Source: Aphelocoma coerulescens
Taxonomy: Eukaryota > Chordata > Aves > Passeriformes > Corvidae
Length of the DNA: 64,000 nucleotides
Direction: 5' to 3'
NCBI RefSeq assembly: GCF_041296385.1
Contig: NW_027184085.1
Coordinates: 8,489,301 to 8,553,300, forward strand
Part shown: positions 1-64,000 of the stretch, one piece after another
Layout of the letters: each line of letters opens with the position of its first letter
Numbering within the stretch: the stretch's first letter is position 1
Translations under genes and position numbers: made by a program
Notes under the pieces: generated by a model
Seen by the model: only the letters and a program-made list of their open reading frames with translations
Told to the model about the DNA's origin: nothing
Databases searched by the model: none

Positions 1-1750
1 TAGAGAGAAGGACGTTGTGCGTGCGGGACGGCGTCAAACACTTTGCACAAGTCCCAGCAGACGAGGTCACGCGCTCTGCCCCTATCCACCAATGCTGTAG
101 CCCTACCCACAGATGGTTACCAAAATTGCCAGGAATGGCAACTTTCCCCTTTGGAAAGCCACGCTGCCTGTTACCTATCACCTCTTTGCTTTCCAGACGC
201 CTCAGCTGAGGTTCCAGCAGAAGCAGTGCCAGCGTCTTGCCTGGCACGGAGGTCAGACTGACTCCTTTGTATTCCCGTGCTCTTCTGCTCTCCCCTTTTT
301 AAAAACAAGGGCTATACTTCCCCTCCTCCACAGGTATCAGGGACAAGACACCATTTTTCCAATATGATCCAGGGTGGCCTAGCAACTCCATCTGACAGTT
401 CCCTAAGGACCCGCTAATGAATCTCTTCATGTCCCACAGACTTGCACATGTTCGGGTTCCTAAGATGGTCTCAAACCTCATCCTCTCCTACAGTGGCCTT
501 GGGCTCTTCACTCTTCACACGGGGCTCCCTGCATTTGCCTTCTGCAACTTGGGCAGCGTGGCTGGAGCACTCGCACTGAAGAGGGACGCACAGACGTTGC
601 TGAGAACCTCAGCGTTCTCTTTGCCCAGGACAGCCACGTCTCCCCTTTCCTTACGCACATTATCGCTAACATTCTTTTGCTTGCAAGAGATCTAGCGAAG
701 CCTGCCCTCCCACCCTTGACAGCCCTGGCCAGACTCAATTCTAAAGGGGCCTTGGCAAGCCTAACCTTGTCTCTAGCTTACCGCACCCTGTCCCTGTGTT
801 CCTTTCAGGCCACCTGTCCTCCTTCCCGCTTCCTGAAACTTTCTCTTTTTGCTCAGAGTTTGCCCAGCAGCTCCCTAGCCATCCGTGGATGCCTCCTGGC
901 GTTTTCGCACCAGTTCCCCCTGCTTCAAATGCATCACTCCTCAGCTTGGAGGAAGGGGATCCTTGAAATCCAGCCACATTCTTGGGCCCCTCTGTCCTCC
1001 AGGCCTCTATCATCTGGCACTCTGTCAAGTACATCCTTGAAGAGCCCAAAGTCTGCTCTCTCAAGTCCGGGCCAGGGAGTTCACTGGGTGACCGGCTCAC
1101 TGTCCCGAGGATCTCCTACTCCAACACCCCGTGGTCGCTGCAGCCAAGGCTGCCTTGGAGCACCGTATTCCCCGCCAGCTCCTCCTATTGGTGAGCACAC
1201 GGCCTCTGTCCTTGCTGGCTCCTCAGTCACTTGCGCAAGGGAGTTGTCAGTGACACATCCCAGAAACCTCCCACGTGGCTTGTGCCCTGCCACGTTGCCT
1301 CTCCAAAAGATATCGCTGCGGTTCAAAACCCCACTGAGGCCCAGGGCTTGCAAACGCAAAACCACTACCATCCGGCTATACGGGGCTTCGTCCACTCCAT
1401 CCTCCCGCATGGATGGGCCTGTACCAGACCCCAACCCCTCTAACATCCCGTGCCTCTGGTTCCCCCTTAACCTGGACCCACAAGCTCTCCAATGGCTCCT
1501 CATCCTAACCCAGGAACATTTCCATACTTTCCACTTGCTCACTGAAACACGCACAGCTAAACCCCGCCTCACCTCCACACCCTCTTTTCCCAACTGTCTA
1601 AAACCTTCCAATCCAATGCCCCACTCATAGGAGCAATCCCACAATGTCTCCATGAGGCCAGGGAGATCATGCCTGCCCAGGCATGCCTATGCCCTCAACT
1701 CCTCTTCCTTCTTCCCCATATTACGTGTGTTTGTGCAAAGGCATCTGAAA
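1..1750 (-). mobile_element. Decayed CR1-type LINE ORF2 fragment, unit 1
   Basis: Read on the minus strand, this is a degenerate CR1 ORF2 (endonuclease plus reverse transcriptase). From 1750 downward: the start of the endonuclease domain with a recognisable NARSMGNKQEE-like stretch (here N-MGKKEEEL, about 1700-1725), then ETLWDCSYEW (about 1625-1653), VDEAPY, and a block reading DIFWRGNVAGHK then RGRFLGCVTDN. The linker follows (about 740-1090). Next comes the N-terminal part of the reverse transcriptase (KRMLAI..., then a stretch matching the WKRGNITPIFKKG region near 300-330, then [16 protein letters not shown]...KEVIG near 190-250, then [16 protein letters not shown] at the left edge). Frameshifts and stops break it throughout. 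The endonuclease GDFN-type motif reads GVLN (about 1321-1332). The catalytic YADD region and the 3' end are missing, because the fragment ends at the microsatellite. It is inactive. Family assignment comes from remembered conserved strings, not a search. Confidence 0.85.
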
Positions 1751-2306
1751 CTACTGCCAAGTCTTCTCTACTTCACTCAAACGGGCCGGGCCCAGCTCCC
1801 TCAACCTTTCTCACAAGCGATGCGCTCCCGTCCCCTCTGCGTCTACAGGGCTGGCCTGCCCCTCCAAGATCTCCACACCTCCCATGGACTAAAGAGCCCG
1901 GAACAGGACACCACCGCTCCAGGGCAGGGCTCTGGCAATCCCAAAACACAACGCATTTTGCCGCACGGGGGACAGTCTCATTTTGTTCTCTGCCTGCCTC
2001 CTCCACCGAAGCAGGGAAAACACAACCATGCCCTCACTCTGGGGCCAAACACATGGGACAACAGACACAGAGCAAGCAACACAGCAGCAGCAAAGCTCCT
2101 CCTTTCTTCCTAATCCTTCTTCACTCAAGCCTATTTTTTAATGTCTTGTTGCCCTGCCTCCTCAGCTTCCAAGACTGCAGCGAGGCCACCTCCACGCAAG
2201 AACACCTCCAGGCCTCCAGCGCTCACACCCACACACACACGCCCTTGTACACTGCCACTACCCCCGGGCCCCTGCTGCAAGAGGGGCATCCCCAGGCCCG
2301 GCCCAC
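1751..2306. other. Spacer between CR1 fragment and distal enhancer cluster (all units)
   Basis: I find no gene, RNA gene or recognised repeat here. The stretch is C-rich on the + strand, with a short CA tract (2225-2243) and a T-run near 2134. A 228-codon + frame across it has no recognisable domain and is probably chance. The same spacer lies directly before each distal cluster: 5829-6384, 9874-10429, 13948-14503, 17998-18553, 22068-22623, 26134-26689, 30196-30751, 34261-34816, 38331-38886, 42412-42967, 46493-47048, 50558-51113, 54632-55187, 58717-59272 and 62786-63341. Some of it may be unrecognised 5' CR1 sequence. Confidence 0.6.
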
Positions 2307-2396
2307 TGACGTCACTGCTCATCCCTTGCAAGCACGAAAGGGAAACGCTGCCTAAGAGGAAAATAAAGGCAAGCCACAAAGTGAAAGGAAAAGTGA
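2307..2396 (+). promoter_or_regulatory. Distal CRE/ISRE/IRF motif cluster, unit 1
   Basis: Three immune-type motifs lie within 90 nt, 528 to 439 nt before the interferon ATG: a perfect palindromic CRE, TGACGTCA (2307-2314); an ISRE-like GAAAGGGAAAC matching GAAANNGAAAC (2336-2346); and AAGTGAAAGGAAAAGTGA (2379-2396), which holds two copies of the AAGTGA hexamer bound by IRF factors. In mammalian IFNB the enhanceosome also pairs an ATF/CRE-like site with IRF sites. Function here is inferred from motifs only. Confidence 0.55.
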
Positions 2397-2665
2397 CCAC
2401 GGCCACCACCAGGGCACTGCAGGTGGAAAAGATGCTTGGGCACAAAGAGAAACTTCAGCTGCACAGCACAGGCCTTGCAGCTGGCCCTGCAGCTGACCAA
2501 GAACACCCAACAACCCTCCCCGACACAGCTGACCCCGACGCCTCCGACCCAGCGCTTTCATAACCCCACTCACCCACTACTGCCACCCCACTGCCACCAC
2601 AATCCCCAACCACGGACACCCCAACAAACCACTGCCCCGAGACCACCACAGCCACCAGCCCAGAC

Positions 2666-2732
2666 TGGAAACCACGGGCGGGAACTCCCAGCAATCAGAA
2701 AGCGATGAAGGGAAAGCTGCCGCGATACAAAG
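2666..2732 (+). promoter_or_regulatory. Proximal interferon promoter (kappaB, IRF, TATA-like), unit 1
   Basis: A perfect kappaB site GGGAACTCCC (2680-2689) is followed 8 nt later by GAAAGCGATGAAGGGAAAG (2698-2716), an IRF-type element with GAAA cores, and then by a weak TATA-like GATACAAAG (2724-2732), about 105 nt before the ATG. A start site near 2755-2765 would give a 5' UTR of about 75 nt. The arrangement fits virus-inducible type I interferon promoters that respond to IRF3/IRF7 and NF-kappaB. A kappaB site was, as I recall, described for the avian IFNB-type promoter, which complicates subtype assignment. Confidence 0.65.
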
Positions 2733-2834
2733 CCGCACACCCGGCACCACCCCAAGCACAGCCACCACCAGCACCAGCGCCGAGCCTCACCAGCCTCCTG
2801 CCCAGCACCACCCCACAGCACCCACAGACCCACC

Positions 2835-3407
2835 ATGGCTGCGCCCAACGCCCCACAGCCACGCCTGCCGCACGCCGCCCCGGCACTCCTGCTCCTCCTC
2901 ACGGCTCTCGCCACCACCCTCGCCTGCCAACAGCTCTGGACACACGACGACACCTTCCCCGGCGACGCACTCCGCCTCCTCCAGGACGTGGCTCCCGGCC
3001 ACGCACAGCCCTGCCACCTCCAAGAGCCGCCCTTCTTCCCCGACACCCTCCTCCACAACAACCTCCGCCCGCACCAAGCCGCCGCCACCGCCCTACGCAT
3101 CCTCCAGAACCTCTTCCACACCCTCGGCACCAACAGCACCCGCCAGCACTGGCACAGCCAGGCTCGCAACGACCTCCTCAACAAACTCCAGCACTACATC
3201 CACCACCTCGAGCAATGCCTCCCCGACAACGCCACGCTCTTCAAAGGACCACGCAACCCTCTGCTCACCATCAACAAGTACTTCAGGGACATCCAACTCT
3301 TCCTCCACGCCCACAACCACAGCGCCTGCGCCTGGGAACACGTCCGCCTCGAAGCTCGCACCTCTTTACAGCACCTCCACAACCTCACCCGCACCATGCG
3401 CCGCTAG
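2835..3407 (+). CDS. IFNA-like: Type I interferon (IFN-alpha-like), copy 1
   Basis: This encodes a secreted antiviral cytokine that would signal through the IFNAR1/IFNAR2 receptor and JAK-STAT to induce interferon-stimulated genes. It is a single-exon gene of 190 codons, the usual avian length. The ATG sits in a strong Kozak context (CCACCATGG). Residues 1-30 form a signal peptide with a leucine-rich core (about 16-25), and cleavage after A30 leaves C31 as the mature N-terminus. Four cysteines (31, 60, 128, 165) match the conserved type I pairs 31-128 and 60-165. The helix-E signature spans Y149-W167, ending in CAW, followed by EHVRLEA. N-glycosylation sequons are at N100, N132, N161 and N183. 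The mature chain is histidine-rich (17 of 160). The short C-terminus (HNLTRTMRR) recalls avian IFNA, but the LQHYIHHLEQC helix recalls IFNB, so the subtype is open. P142 is encoded CCT, shared with copies 3 and 5. Confidence 0.93.
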   Translation: MAAPNAPQPRLPHAAPALLLLLTALATTLACQQLWTHDDTFPGDALRLLQDVAPGHAQPCHLQEPPFFPDTLLHNNLRPHQAAATALRILQNLFHTLGTNSTRQHWHSQARNDLLNKLQHYIHHLEQCLPDNATLFKGPRNPLLTINKYFRDIQLFLHAHNHSACAWEHVRLEARTSLQHLHNLTRTMRR

Positions 3408-3619
3408 CGCAAACACCCACCCCCACACACCGACCCACGTCCTCGTGCCTCCCGCCACGCTCCCGCACCAACGCCCCAAACCCACCCCGTGCCTCACGCC
3501 TCCCCTCTCCTGGGACAACAGACACGGCTGCAACCACCGCACGGCACCCGCAGCCTGCGACCACTGCGCCTCCATTCATACAGCCTCTCCCATCGATTTG
3601 GACAAAGGACTTTCTCTAC

Positions 3620-3694
3620 TTATTTATTCATTTATTTATTTATTTATTTATTTATTCACTTATTTATTCACTTATTTATGCCACCGAAAATAAA
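3620..3694 (+). promoter_or_regulatory. 3' UTR AU-rich element and poly(A) signal, copy 1
   Basis: A 60-nt tract of overlapping ATTTA pentamers (3620-3679), with several UUAUUUAUU-type nonamers, lies 212 nt after the stop. An AATAAA hexamer follows at 3689-3694. Such class II AU-rich elements destabilise interferon and cytokine mRNAs through TTP and related proteins. The tract has one TTCA interruption near its start and two near its end. Confidence 0.85.
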
Positions 3695-3987
3695 GACCCC
3701 TGACAAAACACTTGCCACTGCCTCTCGTCTCACTAACTCTGCAAACTCAGCCTTTGGGCCGGCGGAAAGCCACCTCTACTCAGCACCTCCTCCTCTACTC
3801 CCAGCCCTGCTCCAGAAAGGGCTCCGCACAGCCCCTACCCGCTCTTCTCACTGCCACCTGCCCAAGCAGGTTTGTGCAGCAACCCCTTTGGAAAAACATT
3901 CCCAGCATTTGCCCAACATCACAAAAATAAAGACAGGATAAGGCTGGAAAGCACCACTGCAGCTCATCTGCTTTATCCACAGAGTCC
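3695..3987. other. 3' flank between poly(A) signal and microsatellite (all units)
   Basis: No gene is seen. A second AATAAA lies at 3926-3931 and could act as a backup poly(A) signal. The stretch from about 3938 to 3972 (GGCTGGAAAGCACC then GCTCATCTG) faintly resembles 3' CR1 sequence, but the match is too weak to call. The segment is 293 nt in every unit, with a few substitutions. Units 4 and 6 share one variant set here (GGCTGGCGG and CAGCAGCTACTCC). Confidence 0.5.
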
Positions 3988-4060
3988 TCCATCCATCCCA
4001 TCCATCCATCCATCCATCCATCCATCCATCCATCCATCCATCCATCCATCCATCCATCCA
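3988..4060 (+). repeat. (ATCC)n microsatellite, unit 1
   Basis: 73 nt of ATCC repeats with a one-base insertion (ATCCCATCC) near the left end. On the minus strand it runs in frame out of the CR1 codons for L-D-G-W. Confidence 0.97.
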
Positions 4061-5828
4061 ATCCATGGCTCTCTGACTTAGAGAGAAGGACGTTGTGCGT
4101 GCGGGACGGCGTCAAACACTTTGCACAAGTCCCGGCAGACGAGGTCACGCGCTCTGCCCCTATCCACCAATGCTGTAGCCCTACCCACAGATGGTTACCA
4201 AAATTGCCAGGAATGGCAACTTTCCCCTTTGGAAAGCCACGCTGCCTGTTACCTATCACCTCTTTGCTTTCCAGACGCCTCAGCTGAGGTTCCAGCAGAA
4301 GCAGTGCCAGCGTCTTGCCTGGCACGGAGGTCAGACTGACTCCTTTGTATTCCCGTGCTCTTCTGCTCTCCCCTTTTTAAAAACAAGGGCTATACTTCCC
4401 CTCCTCCACAGGTATCAGGGACAAGACACCATTTTTCCAATATGATCCAGGGTGGCCTAGCAACTCCATCTGACAGTTCCCTAAGGACCCGCTAATGAAT
4501 CTCTTCATGTCCCACAGACTTGCACATGTTCGGGTTCCTAAGATGGTCTCAAACCTCATCCTCTCCTACAGTGGCCTTGGGCTCTTCACTCTTCACACGG
4601 GGCTCCCTGCATTTGCCTTCTGCAACTTGGGCAGCGTGGCTGGAGCACTCGCACTGAAGAGGGACGCACAGACGTTGCTGAGAACCTCAGCGTTCTCTTT
4701 GCCCAGGACAGCCACGTCTCCCCTTTCCTTACGCACATTATCGCTAACATTCTTTTGCTTGCAAGAGATCTAGCGAAGCCTGCCCTCCCACCCTTGACAG
4801 CCCTGGCCAGACTCAATTCTAAAGGGGCCTTGGCAAGCCTAACCTTGTCTCTAGCTTACCGCACCCTGTCCCTGTGTTCCTTTCAGGCCACCTGTCCTCC
4901 TTCCCGCTTCCTGAAACTTTCTCTTTTTGCTCAGAGTTTGCCCAGCAGCTCCCTAGCCATCCGTGGATGCCTCCTGGCGTTTTCGCACCAGTTCCCCCTG
5001 CTTCAAATGCATCACTCCTCAGCTTGGAGGAAGGGGATCCTTGAAATCCAGCCACATTCTTGGGCCCCTCTGTCCTCCAGGCCTCTATCATCTGGCACTC
5101 TGTCAAGTACATCCTTGAAGAGCCCAAAGTCTGCTCTCTCAAGTCCGGGCCAGGGAGTTCACTGGGTGACCGGCTCACTGTCCCGAGGATCTCCTACTCC
5201 AACACCCCGTGGTCGCTGCAGCCAAGGCTGCCTTGGAGCACCGTATTCCCCACCAGCTCCTCCTATTGTTGAGCACACGGCCTCTGTCCTTGCTGGCTCC
5301 TCAGTCACTTGCGCAAGGGAGTTGTCAGTGACACATCCCAGAAACCTCCCACGTGGCTTGTGCCCTGCCACGTTGCCTCTCCAAAAGATATCGCTGCGGT
5401 TCAAAACCCCACTGAGGCCCAGGGCTTGCAAACGCAAAACCACTACCATCCAGCTATACGGGGCTTCGTCCACTCCATCCTCCCGCATGGATGGGCCTGT
5501 ACCAGACCCCAACCCCTCTAACATCCCGTGCCTCTGGTTCCCCCTTAACCTGGACCCACAAGCTCTCCAATGGCTCCTCATCCTAACCCAGGAACATTTC
5601 CATACTTTCCACTTGCTCACTGAAACACGCACAGCTAAACCCCGCCTCACCTCCACACCCTCTTTTCCCAACTGTCTAAAACCTTCCAATCCAATGCCCC
5701 ACTCATAGGAGCAATCCCACAATGTCTCCATGAGGCCAGGGAGATCATGCCTGCCCAGGCATGCCTGTGCCCTCAACTCCTCTTCCTTCTTCCCCATATT
5801 ACGTGTGTTTGTGCAAAGGCATCTGAAA
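4061..5828 (-). mobile_element. Decayed CR1 ORF2 fragment, unit 2
   Basis: Complete copy of the antisense fragment, from the microsatellite edge to the NMGKKEEELRAQ endonuclease start (about 5760-5797), which is open here because the base that gives a stop in unit 1 is C. A private variant near 5270 turns the unit-1 TTGG into TTGT. Confidence 0.85.
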
Positions 5829-6384
5829 CTACTGCCAAGTCTTCTCTACTTCACTCAAACGGGCCGGGCCCAGCTCCCTCAGCCTTTCTCACAAGCGATG
5901 CGCTCCCGTCCCCTCTGCGTCTACAGGGCCGGCCTGCCCCTCCAAGATCTCCACACCTCCCATGGACTAAAGAGCCCGGAACAGGACACCACCGCTCCAG
6001 GGCAGGGCTCTGGCAATCCCAAAACACAACGCATTTTGCCGCACGGGGGACAGTCTCATTTTGTTCTCTGCCTGCCTCCTCCACCGAAGCAGGGAAAACA
6101 CAACCATGCCCTCACTCTGGGGCCAAACACATGGGACAACAGACACAGAGCAAGCAACACAGCAGCAGCAAAGCTCCTCCTTTCTTCCTAATCCTTCTTC
6201 ACTCAAGCCTATTTTTTAATGTCTTGTTGCCCTGCCTCCTCAGCTTCCAAGACTGCAGCGAGGCCACCTCCACGCAAGAACACCTCCAGGCCTCCAGCGC
6301 TCACACCCACACACACACGCCCTTGTACACTGCCACTACCCCCGGGCCCCTGCTGCAAGAGGGGCATCCCCAGGCCCGGCCCAC

Positions 6385-6474
6385 TGACGTCACTGCTCAT
6401 CCCTTGCAAGCACGAAAGGGAAACGCTGCCTAAGAGGAAAATAAAGGCAAGCCACAAAGTGAAAGGAAAAGTGA
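6385..6474 (+). promoter_or_regulatory. Distal CRE/ISRE/IRF cluster, unit 2
   Basis: CRE at 6385-6392, ISRE-like at 6414-6424 and the double AAGTGA element at 6457-6474, all unchanged from unit 1. Confidence 0.55.
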
Positions 6475-6743
6475 CCACGGCCACCACCAGGGCACTGCAG
6501 GTGGAAAAGATGCTTGGGCACAAAGAGAAACTTCAGCTGCACAGCACAGGCCTTGCAGCTGGCCCTGCAGCTGACCAAGAACACCCAACAACCCTCCCCG
6601 ACACAGCTGACCCCGACGCCTCCGACCCAGCGCTTTCATAACCCCACTCACCCACTACTGCCACCCCACTGCCACCACAATCCCCAACCACGGACACCCC
6701 AACAAACCACTGCCCCGAGACCACCACAGCCACCAGCCCAGAC

Positions 6744-6810
6744 TGGAAACCACGGGCGGGAACTCCCAGCAATCAGAAAGCGATGAAGGGAAAGCTGCCG
6801 CGATACAAAG
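6744..6810 (+). promoter_or_regulatory. Proximal interferon promoter, unit 2
   Basis: kappaB site at 6758-6767, IRF-type element at 6776-6794 and TATA-like box at 6802-6810, identical to unit 1. Confidence 0.65.
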
Positions 6811-6912
6811 CCGCACACCCGGCACCACCCCAAGCACAGCCACCACCAGCACCAGCGCCGAGCCTCACCAGCCTCCTGCCCAGCACCACCCCACAGCACC
6901 CACAGACCCACC

Positions 6913-7485
6913 ATGGCTGCGCCCAACGCCCCACAGCCACGCCTGCCGCACGCCGCCCCGGCACTCCTGCTCCTCCTCACGGCTCTCGCCACCACCCTCG
7001 CCTGCCAACAGCTCTGGACACACGACGACACCTTCCCCGGCGACGCACTCCGCCTCCTCCAGGACGTGGCTCCCGGCCACGCACAGCCCTGCCACCTCCA
7101 AGAGCCGCCCTTCTTCCCCGACACCCTCCTCCACAACAACCTCCGCCCGCACCAAGCCGCCGCCACCGCCCTACGCATCCTCCAGAACCTCTTCCACACC
7201 CTCGGCACCAACAGCACCCGCCAGCACTGGCACAGCCAGGCTCGCAACGACCTCCTCAACAAACTCCAGCACTACATCCACCACCTCGAGCAATGCCTCC
7301 CCGACAACGCCACGCTCTTCAAAGGACCACGCAACCCGCTGCTCACCATCAACAAGTACTTCAGGGACATCCAACTCTTCCTCCACGCCCACAACCACAG
7401 CGCCTGCGCCTGGGAACACGTCCGCCTCGAAGCTCGCACCTCTTTACAGCACCTCCACAACCTCACCCGCACCATGCGCCGCTAG
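6913..7485 (+). CDS. IFNA-like: Type I interferon (IFN-alpha-like), copy 2
   Basis: The protein is identical to copy 1. The only CDS change I can see is silent: P142 is CCG instead of CCT, as in most copies. Just past the stop it carries the A-type base at 7521 (T in copy 1), which makes CACGTG. It has the shortest AU-rich element of the array, so its mRNA could be the most stable. Confidence 0.93.
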   Translation: MAAPNAPQPRLPHAAPALLLLLTALATTLACQQLWTHDDTFPGDALRLLQDVAPGHAQPCHLQEPPFFPDTLLHNNLRPHQAAATALRILQNLFHTLGTNSTRQHWHSQARNDLLNKLQHYIHHLEQCLPDNATLFKGPRNPLLTINKYFRDIQLFLHAHNHSACAWEHVRLEARTSLQHLHNLTRTMRR

Positions 7486-7697
7486 CGCAAACACCCACCC
7501 CCACACACCGACCCACGTCCACGTGCCTCCCGCCACGCTCCCGCACCAACGCCCCAAACCCACCCCGTGCCTCACGCCTCCCCTCTCCTGGGACAACAGA
7601 CACGGCTGCAACCACCGCACGGCACCCGCAGCCTGCGACCACTGCGCCTCCATTCATACAGCCTCTCCCATCGATTTGGACAAAGGACTTTCTCTAC

Positions 7698-7748
7698 TTA
7701 TTTATTTATTTATTTATTTATTCACTTATTTATGCCACCGAAAATAAA
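7698..7748 (+). promoter_or_regulatory. Shortened AU-rich element and poly(A) signal, copy 2
   Basis: Only 36 nt of ATTTA tract (7698-7733), 24 nt shorter than in most copies. AATAAA is at 7743-7748. Confidence 0.85.
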
Positions 7749-8041
7749 GACCCCTGACAAAACACTTGCCACTGCCTCTCGTCTCACTAACTCTGCAAAC
7801 TCAGCCTTTGGGCCGGCGGAAAGCCACCTCTACTCAGCACCTCCTCCTCTACTCCCAGCCCTGCTCCAGAAAGGGCTCCGCACAGCCCCTACCCGCTCTT
7901 CTCACTGCCACCTGCCCAAGCAGGTTTGTGCAGCAACCCCTTTGGAAAAACATTCCCAGCATTTGCCCAACACCACAAAAATAAAGACAGGATAAGGCTG
8001 GAAAGCACCACTGCAGCTCATCTGCTTTATCCACAGAGTCC

Positions 8042-8105
8042 TCCATCCATCCATCCATCCATCCATCCATCCATCCATCCATCCATCCATCCATCCATCC
8101 ATCCA
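8042..8105 (+). repeat. (ATCC)n microsatellite, unit 2
   Basis: 64 nt, uninterrupted (exactly 16 repeats). Confidence 0.97.
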
Positions 8106-9873
8106 ATCCATGGCTCTCTGACTTAGAGAGAAGGACGTTGTGCGTGCGGGACGGCGTCAAACACTTTGCACAAGTCCCGGCAGACGAGGTCACGCGCTCT
8201 GCCCCTATCCACCAATGCTGTAGCCCTACCCACAGATGGTTACCAAAATTGCCAGGAATGGCAACTTTCCCCTTTGGAAAGCCACGCTGCCTGTTACCTA
8301 TCACCTCTTTGCTTTCCAGACGCCTCAGCTGAGGTTCCAGCAGAAGCAGTGCCAGCGTCTTGCCTGGCACGGAGGTCAGACTGACTCCTTTGTATTCCCG
8401 TGCTCTTCTGCTCTCCCCTTTTTAAAAACAAGGGCTATACTTCCCCTCCTCCACAGGTATCAGGGACAAGACACCATTTTTCCAATATGATCCAGGGTGG
8501 CCTAGCAACTCCATCTGACAGTTCCCTAAGGACCCGCTAATGAATCTCTTCATGTCCCACAGACTTGCACATGTTCGGGTTCCTAAGATGGTCTCAAACC
8601 TCATCCTCTCCTACAGTGGCCTTGGGCTCTTCACTCTTCACACGGGGCTCCCTGCATTTGCCTTCTGCAACTTGGGCAGCGTGGCTGGAGCACTCGCACT
8701 GAAGAGGGACGCACAGACGTTGCTGAGAACCTCAGCGTTCTCTTTGCCCAGGACAGCCACGTCTCCCCTTTCCTTACGCACATTATCGCTAACATTCTTT
8801 TGCTTGCAAGAGATCTAGCGAAGCCTGCCCTCCCACCCTTGACAGCCCTGGCCAGACTCAATTCTAAAGGGGCCTTGGCAAGCCTAACCTTGTCTCTAGC
8901 TTACCGCACCCTGTCCCTGTGTTCCTTTCAGGCCACCTGTCCTCCTTCCCGCTTCCTGAAACTTTCTCTTTTTGCTCAGAGTTTGCCCAGCAGCTCCCTA
9001 GCCATCCGTGGATGCCTCCTGGCGTTTTCGCACCAGTTCCCCCTGCTTCAAATGCATCACTCCTCAGCTTGGAGGAAGGGGATCCTTGAAATCCAGCCAC
9101 ATTCTTGGGCCCCTCTGTCCTCCAGGCCTCTATCATCTGGCACTCTGTCAAGTACATCCTTGAAGAGCCCAAAGTCTGCTCTCTCAAGTCCGGGCCAGGG
9201 AGTTCACTGGGTGACCGGCTCACTGTCCCGAGGATCTCCTACTCCAACACCCCGTGGTCGCTGCAGCCAAGGCTGCCTTGGAGCACCGTATTCCCCGCCA
9301 GCTCCTCCTATTGGTGAGCACACGGCCTCTGTCCTTGCTGGCTCCTCAGTCACTTGCGCAAGGGAGTTGTCAGTGACACATCCCAGAAACCTCCCACGTG
9401 GCTTGTGCCCTGCCACGTTGCCTCTCCAAAAGATATCGCTGCGGTTCAAAACCCCACTGAGGCCCAGGGCTTGCAAACGCAAAACCACTACCATCCAGCT
9501 ATACGGGGCTTCGTCCACTCCATCCTCCCGCATGGATGGGCCTGTACCAGACCCCAACCCCTCTAACATCCCGTGCCTCTGGTTCCCCCTTAACCTGGAC
9601 CCACAAGCTCTCCAATGGCTCCTCATCCTAACCCAGGAACATTTCCATACTTTCCACTTGCTCACTGAAACACGCACAGCTAAACCCCGCCTCACCTCCA
9701 CACCCTCTTTTCCCAACTGTCTAAAACCTTCCAATCCAATGCCCCACTCATAGGAGCAATCCCACAATGTCTCCATGAGGCCAGGGAGATCATGCCTGCC
9801 CAGGCATGCCTGTGCCCTCAACTCCTCTTCCTTCTTCCCCATATTACGTGTGTTTGTGCAAAGGCATCTGAAA
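8106..9873 (-). mobile_element. Decayed CR1 ORF2 fragment, unit 3
   Basis: Same fragment. Like unit 2 it keeps the open NMGKKEEEL start. Confidence 0.85.
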
Positions 9874-10429
9874 CTACTGCCAAGTCTTCTCTACTTCACT
9901 CAAACGGGCCGGGCCCAGCTCCCTCAGCCTTTCTCACAAGCGATGCGCTCCCGTCCCCTCTGCGTCTACAGGGCCGGCCTGCCCCTCCAAGATCTCCACA
10001 CCTCCCATGGACTAAAGAGCCCGGAACAGGACACCACCGCTCCAGGGCAGGGCTCTGGCAATCCCAAAACACAACGCATTTTGCCGCACGGGGGACAGTC
10101 TCATTTTGTTCTCTGCCTGCCTCCTCCACAGAAGCAGGGAAAACACAACCATGCCCTCACTCTGGGGCCAAACACATGGGACAACAGACACAGAGCAAGC
10201 AACACAGCAGCAGCAAAGCTCCTCCTTTCTTCCTAATCCTTCTTCACTCAAGCCTATTTTTTAATGTCTTGTTGCCCTGCCTCCTCAGCTTCCAAGACTG
10301 CAGCGAGGCCACCTCCACGCAAGAACACCTCCAGGCCTCCAGCGCTCACACCCACACACACACGCCCTTGTACACTGCCACTACCCCCGGGCCCCTGCTG
10401 CAAGAGGGGCATCCCCAGGCCCGGCCCAC

Positions 10430-10519
10430 TGACGTCACTGCTCATCCCTTGCAAGCACGAAAGGGAAACGCTGCCTAAGAGGAAAATAAAGGCAAGCCAC
10501 AAAGTGAAAGGAAAAGTGA
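10430..10519 (+). promoter_or_regulatory. Distal CRE/ISRE/IRF cluster, unit 3
   Basis: CRE at 10430-10437, ISRE-like at 10459-10469 and double AAGTGA at 10502-10519, all intact. Confidence 0.55.
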
Positions 10520-10788
10520 CCACGGCCACCACCAGGGCACTGCAGGTGGAAAAGATGCTTGGGCACAAAGAGAAACTTCAGCTGCACAGCACAGGCCTTG
10601 CAGCTGGCCCTGCAGCTGACCAAGAACACCCAACAACCCTCCCCGACACAGCTGACCCCGACGCCTCCGACCCAGCGCTTTCATAACCCCACTCACCCAC
10701 TACTGCCACCCCACTGCCACCACAATCCCCAACCACGGACACCCCAACAAACCACTGCCCCGAGACCACCACAGCCACCAGCCCAGAC

Positions 10789-10855
10789 TGGAAACCACGG
10801 GCGGGAACTCCCAGCAATCAGAAAGCGATGAAGGGAAAGCTGCCGCGATACAAAG
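10789..10855 (+). promoter_or_regulatory. Proximal interferon promoter, unit 3
   Basis: kappaB at 10803-10812, IRF-type element at 10821-10839 and TATA-like box at 10847-10855, unchanged. Confidence 0.65.
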
Positions 10856-10957
10856 CCGCACACCCGGCACCACCCCAAGCACAGCCACCACCAGCACCAG
10901 CGCCGAGCCTCACCAGCCTCCTGCCCAGCACCACCCCACAGCACCCACAGACCCACC

Positions 10958-11530
10958 ATGGCTGCGCCCAACGCCCCACAGCCACGCCTGCCGCACGCCG
11001 CCCCGGCACTCCTGCTCCTCCTCACGGCTCTCGCCACCACCCTCGCCTGCCAACAGCTCTGGACACACGACGACACCTTCCCCGGCGACGCACTCCGCCT
11101 CCTCCAGGACGTGGCTCCCGGCCACGCACAGCCCTGCCACCTCCAAGAGCCGCCCTTCTTCCCCGACACCCTCCTCCACAACAACCTCCGCCCGCACCAA
11201 GCCGCCGCCACCGCCCTACGCATCCTCCAGAACCTCTTCCACACCCTCGGCACCAACAGCACCCGCCAGCACTGGCACAGCCAGGCTCGCAACGACCTCC
11301 TCAACAAACTCCAGCACTACATCCACCACCTCGAGCAATGCCTCCCCGACAACGCCACGCTCTTCAAAGGACCACGCAACCCTCTGCTCACCATCAACAA
11401 GTACTTCAGGGACATCCAACTCTTCCTCCACGCCCACAACCACAGCGCCTGCGCCTGGGAACACGTCCGCCTCGAAGCTCGCACCTCTTTACAGCACCTC
11501 CACAACCTCACCCGCACCATGCGCCGCTAG
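10958..11530 (+). CDS. IFNA-like: Type I interferon (IFN-alpha-like), copy 3
   Basis: The CDS shows no difference from copy 1 that I can read, including the CCT codon for P142. The 3' flank is T-type, again as in copy 1. This fits the two-unit alternation of the left half of the array. Confidence 0.93.
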   Translation: MAAPNAPQPRLPHAAPALLLLLTALATTLACQQLWTHDDTFPGDALRLLQDVAPGHAQPCHLQEPPFFPDTLLHNNLRPHQAAATALRILQNLFHTLGTNSTRQHWHSQARNDLLNKLQHYIHHLEQCLPDNATLFKGPRNPLLTINKYFRDIQLFLHAHNHSACAWEHVRLEARTSLQHLHNLTRTMRR

Positions 11531-11742
11531 CGCAAACACCCACCCCCACACACCGACCCACGTCCTCGTGCCTCCCGCCACGCTCCCGCACCAACGCCCC
11601 AAACCCACCCCGTGCCTCACGCCTCCCCTCTCCTGGGACAACAGACACGGCTGCAACCACCGCACGGCACCCGCAGCCTGCGACCACTGCGCCTCCATTC
11701 ATACAGCCTCTCCCATCGATTTGGACAAAGGACTTTCTCTAC

Positions 11743-11817
11743 TTATTTATTCATTTATTTATTTATTTATTTATTTATTCACTTATTTATTCACTTATTT
11801 ATGCCACCGAAAATAAA
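11743..11817 (+). promoter_or_regulatory. AU-rich element and poly(A) signal, copy 3
   Basis: 60-nt ATTTA tract (11743-11802) with the same interruption pattern as copy 1. AATAAA at 11812-11817. Confidence 0.85.
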
Positions 11818-12110
11818 GACCCCTGACAAAACACTTGCCACTGCCTCTCGTCTCACTAACTCTGCAAACTCAGCCTTTGGGCCGGCGGAAAGCCACCTCT
11901 ACTCAGCACCTCCTCCTCTACTCCCAGCCCTGCTCCAGAAAGGGCTCCGCACAGCCCCTACCCGCTCTTCTCACTGCCACCTGCCCAAGCAGGTTTGTGC
12001 AGCAACCCCTTTGGAAAAACATTCCCAGCATTTGCCCAACATCACAAAAATAAAGACAGGATAAGGCTGGAAAGCACCACTGCAGCTCATCTGCTTTATC
12101 CACAGAGTCC

Positions 12111-12179
12111 TCCATCCATCCCATCCATCCATCCATCCATCCATCCATCCATCCATCCATCCATCCATCCATCCATCCA
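12111..12179 (+). repeat. (ATCC)n microsatellite, unit 3
   Basis: 69 nt with the ATCCCATCC interruption. Confidence 0.97.
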
Positions 12180-13947
12180 ATCCATGGCTCTCTGACTTAG
12201 AGAGAAGGACGTTGTGCGTGCGGGACGGCGTCAAACACTTTGCACAAGTCCCGGCAGACGAGGTCACGCGCTCTGCCCCTATCCACCAATGCTGTAGCCC
12301 TACCCACAGATGGTTACCAAAATTGCCAGGAATGGCAACTTTCCCCTTTGGAAAGCCACGCTGCCTGTTACCTATCACCTCTTTGCTTTCCAGACGCCTC
12401 AGCTGAGGTTCCAGCAGAAGCAGTGCCAGCGTCTTGCCTGGCACGGAGGTCAGACTGACTCCTTTGTATTCCCGTGCTCTTCTGCTCTCCCCTTTTTAAA
12501 AACAAGGGCTATACTTCCCCTCCTCCACAGGTATCAGGGACAAGACACCATTTTTCCAATATGATCCAGGGTGGCCTAGCAACTCCATCTGACAGTTCCC
12601 TAAGGACCCGCTAATGAATCTCTTCATGTCCCACAGACTTGCACATGTTCGGGTTCCTAAGATGGTCTCAAACCTCATCCTCTCCTACAGTGGCCTTGGG
12701 CTCTTCACTCTTCACACGGGGCTCCCTGCATTTGCCTTCTGCAACTTGGGCAGCGTGGCTGGAGCACTCGCACTGAAGAGGGACGCACAGACGTTGCTGA
12801 GAACCTCAGCGTTCTCTTTGCCCAGGACAGCCACGTCTCCCCTTTCCTTACGCACATTATCGCTAACATTCTTTTGCTTGCAAGAGATCTAGCGAAGCCT
12901 GCCCTCCCACCCTTGACAGCCCTGGCCAGACTCAATTCTAAAGGGGCCTTGGCAAGCCTAACCTTGTCTCTAGCTTACCGCACCCTGTCCCTGTGTTCCT
13001 TTCAGGCCACCTGTCCTCCTTCCCGCTTCCTGAAACTTTCTCTTTTTGCTCAGAGTTTGCCCAGCAGCTCCCTAGCCATCCGTGGATGCCTCCTGGCGTT
13101 TTCGCACCAGTTCCCCCTGCTTCAAATGCATCACTCCTCAGCTTGGAGGAAGGGGATCCTTGAAATCCAGCCACATTCTTGGGCCCCTCTGTCCTCCAGG
13201 CCTCTATCATCTGGCACTCTGTCAAGTACATCCTTGAAGAGCCCAAAGTCTGCTCTCTCAAGTCCGGGCCAGGGAGTTCACTGGGTGACCGGCTCACTGT
13301 CCCGAGGATCTCCTACTCCAACACCCCGTGGTCGCTGCAGCCAAGGCTGCCTTGGAGCACCGTATTCCCCGCCAGCTCCTCCTATTGGTGAGCACACGGC
13401 CTCTGTCCTTGCTGGCTCCTCAGTCACTTGCGCAAGGGAGTTGTCAGTGACACATCCCAGAAACCTCCCACGTGGCTTGTGCCCTGCCACGTTGCCTCTC
13501 CAAAAGATATCGCTGCGGTTCAAAACCCCACTGAGGCCCAGGGCTTGCAAACGCAAAACCACTACCATCCGGCTATACGGGGCTTCGTCCACTCCATCCT
13601 CCCGCATGGATGGGCCTGTACCAGACCCCAACCCCTCTAACATCCCGTGCCTCTGGTTCCCCCTTAACCTGGACCCACAAGCTCTCCAATGGCTCCTCAT
13701 CCTAACCCAGGAACATTTCCATACTTTCCACTTGCTCACTGAAACACGCACAGCTAAACCCCGCCTCACCTCCACACCCTCTTTTCCCAACTGTCTAAAA
13801 CCTTCCAATCCAATGCCCCACTCATAGGAGCAATCCCACAATGTCTCCATGAGGCCAGGGAGATCATGCCCGCCCAGGCATGCCTATGCCCTCAACTCCT
13901 CTTCCTTCTTCCCCATATTACGTGTGTTTGTGCAAAGGCATCTGAAA
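12180..13947 (-). mobile_element. Decayed CR1 ORF2 fragment, unit 4
   Basis: Same fragment. It has G at 13571, shared with units 1, 12 and 16 (A in the others). Confidence 0.85.
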
Positions 13948-14503
13948 CTACTGCCAAGTCTTCTCTACTTCACTCAAACGGGCCGGGCCCAGCTCCCTCA
14001 GCCTTTCTCACAAGCGATGCGCTCCCGTCCCCTCTGCGTCTACAGGGCTGGCCTGCCCCTCCAAGATCTCCACACCTCCCATGGACTAAAGAGCCCGGAA
14101 CAGGACACCACCGCTCCAGGGCAGGGCTCTGGCAATCCCAAAACACAACGCATTTTGCCGCACGGGGGACAGTCTCATTTTGTTCTCTGCCTGCCTCCTC
14201 CACCGAAGCAGGGAAAACACAACCATGCCCTCACTCTGGGGCCAAACACATGGGACAACAGACACAGAGCAAGCAACACAGCAGCAGCAAAGCTCCTCCT
14301 TTCTTCCTAATCCTTCTTCACTCAAGCCTATTTTTTAATGTCTTGTTGCCCTGCCTCCTCAGCTTCCAAGACTGCAGCGAGGCCACCTCCACGCAAGAAC
14401 ACCTCCAGGCCTCCAGCGCTCACACCCACACACACACGCCCTTGTACACTGCCACTACCCCCGGGCCCCTGCTGCAAGAGGGGCATCCCCAGGCCCGGCC
14501 CAC

Positions 14504-14593
14504 TGACGTCACTGCTCATCCCTTGCAAGCACGAAAGGGAAACGCTGCCTAAGAGGAAAATAAAGGCAAGCCACAAAGTGAAAGGAAAAGTGA
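14504..14593 (+). promoter_or_regulatory. Distal CRE/ISRE/IRF cluster, unit 4
   Basis: CRE at 14504-14511, ISRE-like at 14533-14543 and double AAGTGA at 14576-14593, intact. Confidence 0.55.
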
Positions 14594-14862
14594 CCACGGC
14601 CACCACCAGGGCACTGCAGGTGGAAAAGATGCTTGGGCACAAAGAGAAACTTCAGCTGCACAGCACAGGCCTTGCAGCTGGCCCTGCAGCTGACCAAGAA
14701 CACCCAACAACCCTCCCCGACACAGCTGACCCCGACGCCTCCGACCCAGCGCTTTCATAACCCCACTCACCCACTACTGCCACCCCACTGCCACCACAAT
14801 CCCCAACCACGGACACCCCAACAAACCACTGCCCCGAGACCACCACAGCCACCAGCCCAGAC

Positions 14863-14929
14863 TGGAAACCACGGGCGGGAACTCCCAGCAATCAGAAAGC
14901 GATGAAGGGAAAGCTGCCGCGATACAAAG
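14863..14929 (+). promoter_or_regulatory. Proximal interferon promoter, unit 4
   Basis: kappaB at 14877-14886, IRF-type element at 14895-14913 and TATA-like box at 14921-14929, unchanged. Confidence 0.65.
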
Positions 14930-15031
14930 CCGCACACCCGGCACCACCCCAAGCACAGCCACCACCAGCACCAGCGCCGAGCCTCACCAGCCTCCTGCCC
15001 AGCACCACCCCACAGCACCCACAGACCCACC

Positions 15032-15604
15032 ATGGCTGCGCCCAACGCCCCACAGCCACGCCTGCCGCACGCCGCCCCGGCACTCCTGCTCCTCCTCACG
15101 GCTCTCGCCACCACCCTCGCCTGCCAACAGCTCTGGACACACGACGACACCTTCCCCGGCGACGCACTCCGCCTCCTCCAGGACGTGGCTCCCGGCCACG
15201 CACAGCCCTGCCACCTCCAAGAGCCGCCCTTCTTCCCCGACACCCTCCTCCACAACAACCTCCGCCCGCACCAAGCCGCCGCCACCGCCCTACGCATCCT
15301 CCAGAACCTCTTCCACACCCTCGGCACCAACAGCACCCGCCAGCACTGGCACAGCCAGGCTCGCAACGACCTCCTCAACAAACTCCAGCACTACATCCAC
15401 CACCTCGAGCAATGCCTCCCCGACAACGCCACGCTCTTCAAAGGACCACGCAACCCGCTGCTCACCATCAACAAGTACTTCAGGGACATCCAACTCTTCC
15501 TCCACGCCCACAACCACAGCGCCTGCGCCTGGGAACACGTCCGCCTCGAAGCTCGCACCTCTTTACAGCACCTCCACAACCTCACCCGCACCATGCGCCG
15601 CTAG
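15032..15604 (+). CDS. IFNA-like: Type I interferon (IFN-alpha-like), copy 4
   Basis: The protein is identical to copy 1. P142 is CCG and the 3' flank is A-type, as in copies 2 and 6. It carries the second-shortest AU-rich element. The downstream flank (about 15945-16010) shares a private variant set with copy 6, marking units 4-5 and 6-7 as a recent duplication of a pair. Confidence 0.93.
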   Translation: MAAPNAPQPRLPHAAPALLLLLTALATTLACQQLWTHDDTFPGDALRLLQDVAPGHAQPCHLQEPPFFPDTLLHNNLRPHQAAATALRILQNLFHTLGTNSTRQHWHSQARNDLLNKLQHYIHHLEQCLPDNATLFKGPRNPLLTINKYFRDIQLFLHAHNHSACAWEHVRLEARTSLQHLHNLTRTMRR

Positions 15605-15816
15605 CGCAAACACCCACCCCCACACACCGACCCACGTCCACGTGCCTCCCGCCACGCTCCCGCACCAACGCCCCAAACCCACCCCGTGCCTCACGCCTCC
15701 CCTCTCCTGGGACAACAGACACGGCTGCAACCACCGCACGGCACCCGCAGCCTGCGACCACTGCGCCTCCATTCATACAGCCTCTCCCATCGATTTGGAC
15801 AAAGGACTTTCTCTAC

Positions 15817-15879
15817 TTATTTATTCATTTATTTATTTATTTATTTATTTATTCACTTATTTATGCCACCGAAAATAAA
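15817..15879 (+). promoter_or_regulatory. Shortened AU-rich element and poly(A) signal, copy 4
   Basis: 48-nt ATTTA tract (15817-15864), 12 nt shorter than most. AATAAA at 15874-15879. Confidence 0.85.
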
Positions 15880-16172
15880 GACCCCTGACAAAACACTTGC
15901 CACTGCCTCTCGTCTCACTAACTCTGCAAACTCAGCCTTTGGGCTGGCGGAAAGCCACCTCTACTCAGCAGCTACTCCTCTACTCCCAGCCCTGCTCCAG
16001 AAAGGGCTCTGCACAGCCCCTACCCGCTCTTCTCACTGCCACCTGCCCAAGCAGGTTTGTGCAGCAACCCCTTTGGAAAAACATTCCCAGCATTTGCCCA
16101 ACATCACAAAAATAAAGACAGGATAAGGCTGGAAAGCACCACTGCAGCTCATCTGCTTTATCCACAGAGTCC

Positions 16173-16229
16173 TCCATCCATCCCATCCATCCATCCATCC
16201 ATCCATCCATCCATCCATCCATCCATCCA
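16173..16229 (+). repeat. (ATCC)n microsatellite, unit 4
   Basis: 57 nt with the ATCCCATCC interruption. This is one of the two shortest. Confidence 0.97.
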
Positions 16230-17997
16230 ATCCATGGCTCTCTGACTTAGAGAGAAGGACGTTGTGCGTGCGGGACGGCGTCAAACACTTTGCACAAGTC
16301 CCAGCAGACGAGGTCACGCGCTCTGCCCCTATCCACCAATGCTGTAGCCCTACCCACAGATGGTTACCAAAATTGCCAGGAATGGCAACTTTCCCCTTTG
16401 GAAAGCCACGCTGCCTGTTACCTATCACCTCTTTGCTTTCCAGACGCCTCAGCTGAGGTTCCAGCAGAAGCAGTGCCAGCGTCTTGCCTAGCACGGAGGT
16501 CAGACTGACTCCTTTGTATTCCCGTGCTCTTCTGCTCTCCCCTTTTTAAAAACAAGGGCTATACTTCCCCTCCTCCACAGGTATCAGGGACAAGACACCA
16601 TTTTTCCAATATGATCCAGGGTGGCCTAGCAACTCCATCTGACAGTTCCCTAAGGACCCGCTAATGAATCTCTTCATGTCCCACAGACTTGCACATGTTC
16701 GGGTTCCTAAGATGGTCTCAAACCTCATCCTCTCCTACAGTGGCCTTGGGCTCTTCACTCTTCACACGGGGCTCCCTGCATTTGCCTTCTGCAACTTGGG
16801 CAGCGTGGCTGGAGCACTCGCACTGAAGAGGGACGCACAGACGTTGCTGAGAACCTCAGCGTTCTCTTTGCCCAGGACAGCCACGTCTCCCTTTTCCTTA
16901 CGCACATTATCGCTAACATTCTTTTGCTTGCAAGAGATCTAGCGAAGCCTGCCCTCCCACCCTTGACAGCCCTGGCCAGACTCAATTCTAAAGGGGCCTT
17001 GGCAAGCCTAACCTTGTCTCTAGCTTACCGCACCCTGTCCCTGTGTTCCTTTCAGGCCACCTGTCCTCCTTCCCGCTTCCTGAAACTTTCTCTTTTTGCT
17101 CAGAGTTTGCCCAGCAGCTCCCTAGCCATCCGTGGATGCCTCCTGGCGTTTTCGCACCAGTTCCCCCTGCTTCAAATGCATCACTCCTCAGCTTGGAGGA
17201 AGGGGATCCTTGAAATCCAGCCACATTCTTGGGCCCCTCTGTCCTCCAGGCCTCTATCATCTGGCACTCTGTCAAGTACATCCTTGAAGAGCCCAAAGTC
17301 TGCTCTCTCAAGTCCGGGCCAGGGAGTTCACTGGGTGACCGGCTCACTGTCCCGAGGATCTCCTACTCCAACACCCCGTGGTCGCTGCAGCCAAGGCTGC
17401 CTTGGAGCACCGTATTCCCCGCCAGCTCCTCCTATTGGTGAGCACACGGCCTCTGTACTTGCTGGCTCCTCAGTCACTTGCGCAAGGGAGTTGTCAGTGA
17501 CACATCCCAGAAACCTCCCACGTGGCTTGTGCCCTGCCACGTTGCCTCTCCAAAAGATATCGCTGCGGTTCAAAACCCCACTGAGGCCCAGGGCTTGCAA
17601 ACGCAAAACCACTACCATCCAGCTATACGGGGCTTCGTCCACTCCATCCTCCCGCATGGATGGGCCTGTACCAGACCCCAACCCCTCTAACATCCCGTGC
17701 CTCTGGTTCCCCCTTAACCTGGACCCACAAGCTCTCCAATGGCTCCTCATCCTAACCCAGGAACATTTCCATACTTTCCACTTGCTCACTGAAACACGCA
17801 CAGCTAAACCCCGCCTCACCTCCACACCCTCTTTTCCCAACTGTCTAAAACCTTCCAATCCAATGCCCCACTCATAGGAGCAATCCCACAATGTCTCCAT
17901 GAGGCCAGGGAGATCATGCCCGCCCAGGCATGCCTATGCCCTCAACTCCTCTTCCTTCTTCCCCATATTACGTGTGTTTGTGCAAAGGCATCTGAAA
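16230..17997 (-). mobile_element. Decayed CR1 ORF2 fragment, unit 5
   Basis: Same fragment. Private changes shared only with unit 7 are A at 16490 and T at 16892. Both show it is free to mutate. Confidence 0.85.
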
Positions 17998-18553
17998 CTA
18001 CTGCCAAGTCTTCTCTACTTCACTCAAACGGGCCGGGCCCAGCTCCCTCAGCCTTTCTCACAAGCGATGCGCTCCCGTCCCCTCTGCGTCTACAGGGCTG
18101 GCCTGCCCCTCCAAGATCTCCACACCTCCCATGGACTAAAGAGCCCGGAACAGGACACCACCGCTCCAGGGCAGGGCTCTGGCAATCCCAAAACACAACG
18201 CATTTTGCCGCACGGGGGACAGTCTCATTTTGTTCTCTGCCTGCCTCCTCCACCGAAGCAGGGAAAACACAACCATGCCCTCACTCTGGGGCCAAACACA
18301 TGGGACAACAGACACAGAGCAAGCAACACAGCAGCAGCAAAGCTCCTCCTTTCTTCCTAATCCTTCTTCACTCAAGCCTATTTTTTAATGTCTTGTTGCC
18401 CTGCCTCCTCAGCTTCCAAGACTGCAGCGAGGCCACCTCCACGCAAGAACACCTCCAGGCCTCCAGCGCTCACACCCACACACACACGCCCTTGTACACT
18501 GCCACTACCCCCGGGCCCCTGCTGCAAGAGGGGCATCCCCAGGCCCGGCCCAC

Positions 18554-18643
18554 TGACGTCACTGCTCATCCCTTGCAAGCACGAAAGGGAAACGCTGCCT
18601 AAGAGGAAAATAAAGGCAAGCCACAAAGTGAAAGGAAAAGTGA
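18554..18643 (+). promoter_or_regulatory. Distal CRE/ISRE/IRF cluster, unit 5
   Basis: CRE at 18554-18561, ISRE-like at 18583-18593 and double AAGTGA at 18626-18643, intact. Confidence 0.55.
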
Positions 18644-18912
18644 CCACGGCCACCACCAGGGCACTGCAGGTGGAAAAGATGCTTGGGCACAAAGAGAAAC
18701 TTCAGCTGCACAGCACAGGCCTTGCAGCTGGCCCTGCAGCTGACCAAGAACACCCAACAACCCTCCCCGACACAGCTGACCCCGACGCCTCCGACCCAGC
18801 GCTTTCATAACCCCACTCACCCACTACTGCCACCCCACTGCCACCACAATCCCCAACCACGGACACCCCAACAAACCACTGCCCCGAGACCACCACAGCC
18901 ACCAGCCCAGAC

Positions 18913-18979
18913 TGGAAACCACGGGCGGGAACTCCCAGCAATCAGAAAGCGATGAAGGGAAAGCTGCCGCGATACAAAG
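18913..18979 (+). promoter_or_regulatory. Proximal interferon promoter, unit 5
   Basis: kappaB at 18927-18936, IRF-type element at 18945-18963 and TATA-like box at 18971-18979. A C-to-G change at 18994, just downstream in the presumed start-site region, is shared with units 7 and 15. Confidence 0.65.
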
Positions 18980-19081
18980 CCGCACACCCGGCAGCACCCC
19001 AAGCACAGCCACCACCAGCACCAGCGCCGAGCCTCACCAGCCTCCTGCCCAGCACCACCCCACAGCACCCACAGACCCACC

Positions 19082-19654
19082 ATGGCTGCGCCCAACGCCC
19101 CACAGCCACGCCTGCCGCACGCCGCCCCGGCACTCCTGCTCCTCCTCACGGCTCTCGCCACCACCCTCGCCTGCCAACAGCTCTGGACACACGACGACAC
19201 CTTCCCCGGCGACGCACTCCGCCTCCTCCAGGACGTGGCTCCCGGCCACGCACAGCCCTGCCACCTCCAAGAGCCGCCCTTCTTCCCCGACACCCTCCTC
19301 CACAACAACCTCCGCCCGCACCAAGCCGCCGCCACCGCCCTACGCATCCTCCAGAACCTCTTCCACACCCTCGGCACCAACAGCACCCGCCAGCACTGGC
19401 ACAGCCAGGCTCGCAACGACCTCCTCAACAAACTCCAGCACTACATCCACCACCTCGAGCAATGCCTCCCCGACAACGCCACGCTCTTCAAAGGACCACG
19501 CAACCCTCTGCTCACCATCAACAAGTACTTCAGGGACATCCAACTCTTCCTCCACGCCCACAACCACAGCGCCTGCGCCTGGGAACACGTCCGCCTCGAA
19601 GCTCGCACCTCTTTACAGCACCTCCACAACCTCACCCGCACCATGCGCCGCTAG
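19082..19654 (+). CDS. IFNA-like: Type I interferon (IFN-alpha-like), copy 5
   Basis: The protein is identical to copy 1. P142 is CCT and the 3' flank is T-type, as in copies 1 and 3. It is the last copy with the CCT codon; all later complete copies have CCG. Confidence 0.93.
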   Translation: MAAPNAPQPRLPHAAPALLLLLTALATTLACQQLWTHDDTFPGDALRLLQDVAPGHAQPCHLQEPPFFPDTLLHNNLRPHQAAATALRILQNLFHTLGTNSTRQHWHSQARNDLLNKLQHYIHHLEQCLPDNATLFKGPRNPLLTINKYFRDIQLFLHAHNHSACAWEHVRLEARTSLQHLHNLTRTMRR

Positions 19655-19866
19655 CGCAAACACCCACCCCCACACACCGACCCACGTCCTCGTGCCTCCC
19701 GCCACGCTCCCGCACCAACGCCCCAAACCCACCCCGTGCCTCACGCCTCCCCTCTCCTGGGACAACAGACACGGCTGCAACCACCGCACGGCACCCGCAG
19801 CCTGCGACCACTGCGCCTCCATTCATACAGCCTCTCCCATCGATTTGGACAAAGGACTTTCTCTAC

Positions 19867-19941
19867 TTATTTATTCATTTATTTATTTATTTATTTATTT
19901 ATTCACTTATTTATTCACTTATTTATGCCACCGAAAATAAA
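19867..19941 (+). promoter_or_regulatory. AU-rich element and poly(A) signal, copy 5
   Basis: 60-nt ATTTA tract (19867-19926), copy-1 pattern. AATAAA at 19936-19941. Confidence 0.85.
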
Positions 19942-20234
19942 GACCCCTGACAAAACACTTGCCACTGCCTCTCGTCTCACTAACTCTGCAAACTCAGCCT
20001 TTGGGCCGGCGGAAAGCCACCTCTACTCAGCACCTCCTCCTCTACTCCCAGCCCTGCTCCAGAAAGGGCTCCGCACAGCCCCTACCCGCTCTTCTCACTG
20101 CCACCTGCCCAAGCAGGTTTGTGCAGCAACCCCTTTGGAAAAACATTCCCAGCATTTGCCCAACATCACAAAAATAAAGACAGGATAAGGCTGGAAAGCA
20201 CCACTGCAGCTCATCTGCTTTATCCACAGAGTCC

Positions 20235-20299
20235 TCCATCCATCCCATCCATCCATCCATCCATCCATCCATCCATCCATCCATCCATCCATCCATCCA
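20235..20299 (+). repeat. (ATCC)n microsatellite, unit 5
   Basis: 65 nt with the ATCCCATCC interruption. Confidence 0.97.
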
Positions 20300-22067
20300 A
20301 TCCATGGCTCTCTGACTTAGAGAGAAGGACGTTGTGCGTGCGGGACGGCGTCAAACACTTTGCACAAGTCCCAGCAGACGAGGTCACGCGCTCTGCCCCT
20401 ATCCACCAATGCTGTAGCCCTACCCACAGATGGTTACCAAAATTGCCAGGAATGGCAACTTTCCCCTTTGGAAAGCCACGCTGCCTGTTACCTATCACCT
20501 CTTTGCTTTCCAGACGCCTCAGCTGAGGTTCCAGCAGAAGCAGTGCCAGCGTCTTGCCTGGCACGGAGGTCAGACTGACTCCTTTGTATTCCCGTGCTCT
20601 TCTGCTCTCCCCTTTTTAAAAACAAGGGCTATACTTCCCCTCCTCCACAGGTATCAGGGACAAGACACCATTTTTCCAATATGATCCAGGGTGGCCTAGC
20701 AACTCCATCTGACAGTTCCCTAAGGACCCGCTAATGAATCTCTTCATGTCCCACAGACTTGCACATGTTCGGGTTCCTAAGATGGTCTCAAACCTCATCC
20801 TCTCCTACAGTGGCCTTGGGCTCTTCACTCTTCACACGGGGCTCCCTGCATTTGCCTTCTGCAACTTGGGCAGCGTGGCTGGAGCACTCGCACTGAAGAG
20901 GGACGCACAGACGTTGCTGAGAACCTCAGCGTTCTCTTTGCCCAGGACAGCCACGTCTCCCCTTTCCTTACGCACATTATCGCTAACATTCTTTTGCTTG
21001 CAAGAGATCTAGCGAAGCCTGCCCTCCCACCCTTGACAGCCCTGGCCAGACTCAATTCTAAAGGGGCCTTGGCAAGCCTAACCTTGTCTCTAGCTTACCG
21101 CACCCTGTCCCTGTGTTCCTTTCAGGCCACCTGTCCTCCTTCCCGCTTCCTGAAACTTTCTCTTTTTGCTCAGAGTTTGCCCAGCAGCTCCCTAGCCATC
21201 CGTGGATGCCTCCTGGCGTTTTCGCACCAGTTCCCCCTGCTTCAAATGCATCACTCCTCAGCTTGGAGGAAGGGGATCCTTGAAATCCAGCCACATTCTT
21301 GGGCCCCTCTGTCCTCCAGGCCTCTATCATCTGGCACTCTGTCAAGTACATCCTTGAAGAGCCCAAAGTCTGCTCTCTCAAGTCCGGGCCAGGGAGTTCA
21401 CTGGGTGACCGGCTCACTGTCCCGAGGATCTCCTACTCCAACACCCCGTGGTCGCTGCAGCCAAGGCTGCCTTGGAGCACCGTATTCCCCGCCAGCTCCT
21501 CCTATTGGTGAGCACACGGCCTCTGTACTTGCTGGCTCCTCAGTCACTTGCGCAAGGGAGTTGTCAGTGACACATCCCAGAAACCTCCCACGTGGCTTGT
21601 GCCCTGCCACGTTGCCTCTCCAAAAGATATCGCTGCGGTTCAAAACCCCACTGAGGCCCAGGGCTTGCAAACGCAAAACCACTACCATCCAGCTATACGG
21701 GGCTTCGTCCACTCCATCCTCCCGCATGGATGGGCCTGTACCAGACCCCAACCCCTCTAACATCCCGTGCCTCTGGTTCCCCCTTAACCTGGACCCACAA
21801 GCTCTCCAATGGCTCCTCATCCTAACCCAGGAACATTTCCATACTTTCCACTTGCTCACTGAAACACGCACAGCTAAACCCCGCCTCACCTCCACACCCT
21901 CTTTTCCCAACTGTCTAAAACCTTCCAATCCAATGCCCCACTCATAGGAGCAATCCCACAATGTCTCCATGAGGCCAGGGAGATCATGCCCGCCCAGGCA
22001 TGCCTATGCCCTCAACTCCTCTTCCTTCTTCCCCATATTACGTGTGTTTGTGCAAAGGCATCTGAAA
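20300..22067 (-). mobile_element. Decayed CR1 ORF2 fragment, unit 6
   Basis: Same fragment, with no private change that I noticed. It lacks the two changes that mark units 5 and 7. Confidence 0.85.
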
Positions 22068-22623
22068 CTACTGCCAAGTCTTCTCTACTTCACTCAAACG
22101 GGCCGGGCCCAGCTCCCTCAGCCTTTCTCACAAGCGATGCGCTCCCGTCCCCTCTGCGTCTACAGGGCTGGCCTGCCCCTCCAAGATCTCCACACCTCCC
22201 ATGGACTAAAGAGCCCGGAACAGGACACCACCGCTCCAGGGCAGGGCTCTGGCAATCCCAAAACACAACGCATTTTGCCGCACGGGGGACAGTCTCATTT
22301 TGTTCTCTGCCTGCCTCCTCCACCGAAGCAGGGAAAACACAACCATGCCCTCACTCTGGGGCCAAACACATGGGACAACAGACACAGAGCAAGCAACACA
22401 GCAGCAGCAAAGCTCCTCCTTTCTTCCTAATCCTTCTTCACTCAAGCCTATTTTTTAATGTCTTGTTGCCCTGCCTCCTCAGCTTCCAAGACTGCAGCGA
22501 GGCCACCTCCACGCAAGAACACCTCCAGGCCTCCAGCGCTCACACCCACACACACACGCCCTTGTACACTGCCACTACCCCCGGGCCCCTGCTGCAAGAG
22601 GGGCATCCCCAGGCCCGGCCCAC

Positions 22624-22713
22624 TGACGTCACTGCTCATCCCTTGCAAGCACGAAAGGGAAACGCTGCCTAAGAGGAAAATAAAGGCAAGCCACAAAGTG
22701 AAAGGAAAAGTGA
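22624..22713 (+). promoter_or_regulatory. Distal CRE/ISRE/IRF cluster, unit 6
   Basis: CRE at 22624-22631, ISRE-like at 22653-22663 and double AAGTGA at 22696-22713, intact. Confidence 0.55.
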
Positions 22714-22982
22714 CCACGGCCACCACCAGGGCACTGCAGGTGGAAAAGATGCTTGGGCACAAAGAGAAACTTCAGCTGCACAGCACAGGCCTTGCAGCTG
22801 GCCCTGCAGCTGACCAAGAACACCCAACAACCCTCCCCGACACAGCTGACCCCGACGCCTCCGACCCAGCGCTTTCATAACCCCACTCACCCACTACTGC
22901 CACCCCACTGCCACCACAATCCCCAACCACGGACACCCCAACAAACCACTGCCCCGAGACCACCACAGCCACCAGCCCAGAC

Positions 22983-23049
22983 TGGAAACCACGGGCGGGA
23001 ACTCCCAGCAATCAGAAAGCGATGAAGGGAAAGCTGCCGCGATACAAAG
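22983..23049 (+). promoter_or_regulatory. Proximal interferon promoter, unit 6
   Basis: kappaB at 22997-23006, IRF-type element at 23015-23033 and TATA-like box at 23041-23049, unchanged. Confidence 0.65.
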
Positions 23050-23151
23050 CCGCACACCCGGCACCACCCCAAGCACAGCCACCACCAGCACCAGCGCCGA
23101 GCCTCACCAGCCTCCTGCCCAGCACCACCCCACAGCACCCACAGACCCACC

Positions 23152-23724
23152 ATGGCTGCGCCCAACGCCCCACAGCCACGCCTGCCGCACGCCGCCCCGG
23201 CACTCCTGCTCCTCCTCACGGCTCTCGCCACCACCCTCGCCTGCCAACAGCTCTGGACACACGACGACACCTTCCCCGGCGACGCACTCCGCCTCCTCCA
23301 GGACGTGGCTCCCGGCCACGCACAGCCCTGCCACCTCCAAGAGCCGCCCTTCTTCCCCGACACCCTCCTCCACAACAACCTCCGCCCGCACCAAGCCGCC
23401 GCCACCGCCCTACGCATCCTCCAGAACCTCTTCCACACCCTCGGCACCAACAGCACCCGCCAGCACTGGCACAGCCAGGCTCGCAACGACCTCCTCAACA
23501 AACTCCAGCACTACATCCACCACCTCGAGCAATGCCTCCCCGACAACGCCACGCTCTTCAAAGGACCACGCAACCCGCTGCTCACCATCAACAAGTACTT
23601 CAGGGACATCCAACTCTTCCTCCACGCCCACAACCACAGCGCCTGCGCCTGGGAACACGTCCGCCTCGAAGCTCGCACCTCTTTACAGCACCTCCACAAC
23701 CTCACCCGCACCATGCGCCGCTAG
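23152..23724 (+). CDS. IFNA-like: Type I interferon (IFN-alpha-like), copy 6
   Basis: The protein is identical to copy 1. P142 is CCG and the 3' flank is A-type, like copies 2 and 4. The following copy is also A-type, so the strict alternation breaks here. Its downstream flank shares the copy-4 variant set. Confidence 0.93.
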   Translation: MAAPNAPQPRLPHAAPALLLLLTALATTLACQQLWTHDDTFPGDALRLLQDVAPGHAQPCHLQEPPFFPDTLLHNNLRPHQAAATALRILQNLFHTLGTNSTRQHWHSQARNDLLNKLQHYIHHLEQCLPDNATLFKGPRNPLLTINKYFRDIQLFLHAHNHSACAWEHVRLEARTSLQHLHNLTRTMRR

Positions 23725-23936
23725 CGCAAACACCCACCCCCACACACCGACCCACGTCCACGTGCCTCCCGCCACGCTCCCGCACCAACGCCCCAAACCC
23801 ACCCCGTGCCTCACGCCTCCCCTCTCCTGGGACAACAGACACGGCTGCAACCACCGCACGGCACCCGCAGCCTGCGACCACTGCGCCTCCATTCATACAG
23901 CCTCTCCCATCGATTTGGACAAAGGACTTTCTCTAC

Positions 23937-24011
23937 TTATTTATTCATTTATTTATTTATTTATTTATTTATTCACTTATTTATTCACTTATTTATGCCA
24001 CCGAAAATAAA
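23937..24011 (+). promoter_or_regulatory. AU-rich element and poly(A) signal, copy 6
   Basis: 60-nt ATTTA tract (23937-23996). AATAAA at 24006-24011. Confidence 0.85.
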
Positions 24012-24304
24012 GACCCCTGACAAAACACTTGCCACTGCCTCTCGTCTCACTAACTCTGCAAACTCAGCCTTTGGGCTGGCGGAAAGCCACCTCTACTCAG
24101 CAGCTACTCCTCTACTCCCAGCCCTGCTCCAGAAAGGGCTCTGCACAGCCCCTACCCGCTCTTCTCACTGCCACCTGCCCAAGCAGGTTTGTGCAGCAAC
24201 CCCTTTGGAAAAACATTCCCAGCATTTGCCCAACATCACAAAAATAAAGACAGGATAAGGCTGGAAAGCACCACTGCAGCTCATCTGCTTTATCCACAGA
24301 GTCC

Positions 24305-24365
24305 TCCATCCATCCCATCCATCCATCCATCCATCCATCCATCCATCCATCCATCCATCCATCCA
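24305..24365 (+). repeat. (ATCC)n microsatellite, unit 6
   Basis: 61 nt with the ATCCCATCC interruption. Confidence 0.97.
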
Positions 24366-26133
24366 ATCCATGGCTCTCTGACTTAGAGAGAAGGACGTTG
24401 TGCGTGCGGGACGGCGTCAAACACTTTGCACAAGTCCCAGCAGACGAGGTCACGCGCTCTGCCCCTATCCACCAATGCTGTAGCCCTACCCACAGATGGT
24501 TACCAAAATTGCCAGGAATGGCAACTTTCCCCTTTGGAAAGCCACGCTGCCTGTTACCTATCACCTCTTTGCTTTCCAGACGCCTCAGCTGAGGTTCCAG
24601 CAGAAGCAGTGCCAGCGTCTTGCCTAGCACGGAGGTCAGACTGACTCCTTTGTATTCCCGTGCTCTTCTGCTCTCCCCTTTTTAAAAACAAGGGCTATAC
24701 TTCCCCTCCTCCACAGGTATCAGGGACAAGACACCATTTTTCCAATATGATCCAGGGTGGCCTAGCAACTCCATCTGACAGTTCCCTAAGGACCCGCTAA
24801 TGAATCTCTTCATGTCCCACAGACTTGCACATGTTCGGGTTCCTAAGATGGTCTCAAACCTCATCCTCTCCTACAGTGGCCTTGGGCTCTTCACTCTTCA
24901 CACGGGGCTCCCTGCATTTGCCTTCTGCAACTTGGGCAGCGTGGCTGGAGCACTCGCACTGAAGAGGGACGCACAGACGTTGCTGAGAACCTCAGCGTTC
25001 TCTTTGCCCAGGACAGCCACGTCTCCCTTTTCCTTACGCACATTATCGCTAACATTCTTTTGCTTGCAAGAGATCTAGCGAAGCCTGCCCTCCCACCCTT
25101 GACAGCCCTGGCCAGACTCAATTCTAAAGGGGCCTTGGCAAGCCTAACCTTGTCTCTAGCTTACCGCACCCTGTCCCTGTGTTCCTTTCAGGCCACCTGT
25201 CCTCCTTCCCGCTTCCTGAAACTTTCTCTTTTTGCTCAGAGTTTGCCCAGCAGCTCCCTAGCCATCCGTGGATGCCTCCTGGCGTTTTCGCACCAGTTCC
25301 CCCTGCTTCAAATGCATCACTCCTCAGCTTGGAGGAAGGGGATCCTTGAAATCCAGCCACATTCTTGGGCCCCTCTGTCCTCCAGGCCTCTATCATCTGG
25401 CACTCTGTCAAGTACATCCTTGAAGAGCCCAAAGTCTGCTCTCTCAAGTCCGGGCCAGGGAGTTCACTGGGTGACCGGCTCACTGTCCCGAGGATCTCCT
25501 ACTCCAACACCCCGTGGTCGCTGCAGCCAAGGCTGCCTTGGAGCACCGTATTCCCCGCCAGCTCCTCCTATTGGTGAGCACACGGCCTCTGTACTTGCTG
25601 GCTCCTCAGTCACTTGCGCAAGGGAGTTGTCAGTGACACATCCCAGAAACCTCCCACGTGGCTTGTGCCCTGCCACGTTGCCTCTCCAAAAGATATCGCT
25701 GCGGTTCAAAACCCCACTGAGGCCCAGGGCTTGCAAACGCAAAACCACTACCATCCAGCTATACGGGGCTTCGTCCACTCCATCCTCCCGCATGGATGGG
25801 CCTGTACCAGACCCCAACCCCTCTAACATCCCGTGCCTCTGGTTCCCCCTTAACCTGGACCCACAAGCTCTCCAATGGCTCCTCATCCTAACCCAGGAAC
25901 ATTTCCATACTTTCCACTTGCTCACTGAAACACGCACAGCTAAACCCCGCCTCACCTCCACACCCTCTTTTCCCAACTGTCTAAAACCTTCCAATCCAAT
26001 GCCCCACTCATAGGAGCAATCCCACAATGTCTCCATGAGGCCAGGGAGATCATGCCCGCCCAGGCATGCCTATGCCCTCAACTCCTCTTCCTTCTTCCCC
26101 ATATTACGTGTGTTTGTGCAAAGGCATCTGAAA
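24366..26133 (-). mobile_element. Decayed CR1 ORF2 fragment, unit 7
   Basis: Same fragment. It carries the unit-5 changes (A at 24626, T at 25028), so this half of unit 7 descends from unit 5 or the reverse. Confidence 0.85.
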
Positions 26134-26689
26134 CTACTGCCAAGTCTTCTCTACTTCACTCAAACGGGCCGGGCCCAGCTCCCTCAGCCTTTCTCACAAG
26201 CGATGCGCTCCCGTCCCCTCTGCGTCTACAGGGCTGGCCTGCCCCTCCAAGATCTCCACACCTCCCATGGACTAAAGAGCCCGGAACAGGACACCACCGC
26301 TCCAGGGCAGGGCTCTGGCAATCCCAAAACACAACGCATTTTGCCGCACGGGGGACAGTCTCATTTTGTTCTCTGCCTGCCTCCTCCACCGAAGCAGGGA
26401 AAACACAACCATGCCCTCACTCTGGGGCCAAACACATGGGACAACAGACACAGAGCAAGCAACACAGCAGCAGCAAAGCTCCTCCTTTCTTCCTAATCCT
26501 TCTTCACTCAAGCCTATTTTTTAATGTCTTGTTGCCCTGCCTCCTCAGCTTCCAAGACTGCAGCGAGGCCACCTCCACGCAAGAACACCTCCAGGCCTCC
26601 AGCGCTCACACCCACACACACACGCCCTTGTACACTGCCACTACCCCCGGGCCCCTGCTGCAAGAGGGGCATCCCCAGGCCCGGCCCAC

Positions 26690-26779
26690 TGACGTCACTG
26701 CTCATCCCTTGCAAGCACGAAAGGGAAACGCTGCCTAAGAGGAAAATAAAGGCAAGCCACAAAGTGAAAGGAAAAGTGA
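26690..26779 (+). promoter_or_regulatory. Distal CRE/ISRE/IRF cluster, unit 7
   Basis: CRE at 26690-26697, ISRE-like at 26719-26729 and double AAGTGA at 26762-26779, intact. Confidence 0.55.
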
Positions 26780-27048
26780 CCACGGCCACCACCAGGGCAC
26801 TGCAGGTGGAAAAGATGCTTGGGCACAAAGAGAAACTTCAGCTGCACAGCACAGGCCTTGCAGCTGGCCCTGCAGCTGACCAAGAACACCCAACAACCCT
26901 CCCCGACACAGCTGACCCCGACGCCTCCGACCCAGCGCTTTCATAACCCCACTCACCCACTACTGCCACCCCACTGCCACCACAATCCCCAACCACGGAC
27001 ACCCCAACAAACCACTGCCCCGAGACCACCACAGCCACCAGCCCAGAC

Positions 27049-27115
27049 TGGAAACCACGGGCGGGAACTCCCAGCAATCAGAAAGCGATGAAGGGAAAGC
27101 TGCCGCGATACAAAG
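27049..27115 (+). promoter_or_regulatory. Proximal interferon promoter, unit 7
   Basis: kappaB at 27063-27072, IRF-type element at 27081-27099 and TATA-like box at 27107-27115. The downstream G at 27130 is shared with units 5 and 15. Confidence 0.65.
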
Positions 27116-27217
27116 CCGCACACCCGGCAGCACCCCAAGCACAGCCACCACCAGCACCAGCGCCGAGCCTCACCAGCCTCCTGCCCAGCACCACCCCACA
27201 GCACCCACAGACCCACC

Positions 27218-27790
27218 ATGGCTGCGCCCAACGCCCCACAGCCACGACTGCCGCACGCCGCCCCGGCACTCCTGCTCCTCCTCACGGCTCTCGCCACCAC
27301 CCGCGCCTGCCAACAGCTCTGGACACACGACGACACCTTCCCTGGCGACGCACTCCGCCTCCTCCAGGACGTGGCTCCCGGCCACGCACAGCCCTGCCAC
27401 CTCCAAGAGCCGCCCTTCTTCCCCGACACCCTCCTCCACAACAACCTCCGCCCGCACCAAGCCGCCGCCACCGCCCTACGCATCCTCCAGAACCTCTTCC
27501 ACACCCTCGGCACCAACAGCACCCGCCAGCACTGGCACAGCCAGGCTCGCAACGACCTCCTCAACAAACTCCAGCACTACATCCACCACCTCGAGCAATG
27601 CCTCCCCGACAACGCCACGCTCTTCAAAGGACCACGCAACCCGCTGCTCACCATCAACAAGTACTTCAGGGACATCCAACTCTTCCTCCACGCCCACAAC
27701 CACAGCGCCTGCGCCTGGGAACACGTCCGCCTCGAAGCTCGCACCTCTTTACAGCACCTCCACAACCTCACCCGCACCATGCGCCGCTAG
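27218..27790 (+). CDS. IFNA-like: Type I interferon (IFN-alpha-like), copy 7, L29R
   Basis: It differs from the common protein by L29R (CTC to CGC), at position -2 of the predicted signal cleavage site, so the mature protein should be unchanged but processing efficiency could differ. Silent changes: R10 is CGA (private), P42 is CCT (shared with copies 9, 11, 13 and 15) and P142 is CCG. The upstream half of the unit matches unit 5, while the CDS and 3' flank (A-type) match the odd-numbered copies to the right. A recombination junction is therefore likely at its 5' end. Confidence 0.93.
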   Translation: MAAPNAPQPRLPHAAPALLLLLTALATTRACQQLWTHDDTFPGDALRLLQDVAPGHAQPCHLQEPPFFPDTLLHNNLRPHQAAATALRILQNLFHTLGTNSTRQHWHSQARNDLLNKLQHYIHHLEQCLPDNATLFKGPRNPLLTINKYFRDIQLFLHAHNHSACAWEHVRLEARTSLQHLHNLTRTMRR

Positions 27791-28002
27791 CGCAAACACC
27801 CACCCCCACACACCGACCCACGTCCACGTGCCTCCCGCCACGCTCCCGCACCAACGCCCCAAACCCACCCCGTGCCTCACGCCTCCCCTCTCCTGGGACA
27901 ACAGACACGGCTGCAACCACCGCACGGCACCCGCAGCCTGCGACCACTGCGCCTCCATTCATACAGCCTCTCCCATTGATTTGGACAAAGGACTTTCTCT
28001 AC

Positions 28003-28077
28003 TTATTTATTCATTTATTTATTTATTCACTTATTTATTCACTTATTTATTCACTTATTTATGCCACCGAAAATAAA
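28003..28077 (+). promoter_or_regulatory. AU-rich element and poly(A) signal, copy 7
   Basis: 60-nt tract (28003-28062) with one extra TTCAC interruption compared with copy 1, so fewer uninterrupted ATTTA repeats. The pattern is shared with copies 9 and 13. AATAAA at 28072-28077. Confidence 0.85.
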
Positions 28078-28370
28078 GACCCCTGACAAAACACTTGCCA
28101 CTGCCTCTCGTCTCACTAACTCTGCAAACTCAGCCTTTGGGCCGGCGGAAAGCCACCTCTACTCAGCACCTACTCCTCTACTCCCAGCCCTGCTCCAGAA
28201 AGGGCTCTGCACAGCCCCTACCCGCTCTTCTCACTGCCACCTGCCCAAGCAGGTTTGTGCAGCAACCCCTTTGGAAAAACATTCCCAGCATTTGCCCAAC
28301 ATCACAAAAATAAAGACAGGATAAGGCTGGAAAGCACCACTGCAGCTCATCTGCTTTATCCACAGAGTCC

Positions 28371-28427
28371 TCCATCCATCCCATCCATCCATCCATCCAT
28401 CCATCCATCCATCCATCCATCCATCCA
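28371..28427 (+). repeat. (ATCC)n microsatellite, unit 7
   Basis: 57 nt with the ATCCCATCC interruption. Confidence 0.97.
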
Positions 28428-30195
28428 ATCCATGGCTCTCTGACTTAGAGAGAAGGACGTTGTGCGTGTGGGACGGCGTCAAACACTTTGCACAAGTCCC
28501 GGCAGACGAGGTCACGCGCTCTGCCCCTATCCACCAATGCTGTAGCCCTACCCACAGATGGTTACCAAAATTGCCAGGAATGGCAACTTTCCCCTTTGGA
28601 AAGCCACGCTGCCTGTTACCTATCACCTCTTTGCTTTCCAGACGCCTCAGCTGAGGTTCCAGCAGAAGCAGTGCCAGCGTCTTGCCTGGCACGGAGGTCA
28701 GACTGACTCCTTTGTATTCCCGTGCTCTTCTGCTCTCCCCTTTTTAAAAACAAGGGCTATACTTCCCCTCCTCCACAGGTATCAGGGACAAGACACCATT
28801 TTTCCAATATGATCCAGGGTGGCCTAGCAACTCCATCTGACAGTTCCCTAAGGACCCGCTAATGAATCTCTTCATGTCCCACAGACTTGCACATGTTCGG
28901 GTTCCTAAGATGGTCTCAAACCTCATCCTCTCCTACAGTGGCCTTGGGCTCTTCACTCTTCACACGGGGCTCCCTGCATTTGCCTTCTGCAACTTGGGCA
29001 GCGTGGCTGGAGCACTCGCACTGAAGAGGGACGCACAGACGTTGCTGAGAACCTCAGCGTTCTCTTTGCCCAGGACAGCCACGTCTCCCCTTTCCTTACG
29101 CACATTATCGCTAACATTCTTTTGCTTGCAAGAGATCTAGCGAAGCCTGCCCTCCCACCCTTGACAGCCCTGGCCAGACTCAATTCTAAAGGGGCCTTGG
29201 CAAGCCTAACCTTGTCTCTAGCTTACCGCACCCTGTCCCTGTGTTCCTTTCAGGCCACCTGTCCTCCTTCCCGCTTCCTGAAACTTTCTCTTTTTGCTCA
29301 GAGTTTGCCCAGCAGCTCCCTAGCCATCCGTGGATGCCTCCTGGCGTTTTCGCACCAGTTCCCCCTGCTTCAAATGCATCACTCCTCAGCTTGGAGGAAG
29401 GGGATCCTTGAAATCCAGCCACATTCTTGGGCCCCTCTGTCCTCCAGGCCTCTATCATCTGGCACTCTGTCAAGTACATCCTTGAAGAGCCCAAAGTCTG
29501 CTCTCTCAAGTCCGGGCCAGGGAGTTCACTGGGTGACCGGCTCACTGTCCCGAGGATCTCCTACTCCAACACCCCATGGTCGCTGCAGCCAAGGCTGCCT
29601 TGGAGCACCGTATTCCCCGCCAGCTCCTCCTATTGGTGAGCACACGGCCTCTGTCCTTGCTGGCTCCTCAGTCACTTGCGCAAGGGAGTTGTCAGTGACA
29701 CATCCCAGAAACCTCCCACGTGGCTTGTGCCCTGCCACGTTGCCTCTCCAAAAGATATCGCTGCGGTTCAAAACCCCACTGAGGCCCAGGGCTTGCAAAC
29801 GCAAAACCACTACCATCCAGCTATACGGGGCTTCGTCCACTCCATCCTCCCGCATGGATGGGCCTGTACCAGACCCCAACCCCTCTAACATCCCGTGCCT
29901 CTGGTTCCCCCTTAACCTGGACCCACAAGCTCTCCAATGGCTCCTCATCCTAACCCAGGAACATTTCCATACTTTCCACTTGCTCACTGAAACACGCACA
30001 GCTAAACCCCGCCTCACCTCCACACCCTCTTTTCCCAACTGTCTAAAACCTTCCAATCCAATGCCCCACTCATAGGAGCAATCCCACAATGTCTCCATGA
30101 GGCCAGGGAGATCATGCCCGCCCAGGCATGCCTGTGCCCTCAACTCCTCTTCCTTCTTCCCCATATTACGTGTGTTTGTGCAAAGGCATCTGAAA
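28428..30195 (-). mobile_element. Decayed CR1 ORF2 fragment, unit 8
   Basis: Same fragment. T at 28469 is shared with units 10 and 14. A private change near 29575 gives CCATGG where other units have CCGTGG. Confidence 0.85.
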
Positions 30196-30751
30196 CTACT
30201 GCCAAGTCTTCTCTACTTCACTCAAACGGGCCGGGCCCAGCTCCCTCAGCCTTTCTCACAAGCGATGCGCTCCCGTCCCCTCTGCGTCTACAGGGCTGGC
30301 CTGCCCCTCCAAGATCTCCACACCTCCCATGGACTAAAGAGCCCGGAACAGGACACCACCGCTCCAGGGCAGGGCTCTGGCAATCCCAAAACACAACGCA
30401 TTTTGCCGCACGGGGGACAGTCTCATTTTGTTCTCTGCCTGCCTCCTCCACCGAAGCAGGGAAAACACAACCATGCCCTCACTCTGGGGCCAAACACATG
30501 GGACAACAGACACAGAGCAAGCAACACAGCAGCAGCAAAGCTCCTCCTTTCTTCCTAATCCTTCTTCACTCAAGCCTATTTTTTAATGTCTTGTTGCCCT
30601 GCCTCCTCAGCTTCCAAGACTGCAGCGAGGCCACCTCCACGCAAGAACACCTCCAGGCCTCCAGCGCTCACACCCACACACACACGCCCTTGTACACTGC
30701 CACTACCCCCGGGCCCCTGCTGCAAGAGGGGCATCCCCAGGCCTGGCCCAC

Positions 30752-30841
30752 TGACGTCACTGCTCATCCCTTGCAAGCACGAAAGGGAAACGCTGCCTAA
30801 GAGGAAAATAAAGGCAAGCCACAAAGTGAAAGGAAAAGTGA
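30752..30841 (+). promoter_or_regulatory. Distal CRE/ISRE/IRF cluster, unit 8
   Basis: CRE at 30752-30759, ISRE-like at 30781-30791 and double AAGTGA at 30824-30841. A C-to-T change 8 nt before the CRE (30744) is shared with units 9, 10, 12, 13 and 14. Confidence 0.55.
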
Positions 30842-31110
30842 CCACGGCCACCACCAGGGCACTGCAGGTGGAAAAGATGCTTGGGCACAAAGAGAAACTT
30901 CAGCTGCACAGCACAGGCCTTGCAGCTGGCCCTGCAGCTGACCAAGAACACCCAACAACCCTCCCCGACACAGCTGACCCCGACGCCTCCGACCCAGCGC
31001 TTTCATAACCCCACTCACCCACTACTGCCACCCCACTGCCACCACAATCCCCAACCACGGACACCCCAACAAACCACTGCCCCGAGACCACCACAGCCAC
31101 CAGCCCAGAC

Positions 31111-31177
31111 TGGAAACCACGGGCGGGAACTCCCAGCAATCAGAAAGCGATGAAGGGAAAGCTGCCGCGATACAAAG
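31111..31177 (+). promoter_or_regulatory. Proximal interferon promoter, unit 8
   Basis: kappaB at 31125-31134, IRF-type element at 31143-31161 and TATA-like box at 31169-31177, unchanged. Confidence 0.65.
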
Positions 31178-31279
31178 CCGCACACCCGGCACCACCCCAA
31201 GCACAGCCACCACCAGCACCAGCGCCGAGCCTCACCAGCCTCCTGCCCAGCACCACCCCACAGCACCCACAGACCCACC

Positions 31280-31852
31280 ATGGCTGCGCCCAACGCCCCA
31301 CAGCCACGCCTGCCGCACGCCGCCCCGGCACTCCTGCTCCTCCTCACGGCTCTCGCCACCACCCTCGCCTGCCAACAGCTCTGGACACACGACGACACCT
31401 TCCCCGGCGACGCACTCCGCCTCCTCCAGGACGTGGCTCCCGGCCACGCACAGCCCTGCCACCTCCAAGAGCCGCCCTTCTTCCCCGACACCCTCCTCCA
31501 CAACAACCTCCGCCCGCACCAAGCCGCCGCCACCGCCCTACGCATCCTCCAGAACCTCTTCCACACCCTCGGCACCAACAGCACCCGCCAGCACTGGCAC
31601 AGCCAGGCTCGCAACGACCTCCTCAACAAACTCCAGCACTACATCCACCACCTCGAGCAATGCCTCCCCGACAACGCCACGCTCTTCAAAGGACCACGCA
31701 ACCCGCTGCTCACCATCAACAAGTACTTCAGGGACATCCAACTCTTCCTCCACGCCCACAACCACAGCGCCTGCGCCTGGGAACACGTCCGCCTCGAAGC
31801 TCGCACCTCTTTACAGCACCTCCACAACCTCACCCGCACCATGCGCCGCTAG
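31280..31852 (+). CDS. IFNA-like: Type I interferon (IFN-alpha-like), copy 8
   Basis: The protein is identical to copy 1. P142 is CCG. It pairs that CCG with a T-type 3' flank, a combination first seen here and repeated in copies 10, 12 and 14. Confidence 0.93.
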   Translation: MAAPNAPQPRLPHAAPALLLLLTALATTLACQQLWTHDDTFPGDALRLLQDVAPGHAQPCHLQEPPFFPDTLLHNNLRPHQAAATALRILQNLFHTLGTNSTRQHWHSQARNDLLNKLQHYIHHLEQCLPDNATLFKGPRNPLLTINKYFRDIQLFLHAHNHSACAWEHVRLEARTSLQHLHNLTRTMRR

Positions 31853-32064
31853 CGCAAACACCCACCCCCACACACCGACCCACGTCCTCGTGCCTCCCGC
31901 CACGCTCCCGCACCAACGCCCCAAACCCACCCCGTGCCTCACGCCTCCCCTCTCCTGGGACAACAGACACGGCTGCAACCACCGCACGGCACCCGCAGCC
32001 TGCGACCACTGCGCCTCCATTCATACAGCCTCTCCCATCGATTTGGACAAAGGACTTTCTCTAC

Positions 32065-32139
32065 TTATTTATTCATTTATTTATTTATTTATTTATTTAT
32101 TCACTTATTTATTCACTTATTTATGCCACCGAAAATAAA
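32065..32139 (+). promoter_or_regulatory. AU-rich element and poly(A) signal, copy 8
   Basis: 60-nt ATTTA tract (32065-32124), copy-1 pattern. AATAAA at 32134-32139. Confidence 0.85.
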
Positions 32140-32432
32140 GACCCCTGACAAAACACTTGCCACTGCCTCTCGTCTCACTAACTCTGCAAACTCAGCCTTT
32201 GGGCCGGCGGAAAGCCACCTCTACTCAGCACCTACTCCTCTACTCCCAGCCCTGCTCCAGAAAGGGCTCTGCACAGCCCCTACCCGCTCTTCTCACTGCC
32301 ACCTGCCCAAGCAGGTTTGTGCAGCAACCCCTTTGGAAAAACATTCCCAGCATTTGCCCAACATCACAAAAATAAAGACAGGATAAGGCTGGAAAGCACC
32401 ACTGCAGCTCATCTGCTTTATCCACAGAGTCC

Positions 32433-32492
32433 TCCATCCATCCATCCATCCATCCATCCATCCATCCATCCATCCATCCATCCATCCATCCA
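32433..32492 (+). repeat. (ATCC)n microsatellite, unit 8
   Basis: 60 nt, uninterrupted, the same length as in unit 12. Confidence 0.97.
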
Positions 32493-34260
32493 ATCCATGG
32501 CTCTCTGACTTAGAGAGAAGGACGTTGTGCGTGCGGGACGGCGTCAAACACTTTGCACAAGTCCCGGCAGACGAGGTCACGCGCTCTGCCCCTATCCACC
32601 AATGCTGTAGCCCTACCCACAGATGGTTACCAAAATTGCCAGGAATGGCAACTTTCCCCTTTGGAAAGCCACGCTGCCTGTTACCTATCACCTCTTTGCT
32701 TTCCAGACGCCTCAGCTGAGGTTCCAGCAGAAGCAGTGCCAGCGTCTTGCCTGGCACGGAGGTCAGACTGACTCCTTTGTATTCCCGTGCTCTTCTGCTC
32801 TCCCCTTTTTAAAAACAAGGGCTATACTTCCCCTCCTCCACAGGTATCAGGGACAAGACACCATTTTTCCAATATGATCCAGGGTGGCCTAGCAACTCCA
32901 TCTGACAGTTCCCTAAGGACCCGCTAATGAATCTCTTCATGTCCCACAGACTTGCACATGTTCGGGTTCCTAAGATGGTCTCAAACCTCATCCTCTCCTA
33001 CAGTGGCCTTGGGCTCTTCACTCTTCACACGGGGCTCCCTGCATTTGCCTTCTGCAACTTGGGCAGCACGGCTGGAGCACTCGCACTGAAGAGGGACGCA
33101 CAGACGTTGCTGAGAACCTCAGCGTTCTCTTTGCCCAGGACAGCCACGTCTCCCCTTTCCTTACGCACATTATCGCTAACATTCTTTTGCTTGCAAGAGA
33201 TCTAGCGAAGCCTGCCCTCCCACCCTTGACAGCCCTGGCCAGACTCAATTCTAAAGGGGCCTTGGCAAGCCTAACCTTGTCTCTAGCTTACCGCACCCTG
33301 TCCCTGTGTTCCTTTCAGGCCACCTGTCCTCCTTCCCGCTTCCTGAAACTTTCTCTTTTTGCTCAGAGTTTGCCCAGCAGCTCCCTAGCCATCCGTGGAT
33401 GCCTCCTGGCGTTTTCGCACCAGTTCCCCCTGCTTCAAATGCATCACTCCTCAGCTTGGAGGAAGGGGATCCTTGAAATCCAGCCACATTCTTGGGCCCC
33501 TCTGTCCTCCAGGCCTCTATCATCTGGCACTCTGTCAAGTACATCCTTGAAGAGCCCAAAGTCTGCTCTCTCAAGTCCGGGCCAGGGAGTTCACTGGGTG
33601 ACCGGCTCACTGTCCCGAGGATCTCCTACTCCAACACCCCGTGGTCGCTGCAGCCAAGGCTGCCTTGGAGCACCGTATTCCCCGCCAGCTCCTCCTATTG
33701 GTGAGCACACGGCCTCTGTACTTGCTGGCTCCTCAGTCACTTGCGCAAGGGAGTTGTCAGTGACACATCCCAGAAACCTCCCACGTGGCTTGTGCCCTGC
33801 CACGTTGCCTCTCCAAAAGATATCGCTGCGGTTCAAAACCCCACTGAGGCCCAGGGCTTGCAAACGCAAAACCACTACCATCCAGCTATACGGGGCTTCG
33901 TCCACTCCATCCTCCCGCATGGATGGGCCTGTACCAGACCCCAACCCCTCTAACATCCCGTGCCTCTGGTTCCCCCTTAACCTGGACCCACAAGCTCTCC
34001 AATGGCTCCTCATCCTAACCCAGGAACATTTCCATACTTTCCACTTGCTCACTGAAACACGCACAGCTAAACCCCGCCTCACCTCCACACCCTCTTTTCC
34101 CAACTGTCTAAAACCTTCCAATCCAATGCCCCACTCATAGGAGCAATCCCACAATGTCTCCATGAGGCCAGGGAGATCATGCCCGCCCAGGCATGCCTAT
34201 GCCCTCAACTCCTCTTCCTTCTTCCCCATATTACGTGTGTTTGTGCAAAGGCATCTGAAA
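32493..34260 (-). mobile_element. Decayed CR1 ORF2 fragment, unit 9
   Basis: Same fragment. The AC dinucleotide at 33068-33069 (GT elsewhere) is shared only with units 10, 13 and 14. Confidence 0.85.
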
Positions 34261-34816
34261 CTACTGCCAAGTCTTCTCTACTTCACTCAAACGGGCCGGG
34301 CCCAGCTCCCTCAGCCTTTCTCACAAGCGATGCGCTCCCGTCCCCTCTGCGTCTACAGGGCTGGCCTGCCCCTCCAAGATCTCCACACCTCCCATGGACT
34401 AAAGAGCCCGGAACAGGACACCACCGCTCCAGGGCAGGGCTCTGGCAATCCCAAAACACAACGCATTTTGCCGCACGGGGGACAGTCTCATTTTGTTCTC
34501 TGCCTGCCTCCTCCACCGAAGCAGGGAAAACACAACCATGCCCTCACTCTGGGGCCAAACACATGGGACAACAGACACAGAGCAAGCAACACAGCAGCAG
34601 CAAAGCTCCTCCTTTCTTCCTAATCCTTCTTCACTCAAGCCTATTTTTTAATGTCTTGTTGCCCTGCCTCCTCAGCTTCCAAGACTGCAGCGAGGCCACC
34701 TCCACGCAAGAACACCTCCAGGCCTCCAGCGCTCACACCCACACACACACGCCCTTGTACACTGCCACTACCCCCGGGCCCCTGCTGCAAGAGGGGCATC
34801 CCCAGGCCTGGCCCAC

Positions 34817-34906
34817 TGACGTCACTGCTCATCCCTTGCAAGCACGAAAGGGAAACGCTGCCTAAGAGGAAAATAAAGGCAAGCCACAAAGTGAAAGGAA
34901 AAGTGA
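34817..34906 (+). promoter_or_regulatory. Distal CRE/ISRE/IRF cluster, unit 9
   Basis: CRE at 34817-34824, ISRE-like at 34846-34856 and double AAGTGA at 34889-34906, intact. A private C-to-T lies further on at 35049. Confidence 0.55.
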
Positions 34907-35175
34907 CCACGGCCACCACCAGGGCACTGCAGGTGGAAAAGATGCTTGGGCACAAAGAGAAACTTCAGCTGCACAGCACAGGCCTTGCAGCTGGCCCTGC
35001 AGCTGACCAAGAACACCCAACAACCCTCCCCGACACAGCTGACCCCGATGCCTCCGACCCAGCGCTTTCATAACCCCACTCACCCACTACTGCCACCCCA
35101 CTGCCACCACAATCCCCAACCACGGACACCCCAACAAACCACTGCCCCGAGACCACCACAGCCACCAGCCCAGAC

Positions 35176-35242
35176 TGGAAACCACGGGCGGGAACTCCCA
35201 GCAATCAGAAAGCGATGAAGGGAAAGCTGCCGCGATACAAAG
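35176..35242 (+). promoter_or_regulatory. Proximal interferon promoter, unit 9
   Basis: kappaB at 35190-35199, IRF-type element at 35208-35226 and TATA-like box at 35234-35242, unchanged. Confidence 0.65.
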
Positions 35243-35344
35243 CCGCACACCCGGCACCACCCCAAGCACAGCCACCACCAGCACCAGCGCCGAGCCTCAC
35301 CAGCCTCCTGCCCAGCACCACCCCACAGCACCCACAGACCCACC

Positions 35345-35917
35345 ATGGCTGCGCCCAACGCCCCACAGCCACGCCTGCCGCACGCCGCCCCGGCACTCCT
35401 GCTCCTCCTCACGGCTCTCGCCACCACCCTCGCCTGCCAACAGCTCTGGACACACGACGACACCTTCCCTGGCGACGCACTCCGCCTCCTCCAGGACGTG
35501 GCTCCCGGCCACGCACAGCCCTGCCACCTCCAAGAGCCGCCCTTCTTCCCCGACACCCTCCTCCACAACAACCTCCGCCCGCACCAAGCCGCCGCCACTG
35601 CCCTACGCATCCTCCAGAACCTCTTCCACACCCTCGGCACCAACAGCACCCGCCAGCACTGGCACAGCCAGGCTCGCAACGACCTCCTCAACAAACTCCA
35701 GCACTACATCCACCACCTCGAGCAATGCCTCCCCGACAACGCCACGCTCTTCAAAGGACCACGCAACCCGCTGCTCACCATCAACAAGTACTTCAGGGAC
35801 ATCCAACTCTTCCTCCACGCCCACAACCACAGCGCCTGCGCCTGGGAACACGTCCGCCTCGAAGCTCGCACCTCTTTACAGCACCTCCACAACCTCACCC
35901 GCACCATGCGCCGCTAG
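35345..35917 (+). CDS. IFNA-like: Type I interferon (IFN-alpha-like), copy 9
   Basis: The protein is identical to copy 1. Silent markers are P42 CCT, T85 ACT and P142 CCG. The 3' flank is A-type. Copy 13 has the same set 16297 nt downstream. Confidence 0.93.
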   Translation: MAAPNAPQPRLPHAAPALLLLLTALATTLACQQLWTHDDTFPGDALRLLQDVAPGHAQPCHLQEPPFFPDTLLHNNLRPHQAAATALRILQNLFHTLGTNSTRQHWHSQARNDLLNKLQHYIHHLEQCLPDNATLFKGPRNPLLTINKYFRDIQLFLHAHNHSACAWEHVRLEARTSLQHLHNLTRTMRR

Positions 35918-36129
35918 CGCAAACACCCACCCCCACACACCGACCCACGTCCACGTGCCTCCCGCCACGCTCCCGCACCAACGCCCCAAACCCACCCCGT
36001 GCCTCACGCCTCCCCTCTCCTGGGACAACAGACACGGCTGCAACCACCGCACGGCACCCGCAGCCTGCGACCACTGCGCCTCCATTCATACAGCCTCTCC
36101 CATCGATTTGGACAAAGGACTTTCTCTAC

Positions 36130-36204
36130 TTATTTATTCATTTATTTATTTATTCACTTATTTATTCACTTATTTATTCACTTATTTATGCCACCGAAAA
36201 TAAA
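36130..36204 (+). promoter_or_regulatory. AU-rich element and poly(A) signal, copy 9
   Basis: 60-nt tract (36130-36189) with the extra-interruption pattern of copy 7. AATAAA at 36199-36204. Confidence 0.85.
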
Positions 36205-36497
36205 GACCCCTGACAAAACACTTGCCACTGCCTCTCGTCTCACTAACTCTGCAAACTCAGCCTTTGGGCCGGCGGAAAGCCACCTCTACTCAGCACCTAC
36301 TCCTCTACTCCCAGCCCTGCTCCAGAAAGGGCTCTGCACAGCCCCTACCCGCTCTTCTCACTGCCACCTGCCCAAGCAGGTTTGTGCAGCAACCCCTTTG
36401 GAAAAACATTCCCAGCATTTGCCCAACATCACAAAAATAAAGACAGGATAAGGCTGGAAAGCACCACTGCAGCTCATCTGCTTTATCCACAGAGTCC

Positions 36498-36562
36498 TCC
36501 ATCCATCCCATCCATCCATCCATCCATCCATCCATCCATCCATCCATCCATCCATCCATCCA
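36498..36562 (+). repeat. (ATCC)n microsatellite, unit 9
   Basis: 65 nt with the ATCCCATCC interruption. This is the only interrupted tract in block A. Confidence 0.97.
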
Positions 36563-38330
36563 ATCCATGGCTCTCTGACTTAGAGAGAAGGACGTTGTGC
36601 GTGTGGGACGGCGTCAAACACTTTGCACAAGTCCCGGCAGACGAGGTCACGCGCTCTGCCCCTATCCACCAATGCTGTAGCCCTACCCACAGATGGTTAC
36701 CAAAATTGCCAGGAATGGCAACTTTCCCCTTTGGAAAGCCACGCTGCCTGTTACCTATCACCTCTTTGCTTTCCAGACGCCTCAGCTGAGGTTCCAGCAG
36801 AAGCAGTGCCAGCGTCTTGCCTGGCACGGAGGTCAGACTGACTCCTTTGTATTCCCGTGCTCTTCTGCTCTCCCCTTTTTAAAAACAAGGGCTATACTTC
36901 CCCTCCTCCACAGGTATCAGGGACAAGACACCATTTTTCCAATATGATCCAGGGTGGCCTAGCAACTCCATCTGACAGTTCCCTAAGGACCCGCTAATGA
37001 ATCTCTTCATGTCCCACAGACTTGCACATGTTCGGGTTCCTAAGATGGTCTCAAACCTCATCCTCTCCTACAGTGGCCTTGGGCTCTTCACTCTTCACAC
37101 GGGGCTCCCTGCATTTGCCTTCTGCAACTTGGGCAGCACGGCTGGAGCACTCGCACTGAAGAGGGACGCACAGACGTTGCTGAGAACCTCAGCGTTCTCT
37201 TTGCCCAGGACAGCCACGTCTCCCCTTTCCTTACGCACATTATCGCTAACATTCTTTTGCTTGCAAGAGATCTAGCGAAGCCTGCCCTCCCACCCTTGAC
37301 AGCCCTGGCCAGACTCAATTCTAAAGGGGCCTTGGCAAGCCTAACCTTGTCTCTAGCTTACCGCACCCTGTCCCTGTGTTCCTTTCAGGCCACCTGTCCT
37401 CCTTCCCGCTTCCTGAAACTTTCTCTTTTTGCTCAGAGTTTGCCCAGCAGCTCCCTAGCCATCCGTGGATGCCTCCTGGCGTTTTCGCACCAGTTCCCCC
37501 TGCTTCAAATGCATCACTCCTCAGCTTGGAGGAAGGGGATCCTTGAAATCCAGCCACATTCTTGGGCCCCTCTGTCCTCCAGGCCTCTATCATCTGGCAC
37601 TCTGTCAAGTACATCCTTGAAGAGCCCAAAGTCTGCTCTCTCAAGTCCGGGCCAGGGAGTTCACTGGGTGACCGGCTCACTGTCCCGAGGATCTCCTACT
37701 CCAACACCCCGTGGTCGCTGCAGCCAAGGCTGCCTTGGAGCACCGTATTCCCCGCCAGCTCCTCCTATTGGTGAGCACACGGCCTCTGTCCTTGCTGGCT
37801 CCTCAGTCACTTGCGCAAGGGAGTTGTCAGTGACACATCCCAGAAACCTCCCACGTGGCTTGTGCCCTGCCACGTTGCCTCTCCAAAAGATATCGCTGCG
37901 GTTCAAAACCCCACTGAGGCCCAGGGCTTGCAAACGCAAAACCACTACCATCCAGCTATACGGGGCTTCGTCCACTCCATCCTCCCGCATGGATGGGCCT
38001 GTACCAGACCCCAACCCCTCTAACATCCCGTGCCTCTGGTTCCCCCTTAACCTGGACCCACAAGCTCTCCAATGGCTCCTCATCCTAACCCAGGAACATT
38101 TCCATACTTTCCACTTGCTCACTGAAACACGCACAGCTAAACCCCGCCTCACCTCCACACCCTCTTTTCCCAACTGTCTAAAACCTTCCAATCCAATGCC
38201 CCACTCATAGGAGCAATCCCACAATGTCTCCATGAGGCCAGGGAGATCATGCCCGCCCAGGCATGCCTGTGCCCTCAACTCCTCTTCCTTCTTCCCCATA
38301 TTACGTGTGTTTGTGCAAAGGCATCTGAAA
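36563..38330 (-). mobile_element. Decayed CR1 ORF2 fragment, unit 10
   Basis: Same fragment. It has T at 36604 and the AC dinucleotide at 37138-37139, both shared with unit 14. Confidence 0.85.
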
Positions 38331-38886
38331 CTACTGCCAAGTCTTCTCTACTTCACTCAAACGGGCCGGGCCCAGCTCCCTCAGCCTTTCTCACAAGCGA
38401 TGCGCTCCCGTCCCCTCTGCGTCTACAGGGCTGGCCTGCCCCTCCAAGATCTCCACACCTCCCATGGACTAAAGAGCCCGGAACAGGACACCACCGCTCC
38501 AGGGCAGGGCTCTGGCAATCCCAAAACACAACGCATTTTGCCGCACGGGGGACAGTCTCATTTTGTTCTCTGCCTGCCTCCTCCACAGAAGCAGGGAAAA
38601 CACAACCATGCCCTCACTCTGGGGCCAAACACATGGGACAACAGACACAGAGCAAGCAACACAGCAGCAGCAAAGCTCCTCCTTTCTTCCTAATCCTTCT
38701 TCACTCAAGCCTATTTTTTAATGTCTTGTTGCCCTGCCTCCTCAGCTTCCAAGACTGCAGCGAGGCCACCTCCACGCAAGAACACCTCCAGGCCTCCAGC
38801 GCTCACACCCACACACACACGCCCTTGTACACTGCCACTACCCCCGGGCCCCTGCTGCAAGAGGGGCATCCCCAGGCCTGGCCCAC

Positions 38887-38976
38887 TGACGTCACTGCTC
38901 ATCCCTTGCAAGCACGAAAGGGAAACGCTGCCTAAGAGGAAAATAAAGGCAAGCCACAAAGTGAAAGGAAAAGTGA
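38887..38976 (+). promoter_or_regulatory. Distal CRE/ISRE/IRF cluster, unit 10
   Basis: CRE at 38887-38894, ISRE-like at 38916-38926 and double AAGTGA at 38959-38976, intact. Confidence 0.55.
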
Positions 38977-39245
38977 CCACGGCCACCACCAGGGCACTGC
39001 AGGTGGAAAAGATGCTTGGGCACAAAGAGAAACTTCAGCTGCACAGCACAGGCCTTGCAGCTGGCCCTGCAGCTGACCAAGAACACCCAACAACCCTCCC
39101 CGACACAGCTGACCCCGACGCCTCCGACCCAGCGCTTTCATAACCCCACTCACCCACTACTGCCACCCCACTGCCACCACAATCCCCAACCACGGACACC
39201 CCAACAAACCACTGCCCCGAGACCACCACAGCCACCAGCCCAGAC

Positions 39246-39312
39246 TGGAAACCACGGGCGGGAACTCCCAGCAATCAGAAAGCGATGAAGGGAAAGCTGC
39301 CGCGATACAAAG
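39246..39312 (+). promoter_or_regulatory. Proximal interferon promoter, unit 10
   Basis: kappaB at 39260-39269, IRF-type element at 39278-39296 and TATA-like box at 39304-39312, unchanged. Confidence 0.65.
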
Positions 39313-39414
39313 CCGCACACCCGGCACCACCCCAAGCACAGCCACCACCAGCACCAGCGCCGAGCCTCACCAGCCTCCTGCCCAGCACCACCCCACAGCA
39401 CCCACAGACCCACC

Positions 39415-39987
39415 ATGGCTGCGCCCAACGCCCCACAGCCACGCCTGCCGCACGCCGCCCCGGCACTCCTGCTCCTCCTCACGGCTCTCGCCACCACCCT
39501 CGCCTGCCAACAGCTCTGGACACACGACGACACCTTCCCCGGCGACGCACTCCGCCTCCTCCAGGACGTGGCTCCCGGCCACGCACAGCCCTGCCACCTC
39601 CAAGAGCCGCCCTTCTTCCCCGACACCCTCCTCCACAACAACCTCCGCCCGCACCAAGCCGCCGCCACCGCCCTACGCATCCTCCAGAACCTCTTCCACA
39701 CCCTCGGCACCAACAGCACCCGCCAGCACTGGCACAGCCAGGCTCGCAACGACCTCCTCAACAAACTCCAGCACTACATCCACCACCTCGAGCAATGCCT
39801 CCCCGACAACGCCACGCTCTTCAAAGGACCACGCAACCCGCTGCTCACCATCAACAAGTACTTCAGGGACATCCAACTCTTCCTCCACGCCCACAACCAC
39901 AGCGCCTGCGCCTGGGAACACGTCCGCCTCGAAGCTCGCACCTCTTTACAGCACCTCCACAACCTCACCCGCACCATGCGCCGCTAG
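39415..39987 (+). CDS. IFNA-like: Type I interferon (IFN-alpha-like), copy 10
   Basis: The protein is identical to copy 1. P142 is CCG and the 3' flank is T-type. A C-to-T in the 3' UTR at 40147 (ACTGTGCC) is shared only with copy 14. Confidence 0.93.
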   Translation: MAAPNAPQPRLPHAAPALLLLLTALATTLACQQLWTHDDTFPGDALRLLQDVAPGHAQPCHLQEPPFFPDTLLHNNLRPHQAAATALRILQNLFHTLGTNSTRQHWHSQARNDLLNKLQHYIHHLEQCLPDNATLFKGPRNPLLTINKYFRDIQLFLHAHNHSACAWEHVRLEARTSLQHLHNLTRTMRR

Positions 39988-40199
39988 CGCAAACACCCAC
40001 CCCCACACACCGACCCACGTCCTCGTGCCTCCCGCCACGCTCCCGCACCAACGCCCCAAACCCACCCCGTGCCTCACGCCTCCCCTCTCCTGGGACAACA
40101 GACACGGCTGCAACCACCGCACGGCACCCGCAGCCTGCGACCACTGTGCCTCCATTCATACAGCCTCTCCCATCGATTTGGACAAAGGACTTTCTCTAC

Positions 40200-40274
40200 T
40201 TATTTATTCATTTATTTATTTATTTATTTATTTATTCACTTATTTATTCACTTATTTATGCCACCGAAAATAAA
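40200..40274 (+). promoter_or_regulatory. AU-rich element and poly(A) signal, copy 10
   Basis: 60-nt ATTTA tract (40200-40259), copy-1 pattern. AATAAA at 40269-40274. Confidence 0.85.
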
Positions 40275-40567
40275 GACCCCTGACAAAACACTTGCCACTG
40301 CCTCTCGTCTCACTAACTCTGCAAACTCAGCCTTTGGGCCGGCGGAAAGCCACCTCTACTCAGCACCTACTCCTCTACTCCCAGCCCTGCTCCAGAAAGG
40401 GCTCTGCACAGCCCCTACCCGCTCTTCTCACTGCCACCTGCCCAAGCAGGTTTGTGCAGCAACCCCTTTGGAAAAACATTCCCAGCATTTGCCCAACATC
40501 ACAAAAATAAAGACAGGATAAGGCTGGAAAGCACCACTGCAGCTCATCTGCTTTATCCACAGAGTCC

Positions 40568-40643
40568 TCCATCCATCCATCCATCCATCCATCCATCCAT
40601 CCATCCATCCATCCATCCATCCATCCATCCATCCATCCATCCA
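40568..40643 (+). repeat. (ATCC)n microsatellite, unit 10
   Basis: 76 nt, uninterrupted (19 repeats). Confidence 0.97.
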
Positions 40644-42411
40644 ATCCATGGCTCTCTGACTTAGAGAGAAGGACGTTGTGCGTGCGGGACGGCGTCAAAC
40701 ACTTTGCACAAGTCCCGGCAGACGAGGTCACGCGCTCTGCCCCTATCCACCAATGCTGTAGCCCTACCCACAGATGGTTACCAAAATTGCCAGGAATGGC
40801 AACTTTCCCCTTTGGAAAGCCACGCTGCCTGTTACCTATCACCTCTTTGCTTTCCAGACGCCTCAGCTGAGGTTCCAGCAGAAGCAGTGCCAGCGTCTTG
40901 CCTGGCACGGAGGTCAGACTGACTCCTTTGTATTCCCGTGCTCTTCTGCTCTCCCCTTTTTAAAAACAAGGGCTATACTTCCCCTCCTCCACAGGTATCA
41001 GGGACAAGACACCATTTTTCCAATATGATCCAGGGTGGCCTAGCAACTCCATCTGACAGTTCCCTAAGGACCCGCTAATGAATCTCTTCATGTCCCACAG
41101 ACTTGCACATGTTCGGGTTCCTAAGATGGTCTCAAACCTCATCCTCTCCTACAGTGGCCTTGGGCTCTTCACTCTTCACACGGGGCTCCCTGCATTTGCC
41201 TTCTGCAACTTGGGCAGCGTGGCTGGAGCACTCGCACTGAAGAGGGACGCACAGACGTTGCTGAGAACCTCAGCGTTCTCTTTGCCCAGGACAGCCACGT
41301 CTCCCCTTTCCTTACGCACATTATCGCTAACATTCTTTTGCTTGCAAGAGATCTAGCGAAGCCTGCCCTCCCACCCTTGACAGCCCTGGCCAGACTCAAT
41401 TCTAAAGGGGCCTTGGCAAGCCTAACCTTGTCTCTAGCTTATCGCACCCAGTCCCTGTGTTCCTTTCAGGCCACCTGTCCTCCTTCCCGCTTCCTGAAAC
41501 TTTCTCTTTTTGCTCAGAGTTTGCCCAGCAGCTCCCTAGCCATCCGTGGATGCCTCCTGGCGTTTTCGCACCAGTTCCCCCTGCTTCAAATGCATCACTC
41601 CTCAGCTTGGAGGAAGGGGATCCTTGAAATCCAGCCACATTCTTGGGCCCCTCTGTCCTCCAGGCCTCTATCATCTGGCACTCTGTCAAGTACATCCTTG
41701 AAGAGCCCAAAGTCTGCTCTCTCAAGTCCGGGCCAGGGAGTTCACTGGGTGACCGGCTCACTGTCCCGAGGATCTCCTACTCCAACACCCCGTGGTCGCT
41801 GCAGCCAAGGCTGCCTTGGAGCACCGTATTCCCCGCCAGCTCCTCCTATTGGTGAGCACACGGCCTCTGTCCTTGCTGGCTCCTCAGTCACTTGCGCAAG
41901 GGAGTTGTCAGTGACACATCCCAGAAACCTCCCACGTGGCTTGTGCCCTGCCACGTTGCCTCTCCAAAAGATATCGCTGCGGTTCAAAACCCCACTGAGG
42001 CCCAGGGCTTGCAAACGCAAAACCACTACCATCCAGCTATACGGGGCTTCGTCCACTCCATCCTCCCGCATGGATGGGCCTGTACCAGACCCCAACCCCT
42101 CTAACATCCCGTGCCTCTGGTTCCCCCTTAACCTGGACCCACAAGCTCTCCAATGGCTCCTCATCCTAACCCAGGAACATTTCCATACTTTCCACTTGCT
42201 CACTGAAACACGCACAGCTAAACCCCGCCTCACCTCCACACCCTCTTTTCCCAACTGTCTAAAACCTTCCAATCCAATGCCCCACTCATAGGAGCAATCC
42301 CACAATGTCTCCATGAGGCCAGGGAGATCATGCCCGCCCAGGCATGCCTATGCCCTCAACTCCTCTTCCTTCTTCCCCATATTACGTGTGTTTGTGCAAA
42401 GGCATCTGAAA
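40644..42411 (-). mobile_element. Decayed CR1 ORF2 fragment, unit 11
   Basis: Same fragment. T at 41442 and A at 41450 are shared only with unit 15. Confidence 0.85.
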
Positions 42412-42967
42412 CTACTGCCAAGTCTTCTCTACTTCACTCAAACGGGCCGGGCCCAGCTCCCTCAGCCTTTCTCACAAGCGATGCGCTCCCGTCCCCTCTG
42501 CGTCTACAGGGCTGGCCTGCCCCTCCAAGATCTCCACACCTCCCATGGACTAAAGAGCCCGGAACAGGACACCACCGCTCCAGGGCAGGGCTCTGGCAAT
42601 CCCAAAACACAACGCATTTTGCCGCACGGGGGACAGTCTCATTTTGTTCTCTGCCTGCCTCCTCCACCGAAGCAGGGAAAACACAACCATGCCCTCACTC
42701 TGGGGCCAAACACATGGGACAACAGACACAGAGCAAGCAACACAGCAGCAGCAAAGCTCCTCCTTTCTTCCTAATCCTTCTTCACTCAAGCCTATTTTTT
42801 AATGTCTTGTTGCCCTGCCTCCTCAGCTTCCAAGACTGCAGCGAGGCCACCTCCACGCAAGAACACCTCCAGGCCTCCAGCGCTCACACCCACACACACA
42901 CGCCCTTGTACACTGCCACTACCCCCGGGCCCCTGCTGCAAGAGGGGCATCCCCAGGCCCGGCCCAC

Positions 42968-43057
42968 TGACGTCACTGCTCATCCCTTGCAAGCACGAAA
43001 GGGAAACGCTGCCTAAGAGGAAAATAAAGGCAAGCCACAAAGTGAAAGGAAAAGTGA
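42968..43057 (+). promoter_or_regulatory. Distal CRE/ISRE/IRF cluster, unit 11
   Basis: CRE at 42968-42975, ISRE-like at 42997-43007 and double AAGTGA at 43040-43057, intact. Confidence 0.55.
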
Positions 43058-43326
43058 CCACGGCCACCACCAGGGCACTGCAGGTGGAAAAGATGCTTGG
43101 GCACAAAGAGAAACTTCAGCTGCACAGCACAGGCCTTGCAGCTGGCCCTGCAGCTGACCAAGAACACCCAACAACCCTCCCCGACACAGCTGACCCCGAC
43201 GCCTCCGACCCAGCGCTTTCATAACCCCACTCACCCACTACTGCCACCCCACTGCCACCACAATCCCCAACCACGGACACCCCAACAAACCACTGCCCCG
43301 AGACCACCACAGCCACCAGCCCAGAC

Positions 43327-43393
43327 TGGAAACCACGGGCGGGAACTCCCAGCAATCAGAAAGCGATGAAGGGAAAGCTGCCGCGATACAAAG
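43327..43393 (+). promoter_or_regulatory. Proximal interferon promoter, unit 11
   Basis: kappaB at 43341-43350, IRF-type element at 43359-43377 and TATA-like box at 43385-43393, unchanged. Confidence 0.65.
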
Positions 43394-43495
43394 CCGCACA
43401 CCCGGCACCACCCCAAGCACAGCCACCACCAGCACCAGCGCCGAGCCTCACCAGCCTCCTGCCCAGCACCACCCCACAGCACCCACAGACCCACC

Positions 43496-44068
43496 ATGGC
43501 TGCGCCCAACGCCCCACAGCCACGCCTGCCGCACGCCGCCCCGGCACTCCTGCTCCTCCTCACGGCTCTCGCCACCACCCGCGCCTGCCAACAGCTCTGG
43601 ACACACGACGACACCTTCCCTGGCGACGCACTCCGCCTCCTCCAGGACGTGGCTCCCGGCCACGCACAGCCCTGCCACCTCCAAGAGCCGCCCTTCTTCC
43701 CCGACACCCTCCTCCACAACAACCTCCGCCCGCACCAAGCCGCCGCCACTGCCCTACGCATCCTCCAGAACCTCTTCCACACCCTCGGCACCAACAGCAC
43801 CCACCAGCACTGGCACAGCCAGGCTCGCAACGACCTCCTCAACAAACTCCAGCACTACATCCACCACCTCGAGCAATGCCTCCCCGACAACGCCACGCTC
43901 TTCAAAGGACCACGCAACCCGCTGCTCACCATCAACAAGTACTTCAGGGACATCCAACTCTTCCTCCACGCCCACAACCACAGCGCCTGCGCCTGGGAAC
44001 ACGTCCGCCTCGAAGCTCGCACCTCTTTACAGCACCTCCACAACCTCACCCGCACCATGCGCCGCTAG
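43496..44068 (+). CDS. IFNA-like: Type I interferon (IFN-alpha-like), copy 11, L29R and R103H
   Basis: This copy and copy 15 are the only ones whose mature protein differs. R103H (CGC to CAC) falls directly after the N100-S-T sequon, in the inter-helix region before W106, leaving the sequon intact. L29R in the signal peptide is shared with copy 7. Silent markers are P42 CCT, T85 ACT and P142 CCG. The 3' flank is A-type. Confidence 0.93.
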   Translation: MAAPNAPQPRLPHAAPALLLLLTALATTRACQQLWTHDDTFPGDALRLLQDVAPGHAQPCHLQEPPFFPDTLLHNNLRPHQAAATALRILQNLFHTLGTNSTHQHWHSQARNDLLNKLQHYIHHLEQCLPDNATLFKGPRNPLLTINKYFRDIQLFLHAHNHSACAWEHVRLEARTSLQHLHNLTRTMRR

Positions 44069-44280
44069 CGCAAACACCCACCCCCACACACCGACCCACG
44101 TCCACGTGCCTCCCGCCACGCTCCCGCACCAACGCCCCAAACCCACCCCGTGCCTCACGCCTCCCCTCTCCTGGGACAACAGACACGGCTGCAACCACCG
44201 CACGGCACCCGCAGCCTGCGACCACTGCGCCTCCATTCATACAGCCTCTCCCATCGATTTGGACAAAGGACTTTCTCTAC

Positions 44281-44355
44281 TTATTTATTCATTCATTTAT
44301 TTATTTATTTATTTATTCACTTATTTATTCACTTATTTATGCCACCGAAAATAAA
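44281..44355 (+). promoter_or_regulatory. AU-rich element and poly(A) signal, copy 11
   Basis: 60-nt tract (44281-44340) starting with a double TTCA interruption, a pattern shared with copies 12 and 15. AATAAA at 44350-44355. Confidence 0.85.
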
Positions 44356-44648
44356 GACCCCTGACAAAACACTTGCCACTGCCTCTCGTCTCACTAACTC
44401 TGCAAACTCAGCCTTTGGGCCGGCGGAAAGCCACCTCTACTCAGCAGCTACTCCTCTACTCCCAGCCCTGCTCCAGAAAGGGCTCTGCACAGCCCCTACC
44501 CGCTCTTCTCACTGCCACCTGCCCAAGCAGGTTTGTGCAGCAACCCCTTTGGAAAAACATTCCCAGCATTTGCCCAACATCACAAAAATAAAGACAGGAT
44601 AAGGCTGGAAAGCACCACTGCAGCTCATCTGCTTTATCCACAGAGTCC

Positions 44649-44724
44649 TCCATCCATCCATCCATCCATCCATCCATCCATCCATCCATCCATCCATCCA
44701 TCCATCCATCCATCCATCCATCCA
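44649..44724 (+). repeat. (ATCC)n microsatellite, unit 11
   Basis: 76 nt, uninterrupted, 12 nt longer than the matching tract in unit 15. Confidence 0.97.
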
Positions 44725-46492
44725 ATCCATGGCTCTCTGACTTAGAGAGAAGGACGTTGTGCGTGCGGGACGGCGTCAAACACTTTGCACAAGTCCCAGC
44801 AGACGAGGTCACGCGCTCTGCCCCTATCCACCAATGCTGTAGCCCTACCCACAGATGGTTACCAAAATTGCCAGGAATGGCAACTTTCCCCTTTGGAAAG
44901 CCACGCTGCCTGTTACCTATCACCTCTTTGCTTTCCAGACGCCTCAGCTGAGGTTCCAGCAGAAGCAGTGCCAGCGTCTTGCCTGGCACGGAGGTCAGAC
45001 TGACTCCTTTGTATTCCCGTGCTCTTCTGCTCTCCCCTTTTTAAAAACAAGGGCTATACTTCCCCTCCTCCACAGGTATCAGGGACAAGACACCATTTTT
45101 CCAATATGATCCAGGGTGGCCTAGCAACTCCATCTGACAGTTCCCTAAGGACCCGCTAATGAATCTCTTCATGTCCCACAGACTTGCACATGTTCGGGTT
45201 CCTAAGATGGTCTCAAACCTCATCCTCTCCTACAGTGGCCTTGGGCTCTTCACTCTTCACACGGGGCTCCCTGCATTTGCCTTCTGCAACTTGGGCAGCG
45301 TGGCTGGAGCACTCGCACTGAAGAGGGACGCACAGACGTTGCTGAGAACCTCAGCGTTCTCTTTGCCCAGGACAGCCACGTCTCCCCTTTCCTTACGCAC
45401 ATTATCGCTAACATTCTTTTGCTTGCAAGAGATCTAGCGAAGCCTGCCCTCCCACCCTTGACAGCCCTGGCCAGACTCAATTCTAAAGGGGCCTTGGCAA
45501 GCCTAACCTTGTCTCTAGCTTACCGCACCCTGTCCCTGTGTTCCTTTCAGGCCACCTGTCCTCCTTCCCGCTTCCTGAAACTTTCTCTTTTTGCTCAGAG
45601 TTTGCCCAGCAGCTCCCTAGCCATCCGTGGATGCCTCCTGGCGTTTTCGCACCAGTTCCCCCTGCTTCAAATGCATCACTCCTCAGCTTGGAGGAAGGGG
45701 ATCCTTGAAATCCAGCCACATTCTTGGGCCCCTCTGTCCTCCAGGCCTCTATCATCTGGCACTCTGTCAAGTACATCCTTGAAGAGCCCAAAGTCTGCTC
45801 TCTCAAGTCCGGGCCAGGGAGTTCACTGGGTGACCGGCTCACTGTCCCGAGGATCTCCTACTCCAACACCCCGTGGTCGCTGCAGCCAAGGCTGCCTTGG
45901 AGCACCGTATTCCCCGCCAGCTCCTCCTATTGGTGAGCACACGGCCTCTGTCCTTGCTGGCTCCTCAGTCACTTGCGCAAGGGAGTTGTCAGTGACACAT
46001 CCCAGAAACCTCCCACGTGGCTTGTGCCCTGCCACGTTGCCTCTCCAAAAGATATCGCTGCGGTTCAAAACCCCACTGAGGCCCAGGGCTTGCAAACGCA
46101 AAACCACTACCATCCGGCTATACGGGGCTTCGTCCACTCCATCCTCCCGCATGGATGGGCCTGTACCAGACCCCAACCCCTCTAACATCCCGTGCCTCTG
46201 GTTCCCCCTTAACCTGGACCCACAAGCTCTCCAATGGCTCCTCATCCTAACCCAGGAACATTTCCATACTTTCCACTTGCTCACTGAAACACGCACAGCT
46301 AAACCCCGCCTCACCTCCACACCCTCTTTTCCCAACTGTCTAAAACCTTCCAATCCAATGCCCCACTCATAGGAGCAATCCCACAATGTCTCCATGAGGC
46401 CAGGGAGATCATGCCCGCCCAGGCATGCCTATGCCCTCAACTCCTCTTCCTTCTTCCCCATATTACGTGTGTTTGTGCAAAGGCATCTGAAA
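44725..46492 (-). mobile_element. Decayed CR1 ORF2 fragment, unit 12
   Basis: Same fragment. G at 46116 is shared with units 1, 4 and 16. Confidence 0.85.
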
Positions 46493-47048
46493 CTACTGCC
46501 AAGTCTTCTCTACTTCACTCAAACGGGCCGGGCCCAGCTCCCTCAGCCTTTCTCACAAGCGATGCGCTCCCGTCCCCTCTGCGTCTACAGGGCTGGCCTG
46601 CCCCTCCAAGATCTCCACACCTCCCATGGACTAAAGAGCCCGGAACAGGACACCACCGCTCCAGGGCAGGGCTCTGGCAATCCCAAAACACAACGCATTT
46701 TGCCGCACGGGGGACAGTCTCATTTTGTTCTCTGCCTGCCTCCTCCACCGAAGCAGGGAAAACACAACCATGCCCTCACTCTGGGGCCAAACACATGGGA
46801 CAACAGACACAGAGCAAGCAACACAGCAGCAGCAAAGCTCCTCCTTTCTTCCTAATCCTTCTTCACTCAAGCCTATTTTTTAATGTCTTGTTGCCCTGCC
46901 TCCTCAGCTTCCAAGACTGCAGCGAGGCCACCTCCACGCAAGAACACCTCCAGGCCTCCAGCGCTCACACCCACACACACACGCCCTTGTACACTGCCAC
47001 TACCCCCGGGCCCCTGCTGCAAGAGGGGCATCCCCAGGCCTGGCCCAC

Positions 47049-47138
47049 TGACGTCACTGCTCATCCCTTGCAAGCACGAAAGGGAAACGCTGCCTAAGAG
47101 GAAAATAAAGGCAAGCCACAAAGTGAAAGGAAAAGTGA
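47049..47138 (+). promoter_or_regulatory. Distal CRE/ISRE/IRF cluster, unit 12
   Basis: CRE at 47049-47056, ISRE-like at 47078-47088 and double AAGTGA at 47121-47138. T at 47041, 8 nt before the CRE, is C in unit 16. Confidence 0.55.
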
Positions 47139-47407
47139 CCACGGCCACCACCAGGGCACTGCAGGTGGAAAAGATGCTTGGGCACAAAGAGAAACTTCAG
47201 CTGCACAGCACAGGCCTTGCAGCTGGCCCTGCAGCTGACCAAGAACACCCAACAACCCTCCCCGACACAGCTGACCCCGACGCCTCCGACCCAGCGCTTT
47301 CATAACCCCACTCACCCACTACTGCCACCCCACTGCCACCACAATCCCCAACCACGGACACCCCAACAAACCACTGCCCCGAGACCACCACAGCCACCAG
47401 CCCAGAC

Positions 47408-47474
47408 TGGAAACCACGGGCGGGAACTCCCAGCAATCAGAAAGCGATGAAGGGAAAGCTGCCGCGATACAAAG
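47408..47474 (+). promoter_or_regulatory. Proximal interferon promoter, unit 12
   Basis: kappaB at 47422-47431, IRF-type element at 47440-47458 and TATA-like box at 47466-47474, unchanged. Confidence 0.65.
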
Positions 47475-47576
47475 CCGCACACCCGGCACCACCCCAAGCA
47501 CAGCCACCACCAGCACCAGCGCCGAGCCTCACCAGCCTCCTGCCCAGCACCACCCCACAGCACCCACAGACCCACC

Positions 47577-48149
47577 ATGGCTGCGCCCAACGCCCCACAG
47601 CCACGCCTGCCGCACGCCGCCCCGGCACTCCTGCTCCTCCTCACGGCTCTCGCCACCACCCTCGCCTGCCAACAGCTCTGGACACACGACGACACCTTCC
47701 CCGGCGACGCACTCCGCCTCCTCCAGGACGTGGCTCCCGGCCACGCACAGCCCTGCCACCTCCAAGAGCCGCCCTTCTTCCCCGACACCCTCCTCCACAA
47801 CAACCTCCGCCCGCACCAAGCCGCCGCCACCGCCCTACGCATCCTCCAGAACCTCTTCCACACCCTCGGCACCAACAGCACCCGCCAGCACTGGCACAGC
47901 CAGGCTCGCAACGACCTCCTCAACAAACTCCAGCACTACATCCACCACCTCGAGCAATGCCTCCCCGACAACGCCACGCTCTTCAAAGGACCACGCAACC
48001 CGCTGCTCACCATCAACAAGTACTTCAGGGACATCCAACTCTTCCTCCACGCCCACAACCACAGCGCCTGCGCCTGGGAACACGTCCGCCTCGAAGCTCG
48101 CACCTCTTTACAGCACCTCCACAACCTCACCCGCACCATGCGCCGCTAG
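47577..48149 (+). CDS. IFNA-like: Type I interferon (IFN-alpha-like), copy 12
   Basis: The protein is identical to copy 1. P142 is CCG, with neither the P42 nor the T85 silent marker. The 3' flank is T-type. It is the expected partner of the truncated copy 16. Confidence 0.93.
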   Translation: MAAPNAPQPRLPHAAPALLLLLTALATTLACQQLWTHDDTFPGDALRLLQDVAPGHAQPCHLQEPPFFPDTLLHNNLRPHQAAATALRILQNLFHTLGTNSTRQHWHSQARNDLLNKLQHYIHHLEQCLPDNATLFKGPRNPLLTINKYFRDIQLFLHAHNHSACAWEHVRLEARTSLQHLHNLTRTMRR

Positions 48150-48361
48150 CGCAAACACCCACCCCCACACACCGACCCACGTCCTCGTGCCTCCCGCCAC
48201 GCTCCCGCACCAACGCCCCAAACCCACCCCGTGCCTCACGCCTCCCCTCTCCTGGGACAACAGACACGGCTGCAACCACCGCACGGCACCCGCAGCCTGC
48301 GACCACTGCGCCTCCATTCATACAGCCTCTCCCATCGATTTGGACAAAGGACTTTCTCTAC

Positions 48362-48436
48362 TTATTTATTCATTCATTTATTTATTTATTTATTTATTCA
48401 CTTATTTATTCACTTATTTATGCCACCGAAAATAAA
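48362..48436 (+). promoter_or_regulatory. AU-rich element and poly(A) signal, copy 12
   Basis: 60-nt tract (48362-48421) with the double TTCA pattern of copy 11. AATAAA at 48431-48436. Confidence 0.85.
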
Positions 48437-48729
48437 GACCCCTGACAAAACACTTGCCACTGCCTCTCGTCTCACTAACTCTGCAAACTCAGCCTTTGGG
48501 CCGGCGGAAAGCCACCTCTACTCAGCACCTACTCCTCTACTCCCAGCCCTGCTCCAGAAAGGGCTCTGCACAGCCCCTACCCGCTCTTCTCACTGCCACC
48601 TGCCCAAGCAGGTTTGTGCAGCAACCCCTTTGGAAAAACATTCCCAGCATTTGCCCAACATCACAAAAATAAAGACAGGATAAGGCTGGAAAGCACCACT
48701 GCAGCTCATCTGCTTTATCCACAGAGTCC

Positions 48730-48789
48730 TCCATCCATCCATCCATCCATCCATCCATCCATCCATCCATCCATCCATCCATCCATCCA
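48730..48789 (+). repeat. (ATCC)n microsatellite, unit 12
   Basis: 60 nt, uninterrupted (15 repeats). Confidence 0.97.
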
Positions 48790-50557
48790 ATCCATGGCTC
48801 TCTGACTTAGAGAGAAGGACGTTGTGCGTGCGGGACGGCGTCAAACACTTTGCACAAGTCCCGGCAGACGAGGTCACGCGCTCTGCCCCTATCCACCAAT
48901 GCTGTAGCCCTACCCACAGATGGTTACCAAAATTGCCAGGAATGGCAACTTTCCCCTTTGGAAAGCCACGCTGCCTGTTACCTATCACCTCTTTGCTTTC
49001 CAGACGCCTCAGCTGAGGTTCCAGCAGAAGCAGTGCCAGCGTCTTGCCTGGCACGGAGGTCAGACTGACTCCTTTGTATTCCCGTGCTCTTCTGCTCTCC
49101 CCTTTTTAAAAACAAGGGCTATACTTCCCCTCCTCCACAGGTATCAGGGACAAGACACCATTTTTCCAATATGATCCAGGGTGGCCTAGCAACTCCATCT
49201 GACAGTTCCCTAAGGACCCGCTAATGAATCTCTTCATGTCCCACAGACTTGCACATGTTCGGGTTCCTAAGATGGTCTCAAACCTCATCCTCTCCTACAG
49301 TGGCCTTGGGCTCTTCACTCTTCACACGGGGCTCCCTGCATTTGCCTTCTGCAACTTGGGCAGCACGGCTGGAGCACTCGCACTGAAGAGGGACGCACAG
49401 ACGTTGCTGAGAACCTCAGCGTTCTCTTTGCCCAGGACAGCCACGTCTCCCCTTTCCTTACGCACATTATCGCTAACATTCTTTTGCTTGCAAGAGATCT
49501 AGCGAAGCCTGCCCTCCCACCCTTGACAGCCCTGGCCAGACTCAATTCTAAAGGGGCCTTGGCAAGCCTAACCTTGTCTCTAGCTTACCGCACCCTGTCC
49601 CTGTGTTCCTTTCAGGCCACCTGTCCTCCTTCCCGCTTCCTGAAACTTTCTCTTTTTGCTCAGAGTTTGCCCAGCAGCTCCCTAGCCATCCGTGGATGCC
49701 TCCTGGCGTTTTCGCACCAGTTCCCCCTGCTTCAAATGCATCACTCCTCAGCTTGGAGGAAGGGGATCCTTGAAATCCAGCCACATTCTTGGGCCCCTCT
49801 GTCCTCCAGGCCTCTATCATCTGGCACTCTGTCAAGTACATCCTTGAAGAGCCCAAAGTCTGCTCTCTCAAGTCCGGGCCAGGGAGTTCACTGGGTGACC
49901 GGCTCACTGTCCCGAGGATCTCCTACTCCAACACCCCGTGGTCGCTGCAGCCAAGGCTGCCTTGGAGCACCGTATTCCCCGCCAGCTCCTCCTATTGGTG
50001 AGCACACGGCCTCTGTACTTGCTGGCTCCTCAGTCACTTGCGCAAGGGAGTTGTCAGTGACACATCCCAGAAACCTCCCACGTGGCTTGTGCCCTGCCAC
50101 GTTGCCTCTCCAAAAGATATCGCTGCGGTTCAAAACCCCACTGAGGCCCAGGGCTTGCAAACGCAAAACCACTACCATCCAGCTATACGGGGCTTCGTCC
50201 ACTCCATCCTCCCGCATGGATGGGCCTGTACCAGACCCCAACCCCTCTAACATCCCGTGCCTCTGGTTCCCCCTTAACCTGGACCCACAAGCTCTCCAAT
50301 GGCTCCTCATCCTAACCCAGGAACATTTCCATACTTTCCACTTGCTCACTGAAACACGCACAGCTAAACCCCGCCTCACCTCCACACCCTCTTTTCCCAA
50401 CTGTCTAAAACCTTCCAATCCAATGCCCCACTCATAGGAGCAATCCCACAATGTCTCCATGAGGCCAGGGAGATCATGCCCGCCCAGGCATGCCTATGCC
50501 CTCAACTCCTCTTCCTTCTTCCCCATATTACGTGTGTTTGTGCAAAGGCATCTGAAA
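48790..50557 (-). mobile_element. Decayed CR1 ORF2 fragment, unit 13
   Basis: Same fragment. It has the AC dinucleotide at 49365-49366, as in unit 9. Confidence 0.85.
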
Positions 50558-51113
50558 CTACTGCCAAGTCTTCTCTACTTCACTCAAACGGGCCGGGCCC
50601 AGCTCCCTCAGCCTTTCTCACAAGCGATGCGCTCCCGTCCCCTCTGCGTCTACAGGGCTGGCCTGCCCCTCCAAGATCTCCACACCTCCCATGGACTAAA
50701 GAGCCCGGAACAGGACACCACCGCTCCAGGGCAGGGCTCTGGCAATCCCAAAACACAACGCATTTTGCCGCACGGGGGACAGTCTCATTTTGTTCTCTGC
50801 CTGCCTCCTCCACCGAAGCAGGGAAAACACAACCATGCCCTCACTCTGGGGCCAAACACATGGGACAACAGACACAGAGCAAGCAACACAGCAGCAGCAA
50901 AGCTCCTCCTTTCTTCCTAATCCTTCTTCACTCAAGCCTATTTTTTAATGTCTTGTTGCCCTGCCTCCTCAGCTTCCAAGACTGCAGCGAGGCCACCTCC
51001 ACGCAAGAACACCTCCAGGCCTCCAGCGCTCACACCCACACACACACGCCCTTGTACACTGCCACTACCCCCGGGCCCCTGCTGCAAGAGGGGCATCCCC
51101 AGGCCTGGCCCAC

Positions 51114-51203
51114 TGACGTCACTGCTCATCCCTTGCAAGCACGAAAGGGAAACGCTGCCTAAGAGGAAAATAAAGGCAAGCCACAAAGTGAAAGGAAAAG
51201 TGA
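51114..51203 (+). promoter_or_regulatory. Distal CRE/ISRE/IRF cluster, unit 13
   Basis: CRE at 51114-51121, ISRE-like at 51143-51153 and double AAGTGA at 51186-51203, intact. Confidence 0.55.
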
Positions 51204-51472
51204 CCACGGCCACCACCAGGGCACTGCAGGTGGAAAAGATGCTTGGGCACAAAGAGAAACTTCAGCTGCACAGCACAGGCCTTGCAGCTGGCCCTGCAGC
51301 TGACCAAGAACACCCAACAACCCTCCCCGACACAGCTGACCCCGACGCCTCCGACCCAGCGCTTTCATAACCCCACTCACCCACTACTGCCACCCCACTG
51401 CCACCACAATCCCCAACCACGGACACCCCAACAAACCACTGCCCCGAGACCACCACAGCCACCAGCCCAGAC

Positions 51473-51539
51473 TGGAAACCACGGGCGGGAACTCCCAGCA
51501 ATCAGAAAGCGATGAAGGGAAAGCTGCCGCGATACAAAG
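51473..51539 (+). promoter_or_regulatory. Proximal interferon promoter, unit 13
   Basis: kappaB at 51487-51496, IRF-type element at 51505-51523 and TATA-like box at 51531-51539, unchanged. Confidence 0.65.
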
Positions 51540-51641
51540 CCGCACACCCGGCACCACCCCAAGCACAGCCACCACCAGCACCAGCGCCGAGCCTCACCAG
51601 CCTCCTGCCCAGCACCACCCCACAGCACCCACAGACCCACC

Positions 51642-52214
51642 ATGGCTGCGCCCAACGCCCCACAGCCACGCCTGCCGCACGCCGCCCCGGCACTCCTGCT
51701 CCTCCTCACGGCTCTCGCCACCACCCTCGCCTGCCAACAGCTCTGGACACACGACGACACCTTCCCTGGCGACGCACTCCGCCTCCTCCAGGACGTGGCT
51801 CCCGGCCACGCACAGCCCTGCCACCTCCAAGAGCCGCCCTTCTTCCCCGACACCCTCCTCCACAACAACCTCCGCCCGCACCAAGCCGCCGCCACTGCCC
51901 TACGCATCCTCCAGAACCTCTTCCACACCCTCGGCACCAACAGCACCCGCCAGCACTGGCACAGCCAGGCTCGCAACGACCTCCTCAACAAACTCCAGCA
52001 CTACATCCACCACCTCGAGCAATGCCTCCCCGACAACGCCACGCTCTTCAAAGGACCACGCAACCCGCTGCTCACCATCAACAAGTACTTCAGGGACATC
52101 CAACTCTTCCTCCACGCCCACAACCACAGCGCCTGCGCCTGGGAACACGTCCGCCTCGAAGCTCGCACCTCTTTACAGCACCTCCACAACCTCACCCGCA
52201 CCATGCGCCGCTAG
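51642..52214 (+). CDS. IFNA-like: Type I interferon (IFN-alpha-like), copy 13
   Basis: It shows no difference from copy 9 that I can read: common protein, P42 CCT, T85 ACT, P142 CCG and A-type 3' flank. Confidence 0.93.
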   Translation: MAAPNAPQPRLPHAAPALLLLLTALATTLACQQLWTHDDTFPGDALRLLQDVAPGHAQPCHLQEPPFFPDTLLHNNLRPHQAAATALRILQNLFHTLGTNSTRQHWHSQARNDLLNKLQHYIHHLEQCLPDNATLFKGPRNPLLTINKYFRDIQLFLHAHNHSACAWEHVRLEARTSLQHLHNLTRTMRR

Positions 52215-52426
52215 CGCAAACACCCACCCCCACACACCGACCCACGTCCACGTGCCTCCCGCCACGCTCCCGCACCAACGCCCCAAACCCACCCCGTGCC
52301 TCACGCCTCCCCTCTCCTGGGACAACAGACACGGCTGCAACCACCGCACGGCACCCGCAGCCTGCGACCACTGCGCCTCCATTCATACAGCCTCTCCCAT
52401 CGATTTGGACAAAGGACTTTCTCTAC

Positions 52427-52501
52427 TTATTTATTCATTTATTTATTTATTCACTTATTTATTCACTTATTTATTCACTTATTTATGCCACCGAAAATAA
52501 A
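52427..52501 (+). promoter_or_regulatory. AU-rich element and poly(A) signal, copy 13
   Basis: 60-nt tract (52427-52486), copy-7/9 pattern. AATAAA at 52496-52501. Confidence 0.85.
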
Positions 52502-52794
52502 GACCCCTGACAAAACACTTGCCACTGCCTCTCGTCTCACTAACTCTGCAAACTCAGCCTTTGGGCCGGCGGAAAGCCACCTCTACTCAGCACCTACTCC
52601 TCTACTCCCAGCCCTGCTCCAGAAAGGGCTCTGCACAGCCCCTACCCGCTCTTCTCACTGCCACCTGCCCAAGCAGGTTTGTGCAGCAACCCCTTTGGAA
52701 AAACATTCCCAGCATTTGCCCAACATCACAAAAATAAAGACAGGATAAGGCTGGAAAGCACCACTGCAGCTCATCTGCTTTATCCACAGAGTCC

Positions 52795-52863
52795 TCCATC
52801 CATCCCATCCATCCATCCATCCATCCATCCATCCATCCATCCATCCATCCATCCATCCATCCA
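52795..52863 (+). repeat. (ATCC)n microsatellite, unit 13
   Basis: 69 nt with the ATCCCATCC interruption, one repeat longer than in unit 9. Confidence 0.97.
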
Positions 52864-54631
52864 ATCCATGGCTCTCTGACTTAGAGAGAAGGACGTTGTG
52901 CGTGTGGGACGGCGTCAAACACTTTGCACAAGTCCCGGCAGACGAGGTCACGCGCTCTGCCCCTATCCACCAATGCTGTAGCCCTACCCACAGATGGTTA
53001 CCAAAATTGCCAGGAATGGCAACTTTCCCCTTTGGAAAGCCACGCTGCCTGTTACCTATCACCTCTTTGCTTTCCAGACGCCTCAGCTGAGGTTCCAGCA
53101 GAAGCAGTGCCAGCGTCTTGCCTGGCACGGAGGTCAGACTGACTCCTTTGTATTCCCGTGCTCTTCTGCTCTCCCCTTTTTAAAAACAAGGGCTATACTT
53201 CCCCTCCTCCACAGGTATCAGGGACAAGACACCATTTTTCCAATATGATCCAGGGTGGCCTAGCAACTCCATCTGACAGTTCCCTAAGGACCCGCTAATG
53301 AATCTCTTCATGTCCCACAGACTTGCACATGTTCGGGTTCCTAAGATGGTCTCAAACCTCATCCTCTCCTACAGTGGCCTTGGGCTCTTCACTCTTCACA
53401 CGGGGCTCCCTGCATTTGCCTTCTGCAACTTGGGCAGCACGGCTGGAGCACTCGCACTGAAGAGGGACGCACAGACGTTGCTGAGAACCTCAGCGTTCTC
53501 TTTGCCCAGGACAGCCACGTCTCCCCTTTCCTTACGCACATTATCGCTAACATTCTTTTGCTTGCAAGAGATCTAGCGAAGCCTGCCCTCCCACCCTTGA
53601 CAGCCCTGGCCAGACTCAATTCTAAAGGGGCCTTGGCAAGCCTAACCTTGTCTCTAGCTTACCGCACCCTGTCCCTGTGTTCCTTTCAGGCCACCTGTCC
53701 TCCTTCCCGCTTCCTGAAACTTTCTCTTTTTGCTCAGAGTTTGCCCAGCAGCTCCCTAGCCATCCGTGGATGCCTCCTGGCGTTTTCGCACCAGTTCCCC
53801 CTGCTTCAAATGCATCACTCCTCAGCTTGGAGGAAGGGGATCCTTGAAATCCAGCCACATTCTTGGGCCCCTCTGTCCTCCAGGCCTCTATCATCTGGCA
53901 CTCTGTCAAGTACATCCTTGAAGAGCCCAAAGTCTGCTCTCTCAAGTCCGGGCCAGGGAGTTCACTGGGTGACCGGCTCACTGTCCCGAGGATCTCCTAC
54001 TCCAACACCCCGTGGTCGCTGCAGCCAAGGCTGCCTTGGAGCACCGTATTCCCCGCCAGCTCCTCCTATTGGTGAGCACACGGCCTCTGTCCTTGCTGGC
54101 TCCTCAGTCACTTGCGCAAGGGAGTTGTCAGTGACACATCCCAGAAACCTCCCACGTGGCTTGTGCCCTGCCACGTTGCCTCTCCAAAAGATATCGCTGC
54201 GGTTCAAAACCCCACTGAGGCCCAGGGCTTGCAAACGCAAAACCACTACCATCCAGCTATACGGGGCTTCGTCCACTCCATCCTCCCGCATGGATGGGCC
54301 TGTACCAGACCCCAACCCCTCTAACATCCCGTGCCTCTGGTTCCCCCTTAACCTGGACCCACAAGCTCTCCAATGGCTCCTCATCCTAACCCAGGAACAT
54401 TTCCATACTTTCCACTTGCTCACTGAAACACGCACAGCTAAACCCCGCCTCACCTCCACACCCTCTTTTCCCAACTGTCTAAAACCTTCCAATCCAATGC
54501 CCCACTCATAGGAGCAATCCCACAATGTCTCCATGAGGCCAGGGAGATCATGCCCGCCCAGGCATGCCTGTGCCCTCAACTCCTCTTCCTTCTTCCCCAT
54601 ATTACGTGTGTTTGTGCAAAGGCATCTGAAA
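52864..54631 (-). mobile_element. Decayed CR1 ORF2 fragment, unit 14
   Basis: Same fragment. T at 52905 and the AC dinucleotide at 53439-53440 match unit 10. Confidence 0.85.
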
Positions 54632-55187
54632 CTACTGCCAAGTCTTCTCTACTTCACTCAAACGGGCCGGGCCCAGCTCCCTCAGCCTTTCTCACAAGCG
54701 ATGCGCTCCCGTCCCCTCTGCGTCTACAGGGCTGGCCTGCCCCTCCAAGATCTCCACACCTCCCATGGACTAAAGAGCCCGGAACAGGACACCACCGCTC
54801 CAGGGCAGGGCTCTGGCAATCCCAAAACACAACGCATTTTGCCGCACGGGGGACAGTCTCATTTTGTTCTCTGCCTGCCTCCTCCACAGAAGCAGGGAAA
54901 ACACAACCATGCCCTCACTCTGGGGCCAAACACATGGGACAACAGACACAGAGCAAGCAACACAGCAGCAGCAAAGCTCCTCCTTTCTTCCTAATCCTTC
55001 TTCACTCAAGCCTATTTTTTAATGTCTTGTTGCCCTGCCTCCTCAGCTTCCAAGACTGCAGCGAGGCCACCTCCACGCAAGAACACCTCCAGGCCTCCAG
55101 CGCTCACACCCACACACACACGCCCTTGTACACTGCCACTACCCCCGGGCCCCTGCTGCAAGAGGGGCATCCCCAGGCCTGGCCCAC

Positions 55188-55277
55188 TGACGTCACTGCT
55201 CATCCCTTGCAAGCACGAAAGGGAAACGCTGCCTAAGAGGAAAATAAAGGCAAGCCACAAAGTGAAAGGAAAAGTGA
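55188..55277 (+). promoter_or_regulatory. Distal CRE/ISRE/IRF cluster, unit 14
   Basis: CRE at 55188-55195, ISRE-like at 55217-55227 and double AAGTGA at 55260-55277, intact. Confidence 0.55.
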
Positions 55278-55546
55278 CCACGGCCACCACCAGGGCACTG
55301 CAGGTGGAAAAGATGCTTGGGCACAAAGAGAAACTTCAGCTGCACAGCACAGGCCTTGCAGCTGGCCCTGCAGCTGACCAAGAACACCCAACAACCCTCC
55401 CCGACACAGCTGACCCCGACGCCTCCGACCCAGCGCTTTCATAACCCCACTCACCCACTACTGCCACCCCACTGCCACCACAATCCCCAACCACGGACAC
55501 CCCAACAAACCACTGCCCCGAGACCACCACAGCCACCAGCCCAGAC

Positions 55547-55613
55547 TGGAAACCACGGGCGGGAACTCCCAGCAATCAGAAAGCGATGAAGGGAAAGCTG
55601 CCGCGATACAAAG
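55547..55613 (+). promoter_or_regulatory. Proximal interferon promoter, unit 14
   Basis: kappaB at 55561-55570, IRF-type element at 55579-55597 and TATA-like box at 55605-55613, unchanged. Confidence 0.65.
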
Positions 55614-55715
55614 CCGCACACCCGGCACCACCCCAAGCACAGCCACCACCAGCACCAGCGCCGAGCCTCACCAGCCTCCTGCCCAGCACCACCCCACAGC
55701 ACCCACAGACCCACC

Positions 55716-56288
55716 ATGGCTGCGCCCAACGCCCCACAGCCACGCCTGCCGCACGCCGCCCCGGCACTCCTGCTCCTCCTCACGGCTCTCGCCACCACCC
55801 TCGCCTGCCAACAGCTCTGGACACACGACGACACCTTCCCCGGCGACGCACTCCGCCTCCTCCAGGACGTGGCTCCCGGCCACGCACAGCCCTGCCACCT
55901 CCAAGAGCCGCCCTTCTTCCCCGACACCCTCCTCCACAACAACCTCCGCCCGCACCAAGCCGCCGCCACCGCCCTACGCATCCTCCAGAACCTCTTCCAC
56001 ACCCTCGGCACCAACAGCACCCGCCAGCACTGGCACAGCCAGGCTCGCAACGACCTCCTCAACAAACTCCAGCACTACATCCACCACCTCGAGCAATGCC
56101 TCCCCGACAACGCCACGCTCTTCAAAGGACCACGCAACCCGCTGCTCACCATCAACAAGTACTTCAGGGACATCCAACTCTTCCTCCACGCCCACAACCA
56201 CAGCGCCTGCGCCTGGGAACACGTCCGCCTCGAAGCTCGCACCTCTTTACAGCACCTCCACAACCTCACCCGCACCATGCGCCGCTAG
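55716..56288 (+). CDS. IFNA-like: Type I interferon (IFN-alpha-like), copy 14
   Basis: It shows no difference from copy 10 that I can read, including the 3' UTR C-to-T (56448). Common protein, P142 CCG, T-type 3' flank. Confidence 0.93.
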   Translation: MAAPNAPQPRLPHAAPALLLLLTALATTLACQQLWTHDDTFPGDALRLLQDVAPGHAQPCHLQEPPFFPDTLLHNNLRPHQAAATALRILQNLFHTLGTNSTRQHWHSQARNDLLNKLQHYIHHLEQCLPDNATLFKGPRNPLLTINKYFRDIQLFLHAHNHSACAWEHVRLEARTSLQHLHNLTRTMRR

Positions 56289-56500
56289 CGCAAACACCCA
56301 CCCCCACACACCGACCCACGTCCTCGTGCCTCCCGCCACGCTCCCGCACCAACGCCCCAAACCCACCCCGTGCCTCACGCCTCCCCTCTCCTGGGACAAC
56401 AGACACGGCTGCAACCACCGCACGGCACCCGCAGCCTGCGACCACTGTGCCTCCATTCATACAGCCTCTCCCATCGATTTGGACAAAGGACTTTCTCTAC

Positions 56501-56575
56501 TTATTTATTCATTTATTTATTTATTTATTTATTTATTCACTTATTTATTCACTTATTTATGCCACCGAAAATAAA
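56501..56575 (+). promoter_or_regulatory. AU-rich element and poly(A) signal, copy 14
   Basis: 60-nt ATTTA tract (56501-56560), copy-1 pattern. AATAAA at 56570-56575. Confidence 0.85.
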
Positions 56576-56868
56576 GACCCCTGACAAAACACTTGCCACT
56601 GCCTCTCGTCTCACTAACTCTGCAAACTCAGCCTTTGGGCCGGCGGAAAGCCACCTCTACTCAGCACCTACTCCTCTACTCCCAGCCCTGCTCCAGAAAG
56701 GGCTCTGCACAGCCCCTACCCGCTCTTCTCACTGCCACCTGCCCAAGCAGGTTTGTGCAGCAACCCCTTTGGAAAAACATTCCCAGCATTTGCCCAACAT
56801 CACAAAAATAAAGACAGGATAAGGCTGGAAAGCACCACTGCAGCTCATCTGCTTTATCCACAGAGTCC

Positions 56869-56948
56869 TCCATCCATCCATCCATCCATCCATCCATCCA
56901 TCCATCCATCCATCCATCCATCCATCCATCCATCCATCCATCCATCCA
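56869..56948 (+). repeat. (ATCC)n microsatellite, unit 14
   Basis: 80 nt, uninterrupted (20 repeats), the longest in the window. Confidence 0.97.
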
Positions 56949-58716
56949 ATCCATGGCTCTCTGACTTAGAGAGAAGGACGTTGTGCGTGCGGGACGGCGT
57001 CAAACACTTTGCACAAGTCCCGGCAGACGAGGTCACGCGCTCTGCCCCTATCCACCAATGCTGTAGCCCTACCCACAGATGGTTACCAAAATTGCCAGGA
57101 ATGGCAACTTTCCCCTTTGGAAAGCCACGCTGCCTGTTACCTATCACCTCTTTGCTTTCCAGACGCCTCAGCTGAGGTTCCAGCAGAAGCAGTGCCAGCG
57201 TCTTGCCTGGCACGGAGGTCAGACTGACTCCTTTGTATTCCCGTGCTCTTCTGCTCTCCCCTTTTTAAAAACAAGGGCTATACTTCCCCTCCTCCACAGG
57301 TATCAGGGACAAGACACCATTTTTCCAATATGATCCAGGGTGGCCTAGCAACTCCATCTGACAGTTCCCTAAGGACCCGCTAATGAATCTCTTCATGTCC
57401 CACAGACTTGCACATGTTCGGGTTCCTAAGATGGTCTCAAACCTCATCCTCTCCTACAGTGGCCTTGGGCTCTTCACTCTTCACACGGGGCTCCCTGCAT
57501 TTGCCTTCTGCAACTTGGGCAGCGTGGCTGGAGCACTCGCACTGAAGAGGGACGCACAGACGTTGCTGAGAACCTCAGCGTTCTCTTTGCCCAGGACAGC
57601 CACGTCTCCCCTTTCCTTACGCACATTATCGCTAACATTCTTTTGCTTGCAAGAGATCTAGCGAAGCCTGCCCTCCCACCCTTGACAGCCCTGGCCAGAC
57701 TCAATTCTAAAGGGGCCTTGGCAAGCCTAACCTTGTCTCTAGCTTATCGCACCCAGTCCCTGTGTTCCTTTCAGGCCACCTGTCCTCCTTCCCGCTTCCT
57801 GAAACTTTCTCTTTTTGCTCAGAGTTTGCCCAGCAGCTCCCTAGCCATCCGTGGATGCCTCCTGGCGTTTTCGCACCAGTTCCCCCTGCTTCAAATGCAT
57901 CACTCCTCAGCTTGGAGGAAGGGGATCCTTGAAATCCAGCCACATTCTTGGGCCCCTCTGTCCTCCAGGCCTCTATCATCTGGCACTCTGTCAAGTACAT
58001 CCTTGAAGAGCCCAAAGTCTGCTCTCTCAAGTCCGGGCCAGGGAGTTCACTGGGTGACCGGCTCACTGTCCCGAGGATCTCCTACTCCAACACCCCGTGG
58101 TCGCTGCAGCCAAGGCTGCCTTGGAGCACCGTATTCCCCGCCAGCTCCTCCTATTGGTGAGCACACGGCCTCTGTCCTTGCTGGCTCCTCAGTCACTTGC
58201 GCAAGGGAGTTGTCAGTGACACATCCCAGAAACCTCCCACGTGGCTTGTGCCCTGCCACGTTGCCTCTCCAAAAGATATCGCTGCGGTTCAAAACCCCAC
58301 TGAGGCCCAGGGCTTGCAAACGCAAAACCACTACCATCCAGCTATACGGGGCTTCGTCCACTCCATCCTCCCGCATGGATGGGCCTGTACCAGACCCCAA
58401 CCCCTCTAACATCCCGTGCCTCTGGTTCCCCCTTAACCTGGACCCACAAGCTCTCCAATGGCTCCTCATCCTAACCCAGGAACATTTCCATACTTTCCAC
58501 TTGCTCACTGAAACACGCACAGCTAAACCCCGCCTCACCTCCACACCCTCTTTTCCCAACTGTCTAAAACCTTCCAATCCAATGCCCCACTCATAGGAGC
58601 AATCCCACAATGTCTCCATGAGGCCAGGGAGATCATGCCCGCCCAGGCATGCCTATGCCCTCAACTCCTCTTCCTTCTTCCCCATATTACGTGTGTTTGT
58701 GCAAAGGCATCTGAAA
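56949..58716 (-). mobile_element. Decayed CR1 ORF2 fragment, unit 15
   Basis: Same fragment. T at 57747 and A at 57755 match unit 11. Confidence 0.85.
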
Positions 58717-59272
58717 CTACTGCCAAGTCTTCTCTACTTCACTCAAACGGGCCGGGCCCAGCTCCCTCAGCCTTTCTCACAAGCGATGCGCTCCCGTCCC
58801 CTCTGCGTCTACAGGGCTGGCCTGCCCCTCCAAGATCTCCACACCTCCCATGGACTAAAGAGCCCGGAACAGGACACCACCGCTCCAGGGCAGGGCTCTG
58901 GCAATCCCAAAACACAACGCATTTTGCCGCACGGGGGACAGTCTCATTTTGTTCTCTGCCTGCCTCCTCCACCGAAGCAGGGAAAACACAACCATGCCCT
59001 CACTCTGGGGCCAAACACATGGGACAACAGACACAGAGCAAGCAACACAGCAGCAGCAAAGCTCCTCCTTTCTTCCTAATCCTTCTTCACTCAAGCCTAT
59101 TTTTTAATGTCTTGTTGCCCTGCCTCCTCAGCTTCCAAGACTGCAGCGAGGCCACCTCCACGCAAGAACACCTCCAGGCCTCCAGCGCTCACACCCACAC
59201 ACACACGCCCTTGTACACTGCCACTACCCCCGGGCCCCTGCTGCAAGAGGGGCATCCCCAGGCCCGGCCCAC

Positions 59273-59362
59273 TGACGTCACTGCTCATCCCTTGCAAGCA
59301 CGAAAGGGAAACGCTGCCTAAGAGGAAAATAAAGGCAAGCCACAAAGTGAAAGGAAAAGTGA
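59273..59362 (+). promoter_or_regulatory. Distal CRE/ISRE/IRF cluster, unit 15
   Basis: CRE at 59273-59280, ISRE-like at 59302-59312 and double AAGTGA at 59345-59362, intact. Confidence 0.55.
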
Positions 59363-59631
59363 CCACGGCCACCACCAGGGCACTGCAGGTGGAAAAGATG
59401 CTTGGGCACAAAGAGAAACTTCAGCTGCACAGCACAGGCCTTGCAGCTGGCCCTGCAGCTGACCAAGAACACCCAACAACCCTCCCCGACACAGCTGACC
59501 CCGACGCCTCCGACCCAGCGCTTTCATAACCCCACTCACCCACTACTGCCACCCCACTGCCACCACAATCCCCAACCACGGACACCCCAACAAACCACTG
59601 CCCCGAGACCACCACAGCCACCAGCCCAGAC

Positions 59632-59698
59632 TGGAAACCACGGGCGGGAACTCCCAGCAATCAGAAAGCGATGAAGGGAAAGCTGCCGCGATACAAAG
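59632..59698 (+). promoter_or_regulatory. Proximal interferon promoter, unit 15
   Basis: kappaB at 59646-59655, IRF-type element at 59664-59682 and TATA-like box at 59690-59698. G at 59713 is shared with units 5 and 7 but not with the block-A partner, unit 11. Confidence 0.65.
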
Positions 59699-59800
59699 CC
59701 GCACACCCGGCAGCACCCCAAGCACAGCCACCACCAGCACCAGCGCCGAGCCTCACCAGCCTCCTGCCCAGCACCACCCCACAGCACCCACAGACCCACC

Positions 59801-60373
59801 ATGGCTGCGCCCAACGCCCCACAGCCACGCCTGCCGCACGCCGCCCCGGCACTCCTGCTCCTCCTCACGGCTCTCGCCACCACCCGCGCCTGCCAACAGC
59901 TCTGGACACACGACGACACCTTCCCTGGCGACGCACTCCGCCTCCTCCAGGACGTGGCTCCCGGCCACGCACAGCCCTGCCACCTCCAAGAGCCGCCCTT
60001 CTTCCCCGACACCCTCCTCCACAACAACCTCCGCCCGCACCAAGCCGCCGCCACTGCCCTACGCATCCTCCAGAACCTCTTCCACACCCTCGGCACCAAC
60101 AGCACCCACCAGCACTGGCACAGCCAGGCTCGCAACGACCTCCTCAACAAACTCCAGCACTACATCCACCACCTCGAGCAATGCCTCCCCGACAACGCCA
60201 CGCTCTTCAAAGGACCACGCAACCCGCTGCTCACCATCAACAAGTACTTCAGGGACATCCAACTCTTCCTCCACGCCCACAACCACAGCGCCTGCGCCTG
60301 GGAACACGTCCGCCTCGAAGCTCGCACCTCTTTACAGCACCTCCACAACCTCACCCGCACCATGCGCCGCTAG
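59801..60373 (+). CDS. IFNA-like: Type I interferon (IFN-alpha-like), copy 15, L29R and R103H
   Basis: It encodes the same variant protein as copy 11 (L29R, R103H) with the same silent markers (P42 CCT, T85 ACT, P142 CCG). The upstream G at -88 comes from a different lineage (units 5 and 7), suggesting a short conversion tract or a mosaic unit. Confidence 0.93.
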   Translation: MAAPNAPQPRLPHAAPALLLLLTALATTRACQQLWTHDDTFPGDALRLLQDVAPGHAQPCHLQEPPFFPDTLLHNNLRPHQAAATALRILQNLFHTLGTNSTHQHWHSQARNDLLNKLQHYIHHLEQCLPDNATLFKGPRNPLLTINKYFRDIQLFLHAHNHSACAWEHVRLEARTSLQHLHNLTRTMRR

Positions 60374-60585
60374 CGCAAACACCCACCCCCACACACCGAC
60401 CCACGTCCACGTGCCTCCCGCCACGCTCCCGCACCAACGCCCCAAACCCACCCCGTGCCTCACGCCTCCCCTCTCCTGGGACAACAGACACGGCTGCAAC
60501 CACCGCACGGCACCCGCAGCCTGCGACCACTGCGCCTCCATTCATACAGCCTCTCCCATCGATTTGGACAAAGGACTTTCTCTAC

Positions 60586-60660
60586 TTATTTATTCATTCA
60601 TTTATTTATTTATTTATTTATTCACTTATTTATTCACTTATTTATGCCACCGAAAATAAA
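60586..60660 (+). promoter_or_regulatory. AU-rich element and poly(A) signal, copy 15
   Basis: 60-nt tract (60586-60645), double TTCA pattern of copies 11 and 12. AATAAA at 60655-60660. Confidence 0.85.
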
Positions 60661-60953
60661 GACCCCTGACAAAACACTTGCCACTGCCTCTCGTCTCACT
60701 AACTCTGCAAACTCAGCCTTTGGGCCGGCGGAAAGCCACCTCTACTCAGCAGCTACTCCTCTACTCCCAGCCCTGCTCCAGAAAGGGCTCTGCACAGCCC
60801 CTACCCGCTCTTCTCACTGCCACCTGCCCAAGCAGGTTTGTGCAGCAACCCCTTTGGAAAAACATTCCCAGCATTTGCCCAACATCACAAAAATAAAGAC
60901 AGGATAAGGCTGGAAAGCACCACTGCAGCTCATCTGCTTTATCCACAGAGTCC

Positions 60954-61017
60954 TCCATCCATCCATCCATCCATCCATCCATCCATCCATCCATCCATCC
61001 ATCCATCCATCCATCCA
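60954..61017 (+). repeat. (ATCC)n microsatellite, unit 15
   Basis: 64 nt, uninterrupted. Confidence 0.97.
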
Positions 61018-62785
61018 ATCCATGGCTCTCTGACTTAGAGAGAAGGACGTTGTGCGTGCGGGACGGCGTCAAACACTTTGCACAAGTCCCAGCAGACGAG
61101 GTCACGCGCTCTGCCCCTATCCACCAATGCTGTAGCCCTACCCACAGATGGTTACCAAAATTGCCAGGAATGGCAACTTTCCCCTTTGGAAAGCCACGCT
61201 GCCTGTTACCTATCACCTCTTTGCTTTCCAGACGCCTCAGCTGAGGTTCCAGCAGAAGCAGTGCCAGCGTCTTGCCTGGCACGGAGGTCAGACTGACTCC
61301 TTTGTATTCCCGTGCTCTTCTGCTCTCCCCTTTTTAAAAACAAGGGCTATACTTCCCCTCCTCCACAGGTATCAGGGACAAGACACCATTTTTCCAATAT
61401 GATCCAGGGTGGCCTAGCAACTCCATCTGACAGTTCCCTAAGGACCCGCTAATGAATCTCTTCATGTCCCACAGACTTGCACATGTTCGGGTTCCTAAGA
61501 TGGTCTCAAACCTCATCCTCTCCTACAGTGGCCTTGGGCTCTTCACTCTTCACACGGGGCTCCCTGCATTTGCCTTCTGCAACTTGGGCAGCGTGGCTGG
61601 AGCACTCGCACTGAAGAGGGACGCACAGACGTTGCTGAGAACCTCAGCGTTCTCTTTGCCCAGGACAGCCACGTCTCCCCTTTCCTTACGCACATTATCG
61701 CTAACATTCTTTTGCTTGCAAGAGATCTAGCGAAGCCTGCCCTCCCACCCTTGACAGCCCTGGCCAGACTCAATTCTAAAGGGGCCTTGGCAAGCCTAAC
61801 CTTGTCTCTAGCTTACCGCACCCTGTCCCTGTGTTCCTTTCAGGCCACCTGTCCTCCTTCCCGCTTCCTGAAACTTTCTCTTTTTGCTCAGAGTTTGCCC
61901 AGCAGCTCCCTAGCCATCCGTGGATGCCTCCTGGCGTTTTCGCACCAGTTCCCCCTGCTTCAAATGCATCACTCCTCAGCTTGGAGGAAGGGGATCCTTG
62001 AAATCCAGCCACATTCTTGGGCCCCTCTGTCCTCCAGGCCTCTATCATCTGGCACTCTGTCAAGTACATCCTTGAAGAGCCCAAAGTCTGCTCTCTCAAG
62101 TCCGGGCCAGGGAGTTCACTGGGTGACCGGCTCACTGTCCCGAGGATCTCCTACTCCAACACCCCGTGGTCGCTGCAGCCAAGGCTGCCTTGGAGCACCG
62201 TATTCCCCGCCAGCTCCTCCTATTGGTGAGCACACGGCCTCTGTCCTTGCTGGCTCCTCAGTCACTTGCGCAAGGGAGTTGTCAGTGACACATCCCAGAA
62301 ACCTCCCACGTGGCTTGTGCCCTGCCACGTTGCCTCTCCAAAAGATATCGCTGCGGTTCAAAACCCCACTGAGGCCCAGGGCTTGCAAACGCAAAACCAC
62401 TACCATCCGGCTATACGGGGCTTCGTCCACTCCATCCTCCCGCATGGATGGGCCTGTACCAGACCCCAACCCCTCTAACATCCCGTGCCTCTGGTTCCCC
62501 CTTAACCTGGACCCACAAGCTCTCCAATGGCTCCTCATCCTAACCCAGGAACATTTCCATACTTTCCACTTGCTCACTGAAACACGCACAGCTAAACCCC
62601 GCCTCACCTCCACACCCTCTTTTCCCAACTGTCTAAAACCTTCCAATCCAATGCCCCACTCATAGGAGCAATCCCACAATGTCTCCATGAGGCCAGGGAG
62701 ATCATGCCCGCCCAGGCATGCCTATGCCCTCAACTCCTCTTCCTTCTTCCCCATATTACGTGTGTTTGTGCAAAGGCATCTGAAA
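61018..62785 (-). mobile_element. Decayed CR1 ORF2 fragment, unit 16
   Basis: Same fragment. G at 62409 matches unit 12. Confidence 0.85.
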
Positions 62786-63341
62786 CTACTGCCAAGTCTT
62801 CTCTACTTCACTCAAACGGGCCGGGCCCAGCTCCCTCAGCCTTTCTCACAAGCGATGCGCTCCCGTCCCCTCTGCGTCTACAGGGCTGGCCTGCCCCTCC
62901 AAGATCTCCACACCTCCCATGGACTAAAGAGCCCGGAACAGGACACCACCGCTCCAGGGCAGGGCTCTGGCAATCCCAAAACACAACGCATTTTGCCGCA
63001 CGGGGGACAGTCTCATTTTGTTCTCTGCCTGCCTCCTCCACCGAAGCAGGGAAAACACAACCATGCCCTCACTCTGGGGCCAAACACATGGGACAACAGA
63101 CACAGAGCAAGCAACACAGCAGCAGCAAAGCTCCTCCTTTCTTCCTAATCCTTCTTCACTCAAGCCTATTTTTTAATGTCTTGTTGCCCTGCCTCCTCAG
63201 CTTCCAAGACTGCAGCGAGGCCACCTCCACGCAAGAACACCTCCAGGCCTCCAGCGCTCACACCCACACACACACGCCCTTGTACACTGCCACTACCCCC
63301 AGGCCCCTGCTGCAAGAGGGGCATCCCCAGGCCCGGCCCAC

Positions 63342-63431
63342 TGACGTCACTGCTCATCCCTTGCAAGCACGAAAGGGAAACGCTGCCTAAGAGGAAAATA
63401 AAGGCAAGCCACAAAGTGAAAGGAAAAGTGA
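63342..63431 (+). promoter_or_regulatory. Distal CRE/ISRE/IRF cluster, unit 16
   Basis: CRE at 63342-63349, ISRE-like at 63371-63381 and double AAGTGA at 63414-63431. Upstream, A at 63301 is private and C at 63334 departs from unit 12. Confidence 0.55.
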
Positions 63432-63700
63432 CCACGGCCACCACCAGGGCACTGCAGGTGGAAAAGATGCTTGGGCACAAAGAGAAACTTCAGCTGCACA
63501 GCACAGGCCTTGCAGCTGGCCCTGCAGCTGACCAAGAACACCCAACAACCCTCCCCGACACAGCTGACCCCGACGCCTCCGACCCAGCGCTTTCATAACC
63601 CCACTCACCCACTACTGCCACCCCACTGCCACCACAATCCCCAACCACGGACACCCCAACAAACCACTGCCCCGAGACCACCACAGCCACCAGCCCAGAC

Positions 63701-63767
63701 TGGAAACCACGGGCGGGAACTCCCAGCAATCAGAAAGCGATGAAGGGAAAGCTGCCGCGATACAAAG
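63701..63767 (+). promoter_or_regulatory. Proximal interferon promoter, unit 16
   Basis: kappaB at 63715-63724, IRF-type element at 63733-63751 and TATA-like box at 63759-63767, unchanged. Confidence 0.65.
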
Positions 63768-63869
63768 CCGCACACCCGGCACCACCCCAAGCACAGCCAC
63801 CACCAGCACCAGCGCCGAGCCTCACCAGCCTCCTGCCCAGCACCACCCCACAGCACCCACAGACCCACC

Positions 63870-64000
63870 ATGGCTGCGCCCAACGCCCCACAGCCACGCC
63901 TGCCGCACGCCGCCCCGGCACTCCTGCTCCTCCTCACGGCTCTCGCCACCACCCTCGCCTGCCAACAGCTCTGGACACACGACGACACCTTCCCCGGCGA
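63870..64000 (+). CDS. IFNA-like: Type I interferon (IFN-alpha-like), copy 16, cut by window end
   Basis: The first 43 codons plus two bases are present: the whole signal peptide, C31 and the start of helix A. They match the common protein, with L29 and P42 CCC as in copy 12. The truncation is the window edge, not a mutation. Confidence 0.9.
   Translation, partial: MAAPNAPQPRLPHAAPALLLLLTALATTLACQQLWTHDDTFPG

Follow-up and report, generated by a model that had tools for sequence, protein, structure and literature searches.

In mammals, the IFNA cluster (HACD4 locus) consists of multicopy, intronless IFN-alpha genes lying beside one IFN-beta gene; gene conversion operates among the copies, which form diversified subtypes of lower identity, and conversion among copies is reportedly also found in the porcine IFNA genes. 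Interferon subtypes are usually explained through duplication followed by divergence. Concerted evolution by multi-unit unequal crossing-over is, in turn, known from rDNA-like and higher-order-repeat arrays. For birds, the available part of PMC13176653 gives a median of 3 interferon genes at the UBAP2 locus, and that of PMC5281639 gives 3 to 10 IFN copies on the Z chromosome. The intronless interferons of frogs reach 24-37 genes per species, in several clusters (PMC4928184, available part), and bird MHC class II genes are described, in the accessible portion of the source, as immune genes homogenised by conversion whose diversity is kept high.

An interferon-alpha array at the UBAP2 locus

The window analysed here, a stretch of 64,000 nucleotides from Aphelocoma coerulescens, contains 15 complete interferon genes and one partial gene, all on the + strand and head-to-tail, with unit starts spaced 4045-4085 bp apart (units of 4.05-4.09 kb, Table 1). 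These 64 kb of intact homologous genes are not a chance pattern. The preliminary description had reported a tandem type I array of at least 16 near-identical genes, which holds but understates its size: on C39, the 72.3 Mb contig containing the window, the whole array spans 111 kb and comprises 28 genes, flanked at both sides by non-array sequence within the single contig. A second, unplaced contig (C556, 29,318 bp) carries 7 more complete interferon genes and one broken copy, and the frame is open in all 35 complete genes (28 on C39, 7 on C556). The unit alignment that had been proposed for measuring pairwise identity gave differences of 0-0.47% (mean 0.30%) among the 15 complete window units, and the 16-unit window alignment has 40 variable columns.

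To the left of the array lie exons that we take to belong to UBAP2 and, presumably, a UBE2R2-like exon; to the right there is a UBAP2-family exon (PF12478; C39:8607377-8607466, - strand), and the array is antisense to UBAP2. It represents the multicopy IFN-alpha of birds (IFN-UB1) of the UBAP2 locus, behind one IFN-beta-like IFN-UB2. It lies at another locus than the mammalian IFNA cluster and, unlike it, is dominated by one protein; with rDNA-like arrays it shares the pattern of unequal crossing-over, but what is repeated here is a cytokine gene together with a promoter-like stretch of its own. The location agrees with that of bird IFN-UB genes in the available part of PMC13176653. As in avian IFN-alpha/IFN-UB1 (the chicken IFN1 family), the genes are intronless and multicopy, within the UBAP2 locus and with a single IFN-UB2 ahead, whereas the number of near-identical units, at least 28, compares with a median of 3 (PMC13176653) or 3-10 (PMC5281639) in the accessible text of these papers, which supports the earlier claim that such an array is unusually large for a bird. 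In contrast to the several clusters of frog interferons (PMC4928184, available part), the array is made of copies of one repeated unit, and, in contrast to the diverse bird MHC class II genes of the source available, it is almost without diversity at the protein level.

The chromosome carrying the array is probably the Z. Three genes on C39 have a second copy, probably W-linked, and, since both Z and probable W copies of them are present, the sequenced bird was probably female. A diverged counterpart of the locus, probably on the W, contains one broken interferon, and no array was found in it. Because of the probable W copies of these three genes, C556 is unlikely to be a second Z haplotype (haplotig).

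Copy number and unit order rest on one assembly, which C556 shows to be incompletely resolved. An artefact, in which the assembler expanded or duplicated a few units, is improbable: some blocks are indeed near-exact duplicates (0-2 substitutions), and the unplaced contig ends in a broken unit with 16 small indels, but non-array sequence flanks both sides within one contig, most block copies can be told apart by substitutions or TCCA length, and the six complete units of C556 are each 2-5 substitutions away from their nearest C39 unit. Moreover, an extra array contig argues for under-counting and not for over-counting and, as C556 probably does not represent the other haplotype of a Z pair, any assembly error would more likely be of that kind.

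Table 1. Coordinates of the array and its features (window positions unless C39 is named).
Feature	Coordinates	Strand	Remarks
IFN-UB2-like gene	C39:8478395-8479105		single, 236 aa; before array
Full 28-gene array	C39:8483758-8595052		window = z03-z18
Array interior	1..64000	+	15 complete units (u01-u15) + partial u16 = z03-z18
Four clustered IRF/ISRE-like sites, distal, unit 1	2336..2452	+	GAAANNGAAA, one mismatch allowed
Proximal promoter-like stretch, unit 1	2677..2735	+	NF-kB-like GGGAACTCCC (2680), IRF-like GAAAGCGATGAAGGGAAAG, TATA-like GATACAAA
IFN-UB1 CDS unit 1	2835..3407	+	open frame; PF00143
IFN-UB1 CDS unit 2	6913..7485	+	open frame
IFN-UB1 CDS unit 3	10958..11530	+	open frame
IFN-UB1 CDS unit 4	15032..15604	+	open frame
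IFN-UB1 CDS unit 5	19082..19654	+	open frame
IFN-UB1 CDS unit 6	23152..23724	+	open frame
IFN-UB1 CDS unit 7	27218..27790	+	open frame; L29R in leader
IFN-UB1 CDS unit 8	31280..31852	+	open frame
IFN-UB1 CDS unit 9	35345..35917	+	open frame
IFN-UB1 CDS unit 10	39415..39987	+	open frame
IFN-UB1 CDS unit 11	43496..44068	+	open frame; L29R, R103H
IFN-UB1 CDS unit 12	47577..48149	+	open frame
IFN-UB1 CDS unit 13	51642..52214	+	open frame
IFN-UB1 CDS unit 14	55716..56288	+	open frame
IFN-UB1 CDS unit 15	59801..60373	+	open frame; L29R, R103H
IFN-UB1 CDS unit 16	63870..64000	+	truncated by window end; complete on C39
TTAT tract (3'-UTR AU-rich element), unit 1	3620..3679	+	9 overlapping ATTTA; precedes AATAAA at 3689
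Shortest AU-rich element, unit 2	7698..7733	+	24 nt fewer; 6 ATTTA
AU-rich element, unit 4	15817..15864	+	12 nt shorter
TCCA tract at unit junction, unit 1	3988..4066	+	adjoins degenerate antisense reverse-transcriptase-like remnant
Spacer, unit 2	4079..6600	+	first ~1.75 kb = old dispersed repeat
Three-unit block u09-u11	32511..44742	+	duplicated as u13-u15; 1, 0, 1 substitutions
Three-unit block u13-u15	48808..61035	+	copy of u09-u11 with different TCCA tract lengths

The repeated unit and its protein

Every complete unit contains its own promoter-like stretch, an intronless open gene, an AU-rich 3' region and a polyA signal. Gaps among the 15 complete window units are confined to two tracts, outside which all 15 measure 3948 nt; the constant core length described earlier is thus confirmed, its value of 3945 nt differing only through the placement of the tract borders. 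That the core is free of indels is true within the window but not beyond it, since the last array unit on C39 carries insertions of 4 and 8 nt in its core and, besides the broken unit of C556, one of the six complete units on that contig has a 1-nt core deletion. The lack of indels in the core was judged to need no special cause, as few indels would be expected where substitutions are so few. Of the two tracts, TCCA and TTAT, previously called simple repeats, the second is better read as a 3'-UTR AU-rich element, with 6-11 ATTTA motifs in the 35 units measured; the IFN-UB2 gene shows the same arrangement of AU-rich element and polyA signal.

Alignment of the array edges placed the left one near unit position 2600 and the right one some 80 positions into the following unit; gene blocks therefore stand at both ends and spacer lies only between them; the notion that the array starts and ends at unit borders was dropped after this alignment. 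The extra divergence of the left-edge unit falls mostly in its first 20 nt, where homology starts. The repeat within the spacer has 68-73% matches on four other contigs. The distal cluster of IRF/ISRE-like sites belongs to the spacer and is therefore absent upstream of the first array gene; when the 534 bp upstream were shuffled 1000 times, an equal number of sites arose once.

The proximal promoter-like stretch is identical in all 36 units. Its NF-kB and IRF sites are putative, as motif matches: the NF-kB-like GGGAACTCCC, present in all 36 units where IFN-UB2 has GGGAAATTCTC, arises in 4% of shuffled promoters, and the IRF-like GAAAGCGATGAAGGGAAAG and TATA-like GATACAAA were identified visually in the alignment with IFN-UB2, a scan for TATAWAW giving no match and the GAAANNGAAA scan missing the proximal IRF-like element. 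The chicken IFN-alpha promoter is said to be without NF-kB sites (PMC5281639, available part), in contrast to this motif match. Transcription of UBAP2, with the array antisense to it (also in the available part of PMC13176653), could interfere with the copies, most of which might then be silent, a few genes supplying all IFN-alpha. We regard this as rather unlikely in view of the uniformly open frames and exact promoters, which nevertheless weigh little against it because homogenisation could preserve both without selection on each copy.

Each complete window gene is a single frame of 573 nt encoding 190 residues, which in unit 1 matches PF00143 (Interferon; E 6.4e-26, 91.9 bits, cut-off 26.8). 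The protein also matches solved mammalian IFNs (best E 1.6e-10), has four cysteines (C31, C60, C128 and C165, the last in a CAW motif) and, from its hydrophobic leader, is predicted to be secreted. One and the same protein is encoded by 27 of the 35 complete genes, with 4 distinct proteins in all. The 9 coding changes among copies (4 nonsynonymous, 5 synonymous) yield a pN/pS of 0.28 (binomial p 0.057), which is only suggestive, and variability is no lower in the CDS than in the spacer (15.7 vs 9.3 variable sites/kb; pi 0.0037 vs 0.0023). Variants that distinguish copies lie, among others, at CDS 86, 126, 255, 308 and 426. Among the best 120 of 203 homologues, in which cluster sizes were not taken as copy counts, the 13 top-ranking named proteins from other species share 84-88% identity with the array protein, but P0002 reaches 98%; the copies within this genome (0-0.5% apart) are more like one another than like the proteins of other species. 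Nine long alternative frames of the unit gave no Pfam match above cut-off, the weak ones below it being Mucin (E 0.6) and I-TevI_ZnF (E 0.036), and Rfam gave 0 matches at the gathering score in window positions 1-8200.

Block duplication and recombination within the array

Several 3-unit blocks are duplicated in order across the array. Collinear near-identical (2 or fewer differences) neighbour pairs number 6; when the unit order was shuffled 5000 times, the mean was 0.5 and no shuffle reached 6. Within units, 166 of 630 site pairs violate the four-gamete test, which corresponds to at least 11 recombination intervals per 4 kb unit. These multi-unit block duplications and within-unit recombination point to unequal crossing-over plus gene conversion behind the array and, together with the near identity of the units, bear out the recent expansion and ongoing homogenisation that had been proposed. 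A single recent burst of amplification, with no homogenisation afterwards, would fit the low divergence (27 units, with 12 differences per 4 kb on average), but it predicts star-like trees without blocks or recombinant haplotypes. Both predictions are contradicted, pairs with 0-2 differences coexisting with pairs up to 20 apart in order-preserving blocks and four-gamete violations being many, and the IFN-UB2 core matches the array too; such a burst is therefore highly improbable. The order-preserving near-identical blocks and the four-gamete violations indicate that exchange continued after the copies existed.

A model can be proposed in which the array originated by unequal crossing-over between two adjacent gene blocks, each extending from roughly position -235 relative to the ATG to a point shortly beyond the TCCA tract, an event that would have trapped the repeat-bearing spacer between gene copies; later growth and likeness would result from multi-unit unequal crossing-over plus gene conversion. 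The window is very probably the interior of an array of intact avian IFN-alpha-type (IFN-UB1) genes in a UBAP2 intron, probably on the Z, grown and homogenised by recombination.

Probable exchange between IFN-alpha and IFN-beta cores

Along the coding sequence, IFN-UB2 and the array gene differ, in order, at 53/172, 0/121, 6/29, 1/183 and 22/65 sites. The IFN-UB2 core is therefore the array base for base, except for one 29-nt patch, since the single mismatch in the 183-site stretch is an array polymorphism at which IFN-UB2 has the majority base, whereas its ends are about a third different (31-34% on each side of the core); the borders fall near CDS 171 and 523. None of 10000 permutations gave an identical run as long as the longest one observed (125). 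The middle of IFN-UB2 thus seems to have been rewritten by recombination with the array.

The same conflict between core and tails appeared in 10 of 11 passerines tested, the exception being Vidua, without core pairing. Across the 11, the alpha and beta cores of one species are on average 89.7% identical, against about 75% for orthologues, while the tails are 56% identical, against 72-79% for orthologues. The nearest row was the other subtype of the same species for the core in 20 of 22 rows and for the tails in 0 of 22. The tail tree splits the subtypes, with the 11 IFN-UB1 rows in one clade (support 100/99), a test not fully independent as the subtype labels were assigned from C-terminal motifs, themselves within the tails; the array gene groups there with IFN-UB1 and not with IFN-UB2 (passerine rows, without a chicken reference). 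The core data reject the subtype split (AU p 6e-5). Lonchura was excluded because in P0019 a start resembling IFN-UB1 is followed by an end resembling IFN-UB2; the Lonchura pair (91/109 core and 27/27 N-terminal identities) departs from the tail pattern. Rows of Cinclus, Malurus, starling and sparrow, not from one species, were also excluded. Because 10 of 11 passerines show the conflict, their alpha and beta cores appear to evolve in concert.

The core corresponds to helices B-D in an AlphaFold model of low confidence (mean pLDDT 58), which served for rough helix borders only. Helices B-D contact the receptor on the IFNAR1 side, and helices A and E form the IFNAR2 side. Core identity might for this reason reflect strong selective constraint instead of conversion, an explanation that we find extremely hard to sustain: orthologues are about 25% apart in this core and less alike there than paralogues, and the DNA identity extends to silent sites (not one difference in 125 bp, where the sequence flanking the core shows 31-34%). 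Conversion would run mainly from the array to IFN-UB2, a direction argued from copy number, and would have recurred in many passerine lineages, the gene ends (promoter, helix A, helix E) escaping it and keeping the subtypes apart.

As for function, the array would provide virus-inducible, high-capacity IFN-alpha, nearly one protein, with output scaling with copy number. It is possible, though we advance it only tentatively, that passerine IFN-alpha is a template overwriting the middle of IFN-beta, both sharing a co-evolving core (helices B-D), with their differences limited to the promoter, helix A and helix E; here, with an array of rDNA-like size, Z-linked copy number, hence sex, would set interferon capacity, and the length of the AU-rich element would tune each copy. 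A Z-dosage difference in the antiviral response is thus predicted. Assemblies that collapse repeats would under-count avian interferons. According to the available part of PMC13176653, IFN-UB1 and IFN-UB2 split separately within each bird order ('convergent diversification'), and the terms conversion, concerted, recombination, tandem and unequal go unmentioned in its main text; were core conversion general in birds, it could explain these order-wise splits. With its near-identical copies and a partly rewritten beta gene beside it, the array may store dosage, not diversity.

The array and its repeat unit

The preliminary description had proposed a large, nearly uniform tandem array of interferon genes, and it proved to be real: the window holds 15 complete copies and one cut-off copy, head to tail on the + strand, with unit starts spaced 4045-4085 bp apart, and the complete units are 0-0.47% divergent (40 variable columns over the 16 units). 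All 15 complete frames are open (190 aa), and 12 of them give an identical protein, the remaining three having a change at leader residue 29, with or without another at residue 103. They encode a type I interferon (PF00143, E 6.4e-26), and a PDB search with this protein matched mammalian IFNs (best E 1.6e-10). Gaps among the complete units are confined to two tracts, of TTAT (AU-rich) and TCCA, and the constancy of unit length claimed without them was confirmed (3948 nt in 15/15); given so few substitutions, the lack of core indels would be unremarkable in itself. The family and locus are already known, the size and uniformity are unusual, and no comparable interferon array was found in open-licence full texts, by title or abstract start, among the matches listed.

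Each unit begins with a repeat-derived spacer upstream of four IRF-like sites, a number reached in 1/1000 shuffles. A scan picked up an NF-kB-like motif in the promoter-like stretch. Its IRF-like and TATA-like parts were missed by scans for GAAANNGAAA, with one mismatch allowed, and for TATAWAW, and were assigned by eye through alignment with IFN-UB2, the IFN-beta-like gene preceding the array; at the corresponding place the IFN-UB2 gene carries GGGAAATTCTC together with IRF-like and TATA-like sequence. Chicken IFN-alpha promoters lack NF-kB sites according to PMC5281639; the NF-kB-like site of the array is a motif match only. The AU-rich tract 3' of the coding sequence contains 6-11 overlapping ATTTA (35 units measured), and IFN-UB2 has a TTATTTAT tract, then AATAAA, on its 3' side, so the unit plan is common to both genes. 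Because of this shared plan, one of the two tracts previously taken as simple repeats, the AU-rich one, is probably a regulatory element. In 7/35 copies, the coding sequence carries L29R, two residues ahead of C31, the first cysteine of the likely mature protein, which may change leader cleavage.

A search of the genome with spacer DNA (40/397 candidates scored) found 27 array spacers on C39, the contig carrying the array, and seven plus a fragment on C556, an unplaced contig. Since the matches elsewhere among the scored candidates (on C34, C3, C5 and C4) are only 68-73% identical, the spacer is taken, over its first 1.75 kb, to be an old dispersed repeat. A reverse-transcriptase-like frame on the - strand, presumably CR1-like, adjoins the TCCA tract.

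Features of the array unit (unit 1 coordinates), the array locus and related loci
Feature	Position	Strand	Details
Distal cluster, four IRF-like sites	2336-2452	+	motif scan
Promoter-like stretch	2677-2735	+	exact in 36/36 units, partial ones included
IFN-UB1 (avian IFN-alpha type) CDS	2835-3407	+	
AATAAA	3689	+	downstream of AU-rich tract
IFN-UB2-like gene	C39:8478395-8479105		236 aa; precedes array
Array	C39:8483758-8595052		28 genes; PF00143 search; C39 is 72.3 Mb
UBAP2-family exon	C39:8607377-8607466	-	right of array; PF12478, E 2.8e-16
Single type I interferon gene	C39:34460796-34461263	-	34.46 Mb; PF00143
Single type I interferon gene	C39:50185807-50186274	-	50.19 Mb; PF00143
Diverged collinear UBE2R2-UBAP2 locus copy	C36:1864994-1996000		one broken interferon

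The locus and its copies

The exon left of the array is UBE2R2-like, and we take it to be UBE2R2; further exons on either side (about 8474.4 kb and 8597.8 kb) are presumably of UBAP2. Because of the opposite strands, the interferon genes would be antisense to UBAP2. The order, an IFN-UB2-like gene followed by the array, is that of other birds: PMC13176653 places IFN-alpha and IFN-beta (IFN-UB1, IFN-UB2) inside a UBAP2 intron, one IFN-UB2 first and IFN-UB1 next, with a bird median of 3 genes at this locus.

A PF00143 search of all 660 contigs of the host genome (1.33 Gb; 45/45 candidates scored) gave 39 matches. C556 (29,318 bp) is array throughout: six complete units and a partial unit together hold 7 complete genes, and one further gene, close to the end of the contig, is broken; the 16 small indels there suggest low sequence quality. 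The six complete units of C556 (1-29318), which holds only array units, differ by a mean of 5.3 among themselves and of 9.3 from C39 units, to which they are thus less alike. Other matches are one interferon directly preceding the array, a broken gene on C36 and two single genes on C39. These two bear a CSW motif and, as a pair, fit what PMC13176653 describes for birds, a single-copy gene at HACD4 and another at MOB3B. In the protein search, cluster P0001 has 85 member sequences on 2 contigs (the longest, at 72,301,355 bp, exceeds C39 by 11 kb) and P0002 has 23 on an 84.3 Mb contig; these counts of cluster members could reflect larger arrays, either in other assemblies or in a close relative.

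C36 (4.68 Mb) carries a copy of the UBAP2-family exon, a UBE2R2-like exon copy 96% identical in protein, and, for either flank of the array, collinear stretches that are 66-89% identical. One broken interferon lies between these flanks, and the PF00143 search of the genome found no array on C36, of which five 10-kb stretches were read. Third matches, UBAP2-family on C26 and UBE2R2-like on C29, are presumably the paralogues UBAP2L and CDC34, and PF08067, which we take to mark HNRNPK, has two copies, on C39 and C34. The C36 locus is probably a W chromosome copy. PMC4278454 lists W copies of UBAP2, UBE2R2 and HNRNPK, among other genes, in chicken, turkey or duck; because of such second copies, the bird is probably female, C39 probably the Z, and C556 probably extra array sequence and not a second Z haplotype.

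Probable exchange within the array

Pairs of the 27 complete C39 units (numbered within z01-z28) are 0-20 substitutions apart (mean 12.0). Three blocks recur in order with 0-2 differences: z11-z13 as z15-z17, z16-z18 as z21-z23, and z09-z11 as z25-z27. With a threshold of 2 differences, picked after the matrix was seen, 6 collinear near-identical neighbour pairs were observed; 5000 random orderings gave 0.5 on average and never more than 5. Within units, all four combinations are present in 166/630 informative site pairs, requiring at least 11 intervals (122/465 and 10 in the window only). Ordered block copies and within-unit recombinants are expected from multi-unit unequal crossing-over plus conversion, which would produce both.

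The left border of the array falls near unit position 2600 and the right border some 80 nt inside the next unit, where identity is 86%, so that gene blocks bound it at both ends and spacer lies solely between them. Such borders are expected if crossing-over between two adjacent interferon genes gave rise to the array. At the right edge, z28 alone among the complete C39 units has indels in its core, and its nearest relative is the most distant (10 differences; 0-7 in the other 26 units), as expected if array edges escape homogenisation. The left-edge gene differs from the consensus at 8 positions in 1472 nt (complete units, 3-11 in about 4065); it is weak evidence for such escape because most differences sit in the first 20 nt, where homology begins. 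Over 35 genes, 4 nonsynonymous and 5 synonymous changes (pN/pS 0.28, p 0.057) only suggest purifying selection, given that p value and a coding sequence that shows no lower variability than the spacer (15.7 and 9.3 variable sites per kb, respectively); the most variable part is the stretch before the junction (20.3).

A core shared with IFN-UB2

When IFN-UB2 was aligned to the array gene of unit 1, 53/172 sites differed over coding positions 1-172, and 0/121, 6/29, 1/183 and 22/65 in the following segments. The single difference among 183 sites is an array polymorphism, the IFN-UB2 base being found in 31/35 array genes, and the longest identical run, 125, was reached in 0/10000 permutations. 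In IFN-UB2, private ends enclose a core that matches the array gene except in a 29-nt patch (6 differences), which implies at least two tracts.

The best 120 of 203 homologues and two host proteins were classed by C-terminal motif (45 UB1-like, 71 UB2-like, 6 neither), and 11 passerine species, the host genome included, were compared with one gene of each subtype, drawn from different records in Melanocharis, Hirundo and Bombycilla. In the core (residues 58-168, borders taken from the host alignment), the two subtypes of one species are 89.7% identical on average (Vidua 54%, others 84-98%), against 75.4 and 75.6% for orthologues; in the tails the figures are 56.2% against 78.6 and 71.6%. The nearest row is the other subtype of the same species in 20/22 cases for the core and 0/22 for the tails. 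The core tree pairs subtypes by species in 10/11 (9 strongly supported; the exception is Vidua) and the core data reject a UB1 clade (AU p 6e-5), while the tail tree has one UB1 and one UB2 clade (100/99). P0019, a protein record of Lonchura striata, joins an IFN-UB1-like start to an IFN-UB2-like end, and is either a natural chimera or a gene-model join.

The plain reading of these sequence comparisons is recurrent conversion of the core; no account of alpha/beta conversion in birds was found in open-licence full texts, by title or abstract start, among the matches listed. IFNAR1 contacts helices B-D, and IFNAR2 contacts A, the AB loop and E. Helices of the array gene product were modelled with low confidence (mean pLDDT 58; A 43-52, B 79-98, C 108-128, D 142-159, E 163-189), and on this model the shared core would correspond to the end of the AB loop and helices B-D, with helix A and most of E private. 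Exchange of this core with IFN-beta looks general in passerines.
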